A DNA stretch of 64,000 bases from Faecalibacterium prausnitzii (GTDB lineage: Bacteria; Bacillota; Clostridia; Oscillospirales; Ruminococcaceae), in NCBI RefSeq assembly GCF_019967995.1, contig NZ_CP065377.1, forward strand, positions 930,001-994,000. The letters run 5' to 3'. Below are positions 1 to 64,000 of this stretch, in pieces. Positions within the stretch are counted from its first letter, which is position 1. Every line of letters begins with the position of its first letter. The notes below the pieces were generated by a model. It did not search any database. It saw only the letters and a program-made list of their open reading frames with translations, and was not told the DNA's origin. The position numbers were made by a program, and so were the translations under genes.

Positions 1-1231
1 GATAATAAAACGCAATATACCTTGTTAGGGAGATCTTGTTTTGGGGAACGGCAACGCGGTTCACTTGGTTTTCGATAAAGAGCTGTTGGTTCGTGACCAC
101 CATCATATTGGCGGTCCAAGTTGTGTTGGTTCTGGCAAGGCGATATTCTTCAGCCAGATTGGGACTCTGGTCGAAATGGAAGATCATGTCGATCTCGCCT
201 GATTTCAGCGCATTGAGTTCCGCCTCTTTGTCGTCATAACCGACCAACTGAAATTCCAGCTCCTGATTTCCCAGACAATCTGCGGCAAACTGAATATAGT
301 CCGTTATTGTTCCGGTAATCTCACCGGTGGCAGGGTCATAGGTGCTGACGCCGCTATCACTCGTCAGAAAGCCCATCCGGATCGCACCGTGCTTTCTGAG
401 CCACGCCTTTTCCTCTCCCGTAAGGATGGGCTTATAATCCAGCGAGAAATACTTTTTACACAGATCCGCCGTATAAAAAGGAGCCTCTTCGTCCAACGCG
501 TACATCGCATTGTCCAGTTCTTCCTTGAGATCCGGACGGTCTTTGTTGAACACATAGTAGATGCTGGATTTTCCCACGCGGGTTATGGTCGAGATGCCAA
601 GCTCTGCCCAGTAGGATTCTTCCAGCGAAACAAAGCAGTCGATCTCGTGATTGGCCAGCTTTTGCTTCACATCCTCGTTGTTGGAGATGTTAACGTGCTG
701 CGTTTTTATGCCGTGTTTTTCCTCCCATTCGGTCAGCATCACTTCCGGTTCCGTTCCCATTACAACGCCGATCTTTTTGCCGTCCAGCGTTTTAAGGTTG
801 GGGGCGGAGATATCTGCGCGCGAGAGATCGGCGTAGAGGTAATATTTTTCCTCCCCCATCGGTTCGTCCGAAAACAGCATCTCCTCAGCGCGATCCTCCG
901 TATAAGAAATACCGCCCATGATGTCGATTTCGCCGTTTTCAAGTTTTTCAAAGCAGTCTGACCAGTCGCAGGTCACATATTCGAACTGCCAGCCTGTATA
1001 GCCGGATAGTGTTTCCAGCAACTCGTAGCCGTAGCCCTTTCTTGCGCCCCTCTCGTTGCAATAGTTGAAGGTGTCCTCAAACGAACCAACGCGGACGACC
1101 CTTACAGGGGCGGTTTCTGCGGCAGCCTTCACAGGGAGCACAGCTGACAGCAACAGCAGCAGGCACAGCATTGCACAGACGCTTTTCCGCATCAGCGTCT
1201 GCATGGTTTCGCTCGTTCCAGAGTTTTTCAT
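1..1231 (-). CDS. Sensor protein with tandem extracellular solute-binding (SBP_bac_3) domains, 3' end outside window
   Basis: The minus frame is open from ATG 1231 to the window edge (410 codons seen). A GGAGAAAG ribosome site lies about 12 bases upstream. Residues about 15-38 form a signal peptide or anchor (LCLLLLLSAVLPVKAAA). Two periplasmic-binding modules of the amino-acid type follow, with typical phrases such as GYGYELLETL, LENGEIDIMGGISYT and, in the second repeat, LKSGEIDMIFHFDQ. In this family such modules usually sit outside the membrane and feed a kinase or GGDEF/EAL output; the output domain is beyond the window. The architecture parallels the split kinase at 1664-4506, so the two look like paralogues in tandem. 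Ligand unknown. Confidence 0.85.
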   Translation of the reverse strand, partial: MKNSGTSETMQTLMRKSVCAMLCLLLLLSAVLPVKAAAETAPVRVVRVGSFEDTFNYCNERGARKGYGYELLETLSGYTGWQFEYVTCDWSDCFEKLENGEIDIMGGISYTEDRAEEMLFSDEPMGEEKYYLYADLSRADISAPNLKTLDGKKIGVVMGTEPEVMLTEWEEKHGIKTQHVNISNNEDVKQKLANHEIDCFVSLEESYWAELGISTITRVGKSSIYYVFNKDRPDLKEELDNAMYALDEEAPFYTADLCKKYFSLDYKPILTGEEKAWLRKHGAIRMGFLTSDSGVSTYDPATGEITGTITDYIQFAADCLGNQELEFQLVGYDDKEAELNALKSGEIDMIFHFDQSPNLAEEYRLARTNTTWTANMMVVTNQQLFIENQVNRVAVPQNKISLTRYIAFYY

Positions 1232-1390
1232 TTTATCCAATCTTTCTCCGCCCCAGACGGCTCATTCTAGCTTTATTTTCACTTCACCGATTTCAGGAAG
1301 GTGCTTGCAATATCATTCTCGTTCTGCTGTCAGTAGCTTTTTTGAATATATAGATATACTATTATATGGTATATATTGTAACATTATAAC

Positions 1391-1448
1391 AAAAGCGTTT
1401 CAAGGCTTTTTTTTCGTAAAGAGCACTTGTTTTCTATGGAACGCTTTT
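1391..1448 (-). terminator. Candidate leader hairpin before the partial sensor gene
   Basis: Inverted arms AAAAGCGTT (1440-1448) and AACGCTTTT (1391-1399) enclose about 40 bases. The 3' arm with its preceding CCTTGAAA resembles the riboswitch terminator at 4543-4592 (CCTTGAAAGCGTTT). I see no c-di-GMP aptamer upstream here, so this may be a degenerate copy of that leader. The long loop makes terminator function uncertain. Confidence 0.35.
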
Positions 1449-1563
1449 ACCCTGCCGCAAGCCACAGGATATAAGCTGCTCCGATGTACTTCATCACTCC
1501 CATTACATTTGGAAGCAAAGAATTAACCCCATATACGAAAATTGCGCATAAGATTTGTACTAC
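1447..1563 (-). pseudogene. Fragment of a LysE/RhtB-type transporter gene
   Basis: The minus frame 1563-1447 reads VQILCAIFVYGVNSL then LPNVMGVMKYIGAAYILW and stops. This resembles the first-third segment of LysE-family amino-acid exporters (GVMKYIGAAYILWLAW type). Neither a proper start nor the rest of the gene is present. A GAAGGAGGC ribosome site and an ATG lie just upstream but in another frame. I read it as debris left by rearrangement. Family assignment is from recall of the motif. Confidence 0.5.
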
Positions 1564-1593
1564 ATTTTGGCCTCCTTCTTTAGTTTTTAGGGT

Positions 1594-1630
1594 ATAAAAA
1601 TAGCGGGCAACCTTTTTGTGGTCGCCCGCT
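1594..1630 (-). terminator. Terminator after the hybrid kinase; copy of the 4928-4964 hairpin
   Basis: On the minus strand AGCGGGC...GCCCGCT forms a stem followed by ATTTTTAT, 34 bases past the kinase stop at 1664. The 37-base block matches 4928-4964 at 32 positions in the same orientation. Both are followed by an AAGGAGG-type ribosome site and an ATG, so the block marks a repeated module boundary. Confidence 0.75.
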
Positions 1631-1663
1631 TGGGGGAAATATGTAGGTGTTAATCCGCTGGAG

Positions 1664-3844
1664 TTACGGCCTGTTCAAGTTACGCTCAATAACTTTGGTT
1701 ACTTCTTCCATGTTAAGAGGCTTGGAAACATGACCGTTCATGCCTGCGTCCAGAGATGCCTGAACGTCCTCCGAAAAAGCATTTGCCGACAATGCGATGA
1801 TGGGAATCTCTTCTGCATCCGAGCGGTCAGCATACATTGCTCGGATCGCCTTTGCCGCCTGATGTCCATCCATTTTAGGCATCATAATGTCCATCAGGAT
1901 AATATCATAAGTGCCCGCCGGATGCTCTGCGAACAGATCAACAACTTCCTGCCCATCTGCTGCACGCGTTACTGTCATTCCCAAATCTTCCAACAGAATC
2001 GTGGCAAGTTCGGCGTTCAGATCATTATCTTCGGCCAGAAGCACCTTGATCCCTTTCAGGTCATTGTGCTGTACAAGCGGCTTTGTTTTTTCGACTTTCT
2101 CAGCATTTGTCAATTCCATGGGAATCTCTACGGTAAAGGTCGTACCGACGCCCTTCCGGCTGTCTACTGTGATCGTGCCGCCCATCAGTTCAATATACTT
2201 CTTTGAGATGGGCATTCCCAGACCCGTGCCCTTATACTGTGTCCGTACGCCATTTTCTTCCTGCGCAAATTCGTCAAAAATTTTTTTCTGGAAATCTTCG
2301 CTCATACCGATGCCGGTATCTTTGATCCGATAGCAAATTACGATGTGCTGTGCATCGGCTCCCGGACGGCTGCCTGCATCAAAACGGATGGTGCCGCCAT
2401 CCTTGGTAAATTTCACGGCATTATTCAGGATATTGACCAGAATTTCCCGGATACGGACGGGTTCCGTCATGACATAGGGATTTTGCAGCGGTTCACGATG
2501 CACTTCAAAGTTCAGTTCCCGGTTCAGAAGCATCCCCTTCACGATCTCGATCACACTGTCTGTAACTGCGGTGATATTCGCCGGAACAGGGGAAAACTCC
2601 ACCTTTCCGCTCTCGATGCGGCTCAGATCCAGCACATCATTCAGCAGGGACAGCAGATGATCCGAGCTTTCCTCGATCTTCTTCAGACAGTTGTGCATTT
2701 CCGGCACAGAATCCTGATGCAATGCAATATTTGTAAAGCCGATGATGGCGTTCATAGGGGTGCGGATGTCGTGGGACATATTGGAAAGGAATGTGCTTTT
2801 GGCTTTGCTGGCTGCTTGCGCCTGCTCTGCAAGGGCAGTCATTTCTTTCGCTTTCTGCTGGGCTGCAAGCTGTAATTTTCTGCGTGTTTGCAAGCGGTTC
2901 AAAATAACGATCAGCGTGACCGCCATCCACGAGATAAATACGATGATGGCGACAACTGTGACCGGATGCAGACGGATCATATCTGCAAGTGTCAGATTCG
3001 TTGCTTTATAAGTGGTGTACTGTGTTGCAAGGTCTTCCACAAGATTATCCGGCATTGCGTACATTGCTTTTGTCAGGATACCTGCCAGCGCATGGTTTTC
3101 CGTAGAGGAAACCACCATGCGGTAACTGAATGTGGGTTGTTCCAGCGGCATGTAGGTCATTGTACCTGTTGTGTCGCTGTTGACGAATGCCTGTGCCATG
3201 TAATAGTAGACAAAGGCTGCATCCGCTTTGCCATCGCGGACCGCTTCCATCATCTCCTGACGGGTACTGCACATCAGTTTTTCCGCACCGGGTGCCAGCA
3301 CATCTTCGATCGATGTGGACGCGGTCTGATTGACTGTGGTGACAACATGGATCTTCCCATCAAAGTCTCTCCGCGTCACTCTTGCCATTCGCATCGTGAT
3401 ATAGGGAGCGGTCAATCCCCATTCTTTGGTCTCTGCGTAATTATCCGTATCCAATCGTGCATCAATACTGATGTTTACCGCATCCTTATTGCTTTGATAT
3501 GCGATATACTCATCTCTGGTCGCAGGAACAAGAAACTCATACGAGAGTCCTGCATAGTCTGCTATCTTCCGAAAATAGTCCGGGAGAATGCCCTTTACTT
3601 CGCCATTTTCTGTATAGGAATAGGGATACCGGGTCGGGTCGCACAGAACATGAAGGGGGTTTTCCTTGGAATATTGGGCAATGATACGCTTTTCTTCTTC
3701 CGTGTACTCCAGATTTTTGGTATCGGTAGTTTCGTAGTTTTTGTTATAGAGGGTCGTTTTCCAGCTGCCTTCGGCAGCGTTCATCTGATCAATCGCATAA
3801 TTTATCTTATTCAGAAGTTCAGTGTTTCCTTTTTTGACGATCAC
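1664..3844 (-). CDS. Hybrid sensor histidine kinase, C-terminal part of a frameshifted gene
   Basis: This frame holds the rest of a second SBP_bac_3 domain (about residues 35-285), a membrane span near 300-318 (VVAIIVFISWMAVTLIVIL) and a HisKA domain with the H-box FLSNMSHDIRTPMNA. An HATPase follows (N-box ILVNILNNAVKF, G-boxes DTGIGM and GTGLGM), then a receiver domain with LLAEDNDLNAE, phospho-acceptor region ILMDIMMPKMDG and the conserved lysine in SKPL. It has no signal peptide because the N-terminal half is in another frame (3841-4506). The apparent GTG start at 3844 has no good ribosome site. Family knowledge: ligand sensing outside the cell, phosphotransfer to its own receiver. As sequenced it cannot be made as one chain without frameshifting. 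Confidence 0.85.
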   Translation of the reverse strand: MIVKKGNTELLNKINYAIDQMNAAEGSWKTTLYNKNYETTDTKNLEYTEEEKRIIAQYSKENPLHVLCDPTRYPYSYTENGEVKGILPDYFRKIADYAGLSYEFLVPATRDEYIAYQSNKDAVNISIDARLDTDNYAETKEWGLTAPYITMRMARVTRRDFDGKIHVVTTVNQTASTSIEDVLAPGAEKLMCSTRQEMMEAVRDGKADAAFVYYYMAQAFVNSDTTGTMTYMPLEQPTFSYRMVVSSTENHALAGILTKAMYAMPDNLVEDLATQYTTYKATNLTLADMIRLHPVTVVAIIVFISWMAVTLIVILNRLQTRRKLQLAAQQKAKEMTALAEQAQAASKAKSTFLSNMSHDIRTPMNAIIGFTNIALHQDSVPEMHNCLKKIEESSDHLLSLLNDVLDLSRIESGKVEFSPVPANITAVTDSVIEIVKGMLLNRELNFEVHREPLQNPYVMTEPVRIREILVNILNNAVKFTKDGGTIRFDAGSRPGADAQHIVICYRIKDTGIGMSEDFQKKIFDEFAQEENGVRTQYKGTGLGMPISKKYIELMGGTITVDSRKGVGTTFTVEIPMELTNAEKVEKTKPLVQHNDLKGIKVLLAEDNDLNAELATILLEDLGMTVTRAADGQEVVDLFAEHPAGTYDIILMDIMMPKMDGHQAAKAIRAMYADRSDAEEIPIIALSANAFSEDVQASLDAGMNGHVSKPLNMEEVTKVIERNLNRP

Positions 3845-4506
3845 ATAAAAATCACTGCTGCGAATTTTTCAAGGATGCGCTCATTGTTCATTTTGCGCAG
3901 GGAACTGGTGACAATGGCATCAACCGTTCCATTCTGAAGTGCCTCTGCTATCTCCTCAGCCGAATCGAAATAGACCGATTTGTAAGTGAAGCCTTTGGTT
4001 CGTGCATACTCCGCAAATTCATCGTTCCGGGAGTTTCCGCGCAGGAGTGCAACACGCATCCCATCGTAGGTACTATACTTTCCCTCAACGATGGTGCTAT
4101 TATCGCTGCGGACAGTCAGGATACCATTGTTGGTTCCGATCGGACGGGAAAAATCAAATAATTCTTCGCGCTCAGGCGTTCTGCGGGCAGAAGTTACCAT
4201 GTCGATTTCGCCGTCGATCAGCATCTGCTGCATTTCTTCCCAGCTTTTGTCATAGCCGACGTATTCATAGTCTACATCCCAGTAGCGCGCCATCAAGCGG
4301 AGAAAATCGTAGCCATAACCGCTGCGGTTTCCGTCCTCGTCCATCATGTGATAGCCGTCCATTGCAAAAAAGCCAACCCTCACACGCTCATGCTGGCTTA
4401 CTGTTTCTGCTGCGCTTGCCGAAAGAGACAGCAATGCCGTCAGCAGAAGCATCGTCATTAGAATTGCCAGACCCCTGCAAGTTCTGGCTCGCTTTGTAAC
4501 ATTCAT
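3841..4506 (-). CDS. N-terminal part of the frameshifted hybrid kinase: signal peptide plus SBP_bac_3 domain
   Basis: ATG 4506 is preceded by AAGGGGTC. Residues about 8-33 are a signal peptide (LAILMTMLLLTALLSLSASA), followed by one amino-acid-binding-type module (GYGYDFLRLMARYWDVDYEY; DGEIDMVTSARRTPEREE). The frame ends ILEKFAAVIFM-stop. If one base is added near 3857 the reading becomes KFAASDFYVIVKKGN and runs into the downstream kinase frame without a break. So this is half of one gene broken by a single-base deletion, or a sequencing error. It sits 137 bases downstream of a c-di-GMP-I riboswitch aptamer. Confidence 0.85.
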   Translation of the reverse strand: MNVTKRARTCRGLAILMTMLLLTALLSLSASAAETVSQHERVRVGFFAMDGYHMMDEDGNRSGYGYDFLRLMARYWDVDYEYVGYDKSWEEMQQMLIDGEIDMVTSARRTPEREELFDFSRPIGTNNGILTVRSDNSTIVEGKYSTYDGMRVALLRGNSRNDEFAEYARTKGFTYKSVYFDSAEEIAEALQNGTVDAIVTSSLRKMNNERILEKFAAVIFM

Positions 4507-4542
4507 AACATGACCCCTTCATTTTTATAACTCTGCCGCTGG

Positions 4543-4592
4543 AAAATAAATAAACGCTTTCAAGGCATGGCGAACCCATGACTGAAAGCGTC
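4543..4592 (-). terminator. Riboswitch expression platform: intrinsic terminator
   Basis: Minus strand: GACGCTTTCA, then CATGG-loop-CCATG, then TGAAAGCGT and a TTTATTTATTTT tail. The outer 9-bp stem is perfect. It lies between the c-di-GMP aptamer (4643-4720) and the ATG at 4506, where a transcription-terminating platform is expected. Confidence 0.8.
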
Positions 4593-4642
4593 ATCTGACT
4601 TCATAAAGCGATATTTACGGACAGCAGAAAACAGCAATTTCT

Positions 4643-4720
4643 TACTGGCAACTGGCTGACCCGGTGGGTCCCTATAGCTTTGCGTCGCCGACTTGCGCCG
4701 GGTTTGCCTATGAACTTTCA
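4643..4720 (-). promoter_or_regulatory. Cyclic di-GMP-I (GEMM) riboswitch aptamer
   Basis: The minus strand carries the conserved GEMM-I pieces in order: ATAGGCAAACCC, a GCAA tetraloop in a CCGGC/GTCGG stem, GACGCAAAGC, GGGACCC...CGGGTC, and the closing AGCCAGTTGCC. The GGCAA/TTGCC ends can pair to form P1. It lies in the 5' leader of the split sensor kinase with a strong terminator between. The family binds c-di-GMP. Direction of the response (on or off) cannot be read by eye. Confidence 0.85.
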
Positions 4721-4816
4721 TAAAAAGTTTACCATAGAAATAAATCCTTGCCAAGACGTTTTTGAAAAAAAGTCGAAAAATGTTTTGAAACAGCAAACAG
4801 AGGGAAGTGATACACC

Positions 4817-4903
4817 ATAGTCCGTCCAGCTTTCCCAGTACCGCGTCAGACCGTTTGCCGTGCGCTGGGCAAGGGCGAGATATTCTTCGGTTTTGCTTGA
4901 CAT
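4817..4903 (-). pseudogene. 5' stub of the large helicase/methylase-type gene of Firmicutes integrative elements
   Basis: From ATG 4903 (GGAAGGAGG site, spacing 6) the first 29 codons read MSSKTEEYLALAQRTANGLT then RYWESWTDY. I recognise this as the start of a very large protein of Firmicutes integrative elements; the usual continuation (LTTASRLYKYPF type) is missing. After residue 29 the sequence is unrelated and leads into the riboswitch. It is a breakpoint scar showing that the sensor cassette sits in element DNA. Confidence 0.55.
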
Positions 4904-4927
4904 TGCTGCCTCCTTCCGATTTTGAGC

Positions 4928-4964
4928 ATAAAAACAGCGGGCAACCGTTTTGTGATTGCCCGCA
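4928..4964 (-). terminator. Terminator-like hairpin, partner of 1594-1630
   Basis: Minus strand GCGGGCAA...TTGCCCGC (8-bp stem) is followed by TGTTTTTATG, just upstream of the element-gene stub at 4903. It is nearly the same 37-base block as 1594-1630, in direct orientation. Confidence 0.65.
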
Positions 4965-4974
4965 GGTAGATGTA

Positions 4975-5003
4975 TTGTATCTCTTTAAGATATATGGTAC
5001 ACT
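4975..5003 (+). promoter_or_regulatory. Promoter of the sodium symporter gene
   Basis: TTGTAT, 17-base spacer, TACACT. The predicted start is about 35 bases before the symporter ATG, which has AGGAGTG at 5032-5038. Confidence 0.6.
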
Positions 5004-5046
5004 AATCCTGTTTCTGGATAGGAAAAAAGAATAGGAGTGTGTTACT

Positions 5047-6420
5047 ATGGATTCACAGCATCCCAAACGGAGCGCCTTTTCCGGTAAGATCGGCTTTGTT
5101 CTTTCTGCTGCCGGCGCATCCGTGGGCCTTGGCAACATCTGGCGTTTCCCGTATCTGGCCGCAAAATATGGCGGCGGTATTTTTCTGCTGGTGTACATTG
5201 TGCTGGCCGTTACTTTTGGTTACACCATGATCGTGGCAGAAACCGCGCTGGGCCGCATGACCAAAAAGAGCCCGGTCGGCGCTTTCGGAGCATTTGGCAA
5301 GAGCGGTAAGCTGAAGTTTGGTGGATGGATCAATGCCATCATTCCCATTCTGATTGTACCGTACTATTCGGTCATCGGTGGCTGGGTCATCCGTTATCTT
5401 TCCGCCTATGTCAGTGGACACGGCAGTGAGTTAGCACAGGATGGCTATTTCTCCGGCTTTATTTCCAGCGGCCTGTCTGCTGAGGTATGCTTTCTCATCT
5501 TTACGGTTTTCACGCTTTCCATCATTTTTGCCGGTGTCCGTAATGGCGTGGAACGAGTGTCTAAGCTGATGATGCCCGTTTTGGTGGTTTTGTCTGTTGT
5601 CATTGCGATTTACTCGGTCACCCGTCCGGGCGCATTGGCCGGAGTCAAGTATTTCCTGATTCCCAACGTTGCAAACTTTTCATGGATGACTGTTGTCACC
5701 GCCATGGGGCAGATGTTCTACTCTCTGTCCATTGCCATGGGCATTCTGGTGACCTTCGGCTCCTATATGAAAAAGGATGTTTCCATTGAGGAATCCACAG
5801 AAAATGTTGAAATTTTTGACACTGCCATTGCAATCATGGCCGGTCTGATGATCATACCTGCTGTATTTTCCTTCTCTGGCGGTGACCCGAACACCCTGCA
5901 GGCAGGCCCTTCTTTGATGTTCATCACCATCCCCAAAGTATTTGAGAGTATGGGGTTCGGCCACGTTGTAGGCGTACTGTTCTTCCTGTTGGTTCTCTTT
6001 GCCGCTGTTACAAGTTCCATTGCCTTGACAGAGAGTGCCGTTTCCACCTTTGAGGATGAACTCGGCTGGAACCGACAGATGGCTACCGCCTGCATTGGTA
6101 TTATCATGGTTGTCTTAGGCAGTCTGTCCGCGCTTGGCTACGGCCCGCTGGCCGGTGTGACGGTGTTCGGGATGCAGTTTCTGGACTTCTTCGATTTTCT
6201 GACAAACTCTGTTATGATGCCCATCGCCGCCATTTCCACCTGCGTGCTGGTATCCCGTGTCATCGGCGTAGAAAAAATCGAAGAAGAAGTCACAATGGAC
6301 GGTAAGCCGTTCCGCCGCAAAAAGATTTTCAACTTTATGATTCGCTATCTTTGCCCTGTTTTTGCCGCCATCATTCTGATCAGTTCAGTGGCCAATACTC
6401 TTGGCTGGATTTCCATGTGA
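5047..6420 (+). CDS. Sodium-dependent transporter of the neurotransmitter:sodium symporter (NSS/SNF) family
   Basis: 457 residues, a usual bacterial NSS length. The family signature is clear at residues about 22-50: GASVGLGNIWRFPYLAAKYG followed by GGIFLLVYI, the unwound TM1 that binds Na+ and substrate. Roughly eleven hydrophobic spans can be counted. Family members import amino acids or related compounds with Na+; substrate is not predictable here. The ATG at 5047 has an AGGAGTG site 8 bases upstream and a promoter at 4975. It is monocistronic, ending at a terminator. Confidence 0.93.
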   Translation: MDSQHPKRSAFSGKIGFVLSAAGASVGLGNIWRFPYLAAKYGGGIFLLVYIVLAVTFGYTMIVAETALGRMTKKSPVGAFGAFGKSGKLKFGGWINAIIPILIVPYYSVIGGWVIRYLSAYVSGHGSELAQDGYFSGFISSGLSAEVCFLIFTVFTLSIIFAGVRNGVERVSKLMMPVLVVLSVVIAIYSVTRPGALAGVKYFLIPNVANFSWMTVVTAMGQMFYSLSIAMGILVTFGSYMKKDVSIEESTENVEIFDTAIAIMAGLMIIPAVFSFSGGDPNTLQAGPSLMFITIPKVFESMGFGHVVGVLFFLLVLFAAVTSSIALTESAVSTFEDELGWNRQMATACIGIIMVVLGSLSALGYGPLAGVTVFGMQFLDFFDFLTNSVMMPIAAISTCVLVSRVIGVEKIEEEVTMDGKPFRRKKIFNFMIRYLCPVFAAIILISSVANTLGWISM

Positions 6421-6430
6421 CAACAAATTT

Positions 6431-6480
6431 TTGAAAAAGGCAGCTGTTTCTCTTTATTTAAGCGGAAACGGCTGTTTTTC
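6431..6480 (+). terminator. Terminator of the symporter gene
   Basis: CAGCTGTTTC and GAAACGGCTG pair across a short AT-rich loop and are followed by TTTTTCTTT. Confidence 0.75.
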
Positions 6481-6522
6481 TTTAATGAAAATTCCATGTA
6501 CGCCGCCCGCAGGCGGCAAAAA

Positions 6523-6717
6523 TCAGTCCATAGGAAACTCAACCTCCGCAAACTGCGCATCGGTCAGCAGCTTCAGCTTTTCGATAACGCCCTCGGACAG
6601 CTCCCGCAGCGCAGTTTCATCCGGCATCAGGTAGCACTGCATGAGCCGTAGTTCCTGCATCAGCCCCAGCCGGGAGCCGGTGTTGTAAAGCATCAGTTCT
6701 TCATGGTCAAAGTTCAT
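6523..6717 (-). CDS. Transposon-transfer-assisting (TTRAP-like) small protein
   Basis: 64 residues from ATG 6717 (MNFDHEELMLYNTGSR...LTDAQFAEVEF). This matches my recollection of the small TTRAP family of Firmicutes conjugative transposons: acidic, helical, ending TDAEF-like. It overlaps the end of the YodL-type remnant by 11 bases. Its function in transfer is only assumed from family naming. Likely a survivor of a decayed element. Confidence 0.5.
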   Translation of the reverse strand: MNFDHEELMLYNTGSRLGLMQELRLMQCYLMPDETALRELSEGVIEKLKLLTDAQFAEVEFPMD

Positions 6718-6964
6718 GGGCATCCCTCGCTTTCCGGCAGGCGGCAGGGTTGCACTCCGGGACATCGCACTTCTCTTTGAGCGTTTGCAAAACCGAGGTG
6801 CGTTCCGGCTTTTTATCCAGAAACCCCGGCAGCTCCTTGAAGCCGATGCTGTCCACATAATGCGCCGAAATCTTCCCATCCTGATTCAGCATGATCACAT
6901 CGCTGACCGACAGACTGTGCCCATGATAATCCGTCGAGCGGGCGCAGTTGAATTTCTGGTAAAG
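6707..6964 (-). pseudogene. YodL-domain protein, N-terminus deleted
   Basis: The minus frame reads ...STDYHGHSLSVSDVIML, then HYVDSIGFKELPGFLDKKPE. This is the YodL/DUF4316 pattern (FYGHSLSVSDVV, HYVDSxGF, LPGF) found in Firmicutes integrative elements. No start codon with a ribosome site exists in frame before the conserved part. Upstream DNA belongs to another gene (6965-7046), so a deletion joined the two. Confidence 0.55.
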
Positions 6965-7046
6965 TTGTTGCTTCTTCTACAGACAGCACATCAGGATAGT
7001 TCACAAATAATTTTTCATAATACTCTTTTGCTTGATTTTGATTCAT
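6965..7046 (-). pseudogene. 5' stub of a small helix-turn-helix gene of integrative elements
   Basis: From ATG 7046 the frame gives MNQNQAKEYYEKLFVNYPDV then LSVEEATTL. This resembles the start of excisionase-like HTH proteins of these elements, which continue into a DNA-binding helix. Here it is fused out of frame to the YodL remnant, so it is truncated near codon 27. Confidence 0.45.
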
Positions 7047-7451
7047 TATCCTTGACTTTCCTTTCGTTTTGTGCCTAAGCAGAGGAGCGTTTTGCCCTGC
7101 ATCCCTCCTGAACATCCCTCCAATTTCCATTTGGGCGGTCCAAACCGAAAAAACAGAGTAGAGGAAAAACGCATCGAAAAATCGTGGATATTTCAAATTA
7201 TTATTTGTTGAAGCGTGAATTTTGCCTTTGCACAGCAGGGGAGCAATCAGCCCTGCGGGCTGTTGCTCAGTGCGCGGGAGACCCCCACCACCGGCATTGC
7301 AAGCAGCTCGAAATCGAAAGGTTTTGGGCTGCTTTTCTTTTTATCCCCTCACATCCGGCCCGTCTTCACACGTTTGTCTCCACCGGGAAACTGCTGACGA
7401 TGTGCTTGAGGGTGTTATAACGGAAGGTTCCGGTGCTTTTTTGTATCAAAA
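7047..7451. other. Non-coding stretch with element-end-like sequence
   Basis: I see no convincing gene. A hairpin at about 7241-7268 (GAGCAA-CAGCC/GGGCTG-TTGCTC) and a terminator at 7301-7342 are present. The short open frames here look spurious. Confidence 0.4.
7301..7342 (+). terminator. Rightward terminator
   Basis: AAGCAGC...GGCTGCTT followed by TTCTTTTT. No rightward gene precedes it closely, so it may belong to decayed element DNA. Confidence 0.5.
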
Positions 7452-8450
7452 TTATTTCAGGTCGAACCGGACGATGACCAGCCGATACCACAGATACGGC
7501 ACCATGTTCCAGATCATCCACAGTTCCATCAGGATGTAGTTGGGCAGGTCTTTCAGGCGGAAGGGGCGCTTACCGAGCTGGCCGGAGCGGAGCAGGGCAA
7601 AGGCCTCGTGCATCCCTTTGTCCCAGGCCTCACCAAAGCCCTGCTTGTGGAATTTGTAGCACTTGAGCAGATAGCCCAGCGCCAGCGGGATGAAGTTGAG
7701 CAGGAGCATGAGCAGCGGCTCGTTCTTGAGCGGGAGCAGGATGCTGTTGCGGCCGCTCTGCTGGCTCTTGAAGGCGTTGTACTTGACGGCACCGGTGCTG
7801 GCGCCGCAGATGTGGTAGCATCTGGCCGCAGGGCAGAGCACATTTTGATAGCCTGCATTGTTGGCGCGCCAGCTGAGGTCCACGTCCTCAAAATAGGCGA
7901 AAAAGTTTTCGTCGAAGCCGCCGATCTCGTCCAGGATGCTCTTGCGGTAGAGCGATGCGCCGCCGCAGGCCGAGAAGATGCGCTTCGTTTTGGTGTAGCG
8001 GCTGGCCCGGCGGCCGTCGCCGGTCTTACAGGCAAAGCCCATCCAGGTGACGTAATCCCCGGCGTCGTCGGCCAGTTCGCGGTCGAAGTGGCGGATCATC
8101 AGGCTCTGCACGGCGAAGATCCGGGGGTCGGTCTCGGCGGTGCGGATGAGCTCCGCCAGCCACTGCGGTTCGGCGAAGGCGTCGTTGTTGAAGAGCACCA
8201 CAAACTCGCTCTTGGCGCGGGCGATGCCCTGATTGACCGCATGGGAGAAGCCGGTGTTGCGGCCGTTCTCGATGAGGGTGAAGTTCGGGCGGGTGCAATA
8301 GCTGCGGGCCTGCTCCAGACTTTCGTCGGTGGAGCCGTTGTCCACGACGATGAGTTCAAAATCTTGTTCGGTCTGGGCATAGATGGACTCGATGGAGTCC
8401 CTGAGCCAGCCCTTGCCGTTGATGTTGGGGATGACGATGGTTGCTTTCAT
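7452..8450 (-). CDS. Family 2 glycosyltransferase (rhamnosyltransferase-like)
   Basis: 332 residues from ATG 8450, chosen because AGGAG lies 8 bases upstream; an upstream TTG extension lacks a site. The GT-A fold shows TIVIPNINGKGWL, ELIVVDNGSTDES, NTGFSHAVNQGI and the metal-binding segment VVLFNNDAF. An acceptor-side motif, FFAYFEDVDLSWRANNAGYQ, follows. One or two hydrophobic segments lie near residues 230-260, suggesting membrane association. These enzymes add sugars to surface glycans. It stands alone and divergent from the next gene, so its glycan is unknown. Confidence 0.88.
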   Translation of the reverse strand: MKATIVIPNINGKGWLRDSIESIYAQTEQDFELIVVDNGSTDESLEQARSYCTRPNFTLIENGRNTGFSHAVNQGIARAKSEFVVLFNNDAFAEPQWLAELIRTAETDPRIFAVQSLMIRHFDRELADDAGDYVTWMGFACKTGDGRRASRYTKTKRIFSACGGASLYRKSILDEIGGFDENFFAYFEDVDLSWRANNAGYQNVLCPAARCYHICGASTGAVKYNAFKSQQSGRNSILLPLKNEPLLMLLLNFIPLALGYLLKCYKFHKQGFGEAWDKGMHEAFALLRSGQLGKRPFRLKDLPNYILMELWMIWNMVPYLWYRLVIVRFDLK

Positions 8451-8643
8451 ATCTACCTGCTCCTGCAAAGTTTCGGTTTCGTTGATCCTGTTTGAAAGTA
8501 TACCATAATCTGCACAAAAAGAAAACGGAAAGAACCAACAGACTTTTGTACGAAAACCACAACAGACAAAAGCGCCTTTTGTGCAATCTGCTCCTGAATT
8601 GTGACCAAAGCGTGTAAAATATGAGAAAAAAGCCGAGCAACTG

Positions 8644-8672
8644 TTTACAAAAGAGTAACAAACTGGTATACT
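8644..8672 (+). promoter_or_regulatory. Promoter of the secreted C39-like protein gene
   Basis: TTTACA, 17-base spacer, TATACT. The predicted transcript starts near 8679, which rules out the ATG at 8621 and supports GTG 8717 as start. Confidence 0.65.
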
Positions 8673-8716
8673 TTACGGCAGTGAATAACGACGCGATTCA
8701 AGGGAGATGGAACAAC

Positions 8717-9427
8717 GTGGAAACTGCACCGCATCACGCATGGAAAAAACTGTCGGCGCTGCTCATGACGCTGGCGCTGATGATGACGCTTCTGCCTGCG
8801 GCTCTGGCTGTGGACTTAAACGTTGACGCTGGGTTCTACTTCAAGCAGAGCCGGGGCGGCACCTGCACACTGGCTTCGGCCGCGATGATGCTGCGCCGCC
8901 GCGCTTACCTCGATGGTCTGGACGGCTGGGTCGATGTGACCGAGAACAGCATCAAGAGCACGGCGTGGGCCGGTGGTCTGTCCCACAGTTTTACATACAA
9001 TGCGATGCACGTTGGCTACGCCACCCTTCCTTCCGGCAAGGCGGCCAAGACCGAAGCCCTCATCCGGATCTTGCAGGAGCACCCGGAGGGCATCGTCTTA
9101 TATGACCGCAGCCAGCCCCACGCGGTGCTGCTGACCGACTACACAGACGGCGTCTTCTACTGCTCAGACCCGGCGAATGGCGTCTCTGCGGGCCGCGTGC
9201 CGCTGTCCAGCGCCAGCATCTCGATCGCTGGGGCGTCCTGCTACTGGTACATCACTTCCGACGCCAACGACGACGGCGTCGGTCTGGAAGAGCTGGAGGC
9301 CGCAGTCGTGGCCGAGGAGACGGCTGCAGAGACGGCCACCGAGACCACCGTGGTGGAACAGACCCCCACAACGGAGACGACGACCCAGAGCAGCGTGTTG
9401 AGCTGGCTGGACAGTCTGTTCCAGTAA
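8717..9427 (+). CDS. Secreted protein with a papain-fold (C39-like) domain
   Basis: 236 residues from GTG 8717, which has AGGGAG about 10 bases upstream. A signal peptide covers residues about 8-31 (WKKLSALLMTLALMMTLLPAALA). The mature part has a cysteine in GGTCTLASAAMML and a later HAVLLTDY...YCSDPANG, the Cys-His-Asp/Asn layout of C39-like peptidases. The tail (about 180-236) is rich in Glu, Thr and Ala. Peptidase activity is possible but unproven: some family members are only binding domains. It stands alone between a promoter and a strong terminator. Confidence 0.65.
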   Translation: METAPHHAWKKLSALLMTLALMMTLLPAALAVDLNVDAGFYFKQSRGGTCTLASAAMMLRRRAYLDGLDGWVDVTENSIKSTAWAGGLSHSFTYNAMHVGYATLPSGKAAKTEALIRILQEHPEGIVLYDRSQPHAVLLTDYTDGVFYCSDPANGVSAGRVPLSSASISIAGASCYWYITSDANDDGVGLEELEAAVVAEETAAETATETTVVEQTPTTETTTQSSVLSWLDSLFQ

Positions 9428-9436
9428 AAAATACCG

Positions 9437-9479
9437 AAAAACCGCCGGGTGCAGATCAGATGCACACGGCGGTTTTTTG
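9437..9479. terminator. Bidirectional terminator between convergent genes
   Basis: AAAACCGCC...TGCA/TGCA...GGCGGTTTTTT is symmetric with A-tract and T-tract on both sides, serving the genes ending at 9427 (+) and 9490 (-). Confidence 0.85.
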
Positions 9480-9489
9480 TCGGCGCGGC

Positions 9490-10497
9490 TCACTGCCGCA
9501 GCTGGGTGCCGGGGAAGTAGTGGGCGAGGATCTGCGAAGCCGTCTGCCCCTGCTCGGCCAGCGCTCTGGCTCCCCACTGGCTCATCCCGACCCCGTGGCC
9601 GTAACCTCTGGTGGTGAAGAAAAAGCTGCCGTTCTGATACTGCACCGTGAAGCAGGCGCTCCGCAGGCCCAGCGTCTTCCGCAGCGCCGGGCCGGTCACG
9701 GTCTGGCCGCAGACGGGCAGGGAGGCCACGTAGCCGGAGGGAGTGAGGGAGGCATCCCCGAACCAGCCCTCCGGCGCGGAGAGGTCGGGCGTGAGGCCCA
9801 GCCCGGTCAGGAGCTGCTGCAGCTGTGCGGCAGAGAACGAGACAGTGTAGATGTAGTTGTCGGCGTTCTGGTCGGTGCTGCTGTCCACCGGGATGAGATA
9901 GGGGACGGCGGTGCCCCAGACGTTCTCGCTGGCTTCGGTCTGCCCGTTGGAGATGGCGAAATAGCTGGTCCCGGCGGGGGCATCCTCATAGTAGAGCACC
10001 TGCGTCAGGACCGAATCCACCAGAGCCGAGAGCCGGGCGTAGTTGGCCTCATAGGCCGTGCCCCAATAGCTGCGGAGAACGGCATCGGTCAGATAGCCCT
10101 GCCGCCGGGCCGGGTCGGCGGTGAGCCAGCCTGCGGCGTGGTCCTGTGCGTGGTCCCGGCAGTAGAGCACGTAGCTGTGGGCCGCGATGGCCTGGGCTTT
10201 CAGCGCCTCGTCCGGCCAGGTGATGGGCATTTCCGCCGCTACGGCCCCGATGAGGTAGTCCCGGCGGGGCACCGACACGACCGCGCCATCGCTCTGGTCG
10301 GCGATGAGGAAGGTCTCGCTGTCCCGGTCGGAGGGCGGCAGAGAGGCGGAATCGGGCGTTTCCGGTTCCGGGGCCGCGGCGGACGATGCCGGTGCCGAAG
10401 GCCCCAGCACGGTTTTGGCCAGCCGGTATCCGGCCAGCGGCAGCAGACTGCCCAGCACGAACAGCACGGCACAGAGCAGAAAAAAGGAACGTTTCAT
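9490..10497 (-). CDS. SpoIID/LytB-domain protein
   Basis: 335 residues with an N-terminal membrane anchor (FFLLCAVLFVLGSLLPLAGY). A SpoIID domain spans about residues 75-330: the AAEMP motif contains the glutamate used as catalytic acid in SpoIID lytic transglycosylases, followed by KAQAIAAHSYVLY, SNGQTEASENVWG and GYGHGVGMSQWGARALAE. SpoIID cleaves peptidoglycan stripped of stem peptides during engulfment in spore formers, and LytB-like members act in vegetative cells. No other sporulation gene is near, so a vegetative wall role is likely. Confidence 0.9.
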   Translation of the reverse strand: MKRSFFLLCAVLFVLGSLLPLAGYRLAKTVLGPSAPASSAAAPEPETPDSASLPPSDRDSETFLIADQSDGAVVSVPRRDYLIGAVAAEMPITWPDEALKAQAIAAHSYVLYCRDHAQDHAAGWLTADPARRQGYLTDAVLRSYWGTAYEANYARLSALVDSVLTQVLYYEDAPAGTSYFAISNGQTEASENVWGTAVPYLIPVDSSTDQNADNYIYTVSFSAAQLQQLLTGLGLTPDLSAPEGWFGDASLTPSGYVASLPVCGQTVTGPALRKTLGLRSACFTVQYQNGSFFFTTRGYGHGVGMSQWGARALAEQGQTASQILAHYFPGTQLRQ

Positions 10498-10679
10498 AGC
10501 AGCCCCTCCCGGACAGGCAGTTTCGTTTGGGCCAGTGTAGCAGGAACACGCGGAGAAAAAGCGCAGATTTCATCTTCTTCTTGAATTTATTTCACAAAAG
10601 CGCTATGATAGACATGTGCCATCAGCGCGGATGGCAGGGAAAGGTATAAGAAATTCGAAACAGAAAGGGGAATCTGCGC

Positions 10680-12050
10680 ATGAACTATCAACATGCAGAA
10701 GTGGCAACGCTGGACCCGCAGACGATGCGGACACTCTGCGAAGAGTACATTGCCAACAACTACATCGACCCGGAGACCAGCGAGCGGCTGGGGGTCAAGC
10801 GCGGCCTGCGCAATCCGGATGGCACCGGTGTGCTGGCAGGCCTGACCAACGTGTGCGACGTCGTCGGCTACAAAAAGGACCAGGAGGGGCATGTCATCCC
10901 CATCCCCGGCAAGCTGATCTACCGCGGTGTCAACATCGAGGAGATCGTGGAAGAAGCCTACCGCAACGACCGCTTCGTCTTTGAGGAGGTCATCTGGCTG
11001 CTGCTGTTCGGCAGCCTGCCCACCCAGACCCAGCTGGACGATTTCTGTGCGCTGCTGGCCGAGCACCGCGCACTGCCCGATGGCTTTATGGACACCATGA
11101 ACGCGCCTTCGCCCAACGTGATGAACAAGATGCAGCGCTGTGTGTTGGGCCTGTATTCCTACGATGAGCACGCCGAGGACCTGAGCCTGGAGAACATCCT
11201 GAACCAGAGCATCAACCTCATTGCAAGCATGCCCACCATGATGGTCAACGCCTACCAGATGAAGCGCCGCTATTACGATAAGCAGAGCATGTTCTTCCAT
11301 CTGCCCAAGCCCGGCCAGAGCACGGCGGAGCACATCCTCAGCACCTACCGCCCGGACCAGAAGTTCACCCACGAGGAGGCCAAGCTGCTGGATATGTGCC
11401 TGCTGGTCCACGCGGACCACGGCGGCGGCAACTGCTCCACCTTCACCACCCGTGTGCTGTCCTCTTCGGGCACCGACACCTATTCGGCCATCGCGGCGGC
11501 CATCGGCGCACTGAAAGGCCCCAAGCACGGCGGTGCGAACCTGATGGTCAACCGCCAGCTGCAGGATATCCTGAAGCATGTCGAGCACCCCGACGATGAC
11601 GATGAGGTCCGCGAGTATCTCCGCCGCATCCTCCGTAAGCAGGCGGGCGACGGCTCCGGCCTCATCTACGGCATGGGCCACGCGGTCTATACCATGAGCG
11701 ACCCCCGCGAGGTCATCCTGAAGAACCGCGCCAGACACCTGGCCTACGAGAAAGGCTTTGAGGAAGAGTACAACATGCTGTGCAGCATCGAGCGGCTGGC
11801 CCCCGGCATCTTCGCTGAGGAAAAGGGCAGCACGAAGCCCGTCTGCGCCAACGTGGACCTGTTCAGCGGGCTGATCTACAACATGCTGGGCATCTCCGAG
11901 GACATCTACACCCCGCTGTTTGCCATTGCCCGTGTGCCGGGCTGGTGCGCCCACCGCGTGGAGGAGGTCGTCTTCGCCAACCGTATCATCCGGCCCGCCT
12001 ACAAGTATCTGGGCGTGCGCCAGAAATATAAACCGATCGAGGAACGCTGA
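10680..12050 (+). CDS. gltA: Citrate synthase
   Basis: 456 residues. It condenses oxaloacetate and acetyl-CoA to citrate in the cytoplasm. The catalytic histidines lie in LLVHADHGGGNCSTF and GPKHGGANLMV, and the catalytic aspartate in ANVDLFSGLIY. The N-terminal extension (about 60 residues before GVLAGLTNV) is longer than in E. coli-type enzymes and is seen in clostridial forms. AGAAAGGGG lies 10 bases before ATG 10680. The stop overlaps the next start (TGATG), so the downstream membrane protein is probably co-translated. Confidence 0.95.
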   Translation: MNYQHAEVATLDPQTMRTLCEEYIANNYIDPETSERLGVKRGLRNPDGTGVLAGLTNVCDVVGYKKDQEGHVIPIPGKLIYRGVNIEEIVEEAYRNDRFVFEEVIWLLLFGSLPTQTQLDDFCALLAEHRALPDGFMDTMNAPSPNVMNKMQRCVLGLYSYDEHAEDLSLENILNQSINLIASMPTMMVNAYQMKRRYYDKQSMFFHLPKPGQSTAEHILSTYRPDQKFTHEEAKLLDMCLLVHADHGGGNCSTFTTRVLSSSGTDTYSAIAAAIGALKGPKHGGANLMVNRQLQDILKHVEHPDDDDEVREYLRRILRKQAGDGSGLIYGMGHAVYTMSDPREVILKNRARHLAYEKGFEEEYNMLCSIERLAPGIFAEEKGSTKPVCANVDLFSGLIYNMLGISEDIYTPLFAIARVPGWCAHRVEEVVFANRIIRPAYKYLGVRQKYKPIEER

Positions 12051-12835
12051 TGAATCCATTACTCACACTTGTTTTTGTTGTAGGAACGGCACTGGCCCTT
12101 GGCCGGGGCCTGGATCTGGGCTTTTGGACCGACCTGGAAAGCGGCCTGTGCATCGCCGGTTCGGTCTGGCTGCGGTATGCTGCGCTGGGCATCGCGGTGC
12201 TGGTGAGCCTGTTTGCGGGCCGGAAACTGGCCTGTGAGCCGAAGAACTTGCAGGACCACTGCAAACCGTCCGGCATCGTCACGGCGATGGCAGGGGCATT
12301 CTTTACTGCCGCAGGATTTTTGCGCTTCGCCGTTGGAATGACTGGCGCAGGCTCGTTTGTTCGCGCGATACTGGAAATTCTGTGTGGCCAGTGGCTGGCC
12401 CGGCTGGCGAAGAGCTGGCTGCGGAAGGACTGGCAGCCGCCCGCAAAGAGCATGGCCTCCGGCATCTGGGGCACACTGGTGTTCTACTGGTGCGTTCTGA
12501 GCCGCTTCATGGAGAACAGCTCCAGCTGGCACCGCGTTTCACCCACGGCGCAGGTCTGGGTGCTGCTGGGAATGCTCGTCTTTCTGTCCCGTCTGGTGCG
12601 GGCGCTCTGGCTGCCCGAAACGTCGGATGGAAAAGCCCTGTGCACTTCCGGTCTGGCAGCCTTTGTCCTCGGCTTCTGCTGGGAGCTGCCCCAGACCCTG
12701 ACGCTGGCGATGCCCTCACAGTTCGTCCTCACGGCGCTGCCCTCCATCTTTTTTGGTCTGGGCATGGCCTGCCTTGGGACGCTGGGCGTGTTCTGCACCG
12801 TGCGCACCGCAGGGCCTGCGGCCAGAAAGAAGTAA
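12050..12835 (+). CDS. Polytopic membrane protein of unknown function
   Basis: 261 residues with about six or seven hydrophobic segments (for example LLTLVFVVGTALAL, YAALGIAVLVSLFA, VWVLLGMLVFL, FVLTALPSIFFGLGMACLG). No catalytic motif was recognised. Its ATG overlaps the citrate synthase stop as TGATG, indicating translational coupling. A link to citrate or carbon metabolism is only guilt by association. Confidence 0.75.
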   Translation: MNPLLTLVFVVGTALALGRGLDLGFWTDLESGLCIAGSVWLRYAALGIAVLVSLFAGRKLACEPKNLQDHCKPSGIVTAMAGAFFTAAGFLRFAVGMTGAGSFVRAILEILCGQWLARLAKSWLRKDWQPPAKSMASGIWGTLVFYWCVLSRFMENSSSWHRVSPTAQVWVLLGMLVFLSRLVRALWLPETSDGKALCTSGLAAFVLGFCWELPQTLTLAMPSQFVLTALPSIFFGLGMACLGTLGVFCTVRTAGPAARKK

Positions 12836-12944
12836 AGGACAGCACTCTGTTGGCTGAATTGCTGAAAACCGGCCCAGATAAGGGGCAAAAATCATACAAA
12901 AGCCAAAAAGTGAACAAACGAGTTGTTAATTTTTTAGCAGACAC

Positions 12945-12973
12945 TTGAAACTTTTCGCGTTTTGGACTACAAT
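12945..12973 (+). promoter_or_regulatory. Promoter of gap
   Basis: TTGAAA, 17-base spacer, TACAAT, about 55 bases before the gap ATG. The gap ribosome site is TTAGGAGGT at 13016-13024. Confidence 0.7.
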
Positions 12974-13032
12974 AAAGATACCGTGAGATTATCCGATGAA
13001 AAGGGTAAGAACATTTAGGAGGTATTATTAAC

Positions 13033-14064
13033 ATGGCTGTTAGAGTTGCTATCAATGGTTTTGGTCGTATTGGCCGTCTGGCTTTCCGTCAGATGTTTGA
13101 TGCTGAGGGTTACGAGGTCGTCGCAATCAACGACCTGACCAGCCCCAAGATGCTGGCTCACCTGCTGAAGTACGACACTGCTCAGGGTTCCTTCTGCGGC
13201 AAGATCGGCGAAGGCAAGCACACTGTCGAGGCTACCGAGGATTCCATCATCGTCGACGGCAAGGAGATCAAGATCTATGCTGTTAAGGACGCAAAGGATG
13301 CTCCCTGGGGCGAGCTGAACGTTGATGTCGTTCTGGAGTGCACCGGCTTCTACACCAGCAAGGAGAAGAGCATGGCTCACATCCAGGCTGGCGCAAAGAA
13401 GGTCGTCATCTCTGCTCCCGCAGGCAACGACCTGAAGACCATCGTCTTCTCCGTCAACGAGAAGACCCTGTCCGCTGAGGATCAGGTCATCTCCGCTGCT
13501 TCCTGCACCACCAACTGCCTGGCTCCCATGGCCGACACCCTGAACAAGACCTATCCCATCGTTTCCGGCATCATGACCACTGTTCATGCTTACACCGGCG
13601 ACCAGATGATCCTGGATGGTCCTCAGCGCAAGGGCGACCTGCGCCGTGCACGTGCTGGCGCACAGAACATCGTCCCCAACAGCACCGGTGCTGCCAAGGC
13701 CATCGGCCTGGTCATCCCTGAGCTGAACGGCAAGCTGATCGGCTCTGCTCAGCGTGTGCCTGTTCCCACCGGCTCCACCACCATCCTGGTTGCTGTCGTC
13801 AAGGGCAAGGACGTCACCAAGGAGTCCATCAACGCTGCAATGAAGGCTGCTTCCTCTGAGTCCTTCGGCTACAACGAGGATCAGATCGTCTCTTCTGACG
13901 TCATCGGCATGCGTTACGGCTCTCTGTTCGACGCTACCCAGACCATGGTCGCTAAGATCGACGACGACACCTATCAGGTTCAGGTCGTGTCCTGGTACGA
14001 CAACGAGAACTCCTACACCTCTCAGATGGTCCGTACCATTAAGTACTTCGCTGAGAACTGCTAA
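13033..14064 (+). CDS. gap: Glyceraldehyde-3-phosphate dehydrogenase, type I
   Basis: 343 residues. The NAD-binding start is [16 protein letters not shown], the catalytic cysteine is C158 ([12 protein letters not shown]), and its partner is H185 ([11 protein letters not shown]). The C-terminal [13 protein letters not shown] motif is intact. Codon use is strongly biased, as for a highly expressed gene. It is the attachment target of the 29-kb element. If recombination occurs in the core proposed here, the last 20 codons and the stop are supplied by the element, and a displaced chromosomal copy of the 3' end lies at 43341-43448. The enzyme stays complete after insertion. Confidence 0.98.
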
Positions 14065-14068
14065 TCAC
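13961..14068 (+). repeat. Left attachment-site repeat (attL) in the 3' end of gap
   Basis: This 108-base direct repeat matches 43341-43448 at 105 positions. The first 43 bases (13961-14003) are identical. The three differences (14004, 14019, 14055) are all synonymous third positions. Within the identical part, GTCGT-N8-ACGAC (13984-14001) is an inverted repeat of the kind used as a tyrosine-recombinase core. Confidence 0.92.
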
Positions 14069-14120
14069 GCAGCTGCGTTAAAAATTGGATGATTTGTCGG
14101 CCGGAGTTTGTCTTGCTCAA

Positions 14121-14150
14121 CTACGAACAAGCCTGATTTGGTACGACAAC
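14121..14150 (+). repeat. Accessory recombinase-site candidate, left end
   Basis: TACGAACAAG and GTACGACAAC are direct half-repeats about 20 bases apart. The same paired motif is at 43237-43265 and, weaker, at 43512-43541. The second half matches the gap core GGTACGACAA. Probably arm-type binding sites; inference from repetition only. Confidence 0.5.
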
Positions 14151-14167
14151 CATTTCTAACGATTTTT

Positions 14168-14212
14168 CACCCTTTCTTTTGTGGTCCGCCATGAAGGAAA
14201 GGGTGTTTTTTT
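14168..14212 (+). terminator. Element-supplied terminator for gap, abutting the integrase start
   Basis: CACCCTTTC...GAAAGGGTG followed by TTTTTTT, ending at the base before the integrase ATG. It mirrors the displaced native gap terminator at 43557-43600 (ACACCCTTCC...GGAAGGGTGT), so the element carries its own replacement. It would also limit read-through from gap into the integrase gene. Confidence 0.85.
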
Positions 14213-15124
14213 ATGTGTTTGAAAGATCTCCGCGATGAATTTATCTATGACTGTGAATGCCGCCATCTGGCTAAAGGCTCTGTGCGCAATTATAAGGCTG
14301 CGACCCGGTTTTTGTTGGAATATTTGGAGCTGAAGCAGATCACCGAGCTGGAAGACGTCCGTCCCCGTCACATCCGTGACCTGATGAAGGAGAAGCAGGA
14401 CGCGGGCAGCACGTCCCGCTATATCAACGACCTGCTCAAGGTGTGGCGCACATGGTTCAACTATCTGGTCAATGAGGGCTATCTGGAGGAGCGGGACAAT
14501 CCGGCCAAAAAGGTAAAGTGCCTCCGTCAGCCCCGGACGATCATTGATACCTTTACAGCGACTGAGATGAAGCGGATGATCCAGTTCTACGACGGCAAGG
14601 ACTTTCTGGACGTGCGGAACAAGACCATCATCATGCTGCTGTTTGATACCGGGATGCGCTGCAACGAAATGATCCTGATGGAGCCGGAGGATATCAAGCA
14701 GGACTATATTTTGGTAAAGCACGGCAAGGGCAGCAAGGAACGGGTCGTGCCCAAGTCGCCCGCACTCTCCAAGCAGCTCGTCAAGTATTGCACACTCCGG
14801 GATGGTTACCTGAAGGAGCACCCTACTCGCTACAAGAACCTCTTCCCCAGCAAAAACGGCAAGCCCATGACCGATGAGGCCGTAGCACGGATATTGAAGC
14901 ATGCCGCAAAAGAGGTGGGGATCTCGTCCTCGGTGCGGGTCAGTCCTCATACCTGCCGCCATACCTTCGCACAGATGCAGCTGAAGAACGGTCTGGACCT
15001 GTATAGTGTCTCCCGCCTAATGGGGCATGTCAATATCATGATCACCCAGCGCTACCTGTTGGGCATCAAGGATAAGGACATTGTGGATCGTGGCACCCAG
15101 ACCAGCCCCTTGATGAACCTGTAA
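14213..15124 (+). CDS. int: Tyrosine recombinase (integrase) of the gap-inserted element
   Basis: 303 residues. The N-terminal SAM-like core-binding domain covers about 1-100 (LKDLRDEFIYDCECRHLAKGS). The catalytic domain has arginine in LFDTGMRCNEMI, lysine in VKHGKGSKERVVP, the HxxR box in SPHTCRHTFAQ, histidine in SRLMGHVNIM and tyrosine in ITQRYLLGI, so the set is complete. It lies 145 bases inside attL, the usual position for an integrase. No ribosome site is obvious because the terminator runs to the ATG, so expression may be low in the integrated state. Confidence 0.95.
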   Translation: MCLKDLRDEFIYDCECRHLAKGSVRNYKAATRFLLEYLELKQITELEDVRPRHIRDLMKEKQDAGSTSRYINDLLKVWRTWFNYLVNEGYLEERDNPAKKVKCLRQPRTIIDTFTATEMKRMIQFYDGKDFLDVRNKTIIMLLFDTGMRCNEMILMEPEDIKQDYILVKHGKGSKERVVPKSPALSKQLVKYCTLRDGYLKEHPTRYKNLFPSKNGKPMTDEAVARILKHAAKEVGISSSVRVSPHTCRHTFAQMQLKNGLDLYSVSRLMGHVNIMITQRYLLGIKDKDIVDRGTQTSPLMNL

Positions 15125-15143
15125 AAATTAAATCATACACTTC

Positions 15144-15181
15144 AAGAGTAGTTCCGCCGGGTGGTGGGACTGCTCTTTTTT
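15144..15181 (+). terminator. Terminator after the integrase gene
   Basis: AGAGTAGTTCC and GGGACTGCTCT pair (with G-U pairs) and lead into TTTTTT. Confidence 0.7.
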
Positions 15182-15239
15182 GGTAGATGAGCATAAAAAT
15201 ACCCCCATTGCTCTGTGGAGAGAGAAATGGAGGGTGGAA

Positions 15240-15869
15240 TCAATCTACGTCGGTATCCAGACTTTTAAGAAGCTCGGTAAAACTTGGCGTGGCATACTTA
15301 TCGTTGAAGCTACTTGAACAGGACAGACTCATAAGCGCCTGATTCAGTTGAAAGATAGCCTTGTCGTTGGAATGCTTCAGCAGGAAGATGAACTCACGCC
15401 GCAAATCACCCTCAAACTGATGAGCCCTTATGGAAAGCAGAAGCTGTACAGCGACTTCCTGCCCAAGAGGGTTTAGCTGGTCGAATTCGCACAGGGAGTT
15501 GTATCTTTTATCGCCTGGATCAAACGGAAAATGGTCGTTCTTTTCGGTATTGCACGGGTTGTCTTCATCGGTGTTCTGCAGATTGGTAAATCCATCATCG
15601 GAGGAATGGCGCGCAAGGTATTCGTTGCGTGATGGATAATGCTCACCTAAGAGCTCAGTCATGCTGGGCACAGCGGAGCCCATTAATATTCCAACGGATA
15701 CGTCCAGAGATTGTGCGATTTGCTCCAGCAGATTGAGGTCGAACCGTTCGCTGTCGCGATTCAACATGTTATATAAAGTGGTATAGGGGATATCAACCCT
15801 GCGGCTGAGTTCTTTGATGGAAATCCCCCTAGCTTCCGCAACGGCCTTAATGTTCTGGCAGACGCTCAT
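15240..15869 (-). CDS. XRE-family transcriptional regulator of the element
   Basis: 209 residues. The N-terminal helix-turn-helix (about 5-60) reads IKAVAEARGISIKELSRRVD then IPYTTLYNML. The long C-terminal part (about 75-209) matches nothing I know and is probably a sensing or oligomerisation domain. AGAAAGGAG precedes ATG 15869. It is divergent from the operon promoter at 16011 and has its own consensus promoter at 15901-15929, the layout of a phage- or ICE-type repressor. ATTGACA words recur across the shared region and could be operators. Confidence 0.8.
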   Translation of the reverse strand: MSVCQNIKAVAEARGISIKELSRRVDIPYTTLYNMLNRDSERFDLNLLEQIAQSLDVSVGILMGSAVPSMTELLGEHYPSRNEYLARHSSDDGFTNLQNTDEDNPCNTEKNDHFPFDPGDKRYNSLCEFDQLNPLGQEVAVQLLLSIRAHQFEGDLRREFIFLLKHSNDKAIFQLNQALMSLSCSSSFNDKYATPSFTELLKSLDTDVD

Positions 15870-15900
15870 TTTGAAACACTCCTTTCTAATAGGTATTTAT

Positions 15901-15929
15901 ATAATATCATAGAATTCTAAAACTGTCAA
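15901..15929 (-). promoter_or_regulatory. Promoter of the XRE regulator gene
   Basis: Minus strand TTGACA, 17-base spacer, TATTAT, about 30 bases before the start codon. Confidence 0.75.
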
Positions 15930-16010
15930 CAATTGCAGGAGCAAAAAATTGAAAATTGGAATTTAAGACATTGTGAAATTCTCAAAATAAATATTTTTTC
16001 TCAAAAAGTC

Positions 16011-16039
16011 TTGACAAATGTACCTGATTGCGGTATGCT
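16011..16039 (+). promoter_or_regulatory. Promoter of the rightward element operon
   Basis: TTGACA, 17-base spacer, TATGCT. The -35 is a copy of a TTGACAA word that recurs at 16052-16058 and 16088-16094 and, inverted, at 15923-15929; these may be repressor sites. Confidence 0.75.
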
Positions 16040-16314
16040 CACGACATGATATTGACAAAATTAGAATGCCTGTGCGGCTTTCCAACATTGACAATTCTTA
16101 AGAAGGGAAGAGTTCATCGTGAACAGAAATCTGGTTCCGTTCTTTGGGACGGGATAGGAAGATACTGCTGAAGCGGCCAGGAGTGGCAAGGCAGCAAAAG
16201 TGAAGGTCTGGTTGTCCTTAAGGACATAGCGTCCGGGCAGCGCCCTGCCAACAAGGGGACCTGAACATAGACTCTGGCAAAATAAACAAAAAAATTAATT
16301 CGGAGGTGTTGATG
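16040..16314 (+). other. Long leader with a possible 12-codon peptide
   Basis: About 270 bases of transcribed leader. AGAAGGGAAGAG precedes GTG 16119, which opens a 12-residue frame (MNRNLVPFFGTG) ending at 16157. Beyond it are GC-rich inverted segments around 16195-16265. This could be a leader peptide with attenuation or a small RNA; I recognise no family. Confidence 0.35.
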
Positions 16315-16635
16315 ATGCTGAAAATTTGGAACGACTATTATCTGGATGCGAGCCGCGTGTGTTATACGTTGAAAAAGGCGCATACGAAGGCCGATGGCGG
16401 GGTGGAGTACAATATTTGTACTTATCATACAAGGCTGGAGGAGGCGCTGGCAGAGGCTGTAAGGCGCACGATCCGGGATGGAGTCGCCAGCGGGGAGCTG
16501 AAGGAATGGGAGCAGGTGCGTACCGAACTCCAGCGGTTGGAGAGCGAGGTACGGGGGCTGCTGCAGTCCATCTGCTCGGCGGACAAGCCTTTGACCCCGG
16601 CTCTGAAGAACGACCGAAACAACAAATGTGCATAA
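16315..16635 (+). CDS. Small conserved-type element protein, unknown function
   Basis: 106 residues from ATG 16315; GGAGG at 16302-16306 gives 8-base spacing, and ATG 16312 is a possible alternative. It begins MLKIWNDYYLDASRVCYTLK and has a charged helical segment (LEEALAEAVRRTIRDGVASGE), then a likely coiled coil (LQRLESEVRGLL). No catalytic motif. First gene of the promoter-16011 operon, so possibly needed for element maintenance or excision. Confidence 0.65.
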   Translation: MLKIWNDYYLDASRVCYTLKKAHTKADGGVEYNICTYHTRLEEALAEAVRRTIRDGVASGELKEWEQVRTELQRLESEVRGLLQSICSADKPLTPALKNDRNNKCA

Positions 16636-16651
16636 TGCGAGGAGAACTGAC

Positions 16652-16912
16652 ATGATTGGACTTTACTTCAATGATGCGAATGTTCTGACCGAGAACCGTG
16701 AAGAGGAACAGTACGCAGAGGCGGCACTCAACAGCATTCTGGCTGGAAAAACGGCTGACACGGTGATGTGTATCCTGCCCTGCTTTTACGATGCTCCGCT
16801 GCACAAGGGGCTGCTGTACAATCTGGACGACGGTACAACGCTGCAGATCAGGCCTATTCTGAATGAGGAGGGCGAGCCGGAACTGTTCATCAGATGCGTT
16901 ACAAAAGGCTGA
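16652..16912 (+). CDS. Small element protein, unknown function
   Basis: 86 residues from ATG 16652, chosen over an upstream in-frame ATG at 16628 because GCGAGGAG precedes it. Acidic (MIGLYFNDANVLTENREEEQ). It starts 16 bases after the previous stop and overlaps the next frame by 19 bases. No recognised domain. Confidence 0.6.
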   Translation: MIGLYFNDANVLTENREEEQYAEAALNSILAGKTADTVMCILPCFYDAPLHKGLLYNLDDGTTLQIRPILNEEGEPELFIRCVTKG

Positions 16913-17319
16913 TGGAATGGCTCGATGCGCAGAAGGTCAATAACACCCCGGAGGTGCTGCATAATATGTGGGACCCAGAAGTTGCTCCGTACCCCGCCGT
17001 GGGAAAGCTGGAAAATACGATTATAAAAATGAAAAAGGAAATCAAAATGAGCTTTTTAAAAGATGTATTTCAGACCGCTGACGAGATCAAGCAGAGTCAG
17101 GAGAAGTTTAAGGATGCCGTAAATGTAAGCAATCGTCAGGCAGAGGCGCTTATTCGACCGTATTTGAGCGAAGCGCAGAACGAGATCCTATCTGAAATTC
17201 TGGAAGGGCTGGTTACGTCCGTTGCCGAGCACTCGTTCCAAATCGGCTACAGCAGCGCCATGCAGACGTTTGCAGAAGCGGCGGCAGCATTCGAGGCAAA
17301 GTCTCATGCGCAACAGTAA
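16894..17319 (+). CDS. Small element protein with helical C-terminus
   Basis: Up to 141 residues from 16894. An internal ATG at 17047 with AAAAAGGAAA upstream (MSFLKDVFQTADEIKQSQEK) is an equally good start and would remove the overlap. The C-terminal half is helical and Ala/Glu-rich (LSEAQNEILSEILEGLVTSV). Function unknown; same operon as the two genes before it. Confidence 0.55.
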   Translation: MRYKRLMEWLDAQKVNNTPEVLHNMWDPEVAPYPAVGKLENTIIKMKKEIKMSFLKDVFQTADEIKQSQEKFKDAVNVSNRQAEALIRPYLSEAQNEILSEILEGLVTSVAEHSFQIGYSSAMQTFAEAAAAFEAKSHAQQ

Positions 17320-17527
17320 AACAAAAACCGCCTTACCTGCGCCAACAGGTAGAGCGGCTGTAGAGACGGGAAAAACATGTGTGTATTAAATCTCCCGCCC
17401 CTATAATAGCACAGAACAAAGCGTTTGACCAGAGCTTTTTTCTGGGGAGACGCTAACGAACCGGCGCATGGTCTGGCAAGATGGCTGGGCTGTGCGCCTT
17501 ATATTTTTATAGGAGCAATATTATTTT

Positions 17528-19327
17528 ATGACTGAAGAAACAAATGTTACCACTACACCCATGCAGCCTGTATCTCTGCCCAAAAACAAACCCAACGGTG
17601 CATTGTCTATCTTGGCGCTATTTGGGGATCTTACCGACATTGGCTTGGATCCCTGTGAAGCGTTGCCGCGCGTACCTGCTCCGATGACGAAACCGCAAGC
17701 AGCCGAACAGGAAATGATTTGGTCACTGGATGATATCCACCGGGAAGAAATGCTATTTGAACGGGCTTTACCGGCTTTGCCAGAGGACACACGCTACGTC
17801 TCACAGGCCATCGGCGACGTTATACAAAGCTGGGGAGTTGGCCGCTATGTGATCGATGCGGGTACAGGCGCGGGCAAAACAACTGCAATCATTGACTTAT
17901 TGAAGAAGAATATGACGAGCTGCCCAAGATTCAATGTGGAAGATCGAAAGCGAATTCTATATCTTTGCAACCGGAAAACGCTGTGGGAGCAAATCGTCCA
18001 AGCCATTTTAGCGGATGGAGTCGAAAGAGATTTCCGAGATACAGACTTGATTAGATTGACGATGATCGAGTGTCTGAGTTTTGAGTTTGTAGAGGTGCAA
18101 ACCTATCAAAAGCTCCAGAAGGACTATCAGGAAAACCCGGAGAAGACGCTGGAGCACATCAAGAACAGCTATACCTATATTGTCTGTGATGAGGCGCATT
18201 TCTTTGTGAACGACGCAAAATTCAATCATAAGACAAATCTGGCCTATCAGTGCATTGAGCAGCTGGTCCCGTGCAAAACGGTCATCTACATGAGCGCTAC
18301 AATGGATCTGTTGATTCGGAAGTGGAAAGAGGAGGGCACGCTTCTTCCAGAAAACTACTACAGTATCCCCAGAAGAAAAACGTGTGCCTCAGAAATTCGA
18401 TTTTATTACCGCGATGTCGAGCGCAAAGCTCTTTTGGACTCCATTCCACCGGATGAAAAAGTGATTGTTTTTGTATCGAGTCGTGCAACGCTTGAAAAAA
18501 TGAAGCTGATATACGGTGATGCGGCTTCCTACTACTGCTCTGACCACAACAAGTCCGGCGCGATGGATACGCTGTATGATTGTGTCCGGCACGGAAAGCT
18601 TTTGAAGCGGATCCTTTTTACTACGACTGTCTTCTATAACGGTGTTGACATCAAAGACGAGACGGTCAAACATATTTTCATTGAGCAGTGGTTGCCCATG
18701 GAGGTGATTCAGGAGATCGGCAGAAAGCGGCCAGTGAGTGAGCAGGATATCTTTAAACTCTATCTGCGCGGCAAGGGAAAACGGGAGCTGGAGATGTGCC
18801 TTAAAGAGGCTACCTATAATCTTGAACCAGCGCTGTGTTATCGTGCAGGCGGGGAGACTTGGGAGAAGTTTTTGGCAGCTCCGGATGTAAACGAGCGAAT
18901 CGGTGAGGAGTCCACTTTGTACTACGATCATCGAACAAAAGAGTACCATATCAACGAGATGAAAGAGATGTTCTTCCAGTATCAGAAAAGTGTCGCACTG
19001 AAAATGTTACAGGATGGATATCATGACGCAATTCTTAGTATGATTCGGAGCGATTTGGGTGGTCCTGTTCCAGAGTATAAGTCGGATAATGTGTCAGCCT
19101 ACATTGCGGAACATCTCAATGAGCCTATGCTAAAGGATGAGCTAAAGGCAGCACTGATTCGCGTCCTAAATATTGTTCCGGCTAAAGGACGCTCTAGCCA
19201 AGAGACGATCGGCAAATTGCTTTTAAATCGAGAGCTTCAAAAATACAGGGTAGAGATTATAACAACAAGAGAAACAGCAGGGAAATGGCGGTTTAAGACA
19301 GTCTGGATGCTTGTGGAACTGAAATAA
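17528..19327 (+). CDS. Superfamily 2 helicase-like ATPase of the element
   Basis: 599 residues. Walker A GTGAGKTT is at 112-119, DEAH at 221-224 (YIVCDEAHFF) and motif III SAT at 256-258. A second RecA-like half has VIVFVSSRATLEKM, FTTTVFYNGVDIKD and QEIGRKRP, which resembles motif VI. The first 90 residues and the last 180 are not a known accessory domain to me. Such proteins act on DNA or RNA with ATP hydrolysis. In this element a role in replication, mobilisation or defence are all possible. AGGAG lies about 14 bases before ATG. Confidence 0.75.
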   Translation: MTEETNVTTTPMQPVSLPKNKPNGALSILALFGDLTDIGLDPCEALPRVPAPMTKPQAAEQEMIWSLDDIHREEMLFERALPALPEDTRYVSQAIGDVIQSWGVGRYVIDAGTGAGKTTAIIDLLKKNMTSCPRFNVEDRKRILYLCNRKTLWEQIVQAILADGVERDFRDTDLIRLTMIECLSFEFVEVQTYQKLQKDYQENPEKTLEHIKNSYTYIVCDEAHFFVNDAKFNHKTNLAYQCIEQLVPCKTVIYMSATMDLLIRKWKEEGTLLPENYYSIPRRKTCASEIRFYYRDVERKALLDSIPPDEKVIVFVSSRATLEKMKLIYGDAASYYCSDHNKSGAMDTLYDCVRHGKLLKRILFTTTVFYNGVDIKDETVKHIFIEQWLPMEVIQEIGRKRPVSEQDIFKLYLRGKGKRELEMCLKEATYNLEPALCYRAGGETWEKFLAAPDVNERIGEESTLYYDHRTKEYHINEMKEMFFQYQKSVALKMLQDGYHDAILSMIRSDLGGPVPEYKSDNVSAYIAEHLNEPMLKDELKAALIRVLNIVPAKGRSSQETIGKLLLNRELQKYRVEIITTRETAGKWRFKTVWMLVELK

Positions 19328-20105
19328 TGATCGACAAAATGTGCAAAAACGCGTGCCGATACTATAGAAACTACACGAAAAATTGCACAATGTCACAAAG
19401 AAACAAAGAAGTAAGATGCGCATAAAATTCACTACACTATATAGTAAAGTGAAAAATATACGCATATCGATTATGGAAGTTTGGCTACTGATTTGAGTGG
19501 TCGGGCTTTTATTGTGGGTGATTAAGAATGGAGGCGTCTTTATTGACAAATCTATTTCTATCTGCGTGGAATGATAGCTGAGTGCTTTCGAACGTCCGAA
19601 GAATGAGGATGGGCGGAAACACTCGATTAGCATGAACACGCTAACGGAAATCTTGATGAAGCGAACCTGCGAGCTTTTTCAAGATTGGAGTTGAGGAGCG
19701 ACAGCGAATGTATCACAATGATTCGATTCATCGTCAAAATATATGGTGCTTCTTCGAAAAGATCAAAATAATGTTGATTCTCAGTTTGTTGAGAAAACAC
19801 GATGATGCGTCGATATTGAGAAACAAGTGAGCGTCTGCCCGGCGGATGGCGTCACAAATCGTTACGCTATCTGGATTGACACGATTGAAAAGTGCACTTG
19901 GATCAAAATGCGACATGTTATCGTTGATTAATATAAGGGCGTCTACACTGTGAACACCGTTTGATGGCCGGATTTTGGGCTGTCAGAGGGAGCCGCATGC
20001 CACGACCATCCTGCAACATGGCTCAAATTGATGCGGGTTCAAAGGATCAGTAGTCAAAGTGACTGATGAGAAGCATATTCTGTCGATGATACGATCAATA
20101 AACAT

Positions 20106-20140
20106 TGGTCAAACTGGTAAAGGTTCAACTGTCGTCAAAA
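20106..20140 (+). repeat. Iteron copy 1 (weakest)
   Basis: A 15-base half-conserved palindrome ending CTGGTAA, then exactly 14 bases, then TCAAAA. Spacing is identical to the other three copies; its left palindrome arm is degenerate. Confidence 0.5.
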
Positions 20141-20301
20141 TGGGGACACTTCAATAGAGCTCAGAGGAGGAGTCGGTATTTCGCAGTAGCCCTCGATTTG
20201 AGGGGTATACAAAACTCCGCATAGTACATGACGGCTTTCTATGACACTGTGTAGATTTTGACAAATAATTTTACGGTATTTCGCTTTTTTGCGATTAACT
20301 C

Positions 20302-20336
20302 TTACCAACCTGGTAACGGTTGAAATCGAATCAAGA
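20302..20336 (+). repeat. Iteron copy 2
   Basis: TTACCAACCTGGTAA (perfect 5-bp arms), 14 bases, TCAAGA. It lies just downstream of the terminator of the Spo0A-C-like gene. Confidence 0.7.
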
Positions 20337-20337
20337 T

Positions 20338-20380
20338 ACAAAAACACCCCACTGCTCGGCATAGAGTAGCGGGGTGTTGC
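20338..20380 (-). terminator. Terminator of the Spo0A-C-like gene
   Basis: Minus strand AACACCCCGCTACTC...GAGCAGTGGGGTGTT followed by TTTGTAT, starting 14 bases after the stop at 20394. Confidence 0.85.
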
Positions 20381-20393
20381 TGTTGAAGGGCGC

Positions 20394-20795
20394 TTATTTC
20401 AGAATAGAAAGATCGTCATAGCGGGCGACACCATTATAGAGCAGCTCAAGCATAGCCACGGCAGAGGGGCGACCATTCAAAGGATAGCCAGCCAGTTCCT
20501 GAACGCGATCGGGGAAGAAATCCCATGCGACCTTGGATGCCCGGCGGACCGTGCTCTGGACTGCTCTGGGCCTGCGCAGAGTTTTGTCGGCAATGGGCGT
20601 GTAGATCTCTTTTTCTACGGCTCGCAGGCGGTCTTCATCTTCAGCAATCAGCGTTAGGGCTTGTGATAGAATCATGTAGGCGTTCATGTTGCGGGTGATC
20701 CCGACGTAGCGCAGTACATCATTGATACGGGCAGACAAATCGGAAGTAACCATTTTTGACACCATTCCTATTACATATATTTGAATCAGTTCCAT
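20394..20795 (-). CDS. Stand-alone Spo0A C-terminal DNA-binding-domain protein
   Basis: 133 residues with no receiver domain. From about residue 18 on it follows the Spo0A effector domain: INDVLRYVGITRNMNAYMIL (Spo0A: ...ELGVPAHIKGYxYL), then LRAVEKEIYTPIADK (LLSAITKILYPEIAEK), VQSTVRRASKVAWDF (VERAIRHAIEVAW) and NGRPSAVAMLELL (KPTNSEFIALVAD). Spo0A_C is a trimeric-fold DNA binder recognising TGTCGAA-type boxes. Start is uncertain: ATG 20795 has a poor site and ATG 20753 is possible. It has its own terminator. Probably the element's own regulator or origin-binding protein. Confidence 0.72.
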   Translation of the reverse strand: MELIQIYVIGMVSKMVTSDLSARINDVLRYVGITRNMNAYMILSQALTLIAEDEDRLRAVEKEIYTPIADKTLRRPRAVQSTVRRASKVAWDFFPDRVQELAGYPLNGRPSAVAMLELLYNGVARYDDLSILK

Positions 20796-21071
20796 CCTGT
20801 TCGAAATAAATGTAACGCAAAATATGCCAAACCTGGCGAAAAGCGTCCAAATGCGTCGTTAAGTGCTGAAATGTGTCGCAGCGGCACGGCGGCGGCGTGA
20901 ATTGGCAGGGGTATAGTAGGGGATAGGAGAGTGGCGGCAGGGTGCTTGGCTATGGTATACAGTCTATAAAGGCGTTTGCCTTGGGCTGGGTGCTGTAGCG
21001 GCAGATTTCCATAACGCCACGCAGATTGTACATATAAAATTCACGTGTATTCATTCTATTCTTCTCACCAA

Positions 21072-21106
21072 CTACCAACTTGGTAGTCGATGAAAGTGGG
21101 TCAAGA
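21072..21106 (+). repeat. Iteron copy 3
   Basis: CTACCAACTTGGTAG (6-bp perfect arms), 14 bases, TCAAGA. Same layout as copies 2 and 4. Confidence 0.7.
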
Positions 21107-21134
21107 CGTATCTACGTGTGACTTCCAACCTCAT

Positions 21135-21169
21135 TTACCAAACGGGTAAACGAACTCAACGGATCAAGG
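21135..21169 (+). repeat. Iteron copy 4
   Basis: TTACCAAACGGGTAA, 14 bases, TCAAGG. It lies 63 bases after copy 3, about six helical turns. Confidence 0.7.
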
Positions 21170-21741
21170 CGCAATTTTCCGCGCTGATAGAATCACTATA
21201 CACGACACTGTGCCAAACAGTACGCACCGGCAACGGCCTAAATTGGAGTGAGGTCGCTTAGACTGACCCCATCAAGAGAAAGATGTGCGCAGTTTTGAGC
21301 AGATGTAGATGGTGGACAAAAATGTTCTCTGTGCACACAAGTGGCTACGCTCAAAAATGAGCTGTCCTCCATGTTCTCCAAAGGTCGCAAATCACGACCT
21401 TATACATCTACCTTGTTTCGGGTGGTGGCATTTCCGACTTTCCCTTTTCCCCTGTAATCTGGGGAAGGATACCTTATTTTAGGGGATGCGTACTATAATT
21501 CCGTTGTATTTCACGACGCAAATGGATATGCTCAAAAGCAGTGAAAACAATAATCGAGCCGAAAATCCGACGGGGATGTGTGCTGTCTGATATTAAACGT
21601 CGCTCTTTAAGTTCACTTTCTGACTGAATACTGTATAAAATAGAAGGAGCCCTGCTACTCGTGTCTGAGCGGCAGGGCATTTGTGTTGGAGTTGGTTATT
21701 AAATTACGGCGGTTTTATGTTATGCCCCAGGACGTGCTGTG

Positions 21742-21924
21742 TTAGAGCTCAAAAATCTCAGTCGTGATTCTGGTCTGGTTTTCACCTAAAAGTTTACCAT
21801 AAGCACGGTCAGAAATTCGTTTGAACTCTTCAGCTCGTTCTCTCGTCTGATAATTGAGTTCTTGTAGAATAGAGTTATTATCGTGGTCGATAATTTTGAT
21901 GATGAACTTATTATTCTCAGCCAT
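21742..21924 (-). CDS. Small cytoplasmic element protein, unknown
   Basis: 60 residues from ATG 21924 (GGAAGGAAAAGGT upstream), reading MAENNKFIIKIIDHDNNSIL then QELNYQTRERAEEFKRISD. Mixed beta-helix composition. It starts 14 bases after the stop of the small membrane protein at 21939, so the two are probably one transcript. No family recognised. Confidence 0.55.
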   Translation of the reverse strand: MAENNKFIIKIIDHDNNSILQELNYQTRERAEEFKRISDRAYGKLLGENQTRITTEIFEL

Positions 21925-21938
21925 ACCTTTTCCTTCCA

Positions 21939-22106
21939 TCAGGCTGCAATTTCGGCGATGAAGTTCAGGATGCTGAATACCATCAACCCCAAACCGATGA
22001 GTGTAAGTATGGGGCCACAACCAATATTGCCTCCGCCGCTTTTATTGCTCATCATGCTGTACATCATATAATGGTCAAACCAATCGTGGTCACATTTGCG
22101 GCTCAT
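21939..22106 (-). CDS. Small single-span membrane protein
   Basis: 55 residues from ATG 22106 with an excellent AGGAGGAGC site 6 bases upstream. The N-terminus is charged and Cys/His-containing (MSRKCDHDWFDHYMMYSMM). One membrane span follows (GPILTLIGLGLMVFSILNFI). Strong translation signals argue that it is real. Paired with the 60-residue protein downstream; function unknown. Confidence 0.6.
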   Translation of the reverse strand: MSRKCDHDWFDHYMMYSMMSNKSGGGNIGCGPILTLIGLGLMVFSILNFIAEIAA

Positions 22107-22320
22107 AATAGCTCCTCCTGCGTTTTGAAGTGTGTTTACTTTTGCATTTTAGGTTTGCTGTACCTGAAGTCTACCAAACAATGTGTCCAATAAAGTGGAT
22201 TTACAAGTGCACTTTTAAAAATGTGGAGCTTTTTTGCTGCTAGGCGCGCGAACTGATGGATGACCGCACCGTTGCAGGCAAAGAATCTCCGGTAAGGCCT
22301 CCGGTGGCGGGGCAAACCTC

Positions 22321-22521
22321 TCACTCAGTCAGGCCCAACAGATAATCGGTCGACATCTGATAGAATTGGGCAAGTTGGATCAGATGGGGGATTTCGGGAC
22401 ATTTATCGTGCTCCCATGCGTAGACTGCCCGGCGGGTCACTCCCATAGTTCGTGCAAGATCGGTCTGGGTATAGCCGTGCGTCAGGCGCAGGTACTGCAG
22501 GCGTTCTGATATAATGGTCAT
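22321..22521 (-). CDS. Small XRE-family helix-turn-helix regulator
   Basis: 66 residues, essentially only an HTH_3 domain: LQYLRLTHGYTQTDLARTMG then VTRRAVYAWEHDKCPEIPHL, ending STDYLLGLTE. AAAGGAGAAC precedes ATG 22521. It lies downstream of the SprT-like gene on the same strand. Probably a second element regulator. Confidence 0.8.
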   Translation of the reverse strand: MTIISERLQYLRLTHGYTQTDLARTMGVTRRAVYAWEHDKCPEIPHLIQLAQFYQMSTDYLLGLTE

Positions 22522-22643
22522 GGCGTTCTCCTTTATAAATAATGGGCGTCCTCTCACAGCCCAGCGAATCTCTGTCTTTACGAGTGCACTTTTAAAACCG
22601 GCACTACTCTCACTCGTGCCCTCGCTCTCTGTCTTGCGATGAT

Positions 22644-23306
22644 TTAGTCGGCCTTCACGAACAGCTCCATGCAGTCTGCGCAGATGACCCGCACTTCCTT
22701 GGTGCTCCGGATGATGGTACCGCACTTGGGACATACCCACCGCCGGGTGCTGCTCTTGGCTTTGAGAGGTCTCGGTGCTCCAGTCTGACTGCTGCCGGGT
22801 GCCTTGCTGCCTGCTCCGGTGCCTGCCATATCCGACCATGCCAGCCGCTCACCCATCTGGATGTCCTGCCAGCCTTGGAAGATGATGAAGTCCAGCAGCT
22901 CTTCGGACGGACTTGTGATGGTCCAGCCATACTTTTCGTGGTGGTCGACGGTCAGCCCGTGTGTCTCTGCCTGCTCCTTAAAGCGCCGGTTATGATAGAC
23001 CCCGTTGTTGCTGGTGTCCTTGATGCTGGTCTCCATGCAGTACTCGTGCACCATCTCATGCAGCAGAGTAGAAGCGGTCTCCTCGATGGGACGGTCAAGG
23101 GTAGCCGACGAAATATTGATCTCGTACTTGTTCTCGCCGCCTGCCTGCCAGACCTTGGAACAGGTGATGTGACCGTATGCGGACGGGGTCTTTTTCAGGC
23201 TGATGATGGGCTCAGGCAGCTTGCCTGCAAAGTAGTGCTTGTTGAGCTCGCGGAACATCTTTTCCAGCTGACCAGCAGCGCGGGAGGTTTTGACAGTCTG
23301 TTTCAT
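22644..23306 (-). CDS. SprT-like zinc metallopeptidase-domain protein
   Basis: 220 residues from ATG 23306 (AAAGGT site). The zinc-binding HEMVH is at 83-87 within STLLHEMVHEYCME, and a third-ligand candidate histidine lies in GVYHNRRFKEQ. A C-terminal zinc ribbon has WVCPKCG and VICADCM. SprT/Spartan-like domains in mobile elements are thought to cut protein bound to DNA. In this element it could process a replication or transfer intermediate, but that is inference. Confidence 0.82.
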   Translation of the reverse strand: MKQTVKTSRAAGQLEKMFRELNKHYFAGKLPEPIISLKKTPSAYGHITCSKVWQAGGENKYEINISSATLDRPIEETASTLLHEMVHEYCMETSIKDTSNNGVYHNRRFKEQAETHGLTVDHHEKYGWTITSPSEELLDFIIFQGWQDIQMGERLAWSDMAGTGAGSKAPGSSQTGAPRPLKAKSSTRRWVCPKCGTIIRSTKEVRVICADCMELFVKAD

Positions 23307-23435
23307 GATTTTTCGAACCTTTCTATTGATAAAAAGGGCCGGGACAGGTATAATATTGGTGTAGCCCGCCCCGGCGGGTGTTGTGGGCTCTGTACAGCGC
23401 AAACTTTGGTCGGGGAGCGCTGTATGGGGCTCTTT

Positions 23436-23711
23436 TCAGGTGATGCTCAGTCGGGTGCCGGAGACCGTTTTGCTGTACTGGTCGTACAGGTCAGGAGCCA
23501 CAGCCTTGATGGCTTTGCTGTCCAGTCGGGTGCTGGAGAAATCAGACAGACGAATTTTGTGGCAGCCTACTTCCAGATAGTTGGTGGAGCGCTCAGCCAG
23601 TGCCTCGCGGATCTGGATCTCCAGCTGTTCCTGTTCAGCCTGTGCGGCCTCGATCAGTTGGGCGGCCTCCTTGTACTGCTCGACAAGGGTCAGTAAAACG
23701 TTGATGCTCAT
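23436..23711 (-). CDS. Small helical element protein, unknown
   Basis: 91 residues from ATG 23711 (AGAGG 8 bases upstream). The N-terminal half is a likely coiled coil (EQYKEAAQLIEAAQAEQEQL), and the C-terminal half ends with SKTVSGTRLSIT. Similar small proteins precede nuclease or recombination genes in phages, but no domain is assignable here. Divergent from the RHH gene across two palindromes. Confidence 0.6.
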   Translation of the reverse strand: MSINVLLTLVEQYKEAAQLIEAAQAEQEQLEIQIREALAERSTNYLEVGCHKIRLSDFSSTRLDSKAIKAVAPDLYDQYSKTVSGTRLSIT

Positions 23712-23786
23712 GTGTGTACCTCTCTTCAAATCGTTGGTGAATGGTCGGATGTGAGAACCGGTGTTCCCGATGGTATAAGCATAAAC

Positions 23787-23867
23787 TATTCACGGGAATA
23801 TATCAAGATGGAATGTTGTACAACGATTTAGGAGCAAATTTGTGCAAAATGTATATTCACGAGAATA
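23787..23867 (+). promoter_or_regulatory. Paired palindromic operators between divergent element genes
   Basis: TATTCACGGGAATA at 23787-23800 and TATTCACGAGAATA at 23854-23867 share TATTC/GAATA arms and lie 67 bases apart. The second is just upstream of two TATAAT boxes (23880 and 23892) leading to the ribbon-helix-helix gene. Autoregulation by that gene is a natural guess. Confidence 0.55.
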
Positions 23868-23915
23868 GGTAGCGGATGCTATAATAAACACTATAATGTA
23901 CTGGAGGAAAAATCA

Positions 23916-24164
23916 ATGGCAAAGACGAGTGCAGCACAACAGCGTGCAGTTCATAAATATGTGAAAAATAATTATGACCGTTTGGAGCTATCAGTGCCCA
24001 AAGGAGAAAAAGCGACTATCCAGCAGGCAGCGAAACAGGCGGGGCAAAGCGTAAACGCCTATATTTACGAAGCGGTATGCGCCAGAATGCAGCAGGAAAA
24101 CGCCGCATCAGGCACTCCGGGGGTAGTTAAAAATCTGGAAGGGGACGCTGACCCGGTAGAATGA
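23916..24164 (+). CDS. Ribbon-helix-helix (Arc/CopG-type) DNA-binding protein
   Basis: 82 residues. The core RLELSVPKGEKATIQQAAKQ then AGQSVNAYIYEAV fits the Arc-like ribbon (LELSVPKG) and helix pair (SVNAYI) common in small element regulators and antitoxins. No toxin partner is adjacent. CTGGAGGAAA precedes ATG 23916. The upstream twin palindromes probably bind it. Confidence 0.75.
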   Translation: MAKTSAAQQRAVHKYVKNNYDRLELSVPKGEKATIQQAAKQAGQSVNAYIYEAVCARMQQENAASGTPGVVKNLEGDADPVE

Positions 24165-24208
24165 GATCGTTGTTCCATCTCCCCAGACCGAATTGAATCT
24201 AGCAGCAG

Positions 24209-24253
24209 AAGGCCTCTGTCTTTCACAGAAATGTGATCGGCGGGGGCCTTTTT
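24209..24253 (+). terminator. Probable terminator after the RHH gene
   Basis: AAGGCC...GGCCTTTTT, with an imperfect stem and long loop. Confidence 0.4.
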
Positions 24254-24309
24254 AGCGCAAAAAATAACCTGACCTATGCAAAAGAGCACAAATCAGGTGG
24301 TGCGCTGCA

Positions 24310-24337
24310 TTGATGGTTAATTATACCTATATATAAT
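24310..24337 (+). promoter_or_regulatory. Candidate promoter of the polysaccharide locus
   Basis: TTGATG, 16-base spacer, TATAAT. If used, the leader before the first gene is about 870 bases. Confidence 0.35.
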
Positions 24338-25209
24338 AGGGGAATCGGGGGAGAGAGTAAAAATTATATAGTGTAATGCGATACGTCTAGTCTGAACCCA
24401 TGACCAATGCAACGGTATGAACCAGTTTTTTAGTGCGAAGGGGCGCTCTATTTAACGATTGTCGTTGCATTGAAACTGCTATCTCACCTGACCGTGCCAT
24501 CCAGCGTGCTATGGACAACTATATGACCACACATTTTTCTGCCAGTGATTTCATCTGGTATTTTCAGGCGAAACTGGGCAATGTGTGGAAAAGATTAGGT
24601 TGAGTCGAAATTTTTTCTAAAACATAGGTGGATACAATTCCTCGGATTTCTATTGATTCCCAGATGTAACCATGATAGAATAATAAGAGAATTCAGACGG
24701 CCACGTAGAAGAACTGGTATCCTCCGTTTTGGGATGGGAGATACGCCTTGATTGCGGGTAAGGAGGTGAATCATGTGGGCTTGTGTCTGTTTGCGAACAA
24801 TAATGTGATAAATCATACGGAAAACCAAATGATAGACCACAATAAAAAGCCCACTGCTGTTTACCTTGCTGGCATGATGCGCAAAGGTGAAAATGAAGTG
24901 GGCTTGTTAGGGTTTTACAAAAATGTAAAAATTTGCACTCCGATAGTACTGTGCGTGTGGAGCTTGAGCTGCAGTGTGATGTTCTGGTTTTTGCTGCGGT
25001 CACATTGCATTTGAAATGACCTTTGGCGAAACCGTCGTCCGAGGGCTTTTGTTTACCTGGAAATCAGGAGGTAAACGGTCTGTACGTCTTGGGAAAAGAG
25101 AAACAGCTATCTAAAAGGAAGGTGCTTGCGGGAACGGTGTGAGCTAAAGGGATTACTTTAAAACGAATAACGATAAGAAACGTATAGACAAGGATTTATG
25201 TGAGGAAAA

Positions 25210-25884
25210 ATGGCTACGAATACGACCGGAATTGAGAAGAAAGTTGAAATTGACCGAAAAGAGAATCTGCACGCCCATCGGCTGTACTGGTTTGTCCGCC
25301 GTGCGCAGGATATTGTTCTGTCGTCGGTGACGCTGGTAGTGCTGTCACCGGTCATGTTGATTACAGCGATTGCTATTGTGGTAGATGATCCATCAGCTGG
25401 CCCAATTTTCTCGCAGGAGCGTATTGGCTGCAACGGAAAACCCTTCAAGTTTTACAAATTCCGCTCCATGTGCCCCAATGCAGAGGCAAAACTAGACGAC
25501 CTGCTGGATCAAAACGAGATGGATGGCCCTGTGTTCAAAATCAAGGATGATCCGCGCATTACTCGTGTGGGTAAATTTATCCGCAAGACCAGCATTGATG
25601 AACTGCCGCAGCTATGGAATATCCTGAAGGGTGATATGAGCATAGTTGGCCCCCGCCCTGCACTTCCCCGTGAGGTAGAGCAGTACGGCGACTACGAAAA
25701 GCAGCGCCTTTATGTAACTCCCGGCTTGAGCTGTTATTGGCAGATTGCTCCGCACCGCTACGACCTCTCCTTTGAAGAGTGGATGGATCTGGATGTGAAA
25801 TATGTCAAAGAGCGCAGCTTTTGGGTGGATTGGAAGATTATTTTTAAAACAATCAAGGTGTGCCTTTTGGGGCATGGAGCGTAA
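25210..25884 (+). CDS. Priming sugar-phosphate transferase (bacterial sugar transferase, first copy)
   Basis: 224 residues. It transfers a sugar-1-phosphate from a nucleotide sugar to undecaprenyl phosphate, starting repeat-unit synthesis on the inner membrane face. One membrane helix lies at about 33-57 ([20 protein letters not shown]). The catalytic domain has [40 protein letters not shown] and the signature [22 protein letters not shown] precedes ATG 25210. It opens the polysaccharide operon; a second enzyme of the same family is at 29957. Confidence 0.93.
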
Positions 25885-25944
25885 TGAATAACCATTGCTG
25901 AAGTTACTTAAAAACCGATAATAGGCTCGAAAGGAATATAATTT

Positions 25945-27618
25945 ATGGATATCAAGAAAGAATATGAACGCTGGTTGGCAAATGCCACCGCCGATGCCGA
26001 TGTAGTGGCAGAACTAAGAATATTGGATGATTCCAAAATCGAGGACGCGTTCTATCGTGACCTCGCCTTTGGCACGGGCGGTCTGCGCGGCGTCATCGGC
26101 GCAGGAACCAACCGGATGAACGTCTATACCGTGGCAAAGGCTTCTCAGGGTCTGGCGGACTACTTGAAGAAGAATTTTGCAGAGCCGTCCGTGACCATCG
26201 GTTATGACAGCCGCATCAAGAGCGATGTGTTTGCAAAGGTGGCTGCGGGTGTGTTCGCGGCCAACGGCGTCAAGGTGAATATCTGGCCTGTTCTGATGCC
26301 GGTGCCTACCGTGTCCTTTGCGACTCGTTATCTGCACACCTCTGCCGGTGTCATGGTGACGGCTTCTCACAATCCCAGCAAGTACAACGGCTATAAGGTC
26401 TACGGTGCAGACGGCTGCCAGATCACTACCGAGGTTGCTGCGGAAATTCTGGCTGAAATCGAGAAGCTGGACATTTTTGCGGACGTCATGACCAGCGATT
26501 TTGAAGCAGGCGTGGCAAACGGCAGTATCCAGTACATCCCGGATGAGGTCTACACTGCATTCGTGGAGCAGGTCAAGAGCCAGTCTGTTCTGTTTGGCGA
26601 AGAGGTCAATAAGAATGTGGCTATCGTGTACAGCCCGCTGAACGGCACCGGTCTGAAGCCTGTGACCCGCACTCTGAAGGAGATGGGCTACACCAACATC
26701 ACCGTGGTCAAAGAGCAGGAGCAGCCGGACGGAAACTTCCCGACCTGCCCGTACCCCAACCCGGAGATCAAGGAAGCCATGGCGCTGGGTATGGAGTATG
26801 CCAAGAAGTGCAATGCCGACCTGCTGCTGGCAACCGACCCCGACTGCGACCGTGTGGGCATCGCCGTCAAGAACAAGGCAGGGGAGTACGAGCTGCTGAC
26901 CGGCAACCAGACGGGTATGCTGCTGCTGGACTATATTTGCAACCAGCGCGTAAAGCATGGCAAGATGCCTGCCGACCCGGTCATGGTCAAGACGATCGTC
27001 ACCATGGACATGGGGGAACAGATTGCTACCCATTACGGATTGCGTACAATCAACGTATTGACTGGCTTCAAGTTTATCGGCGAGCAGATCGGCAAGCTGG
27101 AAAAGCAGGGCAAGGCAGACAGCTATGTGTTCGGCTTTGAGGAGAGCTACGGCTACCTGACCGGCTCCTACGTCCGCGATAAGGATGGCGTGGACGGTGC
27201 CTATATGATCTGCGAGATGTTTAGCTATTATGCTACTAAGGGCATCAGCCTGCTGGACAAGCTGGACGAGTTGTACAAGGCTTACGGATACTGCCTGAAC
27301 ACCCTGCACAGCTATGAATTCGACGGTAGCGCCGGTTTTGCCAAGATGCAGAGCATTATGCAGGCATTCCGCGGCGACATCAAGGAGTTTGGCGGCAAGA
27401 AGGTCGTTAAGCTGCTGGACTACGCACTTGGTTTGGATGGCCTGCCCAAGTCCGATGTGCTCAAGTTTCTGCTGGAAGATAACTGCTCCATTGTGGTGCG
27501 CCCCTCCGGTACCGAGCCGAAGCTCAAGACCTATATTTCTGTCAGCGCGGAAAACAAGGAAGCTGCAGAGAAGATTGAGCTGGAGATCTGCAAGAGTGCG
27601 GAAGAGTATTTGAAATAA
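25945..27618 (+). CDS. Phosphoglucomutase/phosphomannomutase family enzyme
   Basis: 557 residues, the length of the PgcA-type alpha-phosphohexomutases. Active-site phosphoserine region VMVTASHNPSKYNGYKVYG, metal loop ATDPDCDRVGIAV, sugar loop GFEESYGYLTGSYV and phosphate-binding RPSGTEPKLKTYI are all intact. In this operon, next to manC and manA, it probably makes mannose-1-phosphate, but glucose-1-phosphate is equally possible. CGAAAGGAA precedes ATG 25945. Confidence 0.93.
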   Translation: MDIKKEYERWLANATADADVVAELRILDDSKIEDAFYRDLAFGTGGLRGVIGAGTNRMNVYTVAKASQGLADYLKKNFAEPSVTIGYDSRIKSDVFAKVAAGVFAANGVKVNIWPVLMPVPTVSFATRYLHTSAGVMVTASHNPSKYNGYKVYGADGCQITTEVAAEILAEIEKLDIFADVMTSDFEAGVANGSIQYIPDEVYTAFVEQVKSQSVLFGEEVNKNVAIVYSPLNGTGLKPVTRTLKEMGYTNITVVKEQEQPDGNFPTCPYPNPEIKEAMALGMEYAKKCNADLLLATDPDCDRVGIAVKNKAGEYELLTGNQTGMLLLDYICNQRVKHGKMPADPVMVKTIVTMDMGEQIATHYGLRTINVLTGFKFIGEQIGKLEKQGKADSYVFGFEESYGYLTGSYVRDKDGVDGAYMICEMFSYYATKGISLLDKLDELYKAYGYCLNTLHSYEFDGSAGFAKMQSIMQAFRGDIKEFGGKKVVKLLDYALGLDGLPKSDVLKFLLEDNCSIVVRPSGTEPKLKTYISVSAENKEAAEKIELEICKSAEEYLK

Positions 27619-27639
27619 GGAATAGGGGAGAAAATAAAA

Positions 27640-28950
27640 ATGAATGTTATTTTGCTTTCTGGAGGTTCCGGCAAGCGGCTCTGGCCTCTTTCCAACGATG
27701 TGCGCAGCAAGCAGTTTATCAAGCTATTTAAGAATAATGACGAGTATGAGTCTATGGTGCAGCGTGTCTACCGCCAGATTGCTACGGTGGATGCAGATGC
27801 AAAAATCACCATTGCGACTAGTAAATCGCAGGCAAGCGCTATCAAGAATCAGCTGGGGGAAAAGGCTTCTATCTGCGTAGAGCCCTGCCGCCGCGATACG
27901 TTCCCGGCCATCGCACTGGCCGCAGCCTATCTGCACGACGAACTGGGTGTGGCAGAGAATGAGGCTGTTGTTGTCTGCCCGGTCGATCCGTATGTGGACA
28001 ACACCTATTATGAATCCGTCAAAACCCTGCAGGAGCTGGCAGAGCAGGGTGGAGCAAATCTGACCCTGATGGGCATTGAGCCGACTTATCCCAGCGAGAA
28101 GTATGGTTACGTTATCCCTGAAAGTGGCGAAATTGTCAGCAAGGTTAAAGAATTCAAGGAAAAGCCGGATGTGGAAACTGCCAAGAAGTATCTAGCACAG
28201 AGCGCATTGTGGAATGCAGGCATCTTTGCATTCAAACTTGACTATCTGCTGGACAAGGCGCATAGCATGATCGACTTCGAGGACTACCGTGACCTGTTCA
28301 ATAAGTACGATACATTGACTAAAATTAGCTTTGACTATGCTGTGGTTGAGAAGGAGTCCAGCATTCAGGTTCTGCGTTATAGCGGCGACTGGAAGGATGT
28401 CGGCACATGGAACATGATGGCTGAGGTCATGGCAGACAAGACCAAGGGCAAGGCTGTTCTGGATGAAACCTGCAAAAACACCAATGTGGTGAACGAGCTG
28501 AATATCCCGATCCTTTGCATGGGCTGCAAGGATATGATCATTGCGGCCAGCGGCGACGGCATCCTGATCTCCGATAAAGAGCGCAGCGGCTACATGAAAC
28601 CCTATGTGGAAAAGATCGAGACCGAGGCAATGTATGCTGAGAAGTCTTGGGGTAGTTACACGGTCATTGATGTGCAGCCCGGCTCTATGACAGTTAAGAT
28701 TTCCATGAGAGCGGGTGAGCACATGACTTACCACATGCATAACTACCGTGAGGAAGTCTGGACGGTTGTTTCTGGTAAGGGCAGGGCAATCGTTGACGGC
28801 ATGGAGCAGGTGCTGCGTACAGGCGATGTGATCACCATTGCGGCAGGCTGCAAGCACACGGTTGAGGCTATCACTGCATTGGACATGATCGAAGTTCAGC
28901 TTGGTGATGAGATTAGCGTTGCTGATAAGATCAAATTCCCCATGGTGTAG
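27640..28950 (+). CDS. manC: Mannose-1-phosphate guanylyltransferase with cupin domain
   Basis: 436 residues. The nucleotidyltransferase domain (about 1-260) starts ILLSGGSGKRLWPLSND and has VVCPVDPYV, GYVIPESG and KVKEFKEKPD. The C-terminal cupin (about 325-430) has SWGSYTVIDV, MRAGEHMTYHMHNYREEVWT and GDVITIAAGCKHTVEA, as in ManC/AlgA bifunctional enzymes. The reaction is mannose-1-phosphate plus GTP to GDP-mannose. A full-length ManA follows, so isomerase activity may be redundant. Confidence 0.93.
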   Translation: MNVILLSGGSGKRLWPLSNDVRSKQFIKLFKNNDEYESMVQRVYRQIATVDADAKITIATSKSQASAIKNQLGEKASICVEPCRRDTFPAIALAAAYLHDELGVAENEAVVVCPVDPYVDNTYYESVKTLQELAEQGGANLTLMGIEPTYPSEKYGYVIPESGEIVSKVKEFKEKPDVETAKKYLAQSALWNAGIFAFKLDYLLDKAHSMIDFEDYRDLFNKYDTLTKISFDYAVVEKESSIQVLRYSGDWKDVGTWNMMAEVMADKTKGKAVLDETCKNTNVVNELNIPILCMGCKDMIIAASGDGILISDKERSGYMKPYVEKIETEAMYAEKSWGSYTVIDVQPGSMTVKISMRAGEHMTYHMHNYREEVWTVVSGKGRAIVDGMEQVLRTGDVITIAAGCKHTVEAITALDMIEVQLGDEISVADKIKFPMV

Positions 28951-28969
28951 GAACTAAGGGGTGATGGCT

Positions 28970-29935
28970 ATGGAAATCATGAAATTGATTCCGACTGGCA
29001 AGGACTACCTGTGGGGTGGCACCCGACTCCGAGAAGAATATGGAAAGCAAATCGATTTGACCCCGTTGGCGGAGACATGGGAGTGCTCTGTACATCCAGA
29101 TGGCCCTAGCTATGTGGCGAATGGAATCTATAAAGGACAGACACTGGCAGAGGTGTTGAGTGCTCACCCAGAATATCTTGGCACAAAGGTGGAAAACAGA
29201 GAACTGCCTGTATTGGTGAAATTCATCGATGCCAAGAAAGATTTATCTGTTCAGGTTCATCCCGATGATGCATATGCACGAGAGCACGAAGGCGACAACG
29301 GTAAGACCGAGATGTGGTACGTTGTGGACGCTGACGAAGGTGCACACTTGATTTATGGCTTTCAGCACAAGGTGACAGAGGAAATTCTTCGGAAAGCTGT
29401 TGAAACTGGAACATTGGATAAGCATCTGCAAAAAGTTGAAGTTCACAAAGGCGATACCTATTTTGTCCCGGCGGGAACCGTACATGGCATTGGAAAAGGC
29501 ATTCTGGTGGCTGAAATTCAGGAAAGCTCGAACGTGACCTACCGTGTCTACGACTATGACCGTGTGGATAAGAACGGAAAAAAGCGTGAGTTGCACTTTG
29601 ACAAGGCTGTTCAGGTCATGGATATGAATGTCGCGCCAGATGTGAGTCAGAAACCCAGAATCGTGAAATACTATTCCGGCTGCTCTCGTGAGCTGCTTTG
29701 CCGCTGCAAATATTTTGAAACAGAGCGGATTCAGGTTACGAAGGGCTTTGCCTTTTCTGTAATGGATACCTCTTTTCAGGTGCTGATGTGCCTGGATGGC
29801 TACGGCGAAGTGCAGACGATGGACGCAGAGCGGAAACCGATGCGATTCAGTAAAGGTGAAACGCTGTTTTTACCAGCAGGACTGGGCAGATGCTTGGTTG
29901 TTGGTGACGCAGAGCTAATTAAGGTTCGGTGCTAA
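28970..29935 (+). CDS. manA: Mannose-6-phosphate isomerase, class I
   Basis: 321 residues from ATG 28970; AAGGGG at 28955-28960 gives 9-base spacing, better than for ATG 28964. Zinc ligands lie in LSVQVHPDDAYARE, GKTEMWYVVD and FVPAGTVHGIGKG. It converts fructose-6-phosphate to mannose-6-phosphate. Short Bacillus-type form. It lies 19 bases after manC, completing a GDP-mannose route with the mutase. Confidence 0.93.
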   Translation: MEIMKLIPTGKDYLWGGTRLREEYGKQIDLTPLAETWECSVHPDGPSYVANGIYKGQTLAEVLSAHPEYLGTKVENRELPVLVKFIDAKKDLSVQVHPDDAYAREHEGDNGKTEMWYVVDADEGAHLIYGFQHKVTEEILRKAVETGTLDKHLQKVEVHKGDTYFVPAGTVHGIGKGILVAEIQESSNVTYRVYDYDRVDKNGKKRELHFDKAVQVMDMNVAPDVSQKPRIVKYYSGCSRELLCRCKYFETERIQVTKGFAFSVMDTSFQVLMCLDGYGEVQTMDAERKPMRFSKGETLFLPAGLGRCLVVGDAELIKVRC

Positions 29936-29956
29936 AAAATTTTATAGGATGGAATT

Positions 29957-30646
29957 ATGACCGTAAAGAATACTGAATTACCCCGCGAAAATTGTTGTGC
30001 GGAGAACAAACCCCAAAATGAGTTCAGTACAAAAGCGTACCTCTTTATAAAAAGACTTTTTGACATAATAACGTCGCTGGTTTTACTTATTTTGATTTCG
30101 CCGTTGCTGCTGGTTCTTTCGATTCTGGTCTATGTGGATGACCCGGGAAAAGTTTTCTATGGGCATGTCAGAATTGGTAAAAACGGAAAGCCTTTTAAGA
30201 TGTGGAAATTCCGTAGTATGTACATGAATGCCGACAAAATGATTGATTTGCTTACGCCAGAACAGGCAAAGCAATATTACACAGAGTTCAAGATTGACAA
30301 CGACCCGCGCATAACTAGGATCGGAAATTTTTTGCGGAAAACCAGTCTGGACGAATTGCCACAGCTTTTTAATGTGATCTGCAATGATATGAGTCTGGTA
30401 GGCCCTCGCCCACTGATCGAGTCGGAAATTCAGACCTACTATGAAGACACCCACGATGTACTTCTGGCTGTAAAGCCGGGTGTTACCGGATACTGGCAGG
30501 CTTATGCGCGAAATAATGCGACCTACCAAAGCGGCGAACGGCAGAAAATGGAAATGTATTATGTCCATAATGCATCACTGTGGTTGGACATCAAGATTCT
30601 GTTTAAGACCATCGGGTCGGTTTTGAAGAAGCAGGGGGCGCAGTAA
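29957..30646 (+). CDS. Priming sugar-phosphate transferase (second copy)
   Basis: 229 residues, the same fold as the protein at 25210: a membrane helix near 35-58 ([20 protein letters not shown]), [40 protein letters not shown] and [13 protein letters not shown]. The substrate-side tail ([20 protein letters not shown]) differs from copy one, so a different sugar-1-phosphate may be used. Having two priming enzymes in one locus is unusual. Confidence 0.92.
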
Positions 30647-30653
30647 AGAAACC

Positions 30654-31811
30654 ATGAAAAAGATTTTACAGATATCCAACTACCAGTATCCGCATATTGG
30701 CGGCATTGAGCAGGTTGCAAGAGACATTGCCGATTCTCTGCTTGACGATAAGGAAATTGAGCAGAAGATGATTTGCTTTAACGAGGATGCACAAGATGGC
30801 GACTATCTATGTCATCGCAAAGAGACCGTGCACGATTCTGTGGATGGCGTGGAAGTGATCCGATGCGGTTGCTTTGCAAAAGTGGCATCGCAGTCGTTGT
30901 CGTTCACCTATCCACATGAATTAAAAAAGGTGCTGCAAGACTTTGCCCCGGATATTGTAATTTTGCATTATCCGAATCCCTTTGTTTCGAGCTTCTTACT
31001 GCCAATGCTCCCGAAAAACACAAAATTTATATTGTACTGGCATTTGGACATTACAAAGCAAAAAGTTCTTGGAAAGCTGTTCCATGGTCAAACGCTGCAT
31101 TTATTGGAACGGGCGGACAAGGTAATAGCAACCAGTCCGAATTATGTGGATGGCAGCCCATATTTGAGCCAGTACCGCGCAAAGTGTGAAGTTATCCCCA
31201 ATTGCATTCGGATGGAGCGGTTGACCCCTACTGCTACGATCTACAAAAAGGCAGAGCTAATTCGGAAGGAAAATGAGGGAAAAATCCTCTGTTTTGGTGT
31301 AGGACGGCATGTCCCGTACAAAGGTTTCACCTATCTTGTAAAGGCAAGCAAACTCTTGGATGATCGTTTTCGCATTCATATCGGCGGAAAGGGTGAGCTG
31401 ACACAAGCGCTGAAGGAAGAAGCAAAGGACGACAACAAAATCCAATTCCTTGGTCGTGTAAGCGATGAGGACATGATCGCCTATTATCTGGCTTGTGATA
31501 TTTTCTGCTTCCCGTCCATTACCAAAAACGAAGCATTTGGCATTGCCCTTGCAGAGGGTATGTATTTTGCCAAGCCAGCAGTCACCTTTACAATTCCAGG
31601 CAGCGGAGTGAACTATGTCAATCTGGCTGGCGTAACGGGTATCGAGTGCTCGAATGGAGATGTACAGGCTTATGCAGATGCATTGACAAAGCTTGCGAAT
31701 GATCCAGAACTGCGAGAGAAATATGGCAAAGCAGCAAAGCGGAGAGTGGAAGAACATTTTATGTATGATGGACTGAAACGTGCCATTTGGGATCTGATTG
31801 CGGAAATGTAA
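30654..31811 (+). CDS. Family 4 glycosyltransferase
   Basis: 385 residues, GT-B fold. The N-terminal acceptor domain starts ILQISNYQYPHIGGIEQVAR. The donor domain has FGVGRHVPYKGFTYLV, IGGKGELTQ, IQFLGRVSDEDM and the E-x7-E motif EAFGIALAE. Retaining transferase, probably mannosyl given the local GDP-mannose genes. It starts 7 bases after the previous stop. Confidence 0.92.
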   Translation: MKKILQISNYQYPHIGGIEQVARDIADSLLDDKEIEQKMICFNEDAQDGDYLCHRKETVHDSVDGVEVIRCGCFAKVASQSLSFTYPHELKKVLQDFAPDIVILHYPNPFVSSFLLPMLPKNTKFILYWHLDITKQKVLGKLFHGQTLHLLERADKVIATSPNYVDGSPYLSQYRAKCEVIPNCIRMERLTPTATIYKKAELIRKENEGKILCFGVGRHVPYKGFTYLVKASKLLDDRFRIHIGGKGELTQALKEEAKDDNKIQFLGRVSDEDMIAYYLACDIFCFPSITKNEAFGIALAEGMYFAKPAVTFTIPGSGVNYVNLAGVTGIECSNGDVQAYADALTKLANDPELREKYGKAAKRRVEEHFMYDGLKRAIWDLIAEM

Positions 31812-31823
31812 TGTAGGAGGAAT

Positions 31824-32864
31824 ATGGAAGCCTATGTAATAGATGGGTTGTTTTTGACCCAGAAAATCACCGGAATCCAGCGGTATGCGTATGAGATTAC
31901 GATGGAACTTGATAAGATCGTTTTGAAAAATACCTTAGAAATTCTGGTTCCGGAGAGTTTTGAAAATATACCGGATCTAAAAAATATCAAAGTTGTGAGA
32001 TACGGAAAAAAACATGGAGTGCTTTGGCAACAGATTGATTTTGCACGCTATGCGCGAATGCACAAAATGCAATGTATTTGCTTTACGAACATTCTGCCGT
32101 TGTTTTACCCGCATGGGATTATCACGATTCACGATGTAAGTTATAAGGCAAACCCGCGATTCTTTACTTCAAAGAGGGACCGTATTTCCGCTCTGTGGCA
32201 TCGTTTGAATTACTGGTGCGCAGCACATTCCTCTATGAAAATTGTGACTGTATCTGAATTTTCAAAATCGGAAATAATCAAATATTACAAGATTGCCTCA
32301 GAGCGAATCACCGTTATTTACAATGCATGGCAACATATGAACCGAATCAAGGCGGCTTCGGATACATTTGAGCGCTACCCGCAGCTTGCAAAAGGTTCTT
32401 ACTATTTTTCGATGTCAACTCTTGCAGCGAACAAGAATTTCAAATGGATTTTATACGCCGCTAAGAATAATCCAGATGAACAGTTTGCAATTGCTGGAGG
32501 TGGAAAGCTGAAAGGCGCTGCGGAAGCGGAGGGTTTTGCGGAACTGCCTAATATCCGTTTTCTTGGATATGTCAGTGATGAAGATGCAAAGACTCTGATG
32601 GCAAACTGCAAAGCCTTTTTGTTTCCGACTTTATACGAAGGGTTTGGTATTCCTCCACTGGAAGCAATTGCTTGCGGTGCGCCAAGAATTATTGTATCGG
32701 ATACACCATGTGTGCACGAGATTTATGGAAATAACGCAGAGTATATTGACCAGACAAACTATAAGAATGCAAAGATTACAGAAGGTAAAATATGTGTTTC
32801 TGCAGAAATATTGGAGAAATATAGTTGGAAAAAGTCTGCCGAAAAATTACTAGAGAAATTATAA
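31824..32864 (+). CDS. Family 4 glycosyltransferase
   Basis: 346 residues with a shorter N-domain (YVIDGLFLTQKITGIQRYAY). The donor domain has TVSEFSKSEIIKYY, YFSMSTLAANKNFKWILYAA, IRFLGYVSDEDAKTLM and LYEGFGIPPLEAIACGAP. This pattern is typical of mannosyltransferases in capsule loci. TAGGAGGAA precedes ATG 31824. GC content falls from here on. Confidence 0.92.
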   Translation: MEAYVIDGLFLTQKITGIQRYAYEITMELDKIVLKNTLEILVPESFENIPDLKNIKVVRYGKKHGVLWQQIDFARYARMHKMQCICFTNILPLFYPHGIITIHDVSYKANPRFFTSKRDRISALWHRLNYWCAAHSSMKIVTVSEFSKSEIIKYYKIASERITVIYNAWQHMNRIKAASDTFERYPQLAKGSYYFSMSTLAANKNFKWILYAAKNNPDEQFAIAGGGKLKGAAEAEGFAELPNIRFLGYVSDEDAKTLMANCKAFLFPTLYEGFGIPPLEAIACGAPRIIVSDTPCVHEIYGNNAEYIDQTNYKNAKITEGKICVSAEILEKYSWKKSAEKLLEKL

Positions 32865-32870
32865 AATCAT

Positions 32871-34130
32871 ATGGTTAAAAATAAAAAACTTATTAAAACC
32901 TGCACAACGCTCGCAATATTTACGTCCTCTTTCGATATTTTTGCAATAGTCAATATTGGTGGATTTAACTTTAGATTTTGTCAGTTGATTATTTTGCCAG
33001 TCATTACACTTTATTTAATGAATGTAATGGCATCAAGGCGTTTCCTTGCGCCAAAAGGGTTTCGATATTTACTTATTTGGATTGTTTTGCAGCTTGTATT
33101 TTGCTTCCGGTCCCCAAGTTTGAAAAATGCATTTGGATACTTTATATGGTTGATTTTTAACGGTATAACGGTTCTGTCTACGTGCTATTTTTGTGAAAAG
33201 GCATATTCAAGAAAATGGCTGTTGAGAACTTATTTGCATTCATTTGTGTTTATGTCTGTCGTTGGGTTGATGCAACTTTTTCTTTATGCAATAGGCGTTG
33301 ATTTCTATGTGGCTCAAAATTGGACTGGCCGGTTGGCACGAATTAATGGATTTTCTTATGAACCGTCTTATTATGCAACATACCTGATAATGGGTTTCGT
33401 TACTTATGCTAGTCTCCTTATTGCGAACGAGTATGTATGGATATCTAAGACGAAATTGCAACAAGGTTTTGTTTGGGTAACAATCGCACTGATTTTGTCA
33501 TCCTCCCGTATGGGATGGTTGATGATAGCAGTTTTTATTGTGTATGAATTATCGTATCATTCCTTAAAAAAGGCATTGACAGGTGGGCGTATAAAAAAGA
33601 AAACATTCTCTTTTATAGCTTTAGCATTGCTTGTAGTGGCTTTTGCTGCTTTCGCCGTAGTGTACATTTTAAAATTGGATCTTTCAATGTTTGCCGCCGG
33701 GTTAGGAATTGGCGGTGGCTCTACGCATTCATCAGGACCAAGAATTGAAGGATTAACAAAATGTATTGAGATTTTCAAAAAAAGTCCTATCTGGGGATAT
33801 AGTCTTGGTGGGGTAGACCCGATGATTGCTAGGTACGATGGAGAAGTATATTCAACGCTACACAATGGCGCGGCGATGAGTGTGGTTGGCGAAATTCTAG
33901 TTGCAAGTGGTGTCATCGGGCTGATTCCGTTTATTTTTTATTTTTTAGCGCTTCTTTTTAGAAGAACAAATTCGGCCAATATTACATACTCGAATGTAAT
34001 AAGGGCATTGAGAGTTGCAATGGTATTTGAACTGGCAATTCTTTGTTTTAATCAAAATATATTGCGCCCATATACTTGGTGGCATATTGCCATTTTAAGT
34101 GCAGAAATGAAATCTACACAAGGAGATTAA
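32871..34130 (+). CDS. Wzy-type polysaccharide polymerase (O-antigen ligase-like membrane protein)
   Basis: 419 residues with about ten or eleven membrane spans and one large outside loop containing RLARINGFSYEPSYYATYLI, the Wzy/WaaL-like loop. Later it has SSRMGWLMIAVFIV and WGYSLGGVDP. It joins lipid-linked repeat units on the outer membrane face. Sequence is very AT-rich. It starts 6 bases after the previous stop with a weak ribosome site, suggesting coupling. Confidence 0.8.
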   Translation: MVKNKKLIKTCTTLAIFTSSFDIFAIVNIGGFNFRFCQLIILPVITLYLMNVMASRRFLAPKGFRYLLIWIVLQLVFCFRSPSLKNAFGYFIWLIFNGITVLSTCYFCEKAYSRKWLLRTYLHSFVFMSVVGLMQLFLYAIGVDFYVAQNWTGRLARINGFSYEPSYYATYLIMGFVTYASLLIANEYVWISKTKLQQGFVWVTIALILSSSRMGWLMIAVFIVYELSYHSLKKALTGGRIKKKTFSFIALALLVVAFAAFAVVYILKLDLSMFAAGLGIGGGSTHSSGPRIEGLTKCIEIFKKSPIWGYSLGGVDPMIARYDGEVYSTLHNGAAMSVVGEILVASGVIGLIPFIFYFLALLFRRTNSANITYSNVIRALRVAMVFELAILCFNQNILRPYTWWHIAILSAEMKSTQGD

Positions 34131-34132
34131 AT

Positions 34133-35254
34133 ATGTCAAAGACAAAAATAATTGCTATGTATTTGCCACAGTATCATGAGATCCCAGAAAATTCAAAATT
34201 TTGGGGAGAGGGCTTCACAGATTGGGTAAGTGTGAAAAAGGCAGAGCCCCTGTATAAAGGCCACAAGCAGCCTAAGGTGCCACAAAATGAAAAATATTAC
34301 GATTTGTCGAAAAAAGAAAACGTGGCATGGCAAGCGAAAATTGCAAGAAAATACGGAGTGGACGGTTTTGGGATTTATCATTATTGGTTCTCCAGCAAAA
34401 AACAGCTTCTAACAAAACCTGCTGAAATAATTTTGGAAAATAAAGATATCGATATTCCTTTTTTCTTTGCGTGGGATAATATTAGCTGGAAAAGAACATG
34501 GAGCAAATTAAAGGGAAATGACTGGTCTCCGATTGTCGATGATAAAGCTCAGCGAAAAAAGGATGAACCGGAAATTTTGATAGAATATGTTCTTGGCGAT
34601 AAAGAAGAATGGAAGAAACATTTTGATTATTTGCTTCCATACTTCAAGGATAGCAGGTATATCAAAAAAGAAGGAAAGCCTGTCTTTGTGATATACAATT
34701 TTGATGAAAAGATTATTTCAATGGGAAAGTATTGGGATGATCTTGCGCAGGAAAATGGACTGAAAGGTGTTGAAGTTATTTACCGCTATGATCCAATAAA
34801 AATGATTCCAAGTAATCAGAAAACATTCACTTATGAGCCGCCATTCTCTGGATGGGGGACAACTGTAACACGAGTGATTTCTAAAATAGAAAGAGTATTA
34901 GGAAAAAACGGTCTTCAGATATACGAATATGATGGGGTCTGGAAAAAAATAATAGAAAATGCAAAGAGAAACAAGGATTCAAACATAATGTCTGGTGCGT
35001 TTGTTGAGTATGATGATACTCCACGGCGTGGAAAAAAAGGAAAAGTAGTCACAGGAGCGACACCACAAAAATTTGAAAAGTACATGGCAGAGCTGCTGCG
35101 AATTTCTAGCCGGCAGAACAAAGATTTCATTTTCCTTACGGCATGGAATGAATGGGGCGAGGGTGCGTATCTGGAACCAGATACCGAAAACGGTTATGCC
35201 TATTTGGAAGCTTTGAAACGTGCAGTTGAAAGCGTGAATGCAGAAAATGCTTGA
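34133..35254 (+). CDS. WbsX-type glycan-synthesis protein (GH99-like domain)
   Basis: 373 residues from ATG 34133, chosen for AAGGAG 8 bases upstream. It opens [20 protein letters not shown] and has [15 protein letters not shown] and [17 protein letters not shown], the hallmarks of the WbsX family found in O-antigen and capsule loci. It is thought to act as a glycosyl transferase or hydrolase in surface glycan assembly; the reaction is not settled. It overlaps the next gene by 17 bases. Confidence 0.88.
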
Positions 35255-35900
35255 TCATACTATTTTAAGGGATTTTGTAAAACAAATTCGGCTGAACCAT
35301 TTTAAGCGCAGTTGGCGGAAAGCAAATGCTGAAAATGATACCGTTCCAATGAATCACTTCCCGGCAGAATTGGTGAGCGTTGGAAAATGTTCTTATGGTG
35401 AGCTGAATGTTGTTACCTTCAACCGTTGCTCGAAGCTAAAAATTGGTTCTTATTGCTCAATTGCACAGCATGTGTACTTTATGCTTGATGTAGAACATCG
35501 TGTGAATACAGTTTCTACATATCCATACAAAGCAAAATGTTTGAGGCTGGGCGATGAAGCCTTTTCTAAAGGCGATATCGTTGTAGGCGATGATGTTTGG
35601 ATTGGCTACGGTGCAACTATTATGTCGGGGGCTCATATCGGGCAAGGGGCGGTGGTTGCGGCAGGTGCAGTAGTAACAAAGGATGTGCCGCCGTATGCAA
35701 TTGTTGGTGGTGTGCCTGCTAAGGTGATTAAGTATCGCTTTGAGACAGAAATTATAAAGGAGTTGTTGAGGATAGATTATAGCAAATTGAATGAGAAAAT
35801 GATAAAAGAGCATATTGATGAGTTGTATACAGATTTAAAGAGTGTCAAGCAGATCAAGTGGTTTCCTCAAAGGGAGGAAAAGAATTTTGATAGGAAGTGA
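35238..35900 (+). CDS. Left-handed beta-helix acetyltransferase (CatB/NodL-type)
   Basis: 220 residues. Hexapeptide turns are visible: [33 protein letters not shown] and [20 protein letters not shown], ending [16 protein letters not shown]. The catalytic histidine is probably in [14 protein letters not shown]- or N-acetylation of a glycan sugar from acetyl-CoA is expected. It could acetylate the amino sugar made by the aminotransferase at 36821. Start ATG 35238 or 35247. Confidence 0.88.
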
Positions 35901-35906
35901 AATAGA

Positions 35907-36824
35907 ATGCGCCCTGTAATTTCCCTGTGCTTACCAACAAATGGGGTCATTGAATGGGTCTTTCCGGTATTGGATAGCATTTATAATCAAAACGTAGAGA
36001 ATGATTTGTTCGAAGTAATAGTAACCAATAACGGTAATAATCATCAGTTCGATATGATGATGCAGGAATATGCTGAAAAGCATGATAATCTTATCTATAA
36101 AAAAACTGATGCCTATATGTTCCATAATCAATTGGAGGCTTTAAAATTAGCGTCAGGCATTTATTTGAAGTTTGTGAATCATAGGGGAATCTTCCAAGAT
36201 GGCTCATTAAAGAAAATGCTTAACATCGTTTTGGAGAACTTAGATGATAAACCAGTTATTTATTTTGGAAATGGCGTTTTTAAAAATGATGAATACATTC
36301 TAAATGACTTTGATTCGTTTGTTGGGACACTGAAGCGCTATGTTTCATGGACAACTGGTGTAGGAATCTGGAAAAGTGATTATGAAAAGATTCCAGATGA
36401 TGTTCCGATTGATAAGATTTCGCCCCATTCGTGCATTTTGTTTTCAGAACGCAATAAGAAGAGATATTTAATAGAGAATTTTACGTTTTCTAAGGATATT
36501 GACACCAATGCGAGTAAAAAAGGTACATATGACTTGTTTAGAGCTTTTGCAGTTGAAGAGGTCACAATAGCACTTAATTTGCTTATCGATGGAGACATAA
36601 CAGCTAGAACTTTCAAGGCTGTAAAGAAGGATTATGAAGCATTCGTTTCGGAACTGTATTATATGTATATTATAAAAAAGGAACCATGTTCTTATGATTT
36701 GAGTGGGTTTGACGATTCGATGGGGATTTTCTTTACCAAAACAGAAATATATATTGGGATTTTGAGTTTGATTTTTAAGAAGATGCTAAGAAAAGTAACA
36801 AAAATTGTGGAGGTAAAAAAATGA
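35907..36824 (+). CDS. Family 2-like glycosyltransferase with atypical metal motif
   Basis: 305 residues. The N-terminus VISLCLPTNGVIEWVFPVLD followed by FEVIVTNNGNN matches the GT-A nucleotide-binding part. Where the DxD motif is expected the sequence reads LKFVNHRGIF, so the usual acidic pair is missing. It may use another residue or have lost activity. A hydrophobic C-terminal helix is present. It overlaps the next gene by 4 bases (ATGA). Confidence 0.75.
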   Translation: MRPVISLCLPTNGVIEWVFPVLDSIYNQNVENDLFEVIVTNNGNNHQFDMMMQEYAEKHDNLIYKKTDAYMFHNQLEALKLASGIYLKFVNHRGIFQDGSLKKMLNIVLENLDDKPVIYFGNGVFKNDEYILNDFDSFVGTLKRYVSWTTGVGIWKSDYEKIPDDVPIDKISPHSCILFSERNKKRYLIENFTFSKDIDTNASKKGTYDLFRAFAVEEVTIALNLLIDGDITARTFKAVKKDYEAFVSELYYMYIIKKEPCSYDLSGFDDSMGIFFTKTEIYIGILSLIFKKMLRKVTKIVEVKK

Positions 36825-37960
36825 TTCACTTTAATGTTCCGCCGTTTGTTGGTACAGAATTCAAGTATATGCAGGAGGCGGTTAACAACCATAAGATTTG
36901 TGGTGATGGTCCGTTTACAAAAAAATGCAATGAATGGCTTGAAAAACGTTTTAACGCAAAGAAAGTAATGCTTACTACAAGTGGCTCAACTGCACTTGAT
37001 ATGGCGGCTTTGTTATGCGGTATTAAGCCGGGCGATGAGGTTATTCTTCCAAGTTTTACATTTTCAAGTACAGCAAACTCTTTTGTCTTAGCCGGAGCAA
37101 CACTTGTATTCGTAGATGTTCGACCGGACACAATGAATATTGATGAAACAAAAATTGAGGCTGCCATTACGGATAAAACAAAGGTGATTTGTCCGGTTCA
37201 CTATGCTGGTGTCGCCTGTGAAATGGACACAATCATGGACATTGCCAAAAGACATCACTTGATGGTTGTGGAAGATGCCGCGCAGGGTGTTATGAGTACT
37301 TACAAGGGAAAAGCTTTGGGTACAATCGGCGATTTTGGTTGCTATTCTTTCCATGAAACAAAAAACTATTCTATGGGTGAAGGTGGCGCAATTGTAATTA
37401 ACAATGCTGCCTATATTGAAAAAGCAGAAATTTTGCGTGAAAAAGGAACGAATCGCTCGCAATTTTTCCGCGGACAGGTCGCTAAATATAATTGGGTAGA
37501 TTTCGGTGACAGTTATCTTCAGAGTGATTTGAACGCTGCATATCTTTGGGCACAACTCGAAGTGGCAGATCAAATCAATGAGAATCGACTTGAAACATGG
37601 AATAAATATTACACCGCCTTTAAGCCACTGGAGGAAAAAGGAATAGTACAGCTACCCATTATTCCAGAGGGCTGCGTCCACAACGCGCATATGTTTTACT
37701 TGAAGACGAAGAACTTGGAAATTAGACAGGCATATATCAAATTCATGAAAGAAAATGATATCTTGTGTGTGTTCCATTATGTTCCTCTACATAGTGCCCC
37801 GGCAGGCCTTAAATTCGGTCGTTTTGATGGCGTGGATGAAAATACAACTGCAGATAGCGATCGTCTGGTTAGGCTGCCTATGTACTATAACATAAAAAGT
37901 GATGACCTGAACAAGGTAATCGAAAAGACATTGGAATTCTTTAATAGTGAAACAAAGTAA
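36821..37960 (+). CDS. wecE: WecE-type dTDP-4-amino-4,6-dideoxygalactose transaminase
   Basis: 379 residues. It aligns by eye through its length with enterobacterial WecE/RffA: NVPPFVGTEFKYMQEAV, LCGIKPGDEVILPSFTFSST, VDVRPDTMNIDETKIEAAIT, VEDAAQGVMSTYKGKALGTI, the PLP-lysine region CYSFHETKNYSMGEGGA and REKGTNRSQFFRGQVAKY. Known role: PLP-dependent amination of dTDP-4-keto-6-deoxyglucose, giving a Fuc4N precursor. No rmlA or rmlB gene is in the locus, so the dTDP sugar must come from elsewhere. Confidence 0.92.
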   Translation: MIHFNVPPFVGTEFKYMQEAVNNHKICGDGPFTKKCNEWLEKRFNAKKVMLTTSGSTALDMAALLCGIKPGDEVILPSFTFSSTANSFVLAGATLVFVDVRPDTMNIDETKIEAAITDKTKVICPVHYAGVACEMDTIMDIAKRHHLMVVEDAAQGVMSTYKGKALGTIGDFGCYSFHETKNYSMGEGGAIVINNAAYIEKAEILREKGTNRSQFFRGQVAKYNWVDFGDSYLQSDLNAAYLWAQLEVADQINENRLETWNKYYTAFKPLEEKGIVQLPIIPEGCVHNAHMFYLKTKNLEIRQAYIKFMKENDILCVFHYVPLHSAPAGLKFGRFDGVDENTTADSDRLVRLPMYYNIKSDDLNKVIEKTLEFFNSETK

Positions 37961-37987
37961 GATGCAGACATACTGGTGGATGGATCA

Positions 37988-39394
37988 ATGAATGATTATA
38001 AGTATCTGATAAAAAATATTGGAATCCTTACAATTAGCAACTTTGCTACGAAATTTTTATCTTTCTTCCTGCTTCCGTTGTACACAGGGGTCTTGTCGAC
38101 GGAGGAATATGGCACGTTCGATTTATACAGCACCACTATATCACTTCTTTATCCGATACTATCTATTTGTGTTTCTGACAGTGTGATTAGATTTTTGCTT
38201 GAACGAAATAAAGATAAAGATTCTGTAATTTCAATTAGTGCGAAATATGTAGTCATATCTATTGTTGCCTTTCTATTTTTGTTTGCTGTTAATGTAATTA
38301 CGAATACCGTTCCAGAATTGAATGCTTATAAGATACTTTTTGTTTTAGTGTATGTTGTTACAGTACTCAATTCATGGCTATCTGGTGTCGCAAGAGGTCA
38401 AGAAAGGATTAAGGATATATCACTTGCCAGCATCATTTCAAGCTTTGGCACAATTCTTCTAAACATTATATTTCTCGTGTGGATGAAATTTGGTATCGTA
38501 GGATATTTTTGGGCAACAATTCTAGGAACCAGTATGTCAATTATTTATTATGTCTATGTTACTAATATTTTTCATTCGATACATACGGCAACCAAGGACT
38601 ATAACCTTGATAAAGAAATGCGAAAATATGGCACGGGACTGATGGTTAACTCAATCAGCTGGTGGGTGAACAATTCCCTAGACAAGTATATGGTTTTGTA
38701 TATGTGTGGGATTGCCGCAAATGGATTGATCTCGGTAGCGTACAAGTTACCAACAGTTTTATCAACGATACAGAATTTATTTGAGCAAGCATGGGTTCTG
38801 TCTGCAGTAAAAAAATACAATAAGGAAGATGCTGACGGCTTTTTTGTTCGAACATATAATTTATATGGATTTATTATGGCTATAGCGGCATCTGCAATGA
38901 TAATGTTTACAAAAGTATTGTCAGCACTACTATTCAAAAAAGATTTTTATGAAGCTTGGTCAATGATTCCGTTTTTTTCTATAGCCGTGGCTTTCAGCGC
39001 GGCGGCTGGCTTTTGCGGTGGTGTTTTTGCTGCTCAAAAGCGAACGGATATCATTTCAAAAACAACTTTTATTGGAGCAATTGTAAACACGATACTAAAT
39101 GCAGTATTAATCTTTTCATTCGGAGTTATTGGCGGTGCGGTAGCTACGATGATTTCGAATGCGGTGGTTATGATTGTTAGATTGTTTTATGTGAAACAAC
39201 AGATGAATTTTCAAATACGAGTAGTGCGTGATGCTTTGACGTATAGTATATTGCTTTTTCAGACGCTAATTCTGCTACTATGTAATTCCAAAATACAGTA
39301 TGTGCTTCAACTGCTTCTACTTGTTCTTATCGTGCTATTGTACAATAAAGAAGTATTAGCTGTCTTGAAGAAAGTGGAGGTGCATAAAATATGA
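37988..39394 (+). CDS. Wzx-type oligosaccharide flippase
   Basis: 468 residues from ATG 37988 (GGTGGATGG upstream; a GTG at 37976 is the alternative). About 14 membrane spans. The start NIGILTISNFATKFLSFFLL followed by PLYTGVLSTEEYGTFDLY is typical of MATE-like polysaccharide exporters. It moves lipid-linked repeat units across the membrane for the Wzy-type polymerase. It overlaps the next gene by 4 bases. Confidence 0.92.
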   Translation: MNDYKYLIKNIGILTISNFATKFLSFFLLPLYTGVLSTEEYGTFDLYSTTISLLYPILSICVSDSVIRFLLERNKDKDSVISISAKYVVISIVAFLFLFAVNVITNTVPELNAYKILFVLVYVVTVLNSWLSGVARGQERIKDISLASIISSFGTILLNIIFLVWMKFGIVGYFWATILGTSMSIIYYVYVTNIFHSIHTATKDYNLDKEMRKYGTGLMVNSISWWVNNSLDKYMVLYMCGIAANGLISVAYKLPTVLSTIQNLFEQAWVLSAVKKYNKEDADGFFVRTYNLYGFIMAIAASAMIMFTKVLSALLFKKDFYEAWSMIPFFSIAVAFSAAAGFCGGVFAAQKRTDIISKTTFIGAIVNTILNAVLIFSFGVIGGAVATMISNAVVMIVRLFYVKQQMNFQIRVVRDALTYSILLFQTLILLLCNSKIQYVLQLLLLVLIVLLYNKEVLAVLKKVEVHKI

Positions 39395-40494
39395 GGTCGC
39401 TTTTTGTATGCAATACGCCATATCAGTTATTCAATGTGATGAATCTGGCGCTCAATGACGTTCAAGGCACAAGGCTGGTTTCGGATTTGTTTATTGTTGC
39501 TAGATTTAGAGACGCAAAAAAAGTATACGATAGGGTAATAGCTGAACATACTTTTGAAAGTGTTTATCTGATAGATCCACGGAGCGGAGATACTTTTATC
39601 AAGGAATGTCGTGATAGTATTTTGATTTCGTTGGAGAAGAAAATTAAGAAATATCAAATTGACTCTTATGACTTCCTTGAAAAAAAATATGACCAAGTTT
39701 TTATTGCAGATGAAATGCCTTTTGGATTGTTGATGTGCCAATTTTATAAAAGTGCGTCTGTTTGGATATATGAAGATGGTTACCCATACTACTATAAAAA
39801 TTTTTGGCAAGACTTATGTAGAGGACGTAAACAAAAAATTTTGAGCCTTTTTAATAGAGGGCTATCGACTATTCATCCGAAGGCTTTCTTTGTAAACAAT
39901 GCGGAAATGTGCCAATCAAAGGTTGCAGAGAAGACTATTCAACTTCCAAAATGGAATGATCAAAACCCGGCTTTTCCTGCCGTTTGCAGATTGTTCGCTT
40001 TTGACTCGCAATCAATGGTTTCACAAAAAAAGGTCATTTTTCTGGAACGTCCCTTTGAAGAATGTCCCAAGTACAATGGCTTGTCTCCAGAAAAACTATT
40101 AATGGATCTTGACTTAGTCGAGGATTCGTTAGTGAGAATACACCCCCGGAGTGGAAGAAAATATAATGAGGTCTTGGTAGATTATGGCGATAATATGTGG
40201 GAATTGGAGTGCTTGTCCAATATAACGAATGAGCATATTCTTGTTGGCGATTGTTCGAATGCTCAGTTTTCTCCGAAAATATTAGCAAATAAAGAACCAT
40301 ATTTGATTTTTGCTTATCGTCTTTTTTACAGTTATCATGACTTGGAAGACCCGAATAATTATGAGAAACAAATTGATCGGATTAGAAAGGCATATAGCCG
40401 AAAGGATAAGATTCTTATACCAAAGAACGTAGAGGAACTTAGGAATGCGTTGACTTGGATTCTCACAAAGGGGAGTGATGAGATTATAGATTGA
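39391..40494 (+). CDS. GT52-like (sialyltransferase-type) glycosyltransferase
   Basis: 367 residues. SLFVCNTPYQLFNVMNLAL at the N-terminus and SVWIYEDGYPYYY mid-protein resemble the GT52 family, which includes CMP-sialic-acid-dependent and other transferases. RIHPRSGRK near residue 250 may be the nucleotide-phosphate contact. Two CMP-sugar synthetase-like genes follow directly, which supports use of a CMP-activated acidic sugar. Assignment by motif recall, so moderate. Confidence 0.55.
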   Translation: MRSLFVCNTPYQLFNVMNLALNDVQGTRLVSDLFIVARFRDAKKVYDRVIAEHTFESVYLIDPRSGDTFIKECRDSILISLEKKIKKYQIDSYDFLEKKYDQVFIADEMPFGLLMCQFYKSASVWIYEDGYPYYYKNFWQDLCRGRKQKILSLFNRGLSTIHPKAFFVNNAEMCQSKVAEKTIQLPKWNDQNPAFPAVCRLFAFDSQSMVSQKKVIFLERPFEECPKYNGLSPEKLLMDLDLVEDSLVRIHPRSGRKYNEVLVDYGDNMWELECLSNITNEHILVGDCSNAQFSPKILANKEPYLIFAYRLFYSYHDLEDPNNYEKQIDRIRKAYSRKDKILIPKNVEELRNALTWILTKGSDEIID

Positions 40495-40544
40495 AACACA
40501 TGATTTATAGGTCATATTTATAAGAAATATTTGGAGGTAATTTT

Positions 40545-41252
40545 ATGAGTATTACAGCAATTATTCCTGTACGTGAAGGTAGCCGCAGATTAAAAAATAA
40601 GAATATTGCACCTTTTGCGGGAACGAATCTTTTAATCAACAAGATTAACCAATTGAAACAGGTGGATGAGATTACGGATATTGTCGTGTCCTCTGATTCC
40701 GATTTGATGCTTGCGATGGCTTCTTCTCAGGGAGTAAAAACACATAAGCGTGCCCCTGAATTTTGTGATGAGAAAACCAAAACATTTGGTGAGGTCGTAG
40801 CGCATATATGTGAGAGTGTTCCGGGTAATGACATTCTTTGGGCTACTTGCACAGCACCATTGGTCTTTCCAAAACACTATAGAGAAGCGGTCGCACTTTA
40901 CTACAAGGCATTGGAGCAGGGATATGATTCTCTGGTTTCAATGGAAGAGTTTAAACGGTATTTGTGGGATGATAATGGCCCCGTCAATTATGAACTAGGA
41001 ATTAAACATGTCCCTTCCCAGCAGCTTCCGCCACTGTATTTTGTGACTGATGGCATTTTACTTGCTCCGAGAAAAAAAATGATCGAGTGGAAATATTTCC
41101 ATGGGCACAATCCTTATCGCTACATCTTAGACAAAAGAACAAGTATCGATATTGATGATGGGCTGGACTTAGCATGTGCGCGTGCTTGGTTGGATATGGA
41201 TGAATCCGTTTCGCAGATTGACCCGTACATTGTGGGGGGGGGCAACATGTAA
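40545..41252 (+). CDS. CMP-sugar synthetase-like cytidylyltransferase (first)
   Basis: 235 residues. The NeuA/KdsB-type N-terminus AIIPVREGSRRLKNKNIAPF is followed by TDIVVSSDSD, a triphosphate and sugar contact stretch WATCTAPLVFP and the late DIDDGLDLACA. It activates an acidic or other sugar with CTP. TTTGGAGGT precedes ATG. The gene ends in a run of nine G (41234-41242) just before the stop, coding VGGGNM. No NeuB or NeuC homologue is nearby, so the sugar is unknown. Confidence 0.82.
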   Translation: MSITAIIPVREGSRRLKNKNIAPFAGTNLLINKINQLKQVDEITDIVVSSDSDLMLAMASSQGVKTHKRAPEFCDEKTKTFGEVVAHICESVPGNDILWATCTAPLVFPKHYREAVALYYKALEQGYDSLVSMEEFKRYLWDDNGPVNYELGIKHVPSQQLPPLYFVTDGILLAPRKKMIEWKYFHGHNPYRYILDKRTSIDIDDGLDLACARAWLDMDESVSQIDPYIVGGGNM

Positions 41253-41306
41253 CTGCTTCCTTTTGAGTGTGGCTGATTGTGCTGACACCGAAAAGGAGGT
41301 GGCAGC

Positions 41307-41990
41307 ATGAAAACAGCATGTTTCATACCGATTAAAGCGAATTCGGAAAGAGTTCCAGGTAAAAACTTACGCGTATTGAATGGGAAGAAGCTGTACGAAT
41401 ACATATGCGAACATGTAAAAGCGGCAAATGTGTTTGATGATGTTTATATTGATACCAACAGTCAAGAAATATCAGAGTATGCAGTAAAAATGGGCTTTCA
41501 TATCATCGAAAGAAAACCGGAACTTGCAACGAACACGGCAAACGGTAATGATTTGCTGGTATATCATTGCGAAAAATTTCCTGAGTATAATTATTATTTT
41601 CAGCTTTTTGCTACTGCTCCTTATATGCAACCTGAAACAATAAAAGAATGCTATAATACGCTGATCAGTAGCGAAGAGTTTGATTCTTGCTTTACGGCAC
41701 TAGAAAATCATAGTTTCTATTGGTTCGCCAACACGCCGATCAATTACAGACCGGGTATTTTACCTAGGAGTCAGGATATGCTCCCGGTAATTGAAGAAAC
41801 TACAGGGTTATATGGCATCTCTAAAGATAGCTTGGTAAGGTATCGGTGCCGCATTGGGAGGAAACCATACATGCACTATGTTAGTAAGTTCGAAGCTGTT
41901 GACATAAATACGGAAGAGGATTTAAGGGTTGCCGAGCATATTGGAAAAGTCATATTTGGATACGGAAGTAATGAAGTTGGTGAAGATTAA
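41307..41990 (+). CDS. CMP-sugar synthetase-like cytidylyltransferase (second)
   Basis: 227 residues: FIPIKANSERVPGKNLRVLN, then DDVYIDTNSQEISEYA, LLVYHCEKFPEYNYYFQLFA and FEAVDINTEEDLRVAE. Same family as the gene before it but clearly divergent. AAAGGAGG lies 7 bases before ATG 41307. Two different synthetases side by side suggest two activated sugars, or one enzyme acting in a related step. Confidence 0.82.
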   Translation: MKTACFIPIKANSERVPGKNLRVLNGKKLYEYICEHVKAANVFDDVYIDTNSQEISEYAVKMGFHIIERKPELATNTANGNDLLVYHCEKFPEYNYYFQLFATAPYMQPETIKECYNTLISSEEFDSCFTALENHSFYWFANTPINYRPGILPRSQDMLPVIEETTGLYGISKDSLVRYRCRIGRKPYMHYVSKFEAVDINTEEDLRVAEHIGKVIFGYGSNEVGED

Positions 41991-42014
41991 GTCTCTTGTT
42001 ATTGCTACGGTTGC

Positions 42015-42491
42015 TACATGAAGGAACACGACGAGCTGATGAACAACACCGTGGTTACTACTGTCATGCCCTACTTTGGCCTGTATAAGGCTAAGAATGG
42101 CTGCCGTATCGGTGGTGAGCAAAGCGGACATATCATTTTCTCTAAGTATGCCAGTACTGGTGACGGCATCCTGACCAGTCTGAAGATGATGGAAGTCATG
42201 CTGGCCAAGAAGAAGCCGATGAGTGAACTGGCATCACCGCTGAAGATTTATCCCCAGGTGCTGGAAAAGGTCCGTGTCACTGATAAAAAGGCTGCACAGA
42301 ATGATCCGGCTGTTCAGGAAGCAGTGAAGGCAGTCTCCGAGGCCCTAGGTGATATAGGATGTATCCTTGTCCGCGAATCTGGCACGGAGCCTGTTGTTCG
42401 TGTCATGGTAGAGGCACCTGACCACGATATCTGCCAGAAGTATGTGTCTCAGGTTGTGGAAGTTATCAAGAACAAGGGCTACGCTGTCTAA
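42015..42491 (+). pseudogene. glmM: Truncated phosphoglucosamine mutase (glmM) copy with internal deletion
   Basis: The reading from about 42015 gives MKEHDELMNNTVVTTVMPYF then GLYKAKNGCRIGGEQSGHII, and ends with the phosphate-binding RESGTEPVVRVMVEA. This is the C-terminal third of GlmM. The catalytic TASHNP serine domain is absent. About 25 residues usual between FGLYKA and the GGEQSGH sugar loop are missing, though the frame is kept. No ribosome site precedes it. It is a non-functional fragment, probably carried in with the locus. Confidence 0.8.
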
Positions 42492-42516
42492 CGCATATTT
42501 TGCCGATATAAATTTC

Positions 42517-42545
42517 TTGCTATCCAATATTTGTAATGCTATACT
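42517..42545 (+). promoter_or_regulatory. Promoter of the small coiled-coil protein gene
   Basis: TTGCTA, 17-base spacer, TATACT, 33 bases before ATG 42578. Confidence 0.65.
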
Positions 42546-42577
42546 TATATTATAAATACTGAATGGAGGTGTCCCAT

Positions 42578-42913
42578 ATGCCCCGTCCCAAAGGAAGCAA
42601 GAACAAGCCCAAGACCGTAAAAGCAACTGTTGACTTTGCTGCGCAGCTCGTTGAAAAGCAGTCTGCAAGGGAAGTCGCTGCCGCCGAAATCGCATCTATC
42701 ACTGCTAATATCGACACTCTGAAAGCTGACCTGAAAACTAAGAAAGCAGAGCTAAAATCTATCGACAAGGAAATCACCAGAATCGAAGCCCAAAAGGTCA
42801 AGGCTGAAACCAAAGCAGCGGAATCGGCAAAGAAAGCCGAAGCCGAGGACGTACTGAAAAAGCTGTTAGCAAGTGGCGTGAGTGCAGACGAGATCCTCGC
42901 AAAACTGAAATAA
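42578..42913 (+). CDS. Small basic coiled-coil protein with AT-hook-like start
   Basis: 111 residues from ATG 42578 (AATGGAGGTG upstream). It starts MPRPKGSKNKPKTVKATVDF, where RPKGSKNK resembles an AT-hook-type minor-groove tail. A long charged coiled coil follows (IDTLKADLKTKKAELKSIDK), ending VLKKLLASGVSADEILAKLK. It has its own promoter and terminator. Probably nucleoid- or DNA-associated; last gene inside the element. Confidence 0.65.
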   Translation: MPRPKGSKNKPKTVKATVDFAAQLVEKQSAREVAAAEIASITANIDTLKADLKTKKAELKSIDKEITRIEAQKVKAETKAAESAKKAEAEDVLKKLLASGVSADEILAKLK

Positions 42914-42937
42914 TCTTATCAAAAATCCAAAACCGTG

Positions 42938-42974
42938 TGGACGGAGTTACAAAATCCCATCCATACGGTTTTCT
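42938..42974 (+). terminator. Terminator of the coiled-coil protein gene
   Basis: AAAACCGT-GTGGA...TCCAT-ACGGTTTT followed by CT. Confidence 0.75.
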
Positions 42975-43202
42975 AATGGAATAATTGCTTCATATCAAAC
43001 AAAATGCATCCATTTCTCACTCCAAGCCTCAAAATCACTTCCGGTGAAATTTCAGCAAAAGAGACATCAGAGGAGCGCATCTGGGCAGAGCAAACGCCCC
43101 CGGCGGTGCTCCGGGCCCCGGACGCTCCGAACTATGTGTTCCGTGAAAATAGACTTTCCAATATGGGAAAAATGCATGCCGGATGTAAAATTGACGGAAA
43201 CC

Positions 43203-43231
43203 TTGCAAATGACGCTGAAACGTGATATAAT
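43203..43231 (+). promoter_or_regulatory. Outward-facing promoter at the right end of the element
   Basis: TTGCAA, 17-base spacer, TATAAT. When integrated it only reads into the gap remnant and its terminator. When the ends are joined in an excised circle it would read across attP towards the integrase gene. Confidence 0.6.
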
Positions 43232-43236
43232 CGTGG

Positions 43237-43265
43237 TACGAACAAGCCGGTTTTGGTACGACAAC
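43237..43265 (+). repeat. Accessory recombinase-site candidate, right end
   Basis: TACGAACAAGCC then GGTACGACAAC, matching 14122-14150 in sequence and spacing. Confidence 0.5.
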
Positions 43266-43340
43266 GGTATGCTGTAGTACTGTAACTGTTGTTTCGAAAT
43301 TATGAACGACTACAAAAAATGTGTGAAAATTTAGCGTAGC

Positions 43341-43448
43341 TACGACGACACCTATCAGGTTCAGGTCGTGTCCTGGTACGACAATGAGAACTCCTACACT
43401 TCTCAGATGGTCCGTACCATTAAGTACTTCGCTGAAAACTGCTAATCA
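43341..43448 (+). repeat. Right attachment-site repeat (attR): displaced 3' end of gap
   Basis: Encodes the last 34 GAPDH residues and stop, with no start or upstream coding part. It is 105/108 identical to 13961-14068. The GTCGT-N8-ACGAC core candidate is at 43364-43381. It marks the element-chromosome junction. Confidence 0.92.
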
Positions 43449-43511
43449 CAGCTCTACGCTCAAAAGTGCTTGAGATGCCGTGCTGAGTAACAGCCTGTGT
43501 TGACCTTTCTG

Positions 43512-43541
43512 GTACGAACATGCTGTGATAGGTGCGACAAC
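43512..43541 (+). repeat. Third accessory-site candidate, outside attR
   Basis: TACGAACATG then GGTGCGACAAC, one mismatch from the other sites in each half. It lies in DNA that should be the original chromosome downstream of gap, so it may reflect an ancestral site or an earlier element. Confidence 0.4.
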
Positions 43542-43556
43542 AGGAACTTGAGTTCT

Positions 43557-43600
43557 ACACCCTTCCTTTTGCGGGTCTCCGTGAGAGGAAGGGTGTTTTT
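43557..43600 (+). terminator. Original gap terminator, now separated from gap
   Basis: ACACCCTTCC...GGAAGGGTGT followed by TTTTTG, the chromosomal counterpart of the element-borne terminator at 14168-14212. Confidence 0.85.
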
Positions 43601-43626
43601 GTTATGTGAGCTCCATCATAAACCAA

Positions 43627-43665
43627 GCGCCCCTTCCGATGTGGTCTGCCACAGGGAAGGGGCGC
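43627..43665 (-). terminator. Hairpin after the polyamine operon
   Basis: Perfect 11-bp arms GCGCCCCTTCC/GGAAGGGGCGC, 19 bases past the nspC stop. The T-run on the minus side is poor (CTTGGTTTATG). Confidence 0.5.
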
Positions 43666-43683
43666 GTTTGAATGCGGGATATT

Positions 43684-44900
43684 TTATTTTTTGCTATTTC
43701 CCACCCGCATCTTGAAATCCTCATACCCGAACTTTACAAGCTCGCGGCAGGTGCCGACGGCGTCCATCGCCCAGATGGGCGGAAGGGGCATACCGTTGAA
43801 GGTGTTGTTTTTGCAGGTGGTGTAGATGGCCATATCCCCGAAGAGGAGACGGTCGCCCTCAGTGAGGGGGGCGTCGAAGCTATAATCGCCGATGACATCC
43901 CCGGCCAGGCAGGTCGGGCCGCCGAGCCGGAAGGTGACGTTTTTTTCACCGGGGTCGCCCGCGTTCAGCAGGGGCGGGCGATAGGGCATCTCGATGACGT
44001 CCGGCGTGTGGCAGGCAGCGGACAGATCCAGGATGGCAAGGCTGGTATCGCCGTTGCGCAGGGTGTCCAGCACCGTGGTGACGAGATAACCTGCGTTCAG
44101 CGCCCAGGCCTCGCCGGGTTCCAGATAGACCTGTACGCCGTACTTCGTCTGCGTCTCGGTGATGCAGCGCTCCAGCGTGGGCAGGTCGTAGCCGGGGCGG
44201 GTGATGTGGTGTCCGCCGCCAAAGTTCAGCCACTGCATCCGGGGCAGCAGGTCGCCGAAGCGGTCTTCCACGGTGGCCAGCGTCAGGGCCAGCGCGTCGG
44301 AATCCTGCTCACACAGGGTGTGGAAGTGCAGGCCGTCCAGCAGACCCGGCAGGGCCGGGTCTGCCTGCACAGCGGCGTCCCACTGGGCACGGGTGGTGCC
44401 CAGGCGGCTGCCGGGGGCGCAGGGGTCGTAGATCGCGTGGCCTTCCTGGGTCGAGCATTCCGGGTTGATGCGCAGACCGACGCTCTTGCCCGCCGCTTTG
44501 GCTGCCGGGCCGAATCTGGCCAGCTGGCGGGGCGAGTTGAAGACGATGTGGTCGGCGTAGTGCAGCAGCTCGTCGAATGCGTCGGCCCGGTAGGCGGCGC
44601 AGAACACGTGGTTCTCCTTGTCGGGCAGCGTTTCCCGGCCGAGGCGGCTCTCATAGAGGCCGCTGGCCTCGGTGCCCGCCAGATAAGGCGCCAGCAGGGG
44701 GTAGAGGTCGAAGTTCGAGAACGCCTTCTGTGCCAGCAGGATCTTGCAGCCGGTGCGCTGCTGCACCCCCAGCAGAAGTTCGCCGTTGCGGCGCAGCTGG
44801 GCTTCGTCCAGCAGATAGCAGGGGGTGGGCAGGGCAGACAGCGCGGTCTCGGAGAGGTTCGCCAGCCCGGCAAAGGGCGGGCGTGTGTCCCGCAGCCGCA

Positions 44901-44901
<1 letters not shown>
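43684..44901 (-). CDS. nspC: Carboxynorspermidine/carboxyspermidine decarboxylase
   Basis: 405 residues, fold III PLP decarboxylase. The PLP lysine is in KILLAQKAFSNFDLYPLLA. It also has LRINPECSTQEGHAIYDPC, LDGLHFHTLCEQDSD, the phosphate-binding WLNFGGGHHITRPGYD and the active-site aspartate/cysteine region DLSAACHTPDVIEMPYRPP. It decarboxylates carboxyspermidine (or the nor form) to the polyamine. Its ATG overlaps the stop of the upstream dehydrogenase (TGATG). Last gene of the operon. Confidence 0.95.
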
Positions 44902-46160
<1,259 letters not shown>

Positions 46161-46222
46161 GGTAGGTTTCTCCTTTGTTATCATATATCGCAGCGCAGAG
46201 CGAACGCCTGCGCGTGGTTTCG

Positions 46223-47098
46223 TCAGACCTGGAAGCCGGGCCAGCCCTTGTCGAGCGCGATCAGCAGCTCCCGCAGGACTTTGCAGGCCGTGGCCGTGGA
46301 AACGCCGGTGATATCCAGCGTGGGGGCCAGCTCGTTGAGGTCGGCACCGACGATGTTCGCCCTGGTCACAGTGCGGATGGCATCCAGCAGCTGCAAAAAG
46401 CTCACGCCGCCCGCTTCGGGGGTGCCGGTGCCGGGGAAGCAGGAGGGGTCCAGGCAGTCGAGGTCGATGGTCAGGTAGACCGGGGCCTTGCTGGCACAGA
46501 GCTGCTCGGTCAATTCGGCAAGGCCGGTGAAGTCGAACTTGTGCATCTCGGTGTGCTGGGCTGCAAACTCGAACTCGGCGCGGTCGCCGCTGCGGATGCA
46601 GAACTGGTGGATGTGCCCGTCGCCGACCAGCTCGTGGCAGCGGCGGAGGACACAGGCATGGCTGAGCCGGGCACCGAGGTAGTCGTCCCGCAGGTCGGCG
46701 TGTGCGTCGAAGTGGACGATGTGCAGGTCCGGGTACTTCTTCACGGCGGCCCGCACGGCCCCCAGCGTGACCAGATGTTCGCCGCCCAGCAGGAGCGGGA
46801 ACTTGCCGTCCTTCAGGATTTCTTCGGCGCGGGCTTCGATGTCGGCCAGCGCCGATTCGCTGGAGCCGAAGCAAAGCTCCAGGTCGCCGCTGTCGAAGAT
46901 GTCGAAGTCGGTCAGGTCGGCGTTCTGGTAGGGGCTGTAAGTCTCCAGCCCATAGCTCTCGTGCCGGATGGCGGCCGGGCCGAACCGGGCACCGGGGCGG
47001 TAGCTGGTGGTGGAATCATAAGGCGCACCGTACAGCACGATGCTGGCGGCGCGGTAGCTGCTGTCGCAGCCGATAAAGGTCTCAACGTTGGGTTGCAT
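46223..47098 (-). CDS. speB: Agmatinase
   Basis: 291 residues, ureohydrolase fold. Manganese ligands lie in LLGGEHLVTLG, IVHFDAHADLRDDYLG and YLTIDLDCLDPSCFPGTGTP, and DLNELAPTLD closes the site. It hydrolyses agmatine to putrescine and urea. The start at 47098 overlaps the speE stop (TGATG). Third gene of the operon. Confidence 0.95.
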   Translation of the reverse strand: MQPNVETFIGCDSSYRAASIVLYGAPYDSTTSYRPGARFGPAAIRHESYGLETYSPYQNADLTDFDIFDSGDLELCFGSSESALADIEARAEEILKDGKFPLLLGGEHLVTLGAVRAAVKKYPDLHIVHFDAHADLRDDYLGARLSHACVLRRCHELVGDGHIHQFCIRSGDRAEFEFAAQHTEMHKFDFTGLAELTEQLCASKAPVYLTIDLDCLDPSCFPGTGTPEAGGVSFLQLLDAIRTVTRANIVGADLNELAPTLDITGVSTATACKVLRELLIALDKGWPGFQV

Positions 47099-47955
47099 CA
47101 GTGTTCCTCCACTTCCCGCAGCATCTCTTCGAGGAAGGCGGGCAGATAAAATGCGCCGACATGGAGCCGGGCGGTGTAATAGCGGGTGCGCATGTTCAGC
47201 GCCTTCCATGCGTCGGCGTCGAGGTCGTCGATGGGGTGATATTTCTTGCTGGCAAAGCCGAACAGCCAGTACCCGGCGGCAAAGGTGGGGATGTGTGCCT
47301 GATACACCCGGCTGATGGGGAAGGTGGACGCGATGCGCTTGTGGCTGCGCTGCATGGCGCTGGCGTCCTCGGCGTAGAAGGGGCTGCCCTGCTGATTGAC
47401 CATGATGCCGTCGGCCCGCAGCGCATTGAAGCAGCTGCCGTAGAACTCGCGGGTGAACAGGCCCTCGGACGGGCCGAACGGGTCGGAGGAGTCCACGATG
47501 ATGAGGTCGTATTCTTCTTCGCACCGGCGGATAAACTTGAGCGCGTTCTCAAAGTAGATGTGCACCCGGCGGTCGTCCATCCGGCAGGCGTTGCCGGGCA
47601 GATAGGCGCGGCAGGCCTCCACGACCTGCGGGTCCATCTCCACCAGGTCGATCCGCTCCACCCGGTCATAGCGGGTCAGCTCCCGCACCACGCCGCCGTC
47701 GCCTGCGCCGATGACGAGGATGTCCCTGGCCTCCTTGTGCACGGCCATGGGCACATGGACGATCATCTCATCGTAGATGAACTCGTCCCGCTCGGTCAGC
47801 ATGACGTTGCCGTCCAGCGTGAGCACCCGGCCGAACTCCGGGGTCTCGAAGATGTCGATGCGCTGATAGTCGCTCTGCTTGGAGTAGAGCTGCTTATTCA
47901 CCCGGATGCTGTGTTTCACATCCGGGGTGTGAAATTCCGAAAACCAAAATTCCAT
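47098..47955 (-). CDS. speE: Polyamine aminopropyltransferase (spermidine synthase)
   Basis: 285 residues. N-terminal beta domain, then the SAM-like nucleotide fold with ILVIGAGDGGVVRELTRYD, IDLVEMDPQVVEACRAYLPG and the catalytic IIVDSSDPFGPSEGLF, followed by VNQQGSPFYAEDA. It transfers aminopropyl from decarboxylated S-adenosylmethionine to putrescine. No speD is in this window. The operon therefore encodes two possible routes to spermidine. It lies 10 bases after speA. Confidence 0.95.
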   Translation of the reverse strand: MEFWFSEFHTPDVKHSIRVNKQLYSKQSDYQRIDIFETPEFGRVLTLDGNVMLTERDEFIYDEMIVHVPMAVHKEARDILVIGAGDGGVVRELTRYDRVERIDLVEMDPQVVEACRAYLPGNACRMDDRRVHIYFENALKFIRRCEEEYDLIIVDSSDPFGPSEGLFTREFYGSCFNALRADGIMVNQQGSPFYAEDASAMQRSHKRIASTFPISRVYQAHIPTFAAGYWLFGFASKKYHPIDDLDADAWKALNMRTRYYTARLHVGAFYLPAFLEEMLREVEEH

Positions 47956-47965
47956 GTTTTCCTCC

Positions 47966-49432
47966 TCAGGCCAGAACGTTCAGGTGTAAAATGTCGGGGT
48001 CTTCCGGGCCGGTCATACTGCAGCCCTTGGCCTTGGCGTACTCGATGTAGTTCAGGATCTCCTTCGTGATGCGCTCGCCGGGGGCCAGAATGGGGATGCC
48101 CGGCGGGTAGCACATGACGAACTCGCTGCAGACCATGCCCACGGTCTCGCGCAGAGGCAGGCTCTTTTTGGGCGCATAGAAAGCCTCCTGCGGGCTGGTG
48201 GCCACCACAGGGTCGATGTATTCCTGGCTGAGCAGGCCGGTGCCGTCGGTGCGGTAGCGGCGCTTGATCTCGGCCAGTGCGCTGACCAGCCGCTCCACTT
48301 CCTGCGGGCGGTCGCCGATGGAGAGGTAGGCCAGGATGTTGCCGATGTCGCCGAACTCAATCTGGATGTCGTACTCATCGCGGAGGATGTCATAGACCTC
48401 GATGCCCGCCAGGCCGATGTCCAGCGTGTGGACGCTGAGCTTGGTGGTGTCGAAGTCGAAGACCGAGTTGCCGTTGCACAGCTCCTTGCCGAAGGCGTAG
48501 TAGCCGCCCACCGCATTGATCTCCTCGCGGGCATACTCGGCCATGTCGGCCACCTGGTGGAAGACCTGCCGCCCCCGCTGGGCCAGATTGCGGCGGGAGA
48601 TGTCCAGGCTGGACATCAGCAGATAGCTGCCAGAGGTGGTCTGGGTCAGGTTGATGATCTGCCGCACATAGCCGGGGTGGACGTTCGGCCCGATGAGCAG
48701 CAGGCTCGACTGGGTCAGGCTGCCGCCGCTCTTGTGCATCGAGACGGAGGCCATGTCGGCCCCTGCGGCCATAGCCGAGACCGGCAGCCCGCCGCCAAAG
48801 TAGAAGTGGGTGCCGTGGGCTTCGTCCGCCAGGCAGAGCATCCCGGCGTCATGGGCCATCTTGACGATGGCGCGCAGGTCGCTGCAAATGCCGTAGTAGG
48901 TGGGGTTGTTCACCAGAACGGCCACGGCGTTGGGGTGCTCCCGGATGGCCTTTTCCACCTGCTCCCGCTTCATGCCCAGTGAGATGCCCAGGCGCTTGTC
49001 CACCTCCGGGTTCACGTAAACGGGTACAGCGCCGCAGAGCACCAGCGCGTTCAGCACGCTGCGGTGCACGTTGCGGGGCAGGATGATCTCATCGCCCCGC
49101 TTGCAGGCGGTCAGCACCATGCTCTGCACCGAGCTGGTGGTGCCGCCCACCATCAAAAAGGCGTGGGCCGCGCCAAAGGCGTCGGCGGCCAGTTCTTCGG
49201 CCTCCCGGATGACCGATACCGGGTGGCAGAGGTTGTCCAGCGGTTTCATGCTGTTCACATCCACGCCCACGCACTGCTGGCCCAGAAAGGCGGTCAGCTC
49301 CGGGTTGCCCCGGCCGCGCTTGTGGCCCGGCACGTCAAAGGGCACCACCCGCATCTGCCGGAACTGTTCCAGCGCTTCGTAGATGGGTGCCCGGCGCTGG
49401 TCCAGCCGGAACCGTGTACGGTTCTCACTCAT
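47966..49432 (-). CDS. speA: Arginine decarboxylase (Orn/Lys/Arg decarboxylase, PLP fold I)
   Basis: 488 residues from ATG 49432 with GGAGGAAAA site. It opens APIYEALEQFRQMRVVPFDV and PGHKRGRGNPELTAFLG. PLP contacts are in MVGGTTSSVQSMVLTAC, LADEAHGTHFYFGGG and the lysine in ASVSMHKSGGSLTQSS. It lacks the N-terminal wing domain of enteric biodegradative enzymes, as in Bacillus SpeA. Arginine to agmatine is the expected step, with speB next door. First gene of the operon, behind the structured leader RNA. Confidence 0.93.
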   Translation of the reverse strand: MSENRTRFRLDQRRAPIYEALEQFRQMRVVPFDVPGHKRGRGNPELTAFLGQQCVGVDVNSMKPLDNLCHPVSVIREAEELAADAFGAAHAFLMVGGTTSSVQSMVLTACKRGDEIILPRNVHRSVLNALVLCGAVPVYVNPEVDKRLGISLGMKREQVEKAIREHPNAVAVLVNNPTYYGICSDLRAIVKMAHDAGMLCLADEAHGTHFYFGGGLPVSAMAAGADMASVSMHKSGGSLTQSSLLLIGPNVHPGYVRQIINLTQTTSGSYLLMSSLDISRRNLAQRGRQVFHQVADMAEYAREEINAVGGYYAFGKELCNGNSVFDFDTTKLSVHTLDIGLAGIEVYDILRDEYDIQIEFGDIGNILAYLSIGDRPQEVERLVSALAEIKRRYRTDGTGLLSQEYIDPVVATSPQEAFYAPKKSLPLRETVGMVCSEFVMCYPPGIPILAPGERITKEILNYIEYAKAKGCSMTGPEDPDILHLNVLA

Positions 49433-49462
49433 GTTCTTTTCCTCCGTCCCTGATCCCCTGAC

Positions 49463-49511
49463 AAACAAAAAAGCGCAGGACCAACACCCAAAGGTGCAGA
49501 CCTGCGCTTTG
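49463..49511 (-). terminator. Terminator between the leader RNA and speA
   Basis: Minus strand AAAGCGCAGG...CCTGCGCTTTTTTG, a perfect 10-bp stem with T-run, 31 bases before the speA ATG. It would end a separate small RNA or act as an attenuator for the operon. Confidence 0.85.
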
Positions 49512-49589
49512 AAAAAGCGTTTGAATGTGCGCACAAAGCCCCCGGCGGCGAGCCGGAGCCGGACGGTGTGCAGGATCCAAAAGACGGGA

Positions 49590-49841
49590 TGAGGAGAGTC
49601 TATATAGCAATTACACTTTTACTACTCTTATTGACCGTTTCACAAGTCTGCGCAGCGGGTGCGCAATTTCATGGCTGTAAAGGAACCAACTTATAAAATT
49701 CGAGCTCTTAACTCGATCAATAATGGCGGCGATGCCGCCGGTCGGCAGTGGACCCGGCTGTCCGTATGGCCTTAGCCCCGATGGGCGGTCCCAGGTAAAT
49801 TGCTTTGAAAAGACTCCGACATGCTTTGTCTCTCAAAATCG
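49590..49841 (-). ncRNA. Structured leader or stand-alone RNA ahead of the polyamine operon
   Basis: Transcription from the promoter at 49848-49876 should begin near 49841. The ends can close on each other: GGAGTC with GACTC, and GCAATTTAC with GT-GTAATTGC (49795-49817 against 49596-49615). Inside are GCCC-ATCG-GGGC, GGACC/GGTCC, GGCGG-CAT-CGCCGCC, CGAG/CTCG and GCGCA/TGCGC hairpins. No protein is coded. This degree of nested pairing is strong evidence of a functional RNA. I cannot assign it: 6S RNA, the raiA motif or a new regulatory RNA are candidates. Confidence 0.65.
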
Positions 49842-49847
49842 AATGTT

Positions 49848-49876
49848 ATCTTATCATGCCGGTTTCGCGCTGTCAA
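49848..49876 (-). promoter_or_regulatory. Promoter of the leader RNA and polyamine operon
   Basis: Minus strand TTGACA, 17-base spacer, TAAGAT. Confidence 0.75.
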
Positions 49877-50093
49877 TCCTTTTTTGAAAAAATGTGAAAA
49901 AAGGAATGAAAAAATACAGATTATGGAGAAGGCGGCAGGAACCGGGCAGACCAGACGGATTCGGTGCTTTTCGATACGCTTTGGCGGCGCAGATGGGGCA
50001 ATTCTGCGTGAAAGGGGGTGTTTCGCGCGTGAAAGGCAGGTGCAGGGGGCGGAAAAATGTGGTACAATCAAGTTGCAAGGGGGGAGCGTAGCG

Positions 50094-50813
50094 ATGGAGC
50101 TGCGGATCGCGATCGTTGAAGACCAGAAGTTTGAAGCCCAGCGGCTGGAGCGGCTGCTGCGGCAGGCGTGGGGAGATCCTGTCGTCTGCGACCTGTACGA
50201 GAGCGGCGACGCATTTTTGCACAGAGCCGCCGCCGGGCCGTATGCCGTGGTGTTCCTGGATATCTGCATGGAGGGCACGAACGGCATCGGGACGGCCCGG
50301 CAGCTGCGGGAAAAAGACCCGCATCTCCTCATCGTCTTTGTGACCTCGTCGCCGGAATACGTGTGGGAAGCCTTTCCGGTGCATCCGTTCGATTATCTGC
50401 TCAAGCCGTATAAAGAGGAAAAGATCCGGCAGCTGACCGCCGAACTGCGGCGGGTGCTCTGCCGCCAGGAGCCGGAGCTGGAGGTGCGCATCGCCCGCCA
50501 GACCGTGCAGCTGCCGCTGAATAAGATCCTGTATGCGGAATCCCAGAACCACTTCGTCCGGATCGTGACCGACGATGGCGAGTGCCGGGCCGCTGCCACC
50601 TTTGCACAGGTGGAGCAGCAGCTGAAGACGCAGGAGAACTTTCTTGTCTGCAACCGGGGCCTGCTGCTGAACATGGACAAGGTGCTGCGGTTCGAGGGCG
50701 ACTGCATCGAGATGCTGGACGGTGCCCGGCTGCCCGTCCGCCTGAAGGATAAAAACAGCCTGTTTGCACAATTCACACAATATCAATTCCGCCACATGCA
50801 GCGGGAGTTCTGA
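50094..50813 (+). CDS. LytTR-family response regulator
   Basis: 239 residues from ATG 50094 (AAGGGGGGAG site). The receiver domain (about 1-120) has acidic residues in IAIVEDQ, the phospho-acceptor in VVFLDICMEGTNGI and lysine in FDYLLKPYKEEK. The LytTR DNA-binding domain (about 135-235) has LNKILYAESQNHFVRIVTDD and FLVCNRGLLLNMDKV. It is 15 bases ahead of its partner kinase. LytTR regulators bind paired direct repeats and often control surface or peptide-signal genes. Confidence 0.93.
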   Translation: MELRIAIVEDQKFEAQRLERLLRQAWGDPVVCDLYESGDAFLHRAAAGPYAVVFLDICMEGTNGIGTARQLREKDPHLLIVFVTSSPEYVWEAFPVHPFDYLLKPYKEEKIRQLTAELRRVLCRQEPELEVRIARQTVQLPLNKILYAESQNHFVRIVTDDGECRAAATFAQVEQQLKTQENFLVCNRGLLLNMDKVLRFEGDCIEMLDGARLPVRLKDKNSLFAQFTQYQFRHMQREF

Positions 50814-50828
50814 GAGGAGAAAAACGCC

Positions 50829-52142
50829 GTGGATGCTGTGTTGTTCGGACGCTACTTTCTCGAATTTGCATTGTTGTATCCGGGGGCCTATCTCTGCCTG
50901 GCCCCGCTGCGGGACCACCTGAAGGCCCCAAAAACGACCTGCTGGATCGCGGGCGGTGCCCTCACGGCGCTGTGCCTTGGGTGTGCAGCGCTGTGCACGA
51001 TCTCTGAACTGCCCAGCAACGTTTTCCTGCTCCCCATCCTCATCGTCTCGTTCCGGCTGCTGCGATGGCGGACAGAGGGAGTGACCGTCGGCCAGACGGC
51101 CTTCCTGTTCTCGATCTCCGCTGTCATGCTGGCGGTCTGTTCGCTGCTGGCCGTGGTGCTGAACGCCCGCGCCGAGACCGGAAACCAGCAGGAGGCCAAT
51201 CTGGTCTCCACAGCGCTGCTGGCGCTGGGGCTCTCGGCGGTGCTGAGCGTCCTCTTCCATTTCACAGCCGTCCGGTGGAGCGCATGGCTCTTGCAGGAAT
51301 ATCACGGCGAAGCGTTCTGGCAGTCGGCGTGGCCGCTGCCGGCCATCTATGCGGCCTTCCTCATTTTCTGCATCCCGCTGGACCCGTCGGTCGTCCTGCT
51401 CAACCGGATCATGATCATTGCAGTGCTGGCGGTGTCCATCTCACTGCTGGGCATCTTCCTGCTGCTGTACGAGATGTACCGGGTGGCGCAGGAGTACACT
51501 CGGAACACCCAGCTGGACCGGGAAAACCAGCTGCTGGGCGTGGAATCCCGCCGTTATATGGAGCTGCGGGAATATATGGAGCAGACCCGCAGCCTGCGGC
51601 ATGATTTCCGCCAGCACCTGCACGTCATCTCCGGCCTGACCGAGGCCGGGCAGCTGGACGAGCTGAAACACTACCTCAGCCAGTACGAGAGCGAGCTCAG
51701 CGAGGCCCGCCCCACCCTGTGCGCCAACCCCGCAGTGGATGCGCTGGCGGGCCACTACGACCACGAGGCCCGGCAGAAGGGGGTGCCCATCGAATGGAAG
51801 CTGGAGCTGCCCGTTCTGCTGCCCATGCCGGAAGCCGACCTGTGCATGATCCTGGGCAACCTGCTGGAAAATGCGCTCGATGCCAGCCGGAAGCTGACGC
51901 CGGACCAGCGGCAGATCCGGGTGATGGTCCGGATGCTCAGCCCTGCCATGCTGGGCATCGTGGTGGAGAACCGCTACGACGGTGTGCTGAAAAAGCAGAG
52001 CGGCATCCTGCACTCCACCAAGCACGAGGGGATTGGCATCGGGCTGGTCTCCATCGAGACCGCCGTCCACAAGTACAACGGCGATTTGACCGTAGAAACG
52101 AAGAACAACGTCTTCCGAGCCAATGTGCTCCTGAATTTATAA
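50829..52142 (+). CDS. GHKL-type sensor histidine kinase, partner of the LytTR regulator
   Basis: 437 residues from GTG 50829 (GAGAGGAG site). Six or more membrane spans fill residues 1-215. A coiled linker follows (REYMEQTRSLRHDFRQHLHV), where the RHDF histidine is the phosphorylation site. The GHKL ATPase has ILGNLLENALDASRKL and STKHEGIGIGLVSIE. This is the AgrC/LytS-like class that senses peptides or membrane state. The secreted protein gene 43 bases downstream may be part of the same unit. Confidence 0.93.
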   Translation: MDAVLFGRYFLEFALLYPGAYLCLAPLRDHLKAPKTTCWIAGGALTALCLGCAALCTISELPSNVFLLPILIVSFRLLRWRTEGVTVGQTAFLFSISAVMLAVCSLLAVVLNARAETGNQQEANLVSTALLALGLSAVLSVLFHFTAVRWSAWLLQEYHGEAFWQSAWPLPAIYAAFLIFCIPLDPSVVLLNRIMIIAVLAVSISLLGIFLLLYEMYRVAQEYTRNTQLDRENQLLGVESRRYMELREYMEQTRSLRHDFRQHLHVISGLTEAGQLDELKHYLSQYESELSEARPTLCANPAVDALAGHYDHEARQKGVPIEWKLELPVLLPMPEADLCMILGNLLENALDASRKLTPDQRQIRVMVRMLSPAMLGIVVENRYDGVLKKQSGILHSTKHEGIGIGLVSIETAVHKYNGDLTVETKNNVFRANVLLNL

Positions 52143-52184
52143 CGAATCGACAACGCATCAATGGAAAATTGGAGGATCGACACG

Positions 52185-54230
52185 ATGAAAATGACACGAC
52201 GCAGCTTTCTCAGCGCATCTGCATTCACCCTGCTGGCCTGCGGCCTTGCACCTGCCGCCCATGCGGAGGAGACCAACAGCCTGTTGACCGGGCTGCTGGG
52301 CAGCAAGGCGGAGACCGCTCTTCCGCCCAAGCCTCTGACCGCCAAGGTCGTGGATGCCAACCCCTTTATGGGCTTCAGCGAGTCCAACATCCACCACGAC
52401 TGCTACAACACCGACTCCACAGATGCCGTGCTGCCCATCGGCATCTGCCCGGAAGTCAATGTAGCGATGGAAAAGGTCAACCCCAATGCCTCTCCGGCCA
52501 TCTTCTTTGACAATTTCGACAACCCCATCAGCCCGTTCCTGGGCGGCCTCGCCATCCGGGACCTGGATGCGGAAGAGGTGACCACGCGGGGCTTCTTCTC
52601 GCCCACCAAGCACGACGGCGGCGGGTATGTCATCCAGAGCTCTTATTCGTTCGTGGACGGGCGGAACCTCATCGTCTGCCCAACCAGCCACAACCACGTC
52701 CTGATGCTCCGCGCCGCCGACGAGAACGGCACCCCGCTGCCGGTGTTCGAAAAGGTGCTGGACATTGACATCAAGGCCGCAGCCGAAAAGGTGCTGGGCA
52801 GAACGCTGGACCAGAAGCTCCTTTCCGTCGTCTTTGACTACGAGGGCAACCTCTGGTTCGTGACAGGCGGTTTCCGCATCTACCCCAGCCGGGGCCAGCA
52901 GGGCGCGATGGGCTATGTCTCCCATGCCGCCATTGAGGCCATCCTGGCGGGCGGCACGGCCGACCTCGACCACGAAGTCCACGTCTATGCGCCCATCGCC
53001 GGGGAAGGTGCCGAAAACGGCATTGCCGCCTGCAAGGAAGGCGCGGTCATCCTGACGAACCTGGCCTGCTACCTGCTGCGGGCCAACAACGGCGTGGAGG
53101 TCGTCTGGCACACCGGCTACAACAGCGTGGGTGCCAAGGACAGCCATGAGGGCGACGCCACCACCGGCGGCGGTCTGGCCTGGGGCAGCGGCTGCTCGCC
53201 CTCCCTCAGCCGGGACCTGGTCTTCTTCACCGACAATCTGGACACCGTGAGCCTGCTGGCGCTGGATATCCACACCGGTGCCATCGTGGCCAGTCTGCCC
53301 GTCATCGACGAGCTGCCCGCCAATATGCCAGTCTCGGTGGAAAACTCCGCCATCGTCTACGACCACGGCACCGGCACCATCAGCACCATCGTCTGCAACT
53401 GGTTCGGCGCCGGCAGCCCGAACCTCGCCAAACCCGACAACGATTCCTCCATCCAGAGCTACGAGAACATCTACGACCGCAACTGGCTGATGAAGGGCAA
53501 CAGCATGATCATGCCCGGCATCGAGCGGGTGGATACCATCCGGACCGACGACGGCTGGACCATGAAGAGCGTCTGGTGCCGCGACGACCTCAGCGACACC
53601 TCCATGATGAAGCTCTCCACGGCCACCGGTTATATTTACGGCTTCGTGCAGGATGTGGACAGCGGCATGTGGCAGTACATCGTGCTGGATTTTGAGACGG
53701 GCAGGACCGCGCTCACCGTGGACGTCGCGTCGCTGTACGGCTACAACAACATGGCCATCGGCATGTATGCCGGGCGGGACGGCAACAAGCTGTACTGCCC
53801 CACCGGCTACAAGGAGCTGCTCCGTTTGCAGGACCGCTTCGTCTATCTGCCGGAGATGCCCTACCGCAAGGTGGACCTGGATAAGACCCGCCGCACCGTC
53901 GTTTCGGCGGCAGAATTTGCCGCAGCAGGCGGGCAGGGCACCCCGGCGACCTGGCTGCACACCGTCACCTTTGATAACCTCCACCCCCAGACCATTGCCG
54001 CCATCCGGGTCAACGGCCTGACCGGCAAGGCCTCCGACTACAAGCTCTACGCCAAGGGCACCGATGGGCAGTATCACGCCTTTACGGGCAGCTGGTCGCT
54101 GGAAAATGCCTCCGGCCGTCTCCGCGCGCAGAAGGTGTACGAGATCCGCTTCGCCCTGCAGGACGGCGGCGACTTTGACCTGAGCACGGACGCAAAAGAA
54201 GTGACCGCAGCCATCCTGCTGGCCCGTTGA
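52185..54230 (+). CDS. Tat-type secreted protein, probably beta-propeller
   Basis: 681 residues from ATG 52185 (TTGGAGGATC, 8-base spacing; an upstream ATG at 52161 lacks a site). The N-terminus MKMTRRSFLSASAFTLLACG followed by LAPAAHA is a twin-arginine signal (TRRSFLS) with an A-x-A cleavage site. The mature part has repeated Gly-rich blocks (VVFDYEGNLWFVTGGF, GIAACKEGAVILTNLACYLL, AIVYDHGTGTISTIVCNWFG) suggesting propeller blades, and a C-terminal beta-sandwich-like region. No catalytic motif. It follows the LytTR/GHKL pair by 43 bases. Confidence 0.65.
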   Translation: MKMTRRSFLSASAFTLLACGLAPAAHAEETNSLLTGLLGSKAETALPPKPLTAKVVDANPFMGFSESNIHHDCYNTDSTDAVLPIGICPEVNVAMEKVNPNASPAIFFDNFDNPISPFLGGLAIRDLDAEEVTTRGFFSPTKHDGGGYVIQSSYSFVDGRNLIVCPTSHNHVLMLRAADENGTPLPVFEKVLDIDIKAAAEKVLGRTLDQKLLSVVFDYEGNLWFVTGGFRIYPSRGQQGAMGYVSHAAIEAILAGGTADLDHEVHVYAPIAGEGAENGIAACKEGAVILTNLACYLLRANNGVEVVWHTGYNSVGAKDSHEGDATTGGGLAWGSGCSPSLSRDLVFFTDNLDTVSLLALDIHTGAIVASLPVIDELPANMPVSVENSAIVYDHGTGTISTIVCNWFGAGSPNLAKPDNDSSIQSYENIYDRNWLMKGNSMIMPGIERVDTIRTDDGWTMKSVWCRDDLSDTSMMKLSTATGYIYGFVQDVDSGMWQYIVLDFETGRTALTVDVASLYGYNNMAIGMYAGRDGNKLYCPTGYKELLRLQDRFVYLPEMPYRKVDLDKTRRTVVSAAEFAAAGGQGTPATWLHTVTFDNLHPQTIAAIRVNGLTGKASDYKLYAKGTDGQYHAFTGSWSLENASGRLRAQKVYEIRFALQDGGDFDLSTDAKEVTAAILLAR

Positions 54231-54264
54231 CCCCCTGAAAACTGTCCTTCTCTCTTCTCGTTTG

Positions 54265-54315
54265 AAAACCGCCGTCTGCTTTTGGATTCGTTTGAGCAGA
54301 CGGCGGTTCTTTTTG
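54265..54315 (+). terminator. Terminator after the Tat-type protein gene
   Basis: AAAACCGCCGTCTGC...GCAGACGGCGGTT followed by CTTTTT. Confidence 0.88.
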
Positions 54316-54499
54316 GTTGCACTTTGGCGGCAGAGCCTTTGAACGCTGCGTCCGGGAACCCTCGCAGACCGGCCCAAAACGAAAATCAAACAGAAATTTC
54401 ACGATTTAGGGGTTGTGTTCCGGGGTGCAAAATGGTATGCTTGAGACACTTTGCAGCTTCCTGCGGGAAATTTCAGGGGAAGGGAGCGTCTGATAGAAG

Positions 54500-55378
54500 A
54501 TGCAGAAACACACAAAACAGTTGATCGCAGCCGTTGCGCTGCTTCTTATTGCAGCGGTGCCGCTCGCACTGCACATCGCAAACGCAGACTCCACCGACGA
54601 GACTGTGGCCAGCGCTGCGGCCAGCAGTTCGGAAGCGCAGGCAGAAGCGCCGGTGTCCTCCAGTGCGGCCAGTGCCGCAGACTCCACCAGTGAGCCGGAG
54701 CCGCAGCCGGAAGAGGAGCCGGACGCATCCTCGGAGGAAGCGGACAGCAGCGCAGAGAGCGGGGACGCAAGTGCGTCCTCGTCCGAAGCAGCCGCTTCCT
54801 CGAAGCCCGCATCGAGCCACGCCGCTTCTTCGAAGCCCGCTGCACATTCGGCGGCGTCGTCCCACGCGGCATCGTCCTCGCATTCGGCCGCTTCGTCTCA
54901 TGCGGCGTCGTCCTCGCATTCGGCGTCGTCTTCGACATCGGCCTCGTCTGGCAGCTCGCATACAACGGAGACCACGGATGCAAAGGTCAATGCGTATGTG
55001 CGGCGGCTCCGGAACCTGCAAAAACGCAGCAGCAAAAAACTGTATCAGACCGCGAGCAGTGCGTACAGTGAATATATGGAGCACCCCGTAGAAGAACGGA
55101 ATCTGGCGTTGAAGGTCTCCATCGTGCTGGGGAAGACGATGGAATTGACCAAACTGCAGAGCGAATGCGACAAGGAGTTCAAGGAAATCGTCACGGAGCT
55201 GCGCCAATACCTGCGGGAAAATGGTTACGACCAGAGCATTGCAGATGCTGCGGAAAAAGAGTACAAAGAAGAAAAAGATGCGATGATCAAAGAGCTGACG
55301 AATGTGACCTACAGCCAGGTGACCGGCAAGGGCGAAGGCGGCAAGTGGCTTCAGGAACACGCGGACATGGGCCAGTAA
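54500..55378 (+). CDS. Secreted Ser/Ala/His-rich low-complexity protein
   Basis: 292 residues. A signal peptide or anchor covers residues 7-30 (QLIAAVALLLIAAVPLALHI). From 36 to about 155 is a low-complexity stretch with SSAASAAD, acidic EPEPQPEEEPDASSEE, then SHAASS/SKPA/SSHSAASS units. The C-terminal 135 residues are a folded, charged helical domain (VNAYVRRLRNLQKRSSKKLY; DKEFKEIVTELRQYLREN). It is probably a wall-spanning linker carrying a surface domain. No LPxTG or known domain. AAGGGAG is 14 bases before ATG. Confidence 0.7.
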   Translation: MQKHTKQLIAAVALLLIAAVPLALHIANADSTDETVASAAASSSEAQAEAPVSSSAASAADSTSEPEPQPEEEPDASSEEADSSAESGDASASSSEAAASSKPASSHAASSKPAAHSAASSHAASSSHSAASSHAASSSHSASSSTSASSGSSHTTETTDAKVNAYVRRLRNLQKRSSKKLYQTASSAYSEYMEHPVEERNLALKVSIVLGKTMELTKLQSECDKEFKEIVTELRQYLRENGYDQSIADAAEKEYKEEKDAMIKELTNVTYSQVTGKGEGGKWLQEHADMGQ

Positions 55379-55395
55379 GACAGAACATAACACAA

Positions 55396-55445
55396 ACGCG
55401 CAGAGCGTGCTTCCCGAAGCGGGGAAGCGGCTCTGCGCGTTTTTC
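55396..55445 (+). terminator. Terminator between convergent genes
   Basis: ACGCGCAGAGC...GCTCTGCGCGT then TTTTTC, with an inner CTTCCC/GGGAAG stem. Confidence 0.88.
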
Positions 55446-55459
55446 TGTACGTTTGGCAC

Positions 55460-56116
55460 TCACAGCAGCTCCGGCAGCTGCCGGAGCACGAAGTGGTTCT
55501 TGCGGAAGGTGAGCAGCCCTTCGTCCCGCATCCGGCACAGCTCCTTGGAGAGGGCGCTGCGGTCAAGGTTGAGGTAGTCGGCCAGCTGCTGGCGGTTGAA
55601 GGGGAGGTCGAACTCCATGCCGCCCGCCTGAACGGCCTGACCGGAGAGGTAGGTCAGCAGCCGCCCCCGCACGGTCTTGGGGGCGGTGCAGAGGATGCGG
55701 CGGGAGAGGGCAAGGTTCTTTTTCATGGAGACACGGAGCAGATTCCGCAGCAGGCGGTCCTGCCAGCTGTGTTCGGCGTGGGGGCGGGAAAGGGCAGCCG
55801 TGTCCAGAAACAGTACTTCGCAGTCTGCCGCCGCGAGGACATCCACCATCAGCGGCTCCCCGCAGAACGCATAGGTCTCGGCAAAGGCCTGCCCCTCGCC
55901 CACCTCGCTGAGGATGCTTTTGCTGCCCCAGAGGTCGATGCTCTCGATGTGGACGGCACCCCGCAGCACGATGCCGATCTCATGCACGGTGTCGCCGGTG
56001 CGAAAGATGGTCTGGCGGCGGGCAAAAGCTTTCCGCCGCAGGCAGCGGCCGCGTTCCATCTGGTCGATGTCGGCCTCGGTCAGGCCCTGAAACAGAAAAA
56101 TCGAGTGATAATCCAT
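55460..56116 (-). CDS. Crp/Fnr-family transcriptional regulator
   Basis: 218 residues. The cyclic-nucleotide-binding-like domain (about 10-125) has TIFRTGDTVHEIGIVLRGAV and EGQAFAETYAF. The winged helix-turn-helix (about 150-215) has LPFNRQQLADYLNLDRSALS then KELCRMRDEGLL. There is no N-terminal cysteine cluster like that of Fnr. Divergent from a two-cluster ferredoxin gene, which it probably controls; such pairs in anaerobes respond to nitrosative or redox stress. Confidence 0.9.
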   Translation of the reverse strand: MDYHSIFLFQGLTEADIDQMERGRCLRRKAFARRQTIFRTGDTVHEIGIVLRGAVHIESIDLWGSKSILSEVGEGQAFAETYAFCGEPLMVDVLAAADCEVLFLDTAALSRPHAEHSWQDRLLRNLLRVSMKKNLALSRRILCTAPKTVRGRLLTYLSGQAVQAGGMEFDLPFNRQQLADYLNLDRSALSKELCRMRDEGLLTFRKNHFVLRQLPELL

Positions 56117-56128
56117 AAAAATCCCTCT

Positions 56129-56140
56129 TTGTGGTTACAA
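56129..56140. promoter_or_regulatory. Possible Crp/Fnr operator
   Basis: TTGT-GGTT-ACAA, a short palindrome in the 86-base space between the divergent regulator and ferredoxin genes. Weak, from symmetry and position only. Confidence 0.3.
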
Positions 56141-56202
56141 CAACCGAATCTTTGCTGTCATTATAGTATACTGTGCACAGAAAAAGCAAGGAGGATTCTC
56201 TT

Positions 56203-56913
56203 ATGATTCGAAAAATCATTCACATAGACGAGGAAAAGTGCAATGGCTGCGGTGCGTGTGTCACGGCCTGCCACGAAGGGGCCATCGGCCTGGTCAACGG
56301 CAAGGCCAAACTCATGCGGGACGATTACTGCGACGGCTTTGGCGACTGCCTGCCCGGCTGCCCCACCGGTGCCATCACCTTTGAGGAGCGCGAGGCTGCG
56401 GCGTATGACGAGCAGGCCGTGCTGGAGAACAAGCAGAAAAAGGCCGCTGCCGCTGCTGCCCCGGCACACTCCGGCTGCCCCGGCCACCAGATGCACCAGT
56501 TCGACCGCAAACCGGCCCCGGCCCCTGCGGCAGGCACCGCGATGCCCTCTCAGCTGGGCCAGTGGCCCTGCCAGATCAAGCTCGTGCCCGTGAACGCGCC
56601 CTACTTCAAGGGGGCAAAGCTGCTCATTGCGGCAGACTGCACGGCCTACGCCTATGCGAACATCCATCAGGAGTTCATGCAGGGCAGGATCACCCTCATC
56701 GGATGCCCCAAGCTGGACGCCGTGGAGTACAGCGAGAAGCTGACGGCCATCCTCTCCCAGAACGAGATCCGGAGCGTGACGGTGCTGCGTATGGAGGTGC
56801 CCTGCTGCGGCGGCCTCGAACACGCTGCCGTGACGGCCCTGAAGAACAGCGGCAAGTTCATTCCCTGGCAGGTGGTGACCTTCTCCATCGACGGCCGCAT
56901 CCTGGACCGATAA
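56203..56913 (+). CDS. Ferredoxin-type protein with two 4Fe-4S motifs and a C-terminal domain
   Basis: 236 residues from ATG 56203 (AAGGAGGAT site; an upstream in-frame ATG at 56173 is not needed). Cluster motifs CNGCGACVTACHEGAI and CDGFGDCLPGCPTGAI are in the first 65 residues. An Ala/Pro linker with a CPGHQMHQ patch follows. The C-terminal domain (about 125-236) has LIAADCTAYAYANIHQEFMQ, IGCPKLDAVEY and RMEVPCCGGLEHAA. Such proteins occur near hybrid-cluster or CoB-type redox genes in anaerobes. Electron transfer is likely, partner unknown. Confidence 0.88.
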   Translation: MIRKIIHIDEEKCNGCGACVTACHEGAIGLVNGKAKLMRDDYCDGFGDCLPGCPTGAITFEEREAAAYDEQAVLENKQKKAAAAAAPAHSGCPGHQMHQFDRKPAPAPAAGTAMPSQLGQWPCQIKLVPVNAPYFKGAKLLIAADCTAYAYANIHQEFMQGRITLIGCPKLDAVEYSEKLTAILSQNEIRSVTVLRMEVPCCGGLEHAAVTALKNSGKFIPWQVVTFSIDGRILDR

Positions 56914-56920
56914 AAAGAGA

Positions 56921-56964
56921 AAGCAAGAGCTGCTGCACGGCGGGTGCAGCAGCTCTTGCTGTTT
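56921..56964 (+). terminator. Terminator after the ferredoxin gene
   Basis: AAGCAAGAGCTGCTGCA paired with TGCAGCAGCTCTTGCT, then GTTT; very long perfect stem with a short T-run. It also lies at the end of the convergent minus-strand gene. Confidence 0.75.
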
Positions 56965-57799
56965 AAGAGGCGGCTTTTTGAAGCACTTCTGCAAATTTCT
57001 CCAGTGCCTGACGGAGCTGGACGAAGTTGTCCACATCGGTGTCGCTCATCCGGGAGGTGGGGGCCACCACGGCAGTCTCAGCGGCGGTGACGGTGCCGCT
57101 GAGCGAGATGCGCACTTCGTGTTCGGGGATGGTCAGCAGGATGTGGAGCGGCGTCGTGCCGGAGAACAATTCCTTCAGCGGCAGGCCGACGATGCAGGTG
57201 AGGTCGGTCTCCCCGGCGGGCAGCTGGTAGTAGGTGTAGCCGTCCAGCGCCCCGGCGGGTGTGACCTTTTGCAGGGCTCCAAGCCCCAGTGTCAGGTTCG
57301 TCATGTCCTGCATCTCCACGGCGGAAAGCTCCACGCCCAGCAGGGAAGCCAGCTGGGTCTGGGAGATGTAGCTGCCCATGGACCAGTTGGGCAGCACCAG
57401 CCCGGCCAGCGGGGCCGCAGCCACGATCTCTCCGCGCAGGTAGGTGTAGAGCTGCCCGGCGTCGTACAGCGTCTCGTTCGCGTCGATGTACACCCGCGTG
57501 AAGGCGGAACCGCTCTTCTGGGAGGTCAGCGCGAACTGAATTTTTCCGGGTGCATACTGGCCGGAGACGGTGCCCTGCGTGGCCCCGACCTGTTCCAGCA
57601 CCCCGTACAGCGCAGGCGTCCGGGAAGCCGTAGAGGTGACGGTGTAGCGGAAATCGAAGTCCGCCCCGGCCTGGATGGCCTTGACTTTGCGGGACAGCAG
57701 ACCGTACACCGTGCCGCCCGCCGCCAGGCAGAGCGCCAGCAGGCAGAGAACCACCACGAGGGCGGCACGGCCCCGCTTGTTGTTTTTGGGAGCAGTCAT
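56963..57799 (-). CDS. Membrane-anchored extracellular protein, unknown
   Basis: 278 residues: a basic N-terminus, one membrane helix (AALVVVLCLLALCLAAGGTV), then a beta-rich extracellular domain (FDFRYTVTSTASRTPALYGV; GTVSGQYAPGKIQFAL; YIDANETLYDAGQLYTYLRG). No known motif. It lies 13 bases downstream of the amidotransferase-like gene, so they are probably co-transcribed. Confidence 0.7.
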   Translation of the reverse strand: MTAPKNNKRGRAALVVVLCLLALCLAAGGTVYGLLSRKVKAIQAGADFDFRYTVTSTASRTPALYGVLEQVGATQGTVSGQYAPGKIQFALTSQKSGSAFTRVYIDANETLYDAGQLYTYLRGEIVAAAPLAGLVLPNWSMGSYISQTQLASLLGVELSAVEMQDMTNLTLGLGALQKVTPAGALDGYTYYQLPAGETDLTCIVGLPLKELFSGTTPLHILLTIPEHEVRISLSGTVTAAETAVVAPTSRMSDTDVDNFVQLRQALEKFAEVLQKAAS

Positions 57800-57812
57800 G
57801 GAAAAACCTCCT

Positions 57813-58496
57813 TTATTTCGAGCAGGCGTTCACGAACGCATCGAACAGACCCTGCATGGCGGGATCTGCGTCGCTGAGCCATTCCGGGTGCCACTGGACG
57901 CCGAGGCAGAACCTTGCGTCCGGCTTTTCGATGGCTTCCACGATGCCGTCCTCGCTCAGCGCGGCGAGGGTGAAGCCGGGGGCGACCCGGTCCACGGCCT
58001 GATGGTGCTGGCTGTTGACGAGCACGGTGTCCTGCCCCAAAATGCGGGAAAGCAGGGTGCCCCGGCGGACGGTGACGGTGTGGACTTTGGCCCAGTGGTC
58101 GTTGTGCGGCAGATGTTCGAAGGGCTTGATGTCCTGATACAGGTCGCCGCCCAGCACGGCATTCATGACCTGGATGCCCCGGCAGATGCCCAGCACCGGT
58201 TTGTCTGCGGCCAGAAAGGCGCGCAGCAGCAGCGGCTCGGCTGCATCGCGGAGAAGATTCGGCTCGCCGCAGGCGGGGATGCGCGCCTGCCCGTAGAACT
58301 TCGGGTCCATGTCGCCGCCGCCGGGCAGCAGCAGGCCGTCGCAGGTCAGGGCGTCCTGCACTGCCTGTTCGGGGTCATTCAGCTCGACCCAGCGCATCCC
58401 GGCTCCGGCGCGGGCCAGACTTTCCATGTATTTGGATTGTGCCACGGTCGGCTCCGGGTCGGTGCTCATCCGCGGCATGGCGATCACAACACGCAT
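57813..58496 (-). CDS. Class I glutamine amidotransferase-fold hydrolase (gamma-glutamyl-GABA hydrolase family)
   Basis: 227 residues from ATG 58496, with TGAGG upstream inside an alternative 5-codon extension. The nucleophile elbow is VLGICRGIQVMNAVLGGDL; the catalytic His-Glu is in GVQWHPEWL. It also has GLLLPGGGDMDPKFYG and NSQHHQAVDRVAPGF, as in PuuD-type peptidase C26. It cleaves gamma-glutamyl amide bonds; a link to polyamine breakdown is possible but it is 9 kb from the polyamine operon. Confidence 0.88.
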   Translation of the reverse strand: MRVVIAMPRMSTDPEPTVAQSKYMESLARAGAGMRWVELNDPEQAVQDALTCDGLLLPGGGDMDPKFYGQARIPACGEPNLLRDAAEPLLLRAFLAADKPVLGICRGIQVMNAVLGGDLYQDIKPFEHLPHNDHWAKVHTVTVRRGTLLSRILGQDTVLVNSQHHQAVDRVAPGFTLAALSEDGIVEAIEKPDARFCLGVQWHPEWLSDADPAMQGLFDAFVNACSK

Positions 58497-58570
58497 ATTC
58501 AACTGCCTCATTGTTTGCAGCCGCTGCCCGCGAACGCGGAGTCCGGCTGCCTTTGTAAAAAGCGGGGAAT

Positions 58571-58632
58571 TGCCCGGTCTGCCAAGGGCTCTCCCTTTGG
58601 GAGAACGGTCTGCGAAGCGGACGAAGAGGGCA
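58571..58632. repeat. Dispersed hairpin repeat, copy 1
   Basis: CTGCCAAGGGCTCTCCCTTT then GGGAGA, with GCGAAGCGGACGAAGAGGG. The first 32 bases match 62143-62174 with few differences. The CTCCC-TTT-GGGAG core is a small hairpin. Confidence 0.55.
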
Positions 58633-58647
58633 GGCCCGCTGACCGAT

Positions 58648-58679
58648 AAAACAAAAACCCGGAACCATCGGTTCCGGGC
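58648..58679 (-). terminator. Terminator of the tRNA-Ser gene
   Basis: Minus strand CCCGGAACC-GAT-GGTTCCGGG then TTTTTGTTTT, directly after the tRNA. Confidence 0.85.
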
Positions 58680-58683
58680 ATTT

Positions 58684-58775
58684 TGGCGGAAAGATGGGGA
58701 TTCGAACCCCAGAACGCTTTTGACACGTTACACGATTTCCAGTCGTGCGCCTTAGACCAACTCAGCCATCTTTCC
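58684..58775 (-). tRNA. tRNA-Ser (GGA anticodon)
   Basis: The minus strand gives a class II tRNA: acceptor GGAAAGA/TCTTTCC, anticodon stem CACGA/TCGTG with loop CTGGAAA (anticodon GGA), a long variable arm (AACG...CGTT), T-arm GGGGTTCGAATCCCC and encoded CCA. It reads UCC/UCU serine codons. A terminator follows at once. Confidence 0.97.
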
Positions 58776-59038
58776 ACATCTTCGATTTTCAGCGTTTCGG
58801 GCCGTGGCCCTCAGCGCTCCACTATAATACCTGAAAGAAGCACTTTTGTCAAGGATTTTTTTGAAAAAATTTCAGAAAATCAAAAAATGACACAGGCTCG
58901 AAGAAGAAATTCTGAAGGAAATGCCGCTGCCCGATAAATCCTCTTGACGCAAGCCCCAAACAGGACTATGATGAGGGCAGAGAGTGTGCGAAATGGGAAA
59001 TTTCGCAGGGATTGGATGTAAATAGGAGGACGATCACA

Positions 59039-60058
59039 ATGGATTATTCAGACGTTTTGAGCAATGCCCGGCAGAACATCGGCAAGTATTGCAAGGCCTG
59101 CCCGGTGTGCAACGGCGTGGCCTGCAAAAACCAGATCCCCGGCCCCGGTGCCAAGGGCGTGGGTGACACAGCCATCCGCAATTATAATAAGTGGGCCGAC
59201 ATCCGGGTCAACATGGACACCCTGTGCGAGAATGGCACCCCCGACACCCATGTGGAGCTGTTCGGCAAGAGCTTCCGCCTGCCCTTCTTCGCAGGCCCGG
59301 TCGGCGCGGTGAACCTCCACTACTCGGACGCCTACACCGACATGACCTATAACGATGTGCTGGTCCGCGCCTGCGCGGAGAACGGCATCGCTGCCTTTAC
59401 CGGCGACGGCACCAACCCCGACGTCATGACTATGGCCACCCAGGCCATCGGCGCGGCAGGCGGCTGCGGTGTGCCCACCATCAAGCCCTGGAACATCGAC
59501 ACGGTCAAGGCCAAGATGGACCAGGCCAAGGCCAGCGGCTGCTTTGCCGTTGCCATGGATGTGGATGCTGCCGGTCTGCCTTTCCTGAAGAACATGACCC
59601 CTCCGGCGGGCAGCAAGAGCGTGGCCGAGCTGAAGGAGATCGTTGCACTGGCGGGCCGTCCCTTCATCGTCAAGGGCGTCATGACCGTCAAGGGTGCGCT
59701 CAAGGCGAAGGAAGCCGGAGCGGCGGCCATCGTCGTTTCCAACCACGGCGGCCGTGTGCTGGATCAGTGCCCGGCGACGGCAGAAGTCCTGCCGGAGATC
59801 GCAGATGCCCTCAAGGGCAGCGGCGTGAAAGTTCTGGTCGATGGCGGCATCCGCTCCGGCGTGGACGTCTTCAAGGCACTGGCTCTGGGCGCGGACGGTG
59901 TGCTCATCTGCCGTCCCTTCGTCACGGCGGTCTACGGCGGCGGCGAAGAGGGTGTCAAGTGCTACATCGACAAGATCGCCGGGGAGCTGGCCGATACCAT
60001 GCAGATGTGCGGGGCACACTCCATCAGCGAGATCGCCCGCGAGATGGTGCGCATCTAA
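59039..60058 (+). CDS. FMN-dependent alpha-hydroxy-acid dehydrogenase with N-terminal cysteine motif
   Basis: 339 residues from ATG 59039 (AGGAGG, 8-base spacing). The TIM-barrel carries the FMN/substrate motifs PFIVKGVMTVKGALKAKEAG, AIVVSNHGGRVLDQ (catalytic histidine) and VLVDGGIRSGVDVFKALALG. The N-terminus has CKACPVCNGVAC, a cysteine-rich motif absent from aerobic lactate oxidases but usual in anaerobe homologues, possibly a metal or Fe-S site. It probably oxidises a 2-hydroxy acid such as lactate; the electron acceptor is unknown. Confidence 0.9.
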   Translation: MDYSDVLSNARQNIGKYCKACPVCNGVACKNQIPGPGAKGVGDTAIRNYNKWADIRVNMDTLCENGTPDTHVELFGKSFRLPFFAGPVGAVNLHYSDAYTDMTYNDVLVRACAENGIAAFTGDGTNPDVMTMATQAIGAAGGCGVPTIKPWNIDTVKAKMDQAKASGCFAVAMDVDAAGLPFLKNMTPPAGSKSVAELKEIVALAGRPFIVKGVMTVKGALKAKEAGAAAIVVSNHGGRVLDQCPATAEVLPEIADALKGSGVKVLVDGGIRSGVDVFKALALGADGVLICRPFVTAVYGGGEEGVKCYIDKIAGELADTMQMCGAHSISEIAREMVRI

Positions 60059-60067
60059 AGGTGATAT

Positions 60068-60243
60068 GTACTCTTTTGCGCGCCAAAAGAGTACCAGAAA
60101 AGCGCCCGCTACTTCCGAAGCGCGGGAGGCACGGCCAAGGGGCTGCTCGCCCCTTGGAACCCCAAAGAAGTAGACAAACCCCTGAAAATCGGGAGATTCC
60201 CGCCTGCGGCGTGAAGATCTCTTTCCGATTTTTCAGGGGTTTG
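60068..60243. repeat. Composite of three long inverted repeats
   Basis: GTACTCTTTTG-N5-CAAAAGAGTAC (11 bp), CCAAGGGGC-TGCTC-GCCCCTTGG (9 bp), and AAACCCCTGAAAA...TTTTTCAGGGGTTT (over 12 bp) follow one another between the dehydrogenase and the convergent pseudouridine synthase gene. Part may act as terminator; the ordered set looks like a mobile or dispersed intergenic repeat. Confidence 0.6.
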
Positions 60244-60284
60244 TTGATTTGCGGCGCTGCCGCAGATTCGCGGATGAATCGGCG

Positions 60285-61235
60285 TTATTTCAGCGTCCCA
60301 TCCAGCACCTGCTGGTAGTACCACGGTTTCGGGGCACGGAAGACTTTGCCGGAAAGGTCGGCGAAGTCGGGCTGGGTGAAGCGGGGGAGGGCAAGCTCCC
60401 AGGCGCAGAGGGCCTGATACTTCAGCTTCAGTTCGCGGTTGGCGGAATTGTTGCCGTACTTGCTGTCGCCGAGGATGGGGCAGCCGATGCTGGCCATGTG
60501 GGCGCGGATCTGGTGGGTGCGGCCGGTGATGAGCCGGACTTTGAGCAGGGCCAGACGGCCGGAGACGGCGATGGTCTCATACTGGGTCTCCACATCCTTA
60601 GCACCGGGCTGCTTGTCCTCCACGATCTTGACGATGCCGCGGTCGGCATCCTTGAGCAGGTAGCCGCCGAGGGTGCCGTCCGGCGGCACGGGGCGGCCGA
60701 AGGTGACGCAGAGATAGGTCTTTTTGACCTCGCGGTTCTTGATGACCTCCAGAAACAGCTGCTCCGCCTCCGGCGTCTTTGCGAGGATGACCAGACCGCT
60801 GGTGCCGGTATCCAACCGGTGGCAGAGGGCGGGGGTGTAGAGGTCGTTCTCCTTATATTCGCCCTGCTGGTTGAGGTAGAGCAGCGCGCGGTTGAGCAGG
60901 GTGTCGTCCTCCGGGCCGTCCACGGCCAGACCGGCGGGCTTGTTCACCACCAGGATCTGCGGGCAGTCGTAGATGACCTGCGCCGGGCCGCGGGCGTTCT
61001 TCCAGGCCGGGCCTTCCACCCGCTTGTCGGCGTCCAGCACCTCGTCCAGAATGAACAGCTTGATCTCGTCGCCTGCCATCACGCGGGTGGAAAGCGGCTG
61101 CTTTTTGCCGTTCAGCTTGATCTTGTTCTCGCGCAGGGCTTTGTTCAGGCGGCCCGGATTCAGCGCCGGGAACTGCTGCATCAGATAATTGTCGAGCCGG
61201 GTGGGGGCAAGACATTTTACTTTTACGATCTTCAC
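60285..61235 (-). CDS. RluA-family pseudouridine synthase
   Basis: 316 residues. An N-terminal S4 RNA-binding domain (RLDNYLMQQFPALNPGRLNK; IKLNGKKQPLSTRVMAGDEI) is followed by the catalytic domain with the active-site aspartate in CHRLDTGTSGLVILAKT, then LITGRTHQIRAHMASIGCPI and LGDSKYG. It isomerises uridine in rRNA (RluC/RluD-like) or tRNA; target not predictable. Ribosome site AGAGAGGAAA precedes ATG 61235. Confidence 0.93.
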   Translation of the reverse strand: MKIVKVKCLAPTRLDNYLMQQFPALNPGRLNKALRENKIKLNGKKQPLSTRVMAGDEIKLFILDEVLDADKRVEGPAWKNARGPAQVIYDCPQILVVNKPAGLAVDGPEDDTLLNRALLYLNQQGEYKENDLYTPALCHRLDTGTSGLVILAKTPEAEQLFLEVIKNREVKKTYLCVTFGRPVPPDGTLGGYLLKDADRGIVKIVEDKQPGAKDVETQYETIAVSGRLALLKVRLITGRTHQIRAHMASIGCPILGDSKYGNNSANRELKLKYQALCAWELALPRFTQPDFADLSGKVFRAPKPWYYQQVLDGTLK

Positions 61236-61394
61236 GGAAATTTTCCTCTCTATCTTGAAATAGAATGCGTCTTTGAATCGTTTTTATTGTAGCTGAACCG
61301 GGCCGTTCCGTCAAGCGAGCGGAACGGAAAAATTCCGGGTTGCTTTTTTTGTGAAAAGCGTGTATCATCGGATGCACAGAAAGAAGGGGTTCGT

Positions 61395-62126
61395 ATGAGA
61401 TTCTATTATAAAGTATGGATGCTTGCTGCGGCTCTGGCCGTCGGCGTAGGGCTGGCAGGCTGCGGGGCGTCCGCTTCTACGGCCAGCAGCCCGGCGGCTT
61501 CGAACAGTGCTGTGCCCGCTTCGTCCCGTGTGCAGGAAGAAGGCGTTGTGGAACCTGTCGGCCGTTTTACCATAGAAGACATAACGAAAACACCGGACAC
61601 GATCACATTCGTTTCGGCGGATATTGCTTCTGAGGTCAAGGACGGAACCGTCACAGCCCGAATCTACAGCTATGATGCCTACGAGAAAGCCGACATCGAT
61701 GCGCTGAAAGTAGGCGATAAAATTCGGCTCCACGTAGAATATATGACGGGAAATCAGTATGCCGAAGTGGAAGTGACCAGCATCGAGAAGAACGATCCGT
61801 ATCATACTGTAACGATCAACGGTGGAATCGAACAGGAGGGTGGTCTGGACCTGATTTTAATGGATGGTTCGGAGTATTACCGTACCATAACATTTGATGA
61901 CTATCCGGTTTACTATGAAGTCGGTGAAACAGAACTGAGTCTGGCAGACGATGTGGTGCTGAAAGACAGCTCCGCTGACCCGCAGGCCGACGCGGTGGAG
62001 ACGACCGGTGCGCAGGCTGTGGCGGCTGCAATCAATGCAGACCCGGACAACTGGACGGTGTACAATACGACCCTTGTAGTACAGGAGGGCAAAATCGTGG
62101 AAGTGCGCCGCATCTGGGTGCCGTAA
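61395..62126 (+). CDS. Lipoprotein of unknown function
   Basis: 243 residues from ATG 61395 (AAAGAAGGGG site). Lipobox GLAGCGAS at about residues 19-26 predicts cleavage before the cysteine. A Ser/Ala-rich linker is followed by two beta-rich regions (ADIASEVKDGTVTARIYSYD; GDKIRLHVEYMTGNQYAEVE). No recognised domain. Confidence 0.75.
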   Translation: MRFYYKVWMLAAALAVGVGLAGCGASASTASSPAASNSAVPASSRVQEEGVVEPVGRFTIEDITKTPDTITFVSADIASEVKDGTVTARIYSYDAYEKADIDALKVGDKIRLHVEYMTGNQYAEVEVTSIEKNDPYHTVTINGGIEQEGGLDLILMDGSEYYRTITFDDYPVYYEVGETELSLADDVVLKDSSADPQADAVETTGAQAVAAAINADPDNWTVYNTTLVVQEGKIVEVRRIWVP

Positions 62127-62142
62127 GGGAACGCGCAGCCTG

Positions 62143-62200
62143 CCCGACCTGCCAAGGACTCTCCCTTTGGGAGAGCTGGCGCGAAAGCGCCTGAGAGGGG
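62143..62200. repeat. Dispersed hairpin repeat, copy 2
   Basis: CTGCCAAGGACTCTCCCTTT then GGGAGAGCTGGCGCGAAAGCGCC, related to 58571-58632. It lies just upstream of the alaS promoter. Confidence 0.55.
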
Positions 62201-62201
62201 C

Positions 62202-62229
62202 TTGACAAATGCCGCAACCATGCTATAAT
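62202..62229 (+). promoter_or_regulatory. Promoter of the T-box-alaS transcript
   Basis: TTGACA, 16-base spacer, TATAAT. Confidence 0.85.
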
Positions 62230-62234
62230 CTGAA

Positions 62235-62538
62235 TTGAACGCAAAGGGGAGATTTGCCCGTTTGTGTGGAAAAACAGATTATGACAGATGGCAACGATGG
62301 GGTCAGAAAAACAGACGATGCCGCCCAGAGAGAACGCCCGCTTCGGGCTGCAAGGCGTTCCGGCAGAGGGTTTTTCAAGCCGCCCCGGAGCTTCCGGCGA
62401 AAAAAGCCGGACGCAGCGCAGCGTTACCGCGCACAAAGCGGCAGGGGGCAGAGTCTCCTGCAATTTGGGTGGTACCACGGAGCTTTCACACAGCCTTCGT
62501 CCCTTTGTTGGGGCGGAGGCTGTTTTTGTTTTCGCCTG
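62235..62538 (+). promoter_or_regulatory. T-box riboswitch controlling alaS
   Basis: The conserved T-box stretch AATTTGGGTGGTACCACGG is at 62462-62480, followed by the terminator ACAGCCTTCG...CGGAGGCTGT with TTTTTG (62490-62527). Upstream, AGAGAGAACGCC and GGGCTGCAAGGCG fit the distal Stem I. Uncharged tRNA-Ala should stabilise the antiterminator. I could not place the specifier codon with certainty. Confidence 0.92.
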
Positions 62539-62597
62539 TCATAAAAATACTGCGTCCGGAGGAGGACGCCGGAAAAACCACGAGGAGAGATACAGTT

Positions 62598-64000
62598 ATG
62601 CAATGGACCGGTTTGAACGAACTGCGCGAAAAGTACCTGAGCTTCTTTGAAGGCAAGGGCCACCTGCGCCTCGACAGCTTCCCGCTTGTCCCGAAAGATG
62701 ACCCCAGCCTGCTGCTCATCAACAGCGGCATGGCCCCGATGAAGAAGTGGTTCCTCGCACAGGAGGAGCCGCCCCGCCACCGCGTGACCACCTGCCAGAA
62801 GTGCATCCGCACCCCGGATATCGAGCGCGTCGGCATCACCGCCCGCCACGGCACCTTCTTCGAGATGCTGGGCAACTTCTCTTTCCAGGATTACTTCAAG
62901 GAAGAGGTCATCCCCTGGGCATGGGAGTTCCTGACCAGCGACGAGTGGATGGCCATCCCCAAGGATAAGCTCCACATCTCTGTCTACGAAGAGGACGATG
63001 AGGCTTACGACATCTGGACCAAGAAGGTGGGCATCGCCCCCGACCACATGGTCCGTCTGGGCAAGGAAGATAACTTCTGGGAGCATGGCTCCGGCCCGTG
63101 CGGCCCCTGCTCGGAGATCTACTTCGACCGCGGCCCGGAGTACGGCTGCGGCAAGCCGACCTGCGGTGTGGGCTGCGACTGCGACCGCTATATGGAGATC
63201 TGGAACCTGGTATTCAGCCAGTTCGATGCCGACGGCAAGGGCCACTACGAGCGCCTGGCACGGCCCAACATTGATACCGGCATGGGCCTGGAGCGTCTGG
63301 CCTGCGTGATGCAGGGCGTCGGCAACCTGTTTGAGGTCGATACCGTCCAGAGTGTGCTGCACCATGTGGAGCACATCGCGGGCAAGACCTACGGTGCCAA
63401 TGCAAAGGACGACATCTCCATCCGCGTCATCACCGACCACATCCGCAGCTGCACCTTCATGGTGTCCGACGGCATCCTGCCCTCCAACGAGGGCCGCGGC
63501 TACGTGCTGCGCCGTCTGCTGCGCCGTGCCGCCCGCCATGGCCGGATGCTGGGCATCAGCCGCCCCTTCCTGGTGGAGCTGGTCGAGACCGTCATCCAGT
63601 CCAGCGAGTCTGCTTACCCCGAACTGCGTGAGCACGACGCCTATATCAAGAAGGTCATCGGCACCGAGGAGGCAAACTTTGCCCGCACCATCGACGCCGG
63701 CATGACCATCCTGAACAACATGATCGACGGCCTGGAAAAGGCCCACGAGCATCTGCTGAAGGGTCTGGACGTCTTCAAGCTGAACGATACCTTCGGCTTC
63801 CCCCTCGACCTGACCAAGGAGATCGCAGCGGAGCAGGGCATCGACATCGACGAGGAAGGCTTCCACACGGAGATGAAGAAGCAGAAGGAGCGCGCCCGCG
63901 CCGAGCGTCTGAAGAAGAACATCTCCGGCTGGAGCGAGGACCTGTTCGGCAGCCTGAACACGGAGCCGACCGTCTTCACCGGCTACGAGACCCTGAACGA
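62598..64000 (+). CDS. alaS: Alanine--tRNA ligase, 3' end outside window
   Basis: Open from ATG 62598 (GAGGAGAGA site) to the window edge, 467 codons seen. Class II aminoacylation domain: [20 protein letters not shown], the motif 2 region [20 protein letters not shown] and [20 protein letters not shown], and motif 3-like [38 protein letters not shown] and [11 protein letters not shown] mark the tRNA-recognition part. A cysteine-rich insert ([17 protein letters not shown] type) is present near residue 185. Editing and C-Ala domains are beyond the edge. Confidence 0.97.

Follow-up and report, generated by a model that had tools for sequence, protein, structure and literature searches.

Organization of the gap locus

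Within the window analysed here, a 64,000-nucleotide stretch of a Faecalibacterium prausnitzii genome, the complete gap gene encoding glyceraldehyde-3-phosphate dehydrogenase (13033..14064, forward strand; Pfam Gp_dh_N and Gp_dh_C) ends in a sequence that is encountered a second time further downstream. Repeat comparison places the left copy, the putative attL region whose element-side tail provides the last gap codons, at 13961..14064, and the right copy, a putative attR that would represent the displaced host 3′ end and now lies outside any gene, at 43342..43445, both on the forward strand and at a spacing of 29,381 bp. The two copies both end at the gap stop codon and differ at three of 104 nt, all synonymous; four further matching bases past the stop extend the repeat to 108 nt (105 identical), and a repeat search extends it to 147 nt at lower identity (87%).

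Downstream of gap, and starting 149 nt 3′ of its end, lies a complete gene for a 303-aa tyrosine recombinase (Int, 14213..15124, +). The earlier note had described this recombinase just inside the left copy, together with a 108-base repeat about 29.4 kb apart carrying synonymous differences only, and these statements are borne out; the combination of gap-tail repeat and adjoining recombinase is far above chance. The note had also raised an assembly error as a possible source of the repeat. The window is contained in a single 2.94-Mb contig, and a second gap tail was found in 5 of the 31 Faecalibacterium genomes compared (species representatives only, 26 of which were matched by the gap-tail query at all), 13–42 kb away and in all cases from query position 62–63, that is, from the same codon, so that an assembly error in one genome does not account for the repeat.

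The Int product matches Phage_integrase (Pfam, E=6.8e-33), and R149, K175, H246, R249, H272 and Y281 are invariant in 25 aligned rows. We take these to be the catalytic tyrosine-recombinase residues (R, K, H-x-x-R, H, Y), which assigns Int to the tyrosine recombinase integrases. Its nearest solved relatives by sequence are XerD and archaeal XerA/XerC-like recombinases (PDB 1a0p, 5hxy and 4a8e). Like XerD and XerA, Int is about 300 aa long, and its length and Pfam span do not accommodate an additional arm-binding domain at the N terminus. XerD/XerA-type recombinases act in chromosome resolution, whereas integration at gap is proposed for Int. The spacer between both genes contains an intrinsic terminator with a 17-pair stem and a T-run (14168..14212, +), whose 3′ arm holds the likely Shine-Dalgarno sequence of int and whose T-run is adjoined by the int ATG. 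A second terminator-like hairpin 3′ of int (15144..15177, +) is a consensus match only.

Content of the element and relation to phages

The segment between the two gap tails encodes two Cro/C1-type repressor-like proteins (15240..15869, −, HTH_26 in Pfam and phrog_8/3; 22321-22839, phrog match), a DEAD/ResIII helicase (17528..19327, +, Pfam) with relatives in several sister elements, a 252-aa protein of no known function (phrog_6361; 22644..23402, −) that is 91–98% identical in the elements of G009, G017 and G029, and a small DNA-binding-type protein with weak TacA1/NikA-like similarity (23916..24164, +). Further to the right lies a polysaccharide (EPS/capsule-type) locus (25210..42491, +), in which Pfam recognises two sugar transferases, PGM, ManC, ManA, glycosyltransferases, Wzy_C, a flippase, an aminotransferase and two cytidylyltransferases, the short gene names being, as we take them, labels for Pfam domains. 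The right end of the element (43169..43341, +) is 75–83% conserved in four sister elements with other cargo.

Searches for transfer functions covered the relaxase families PF03432 and PF01076 and gave no match inside the elements of the window genome (G000), G003, G009, G017 and G029; as far as these two families go, no relaxase that would mark an ICE or IME was found. No excisionase was identified among 10 proteins scanned. In the scanned subset of window ORFs, no structural or packaging family that would indicate a prophage was clearly recognised, a weak head-tail adaptor match (phrog_332, E=5e-4) being the one hit of this kind. Given the lack of a relaxase of the two tested families and of a clear phage structural gene, the element would probably move by borrowing, through transduction, mobilisation or transformation.

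The Int family is also used by a phage. The 65-kb contig L126, which carries structural and packaging genes, has 44 gap codons beside int and no other match to gap, an arrangement that is apparently an attP. Together with the two repressor-like proteins, this would be in line with the element being a degenerate prophage derived from gap-targeting temperate phages such as L126. Apart from the phrog_332 hit, however, the scanned window proteins show no structural or packaging family, nor do the 30 Pfam-scanned proteins (part of the ORFs) of small sister elements, and we regard this origin as unlikely. No close relative of Int was found among phage or plasmid records: 577 phage and 3,833 plasmid records gave a match, all below 60% identity, with the best 20 of the 577 reaching 32% and the best 20 of the 3,833 reaching 34%.

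Empty sites and island variation in Faecalibacterium

Among the 31 genus genomes, a close Int was found in four (one with a stop), and remnants were found in two more. The glycan cargo differs between species. The capsule-type cargo named by the earlier note stands for Faecalibacterium, although not for the wider Int family. The note had further predicted empty sites in which one gap end is followed by the DNA of the right flank. This was found for G029 and G009, whose right flanks align over 2.5 kb (90.6%) and 1.74 kb (88.6%), respectively, with the sequence that immediately follows gap in G014. For the window genome, by contrast, the match to empty sites stops after 155 bp (84–88% identity, four other species), comprising what is probably the displaced native gap downstream region with its terminator (43446..43600, +). 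The gene beyond this flank is located >300 kb from gap in the 7 other single-contig genomes, and an empty site with the right neighbour genes of the window genome was sought among the genus genomes and not found.

The end repeats, the restored target gene, int at one end, and the empty sites seen for G009 and G029 and over 155 bp for the window genome are the features of an integrative genomic island. Site-specific integration at the 3′ end of gap, as the earlier note had proposed, is thus supported by the tails, the conserved ends and the sister empty sites; the window element is very probably a site-specific integrative genomic island using gap as its target. The proposal that gap stays whole is likewise supported, as the element would bring its own copy of roughly 20 terminal codons together with a stop codon and a terminator.

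It might also be envisaged that such islands are exchanged by homologous recombination via the gap tails on either side and that Int is a leftover without a present role, since the similarity of the two tails is high and G003, G013 and G017 have a decayed int. Yet G000, G009 and G029 have an intact int, the right ends have retained their site copies, and elements of 1.9–10.3 kb with other cargo share the same junction, which makes this scenario quite improbable.

The Int family behind gap across Clostridia

Relatives of Int (at least 40% identity) were encoded at 56 loci, of which 49 have gap, in one of two divergent types, directly upstream; neither gap nor yebC precedes int in three, and two are cut. 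In a sample of 247 genomes of the order, Int was present in nine including G000, six after gap and two after yebC, the ninth being decayed and following neither gene. The gap-int distance is 131–230 bp in 50 gap loci, 16 of which have a second tail (13/28 among those with at least 9.9 kb downstream), and L075 carries tandem elements. The int start lies 0–4 nt past the T-run of the gap terminator in 41/49 loci compared to 6/808 control ORFs, a rough control to which every ORF of at least 150 aa on either strand contributed its first ATG, whether or not it is a real gene.

The gap-int order spans a wide range of Clostridia, as would also be expected if Int were an ordinary vertically inherited Xer-like gene placed behind gap by chance, with the repeats as unrelated duplications, but this is exceedingly improbable in view of its sporadic presence, the disagreement between Int and gap divergence (discordant Int and host trees with Int in few genomes, as seen here, being what such a reading does not allow), the tail repeats flanking the DNA absent at empty sites, and a phage contig with gap tail and int and no gap gene. 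The Int tree requires the gap type to have switched at least twice, and in Gemmiger (L060 and L072) a distant Int follows gaps 94% and 92% identical to that of the window. In a side branch of the family, yebC lies upstream of Int; no second yebC tail was found in L094 or L096 within the available stretch, so that yebC is a candidate target by position. With the same kind of integrase behind gap in many other gut bacteria, mobile DNA appears to use gap as a docking site, one that has received little attention.

Crossover region and proposed integration mechanism

The earlier note had placed the crossover within a 43-bp block identical between the window copies. This is not borne out: in 7/21 junction pairs (L063, L064, L077, L085, L086, L090 and L093) the two copies are unlike in this region (28–30/36 positions differ) and likeness begins only at the next codons, and the block was rejected for this reason. 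An eighth pair, L067, keeps the block and lacks 4 nt beside it. The crossover probably lies to the right of the block, near 14005..14018 (+), a stretch identical in both window copies, with differences on either side at 14004 and 14019, and assigned by homology. Mismatches within it occur in 3/21 pairs (L066, L089 and L101); with L089 set aside, those of L066 and L101 would narrow it to 14005-14010. Over the 21 pairs, tail differences affect 43 codons synonymously and six non-synonymously (stops excluded); stop codons differ in four pairs, and the right copy of L118 has no stop.

A motif search pointed to TGGTACGACAAC, at the W-Y-D-N codons of gap (13993..14004, +), as the candidate Int core site. 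A related site is present twice in direct orientation at 14117..14150 (+; CTACGAACAA, TGGTACGACAAC), and two more direct copies (TGGTACGAACAA, TGGTACGACAAC) lie within the right end at 43234..43265 (+), and we infer that these copies on both flanks may serve as accessory Int sites. The motif occurs 31 times compared to 1.5 in shuffles and is present in only 23/49 gap-int spacers; when up to three mismatches are allowed, the window contains 25 matches to the core, mostly away from the ends. In 7/18 rows (L063, L067 and L089 excluded), a hairpin immediately preceding the right tail ranks within the lowest 5% of control folds; it is absent in all five Faecalibacterium elements.

According to the mechanism we propose, the XerD-like Int would recognise the W-Y-D-N-E codons of gap, and the element-borne gap tail (attP) would recombine with chromosomal gap (attB), likeliest just to the right of these codons. 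The element would contribute about the last 20 gap codons, stop and terminator, leaving gap whole, while the old tail and terminator would be displaced to its right edge. With its start at the T-run and its Shine-Dalgarno sequence in the 3′ arm, int would be made only through rare read-through of gap. We tentatively consider it possible, if rather doubtful, that gap serves islands and phages of Clostridia alike as a general docking site, used through a dedicated integrase family; each insertion would swap the gap terminator for one with a 3′ arm doubling as the int ribosome-binding site, so that int would be made only on leak-through from gap. Through this terminator/start-codon arrangement, retained despite great divergence, the amount of integrase would depend on a gene of core metabolism.

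Relation to known integration systems

The earlier note had left the novelty of gap as a target unverified; a literature search found no paper naming it among those listed, in agreement with that suggestion. The nearest precedent is that of the dusA-associated integrases, described as one tyrosine-recombinase family devoted to a single housekeeping gene and present on islands and prophages, with diverse cargo, the integrase as sole universal part and a target gene end replaced by island sequence (Farrugia et al. 2015, PMC4482086). The gap system agrees with it in these respects. The dusA system, however, uses the 5′ end in Proteobacteria, whereas the gap system, found in Clostridia, uses the 3′ end and has int fused to the terminator brought by the element, and its targets, gap and in the side branch the candidate yebC, place Int outside the dusA-type family. 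SGI1 and relatives likewise reside at the 3′ end of trmE, a conserved protein-coding gene, and are described as mobilised by IncA/IncC plasmids (PMC8409611, PMC6531882), whereas the five Faecalibacterium elements searched carry no relaxase of the two tested families. Bacteroidetes ICEs are reported to carry capsule loci as well as conjugation genes (PMC6907783); they resemble the gap element in that glycan loci are mobile cargo in gut bacteria, but differ in phylum and in having conjugation genes, and the main text of that paper does not contain the word glyceraldehyde. The gap islands would offer a route for surface-glycan exchange in Faecalibacterium, and gap would be a newly identified hot spot for integration in gut bacteria. 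It would supply precise att sites for genera in which genetic tools are scarce, and Int could serve there as an integration vector.

The gap-associated element and its relatives in Faecalibacterium

In the window, which lies in a genome assembled as a single 2.94-Mb contig (G000), gap (13033–14064) ends in a 104-nt stretch that is repeated at 43342–43445. The two copies differ at three positions, all synonymous, which bears out the earlier note's claim that the 3′ end of gap is duplicated as a direct repeat. A complete tyrosine recombinase of 303 amino acids (Int) starts 149 nt past gap. When one genome of each species was scanned, its nearest relatives came from named Faecalibacterium records, which assigns the host to this genus. 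The DNA enclosed by the tail copies encodes a helicase, repressor-like proteins and a conserved protein with no functional annotation, as well as a glycan locus spanning roughly 25.2–42.5 kb. The right part of the element also holds a phosphoglucomutase C-terminal fragment (42018–42491), homologs of which are found, judging from their coordinates, outside the element or after gap without an element in three congeneric genomes (G009, G029 and G014). At the opposite side of the window, positions 1–9000 have a GC content of 46–56%, below that of the rest of the left flank, and may represent another island.

Using the gap tail as query against 31 genomes of the genus, 26 of which matched, we found a second tail copy in five (G000, G003, G009, G017 and G029), in all cases starting from query position 62–63 and 13 to 42 kb away from the first. 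A close Int was present in four of the 31 genomes, with 97–100% identity in three and with 85% identity and an internal stop in G003; the genus-wide Int search also returned a 40-aa remnant in G013, and G017 retains a 31-aa trace (55% identity). Despite different cargo, the other four elements resemble the window's element at the right end, with 75–83% identity over 175–385 bp. Among the 81 ORFs scanned, out of 95 of at least 120 aa in these four elements, we detected glycosyltransferases of group 1 (seven) and group 2 (five), sugar transferases (four) and flippases (three), with at least one sugar transferase per element. Relaxase families PF03432 and PF01076 gave no match inside the five Faecalibacterium elements and many elsewhere in these genomes.

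The earlier note had predicted empty sites in related genomes, and this held for two of the elements. The DNA directly past gap in G014 matches the right flank of G029 over 2.5 kb (90.6%) and that of G009 over 1.74 kb (88.6%), and is a natural empty site. In G003, the right flank aligns with G008 over 1.8 kb at 76%, beginning at a distance of 229 bp from the tail. In G000 itself, only 155 bp match (84–88% in four species), with divergent sequence beyond. The next gene in G000, encoding a PLP-dependent decarboxylase, lies over 300 kb away from gap in the seven other single-contig genomes, and G000 is probably rearranged at its right flank.

Distribution and targets of the Int family

Scanning one genome per species with an Int alignment yielded 68 loci. 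At an Int identity of at least 40%, gap was directly upstream in 49 of 56 loci (including L058 and L059, from G029 and G009), the other seven being preceded by a yebC-family gene (two), by neither gene (three) or cut by a contig end (two); the remaining 12 loci comprised one with gap, ten with neither and one in which Int was not re-found. The gap-to-int distance was 131–230 bp in the 50 gap loci, and two types of gap are targeted, one 75–100% identical to that of the window (some partly on the contig) and one 38–47% identical. In an order-level sample of 247 genomes (completeness of at least 90% requested, G000 included), Int was encountered in nine at an E-value of 1e-60 or better, six times past gap, twice past yebC and once decayed and past neither.

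A tree was built from 37 Int proteins, that of the window and those of the 50 gap loci with a long enough Int and gap; on its well-supported branches, gap type switches no fewer than two times. In two Gemmiger records, L060 and L072, gap is 94% and 92% identical to that of the window, and the Int behind it belongs to a distant lineage (61% and 47% identical to the window's Int). An Int side branch of 37–43% identity (L094, L096, L142 and L143) lies at a similar distance behind yebC-family genes, suggesting a target switch. Three further Int relatives of 45–48% identity (L087, without gap upstream, and L105 and L109, both cut by a contig end) have the C-terminus GVLAHL or GVLENIR versus TSPLMNL, and may form a sub-family directed at a different site.

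Sixteen of the 50 gap loci have a second gap tail; among the 28 loci whose downstream sequence reaches 9.9 kb or more, 13 do. The elements so delimited are 1.9–10.3 kb long, a range capped by the 10 kb of flank retrieved; L075 contains two in tandem. Pfam scanning of 30 proteins from these other elements revealed helicases, small serine recombinases, WYL regulators, HNH nucleases, and transport and surface proteins. Genes for small serine recombinases (Resolvase N-terminal domain) are found repeatedly, in L060, L063, L066, L072, L081, L086, L093, L099 and others, and no further gene separates them from the right end in L060, L072 and L081.

Among the open-access papers listed in literature searches, none described integration into gap, and the word glyceraldehyde is absent from the Integrase-On-Demand paper (PMC12884075, main text); gap may figure in the target-gene tables of island surveys. 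In the portion of the literature covered, the dusA integrases are the nearest precedent.

Crossover, tail codons and candidate Int sites

In seven of 21 junction pairs (the two tail copies of one element), the left part is unlike, the copies differing at 28–30 of 36 positions, and similarity sets in only from +6 to +11 of TGGTACGACAAC, a candidate 12-mer core site over the W-Y-D-N codons of gap. Crossover therefore probably lies to the right of there, at odds with the earlier note, in which its probable place was a 43-base identical block. In the window, it would fall within 14005–14018, between the differences at 14004 and 14019; the equivalent stretch contains mismatches in three of the 21 pairs (L066, L089 and L101). 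Over the 21 pairs, the two tails differ by 43 synonymous versus six non-synonymous codons, stops excluded, the pattern expected if each tail serves, or recently served, as a real gap end. Stop codons differ in four pairs, and the right copy of L118 is without a stop.

The core TGGTACGACAAC is repeated at the element ends. In the window, GGTACGAN[AC]A occurs six times in the 64 kb, at 13994, 14140, 43235, 43255, 43375 and 43511, all on the + strand; allowing up to three mismatches, the 12-mer has 25 forward matches, most of them elsewhere than the ends. A looser motif was counted 31 times forward (versus 1.5 in shuffles) and four times in reverse in 49 spacers, and is found in 23 of the 49 loci. 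Of the six sites, that at 43511 is part of a pair of Int-site-like repeats (43510–43541) within the displaced host flank. The pair also follows gap in int-less species and may be a scar left by an earlier insertion.

Strong hairpins, unrelated in sequence, are positioned directly left of the displaced gap tail in L066, L077, L085, L090, L093, L101 and L118, and by eye also in L067 and L075. Seven of 18 well-placed rows fall within the lowest 5% of control folds; the hairpin is absent from the five Faecalibacterium elements.

The terminator–int unit and a phage contig

In 46 of 51 loci (the window and the 50 gap loci), a hairpin scoring 7 or more for its stem is followed by a T-run, and int starts 0–4 nt beyond this run; 43 loci also carry a Shine-Dalgarno-like motif in the 3′ arm. 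All three features were present in 41 of 49 loci (L058 and L059 excluded) versus six of 808 control ORFs. The terminator stem of the window has 17 pairs, and its region folds 5.6 standard deviations below shuffles. A consensus scan of the window found no promoter match between gap and int. We infer that int is expressed via read-through from gap.

Two virus contigs were recovered in the scan, L127, with an Int of 26% identity, and the 65-kb IMG/VR contig L126, with an Int of 51% identity. The latter can be assigned to a phage because tape measure, Dit, minor tail and head families and a portal are present. Directly upstream of its Int are 44 gap-tail codons together with site copies and a terminator, and the sole match of a gap protein to the whole contig is this tail (residues 292–335 of 336). 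We read this arrangement as a putative attP.
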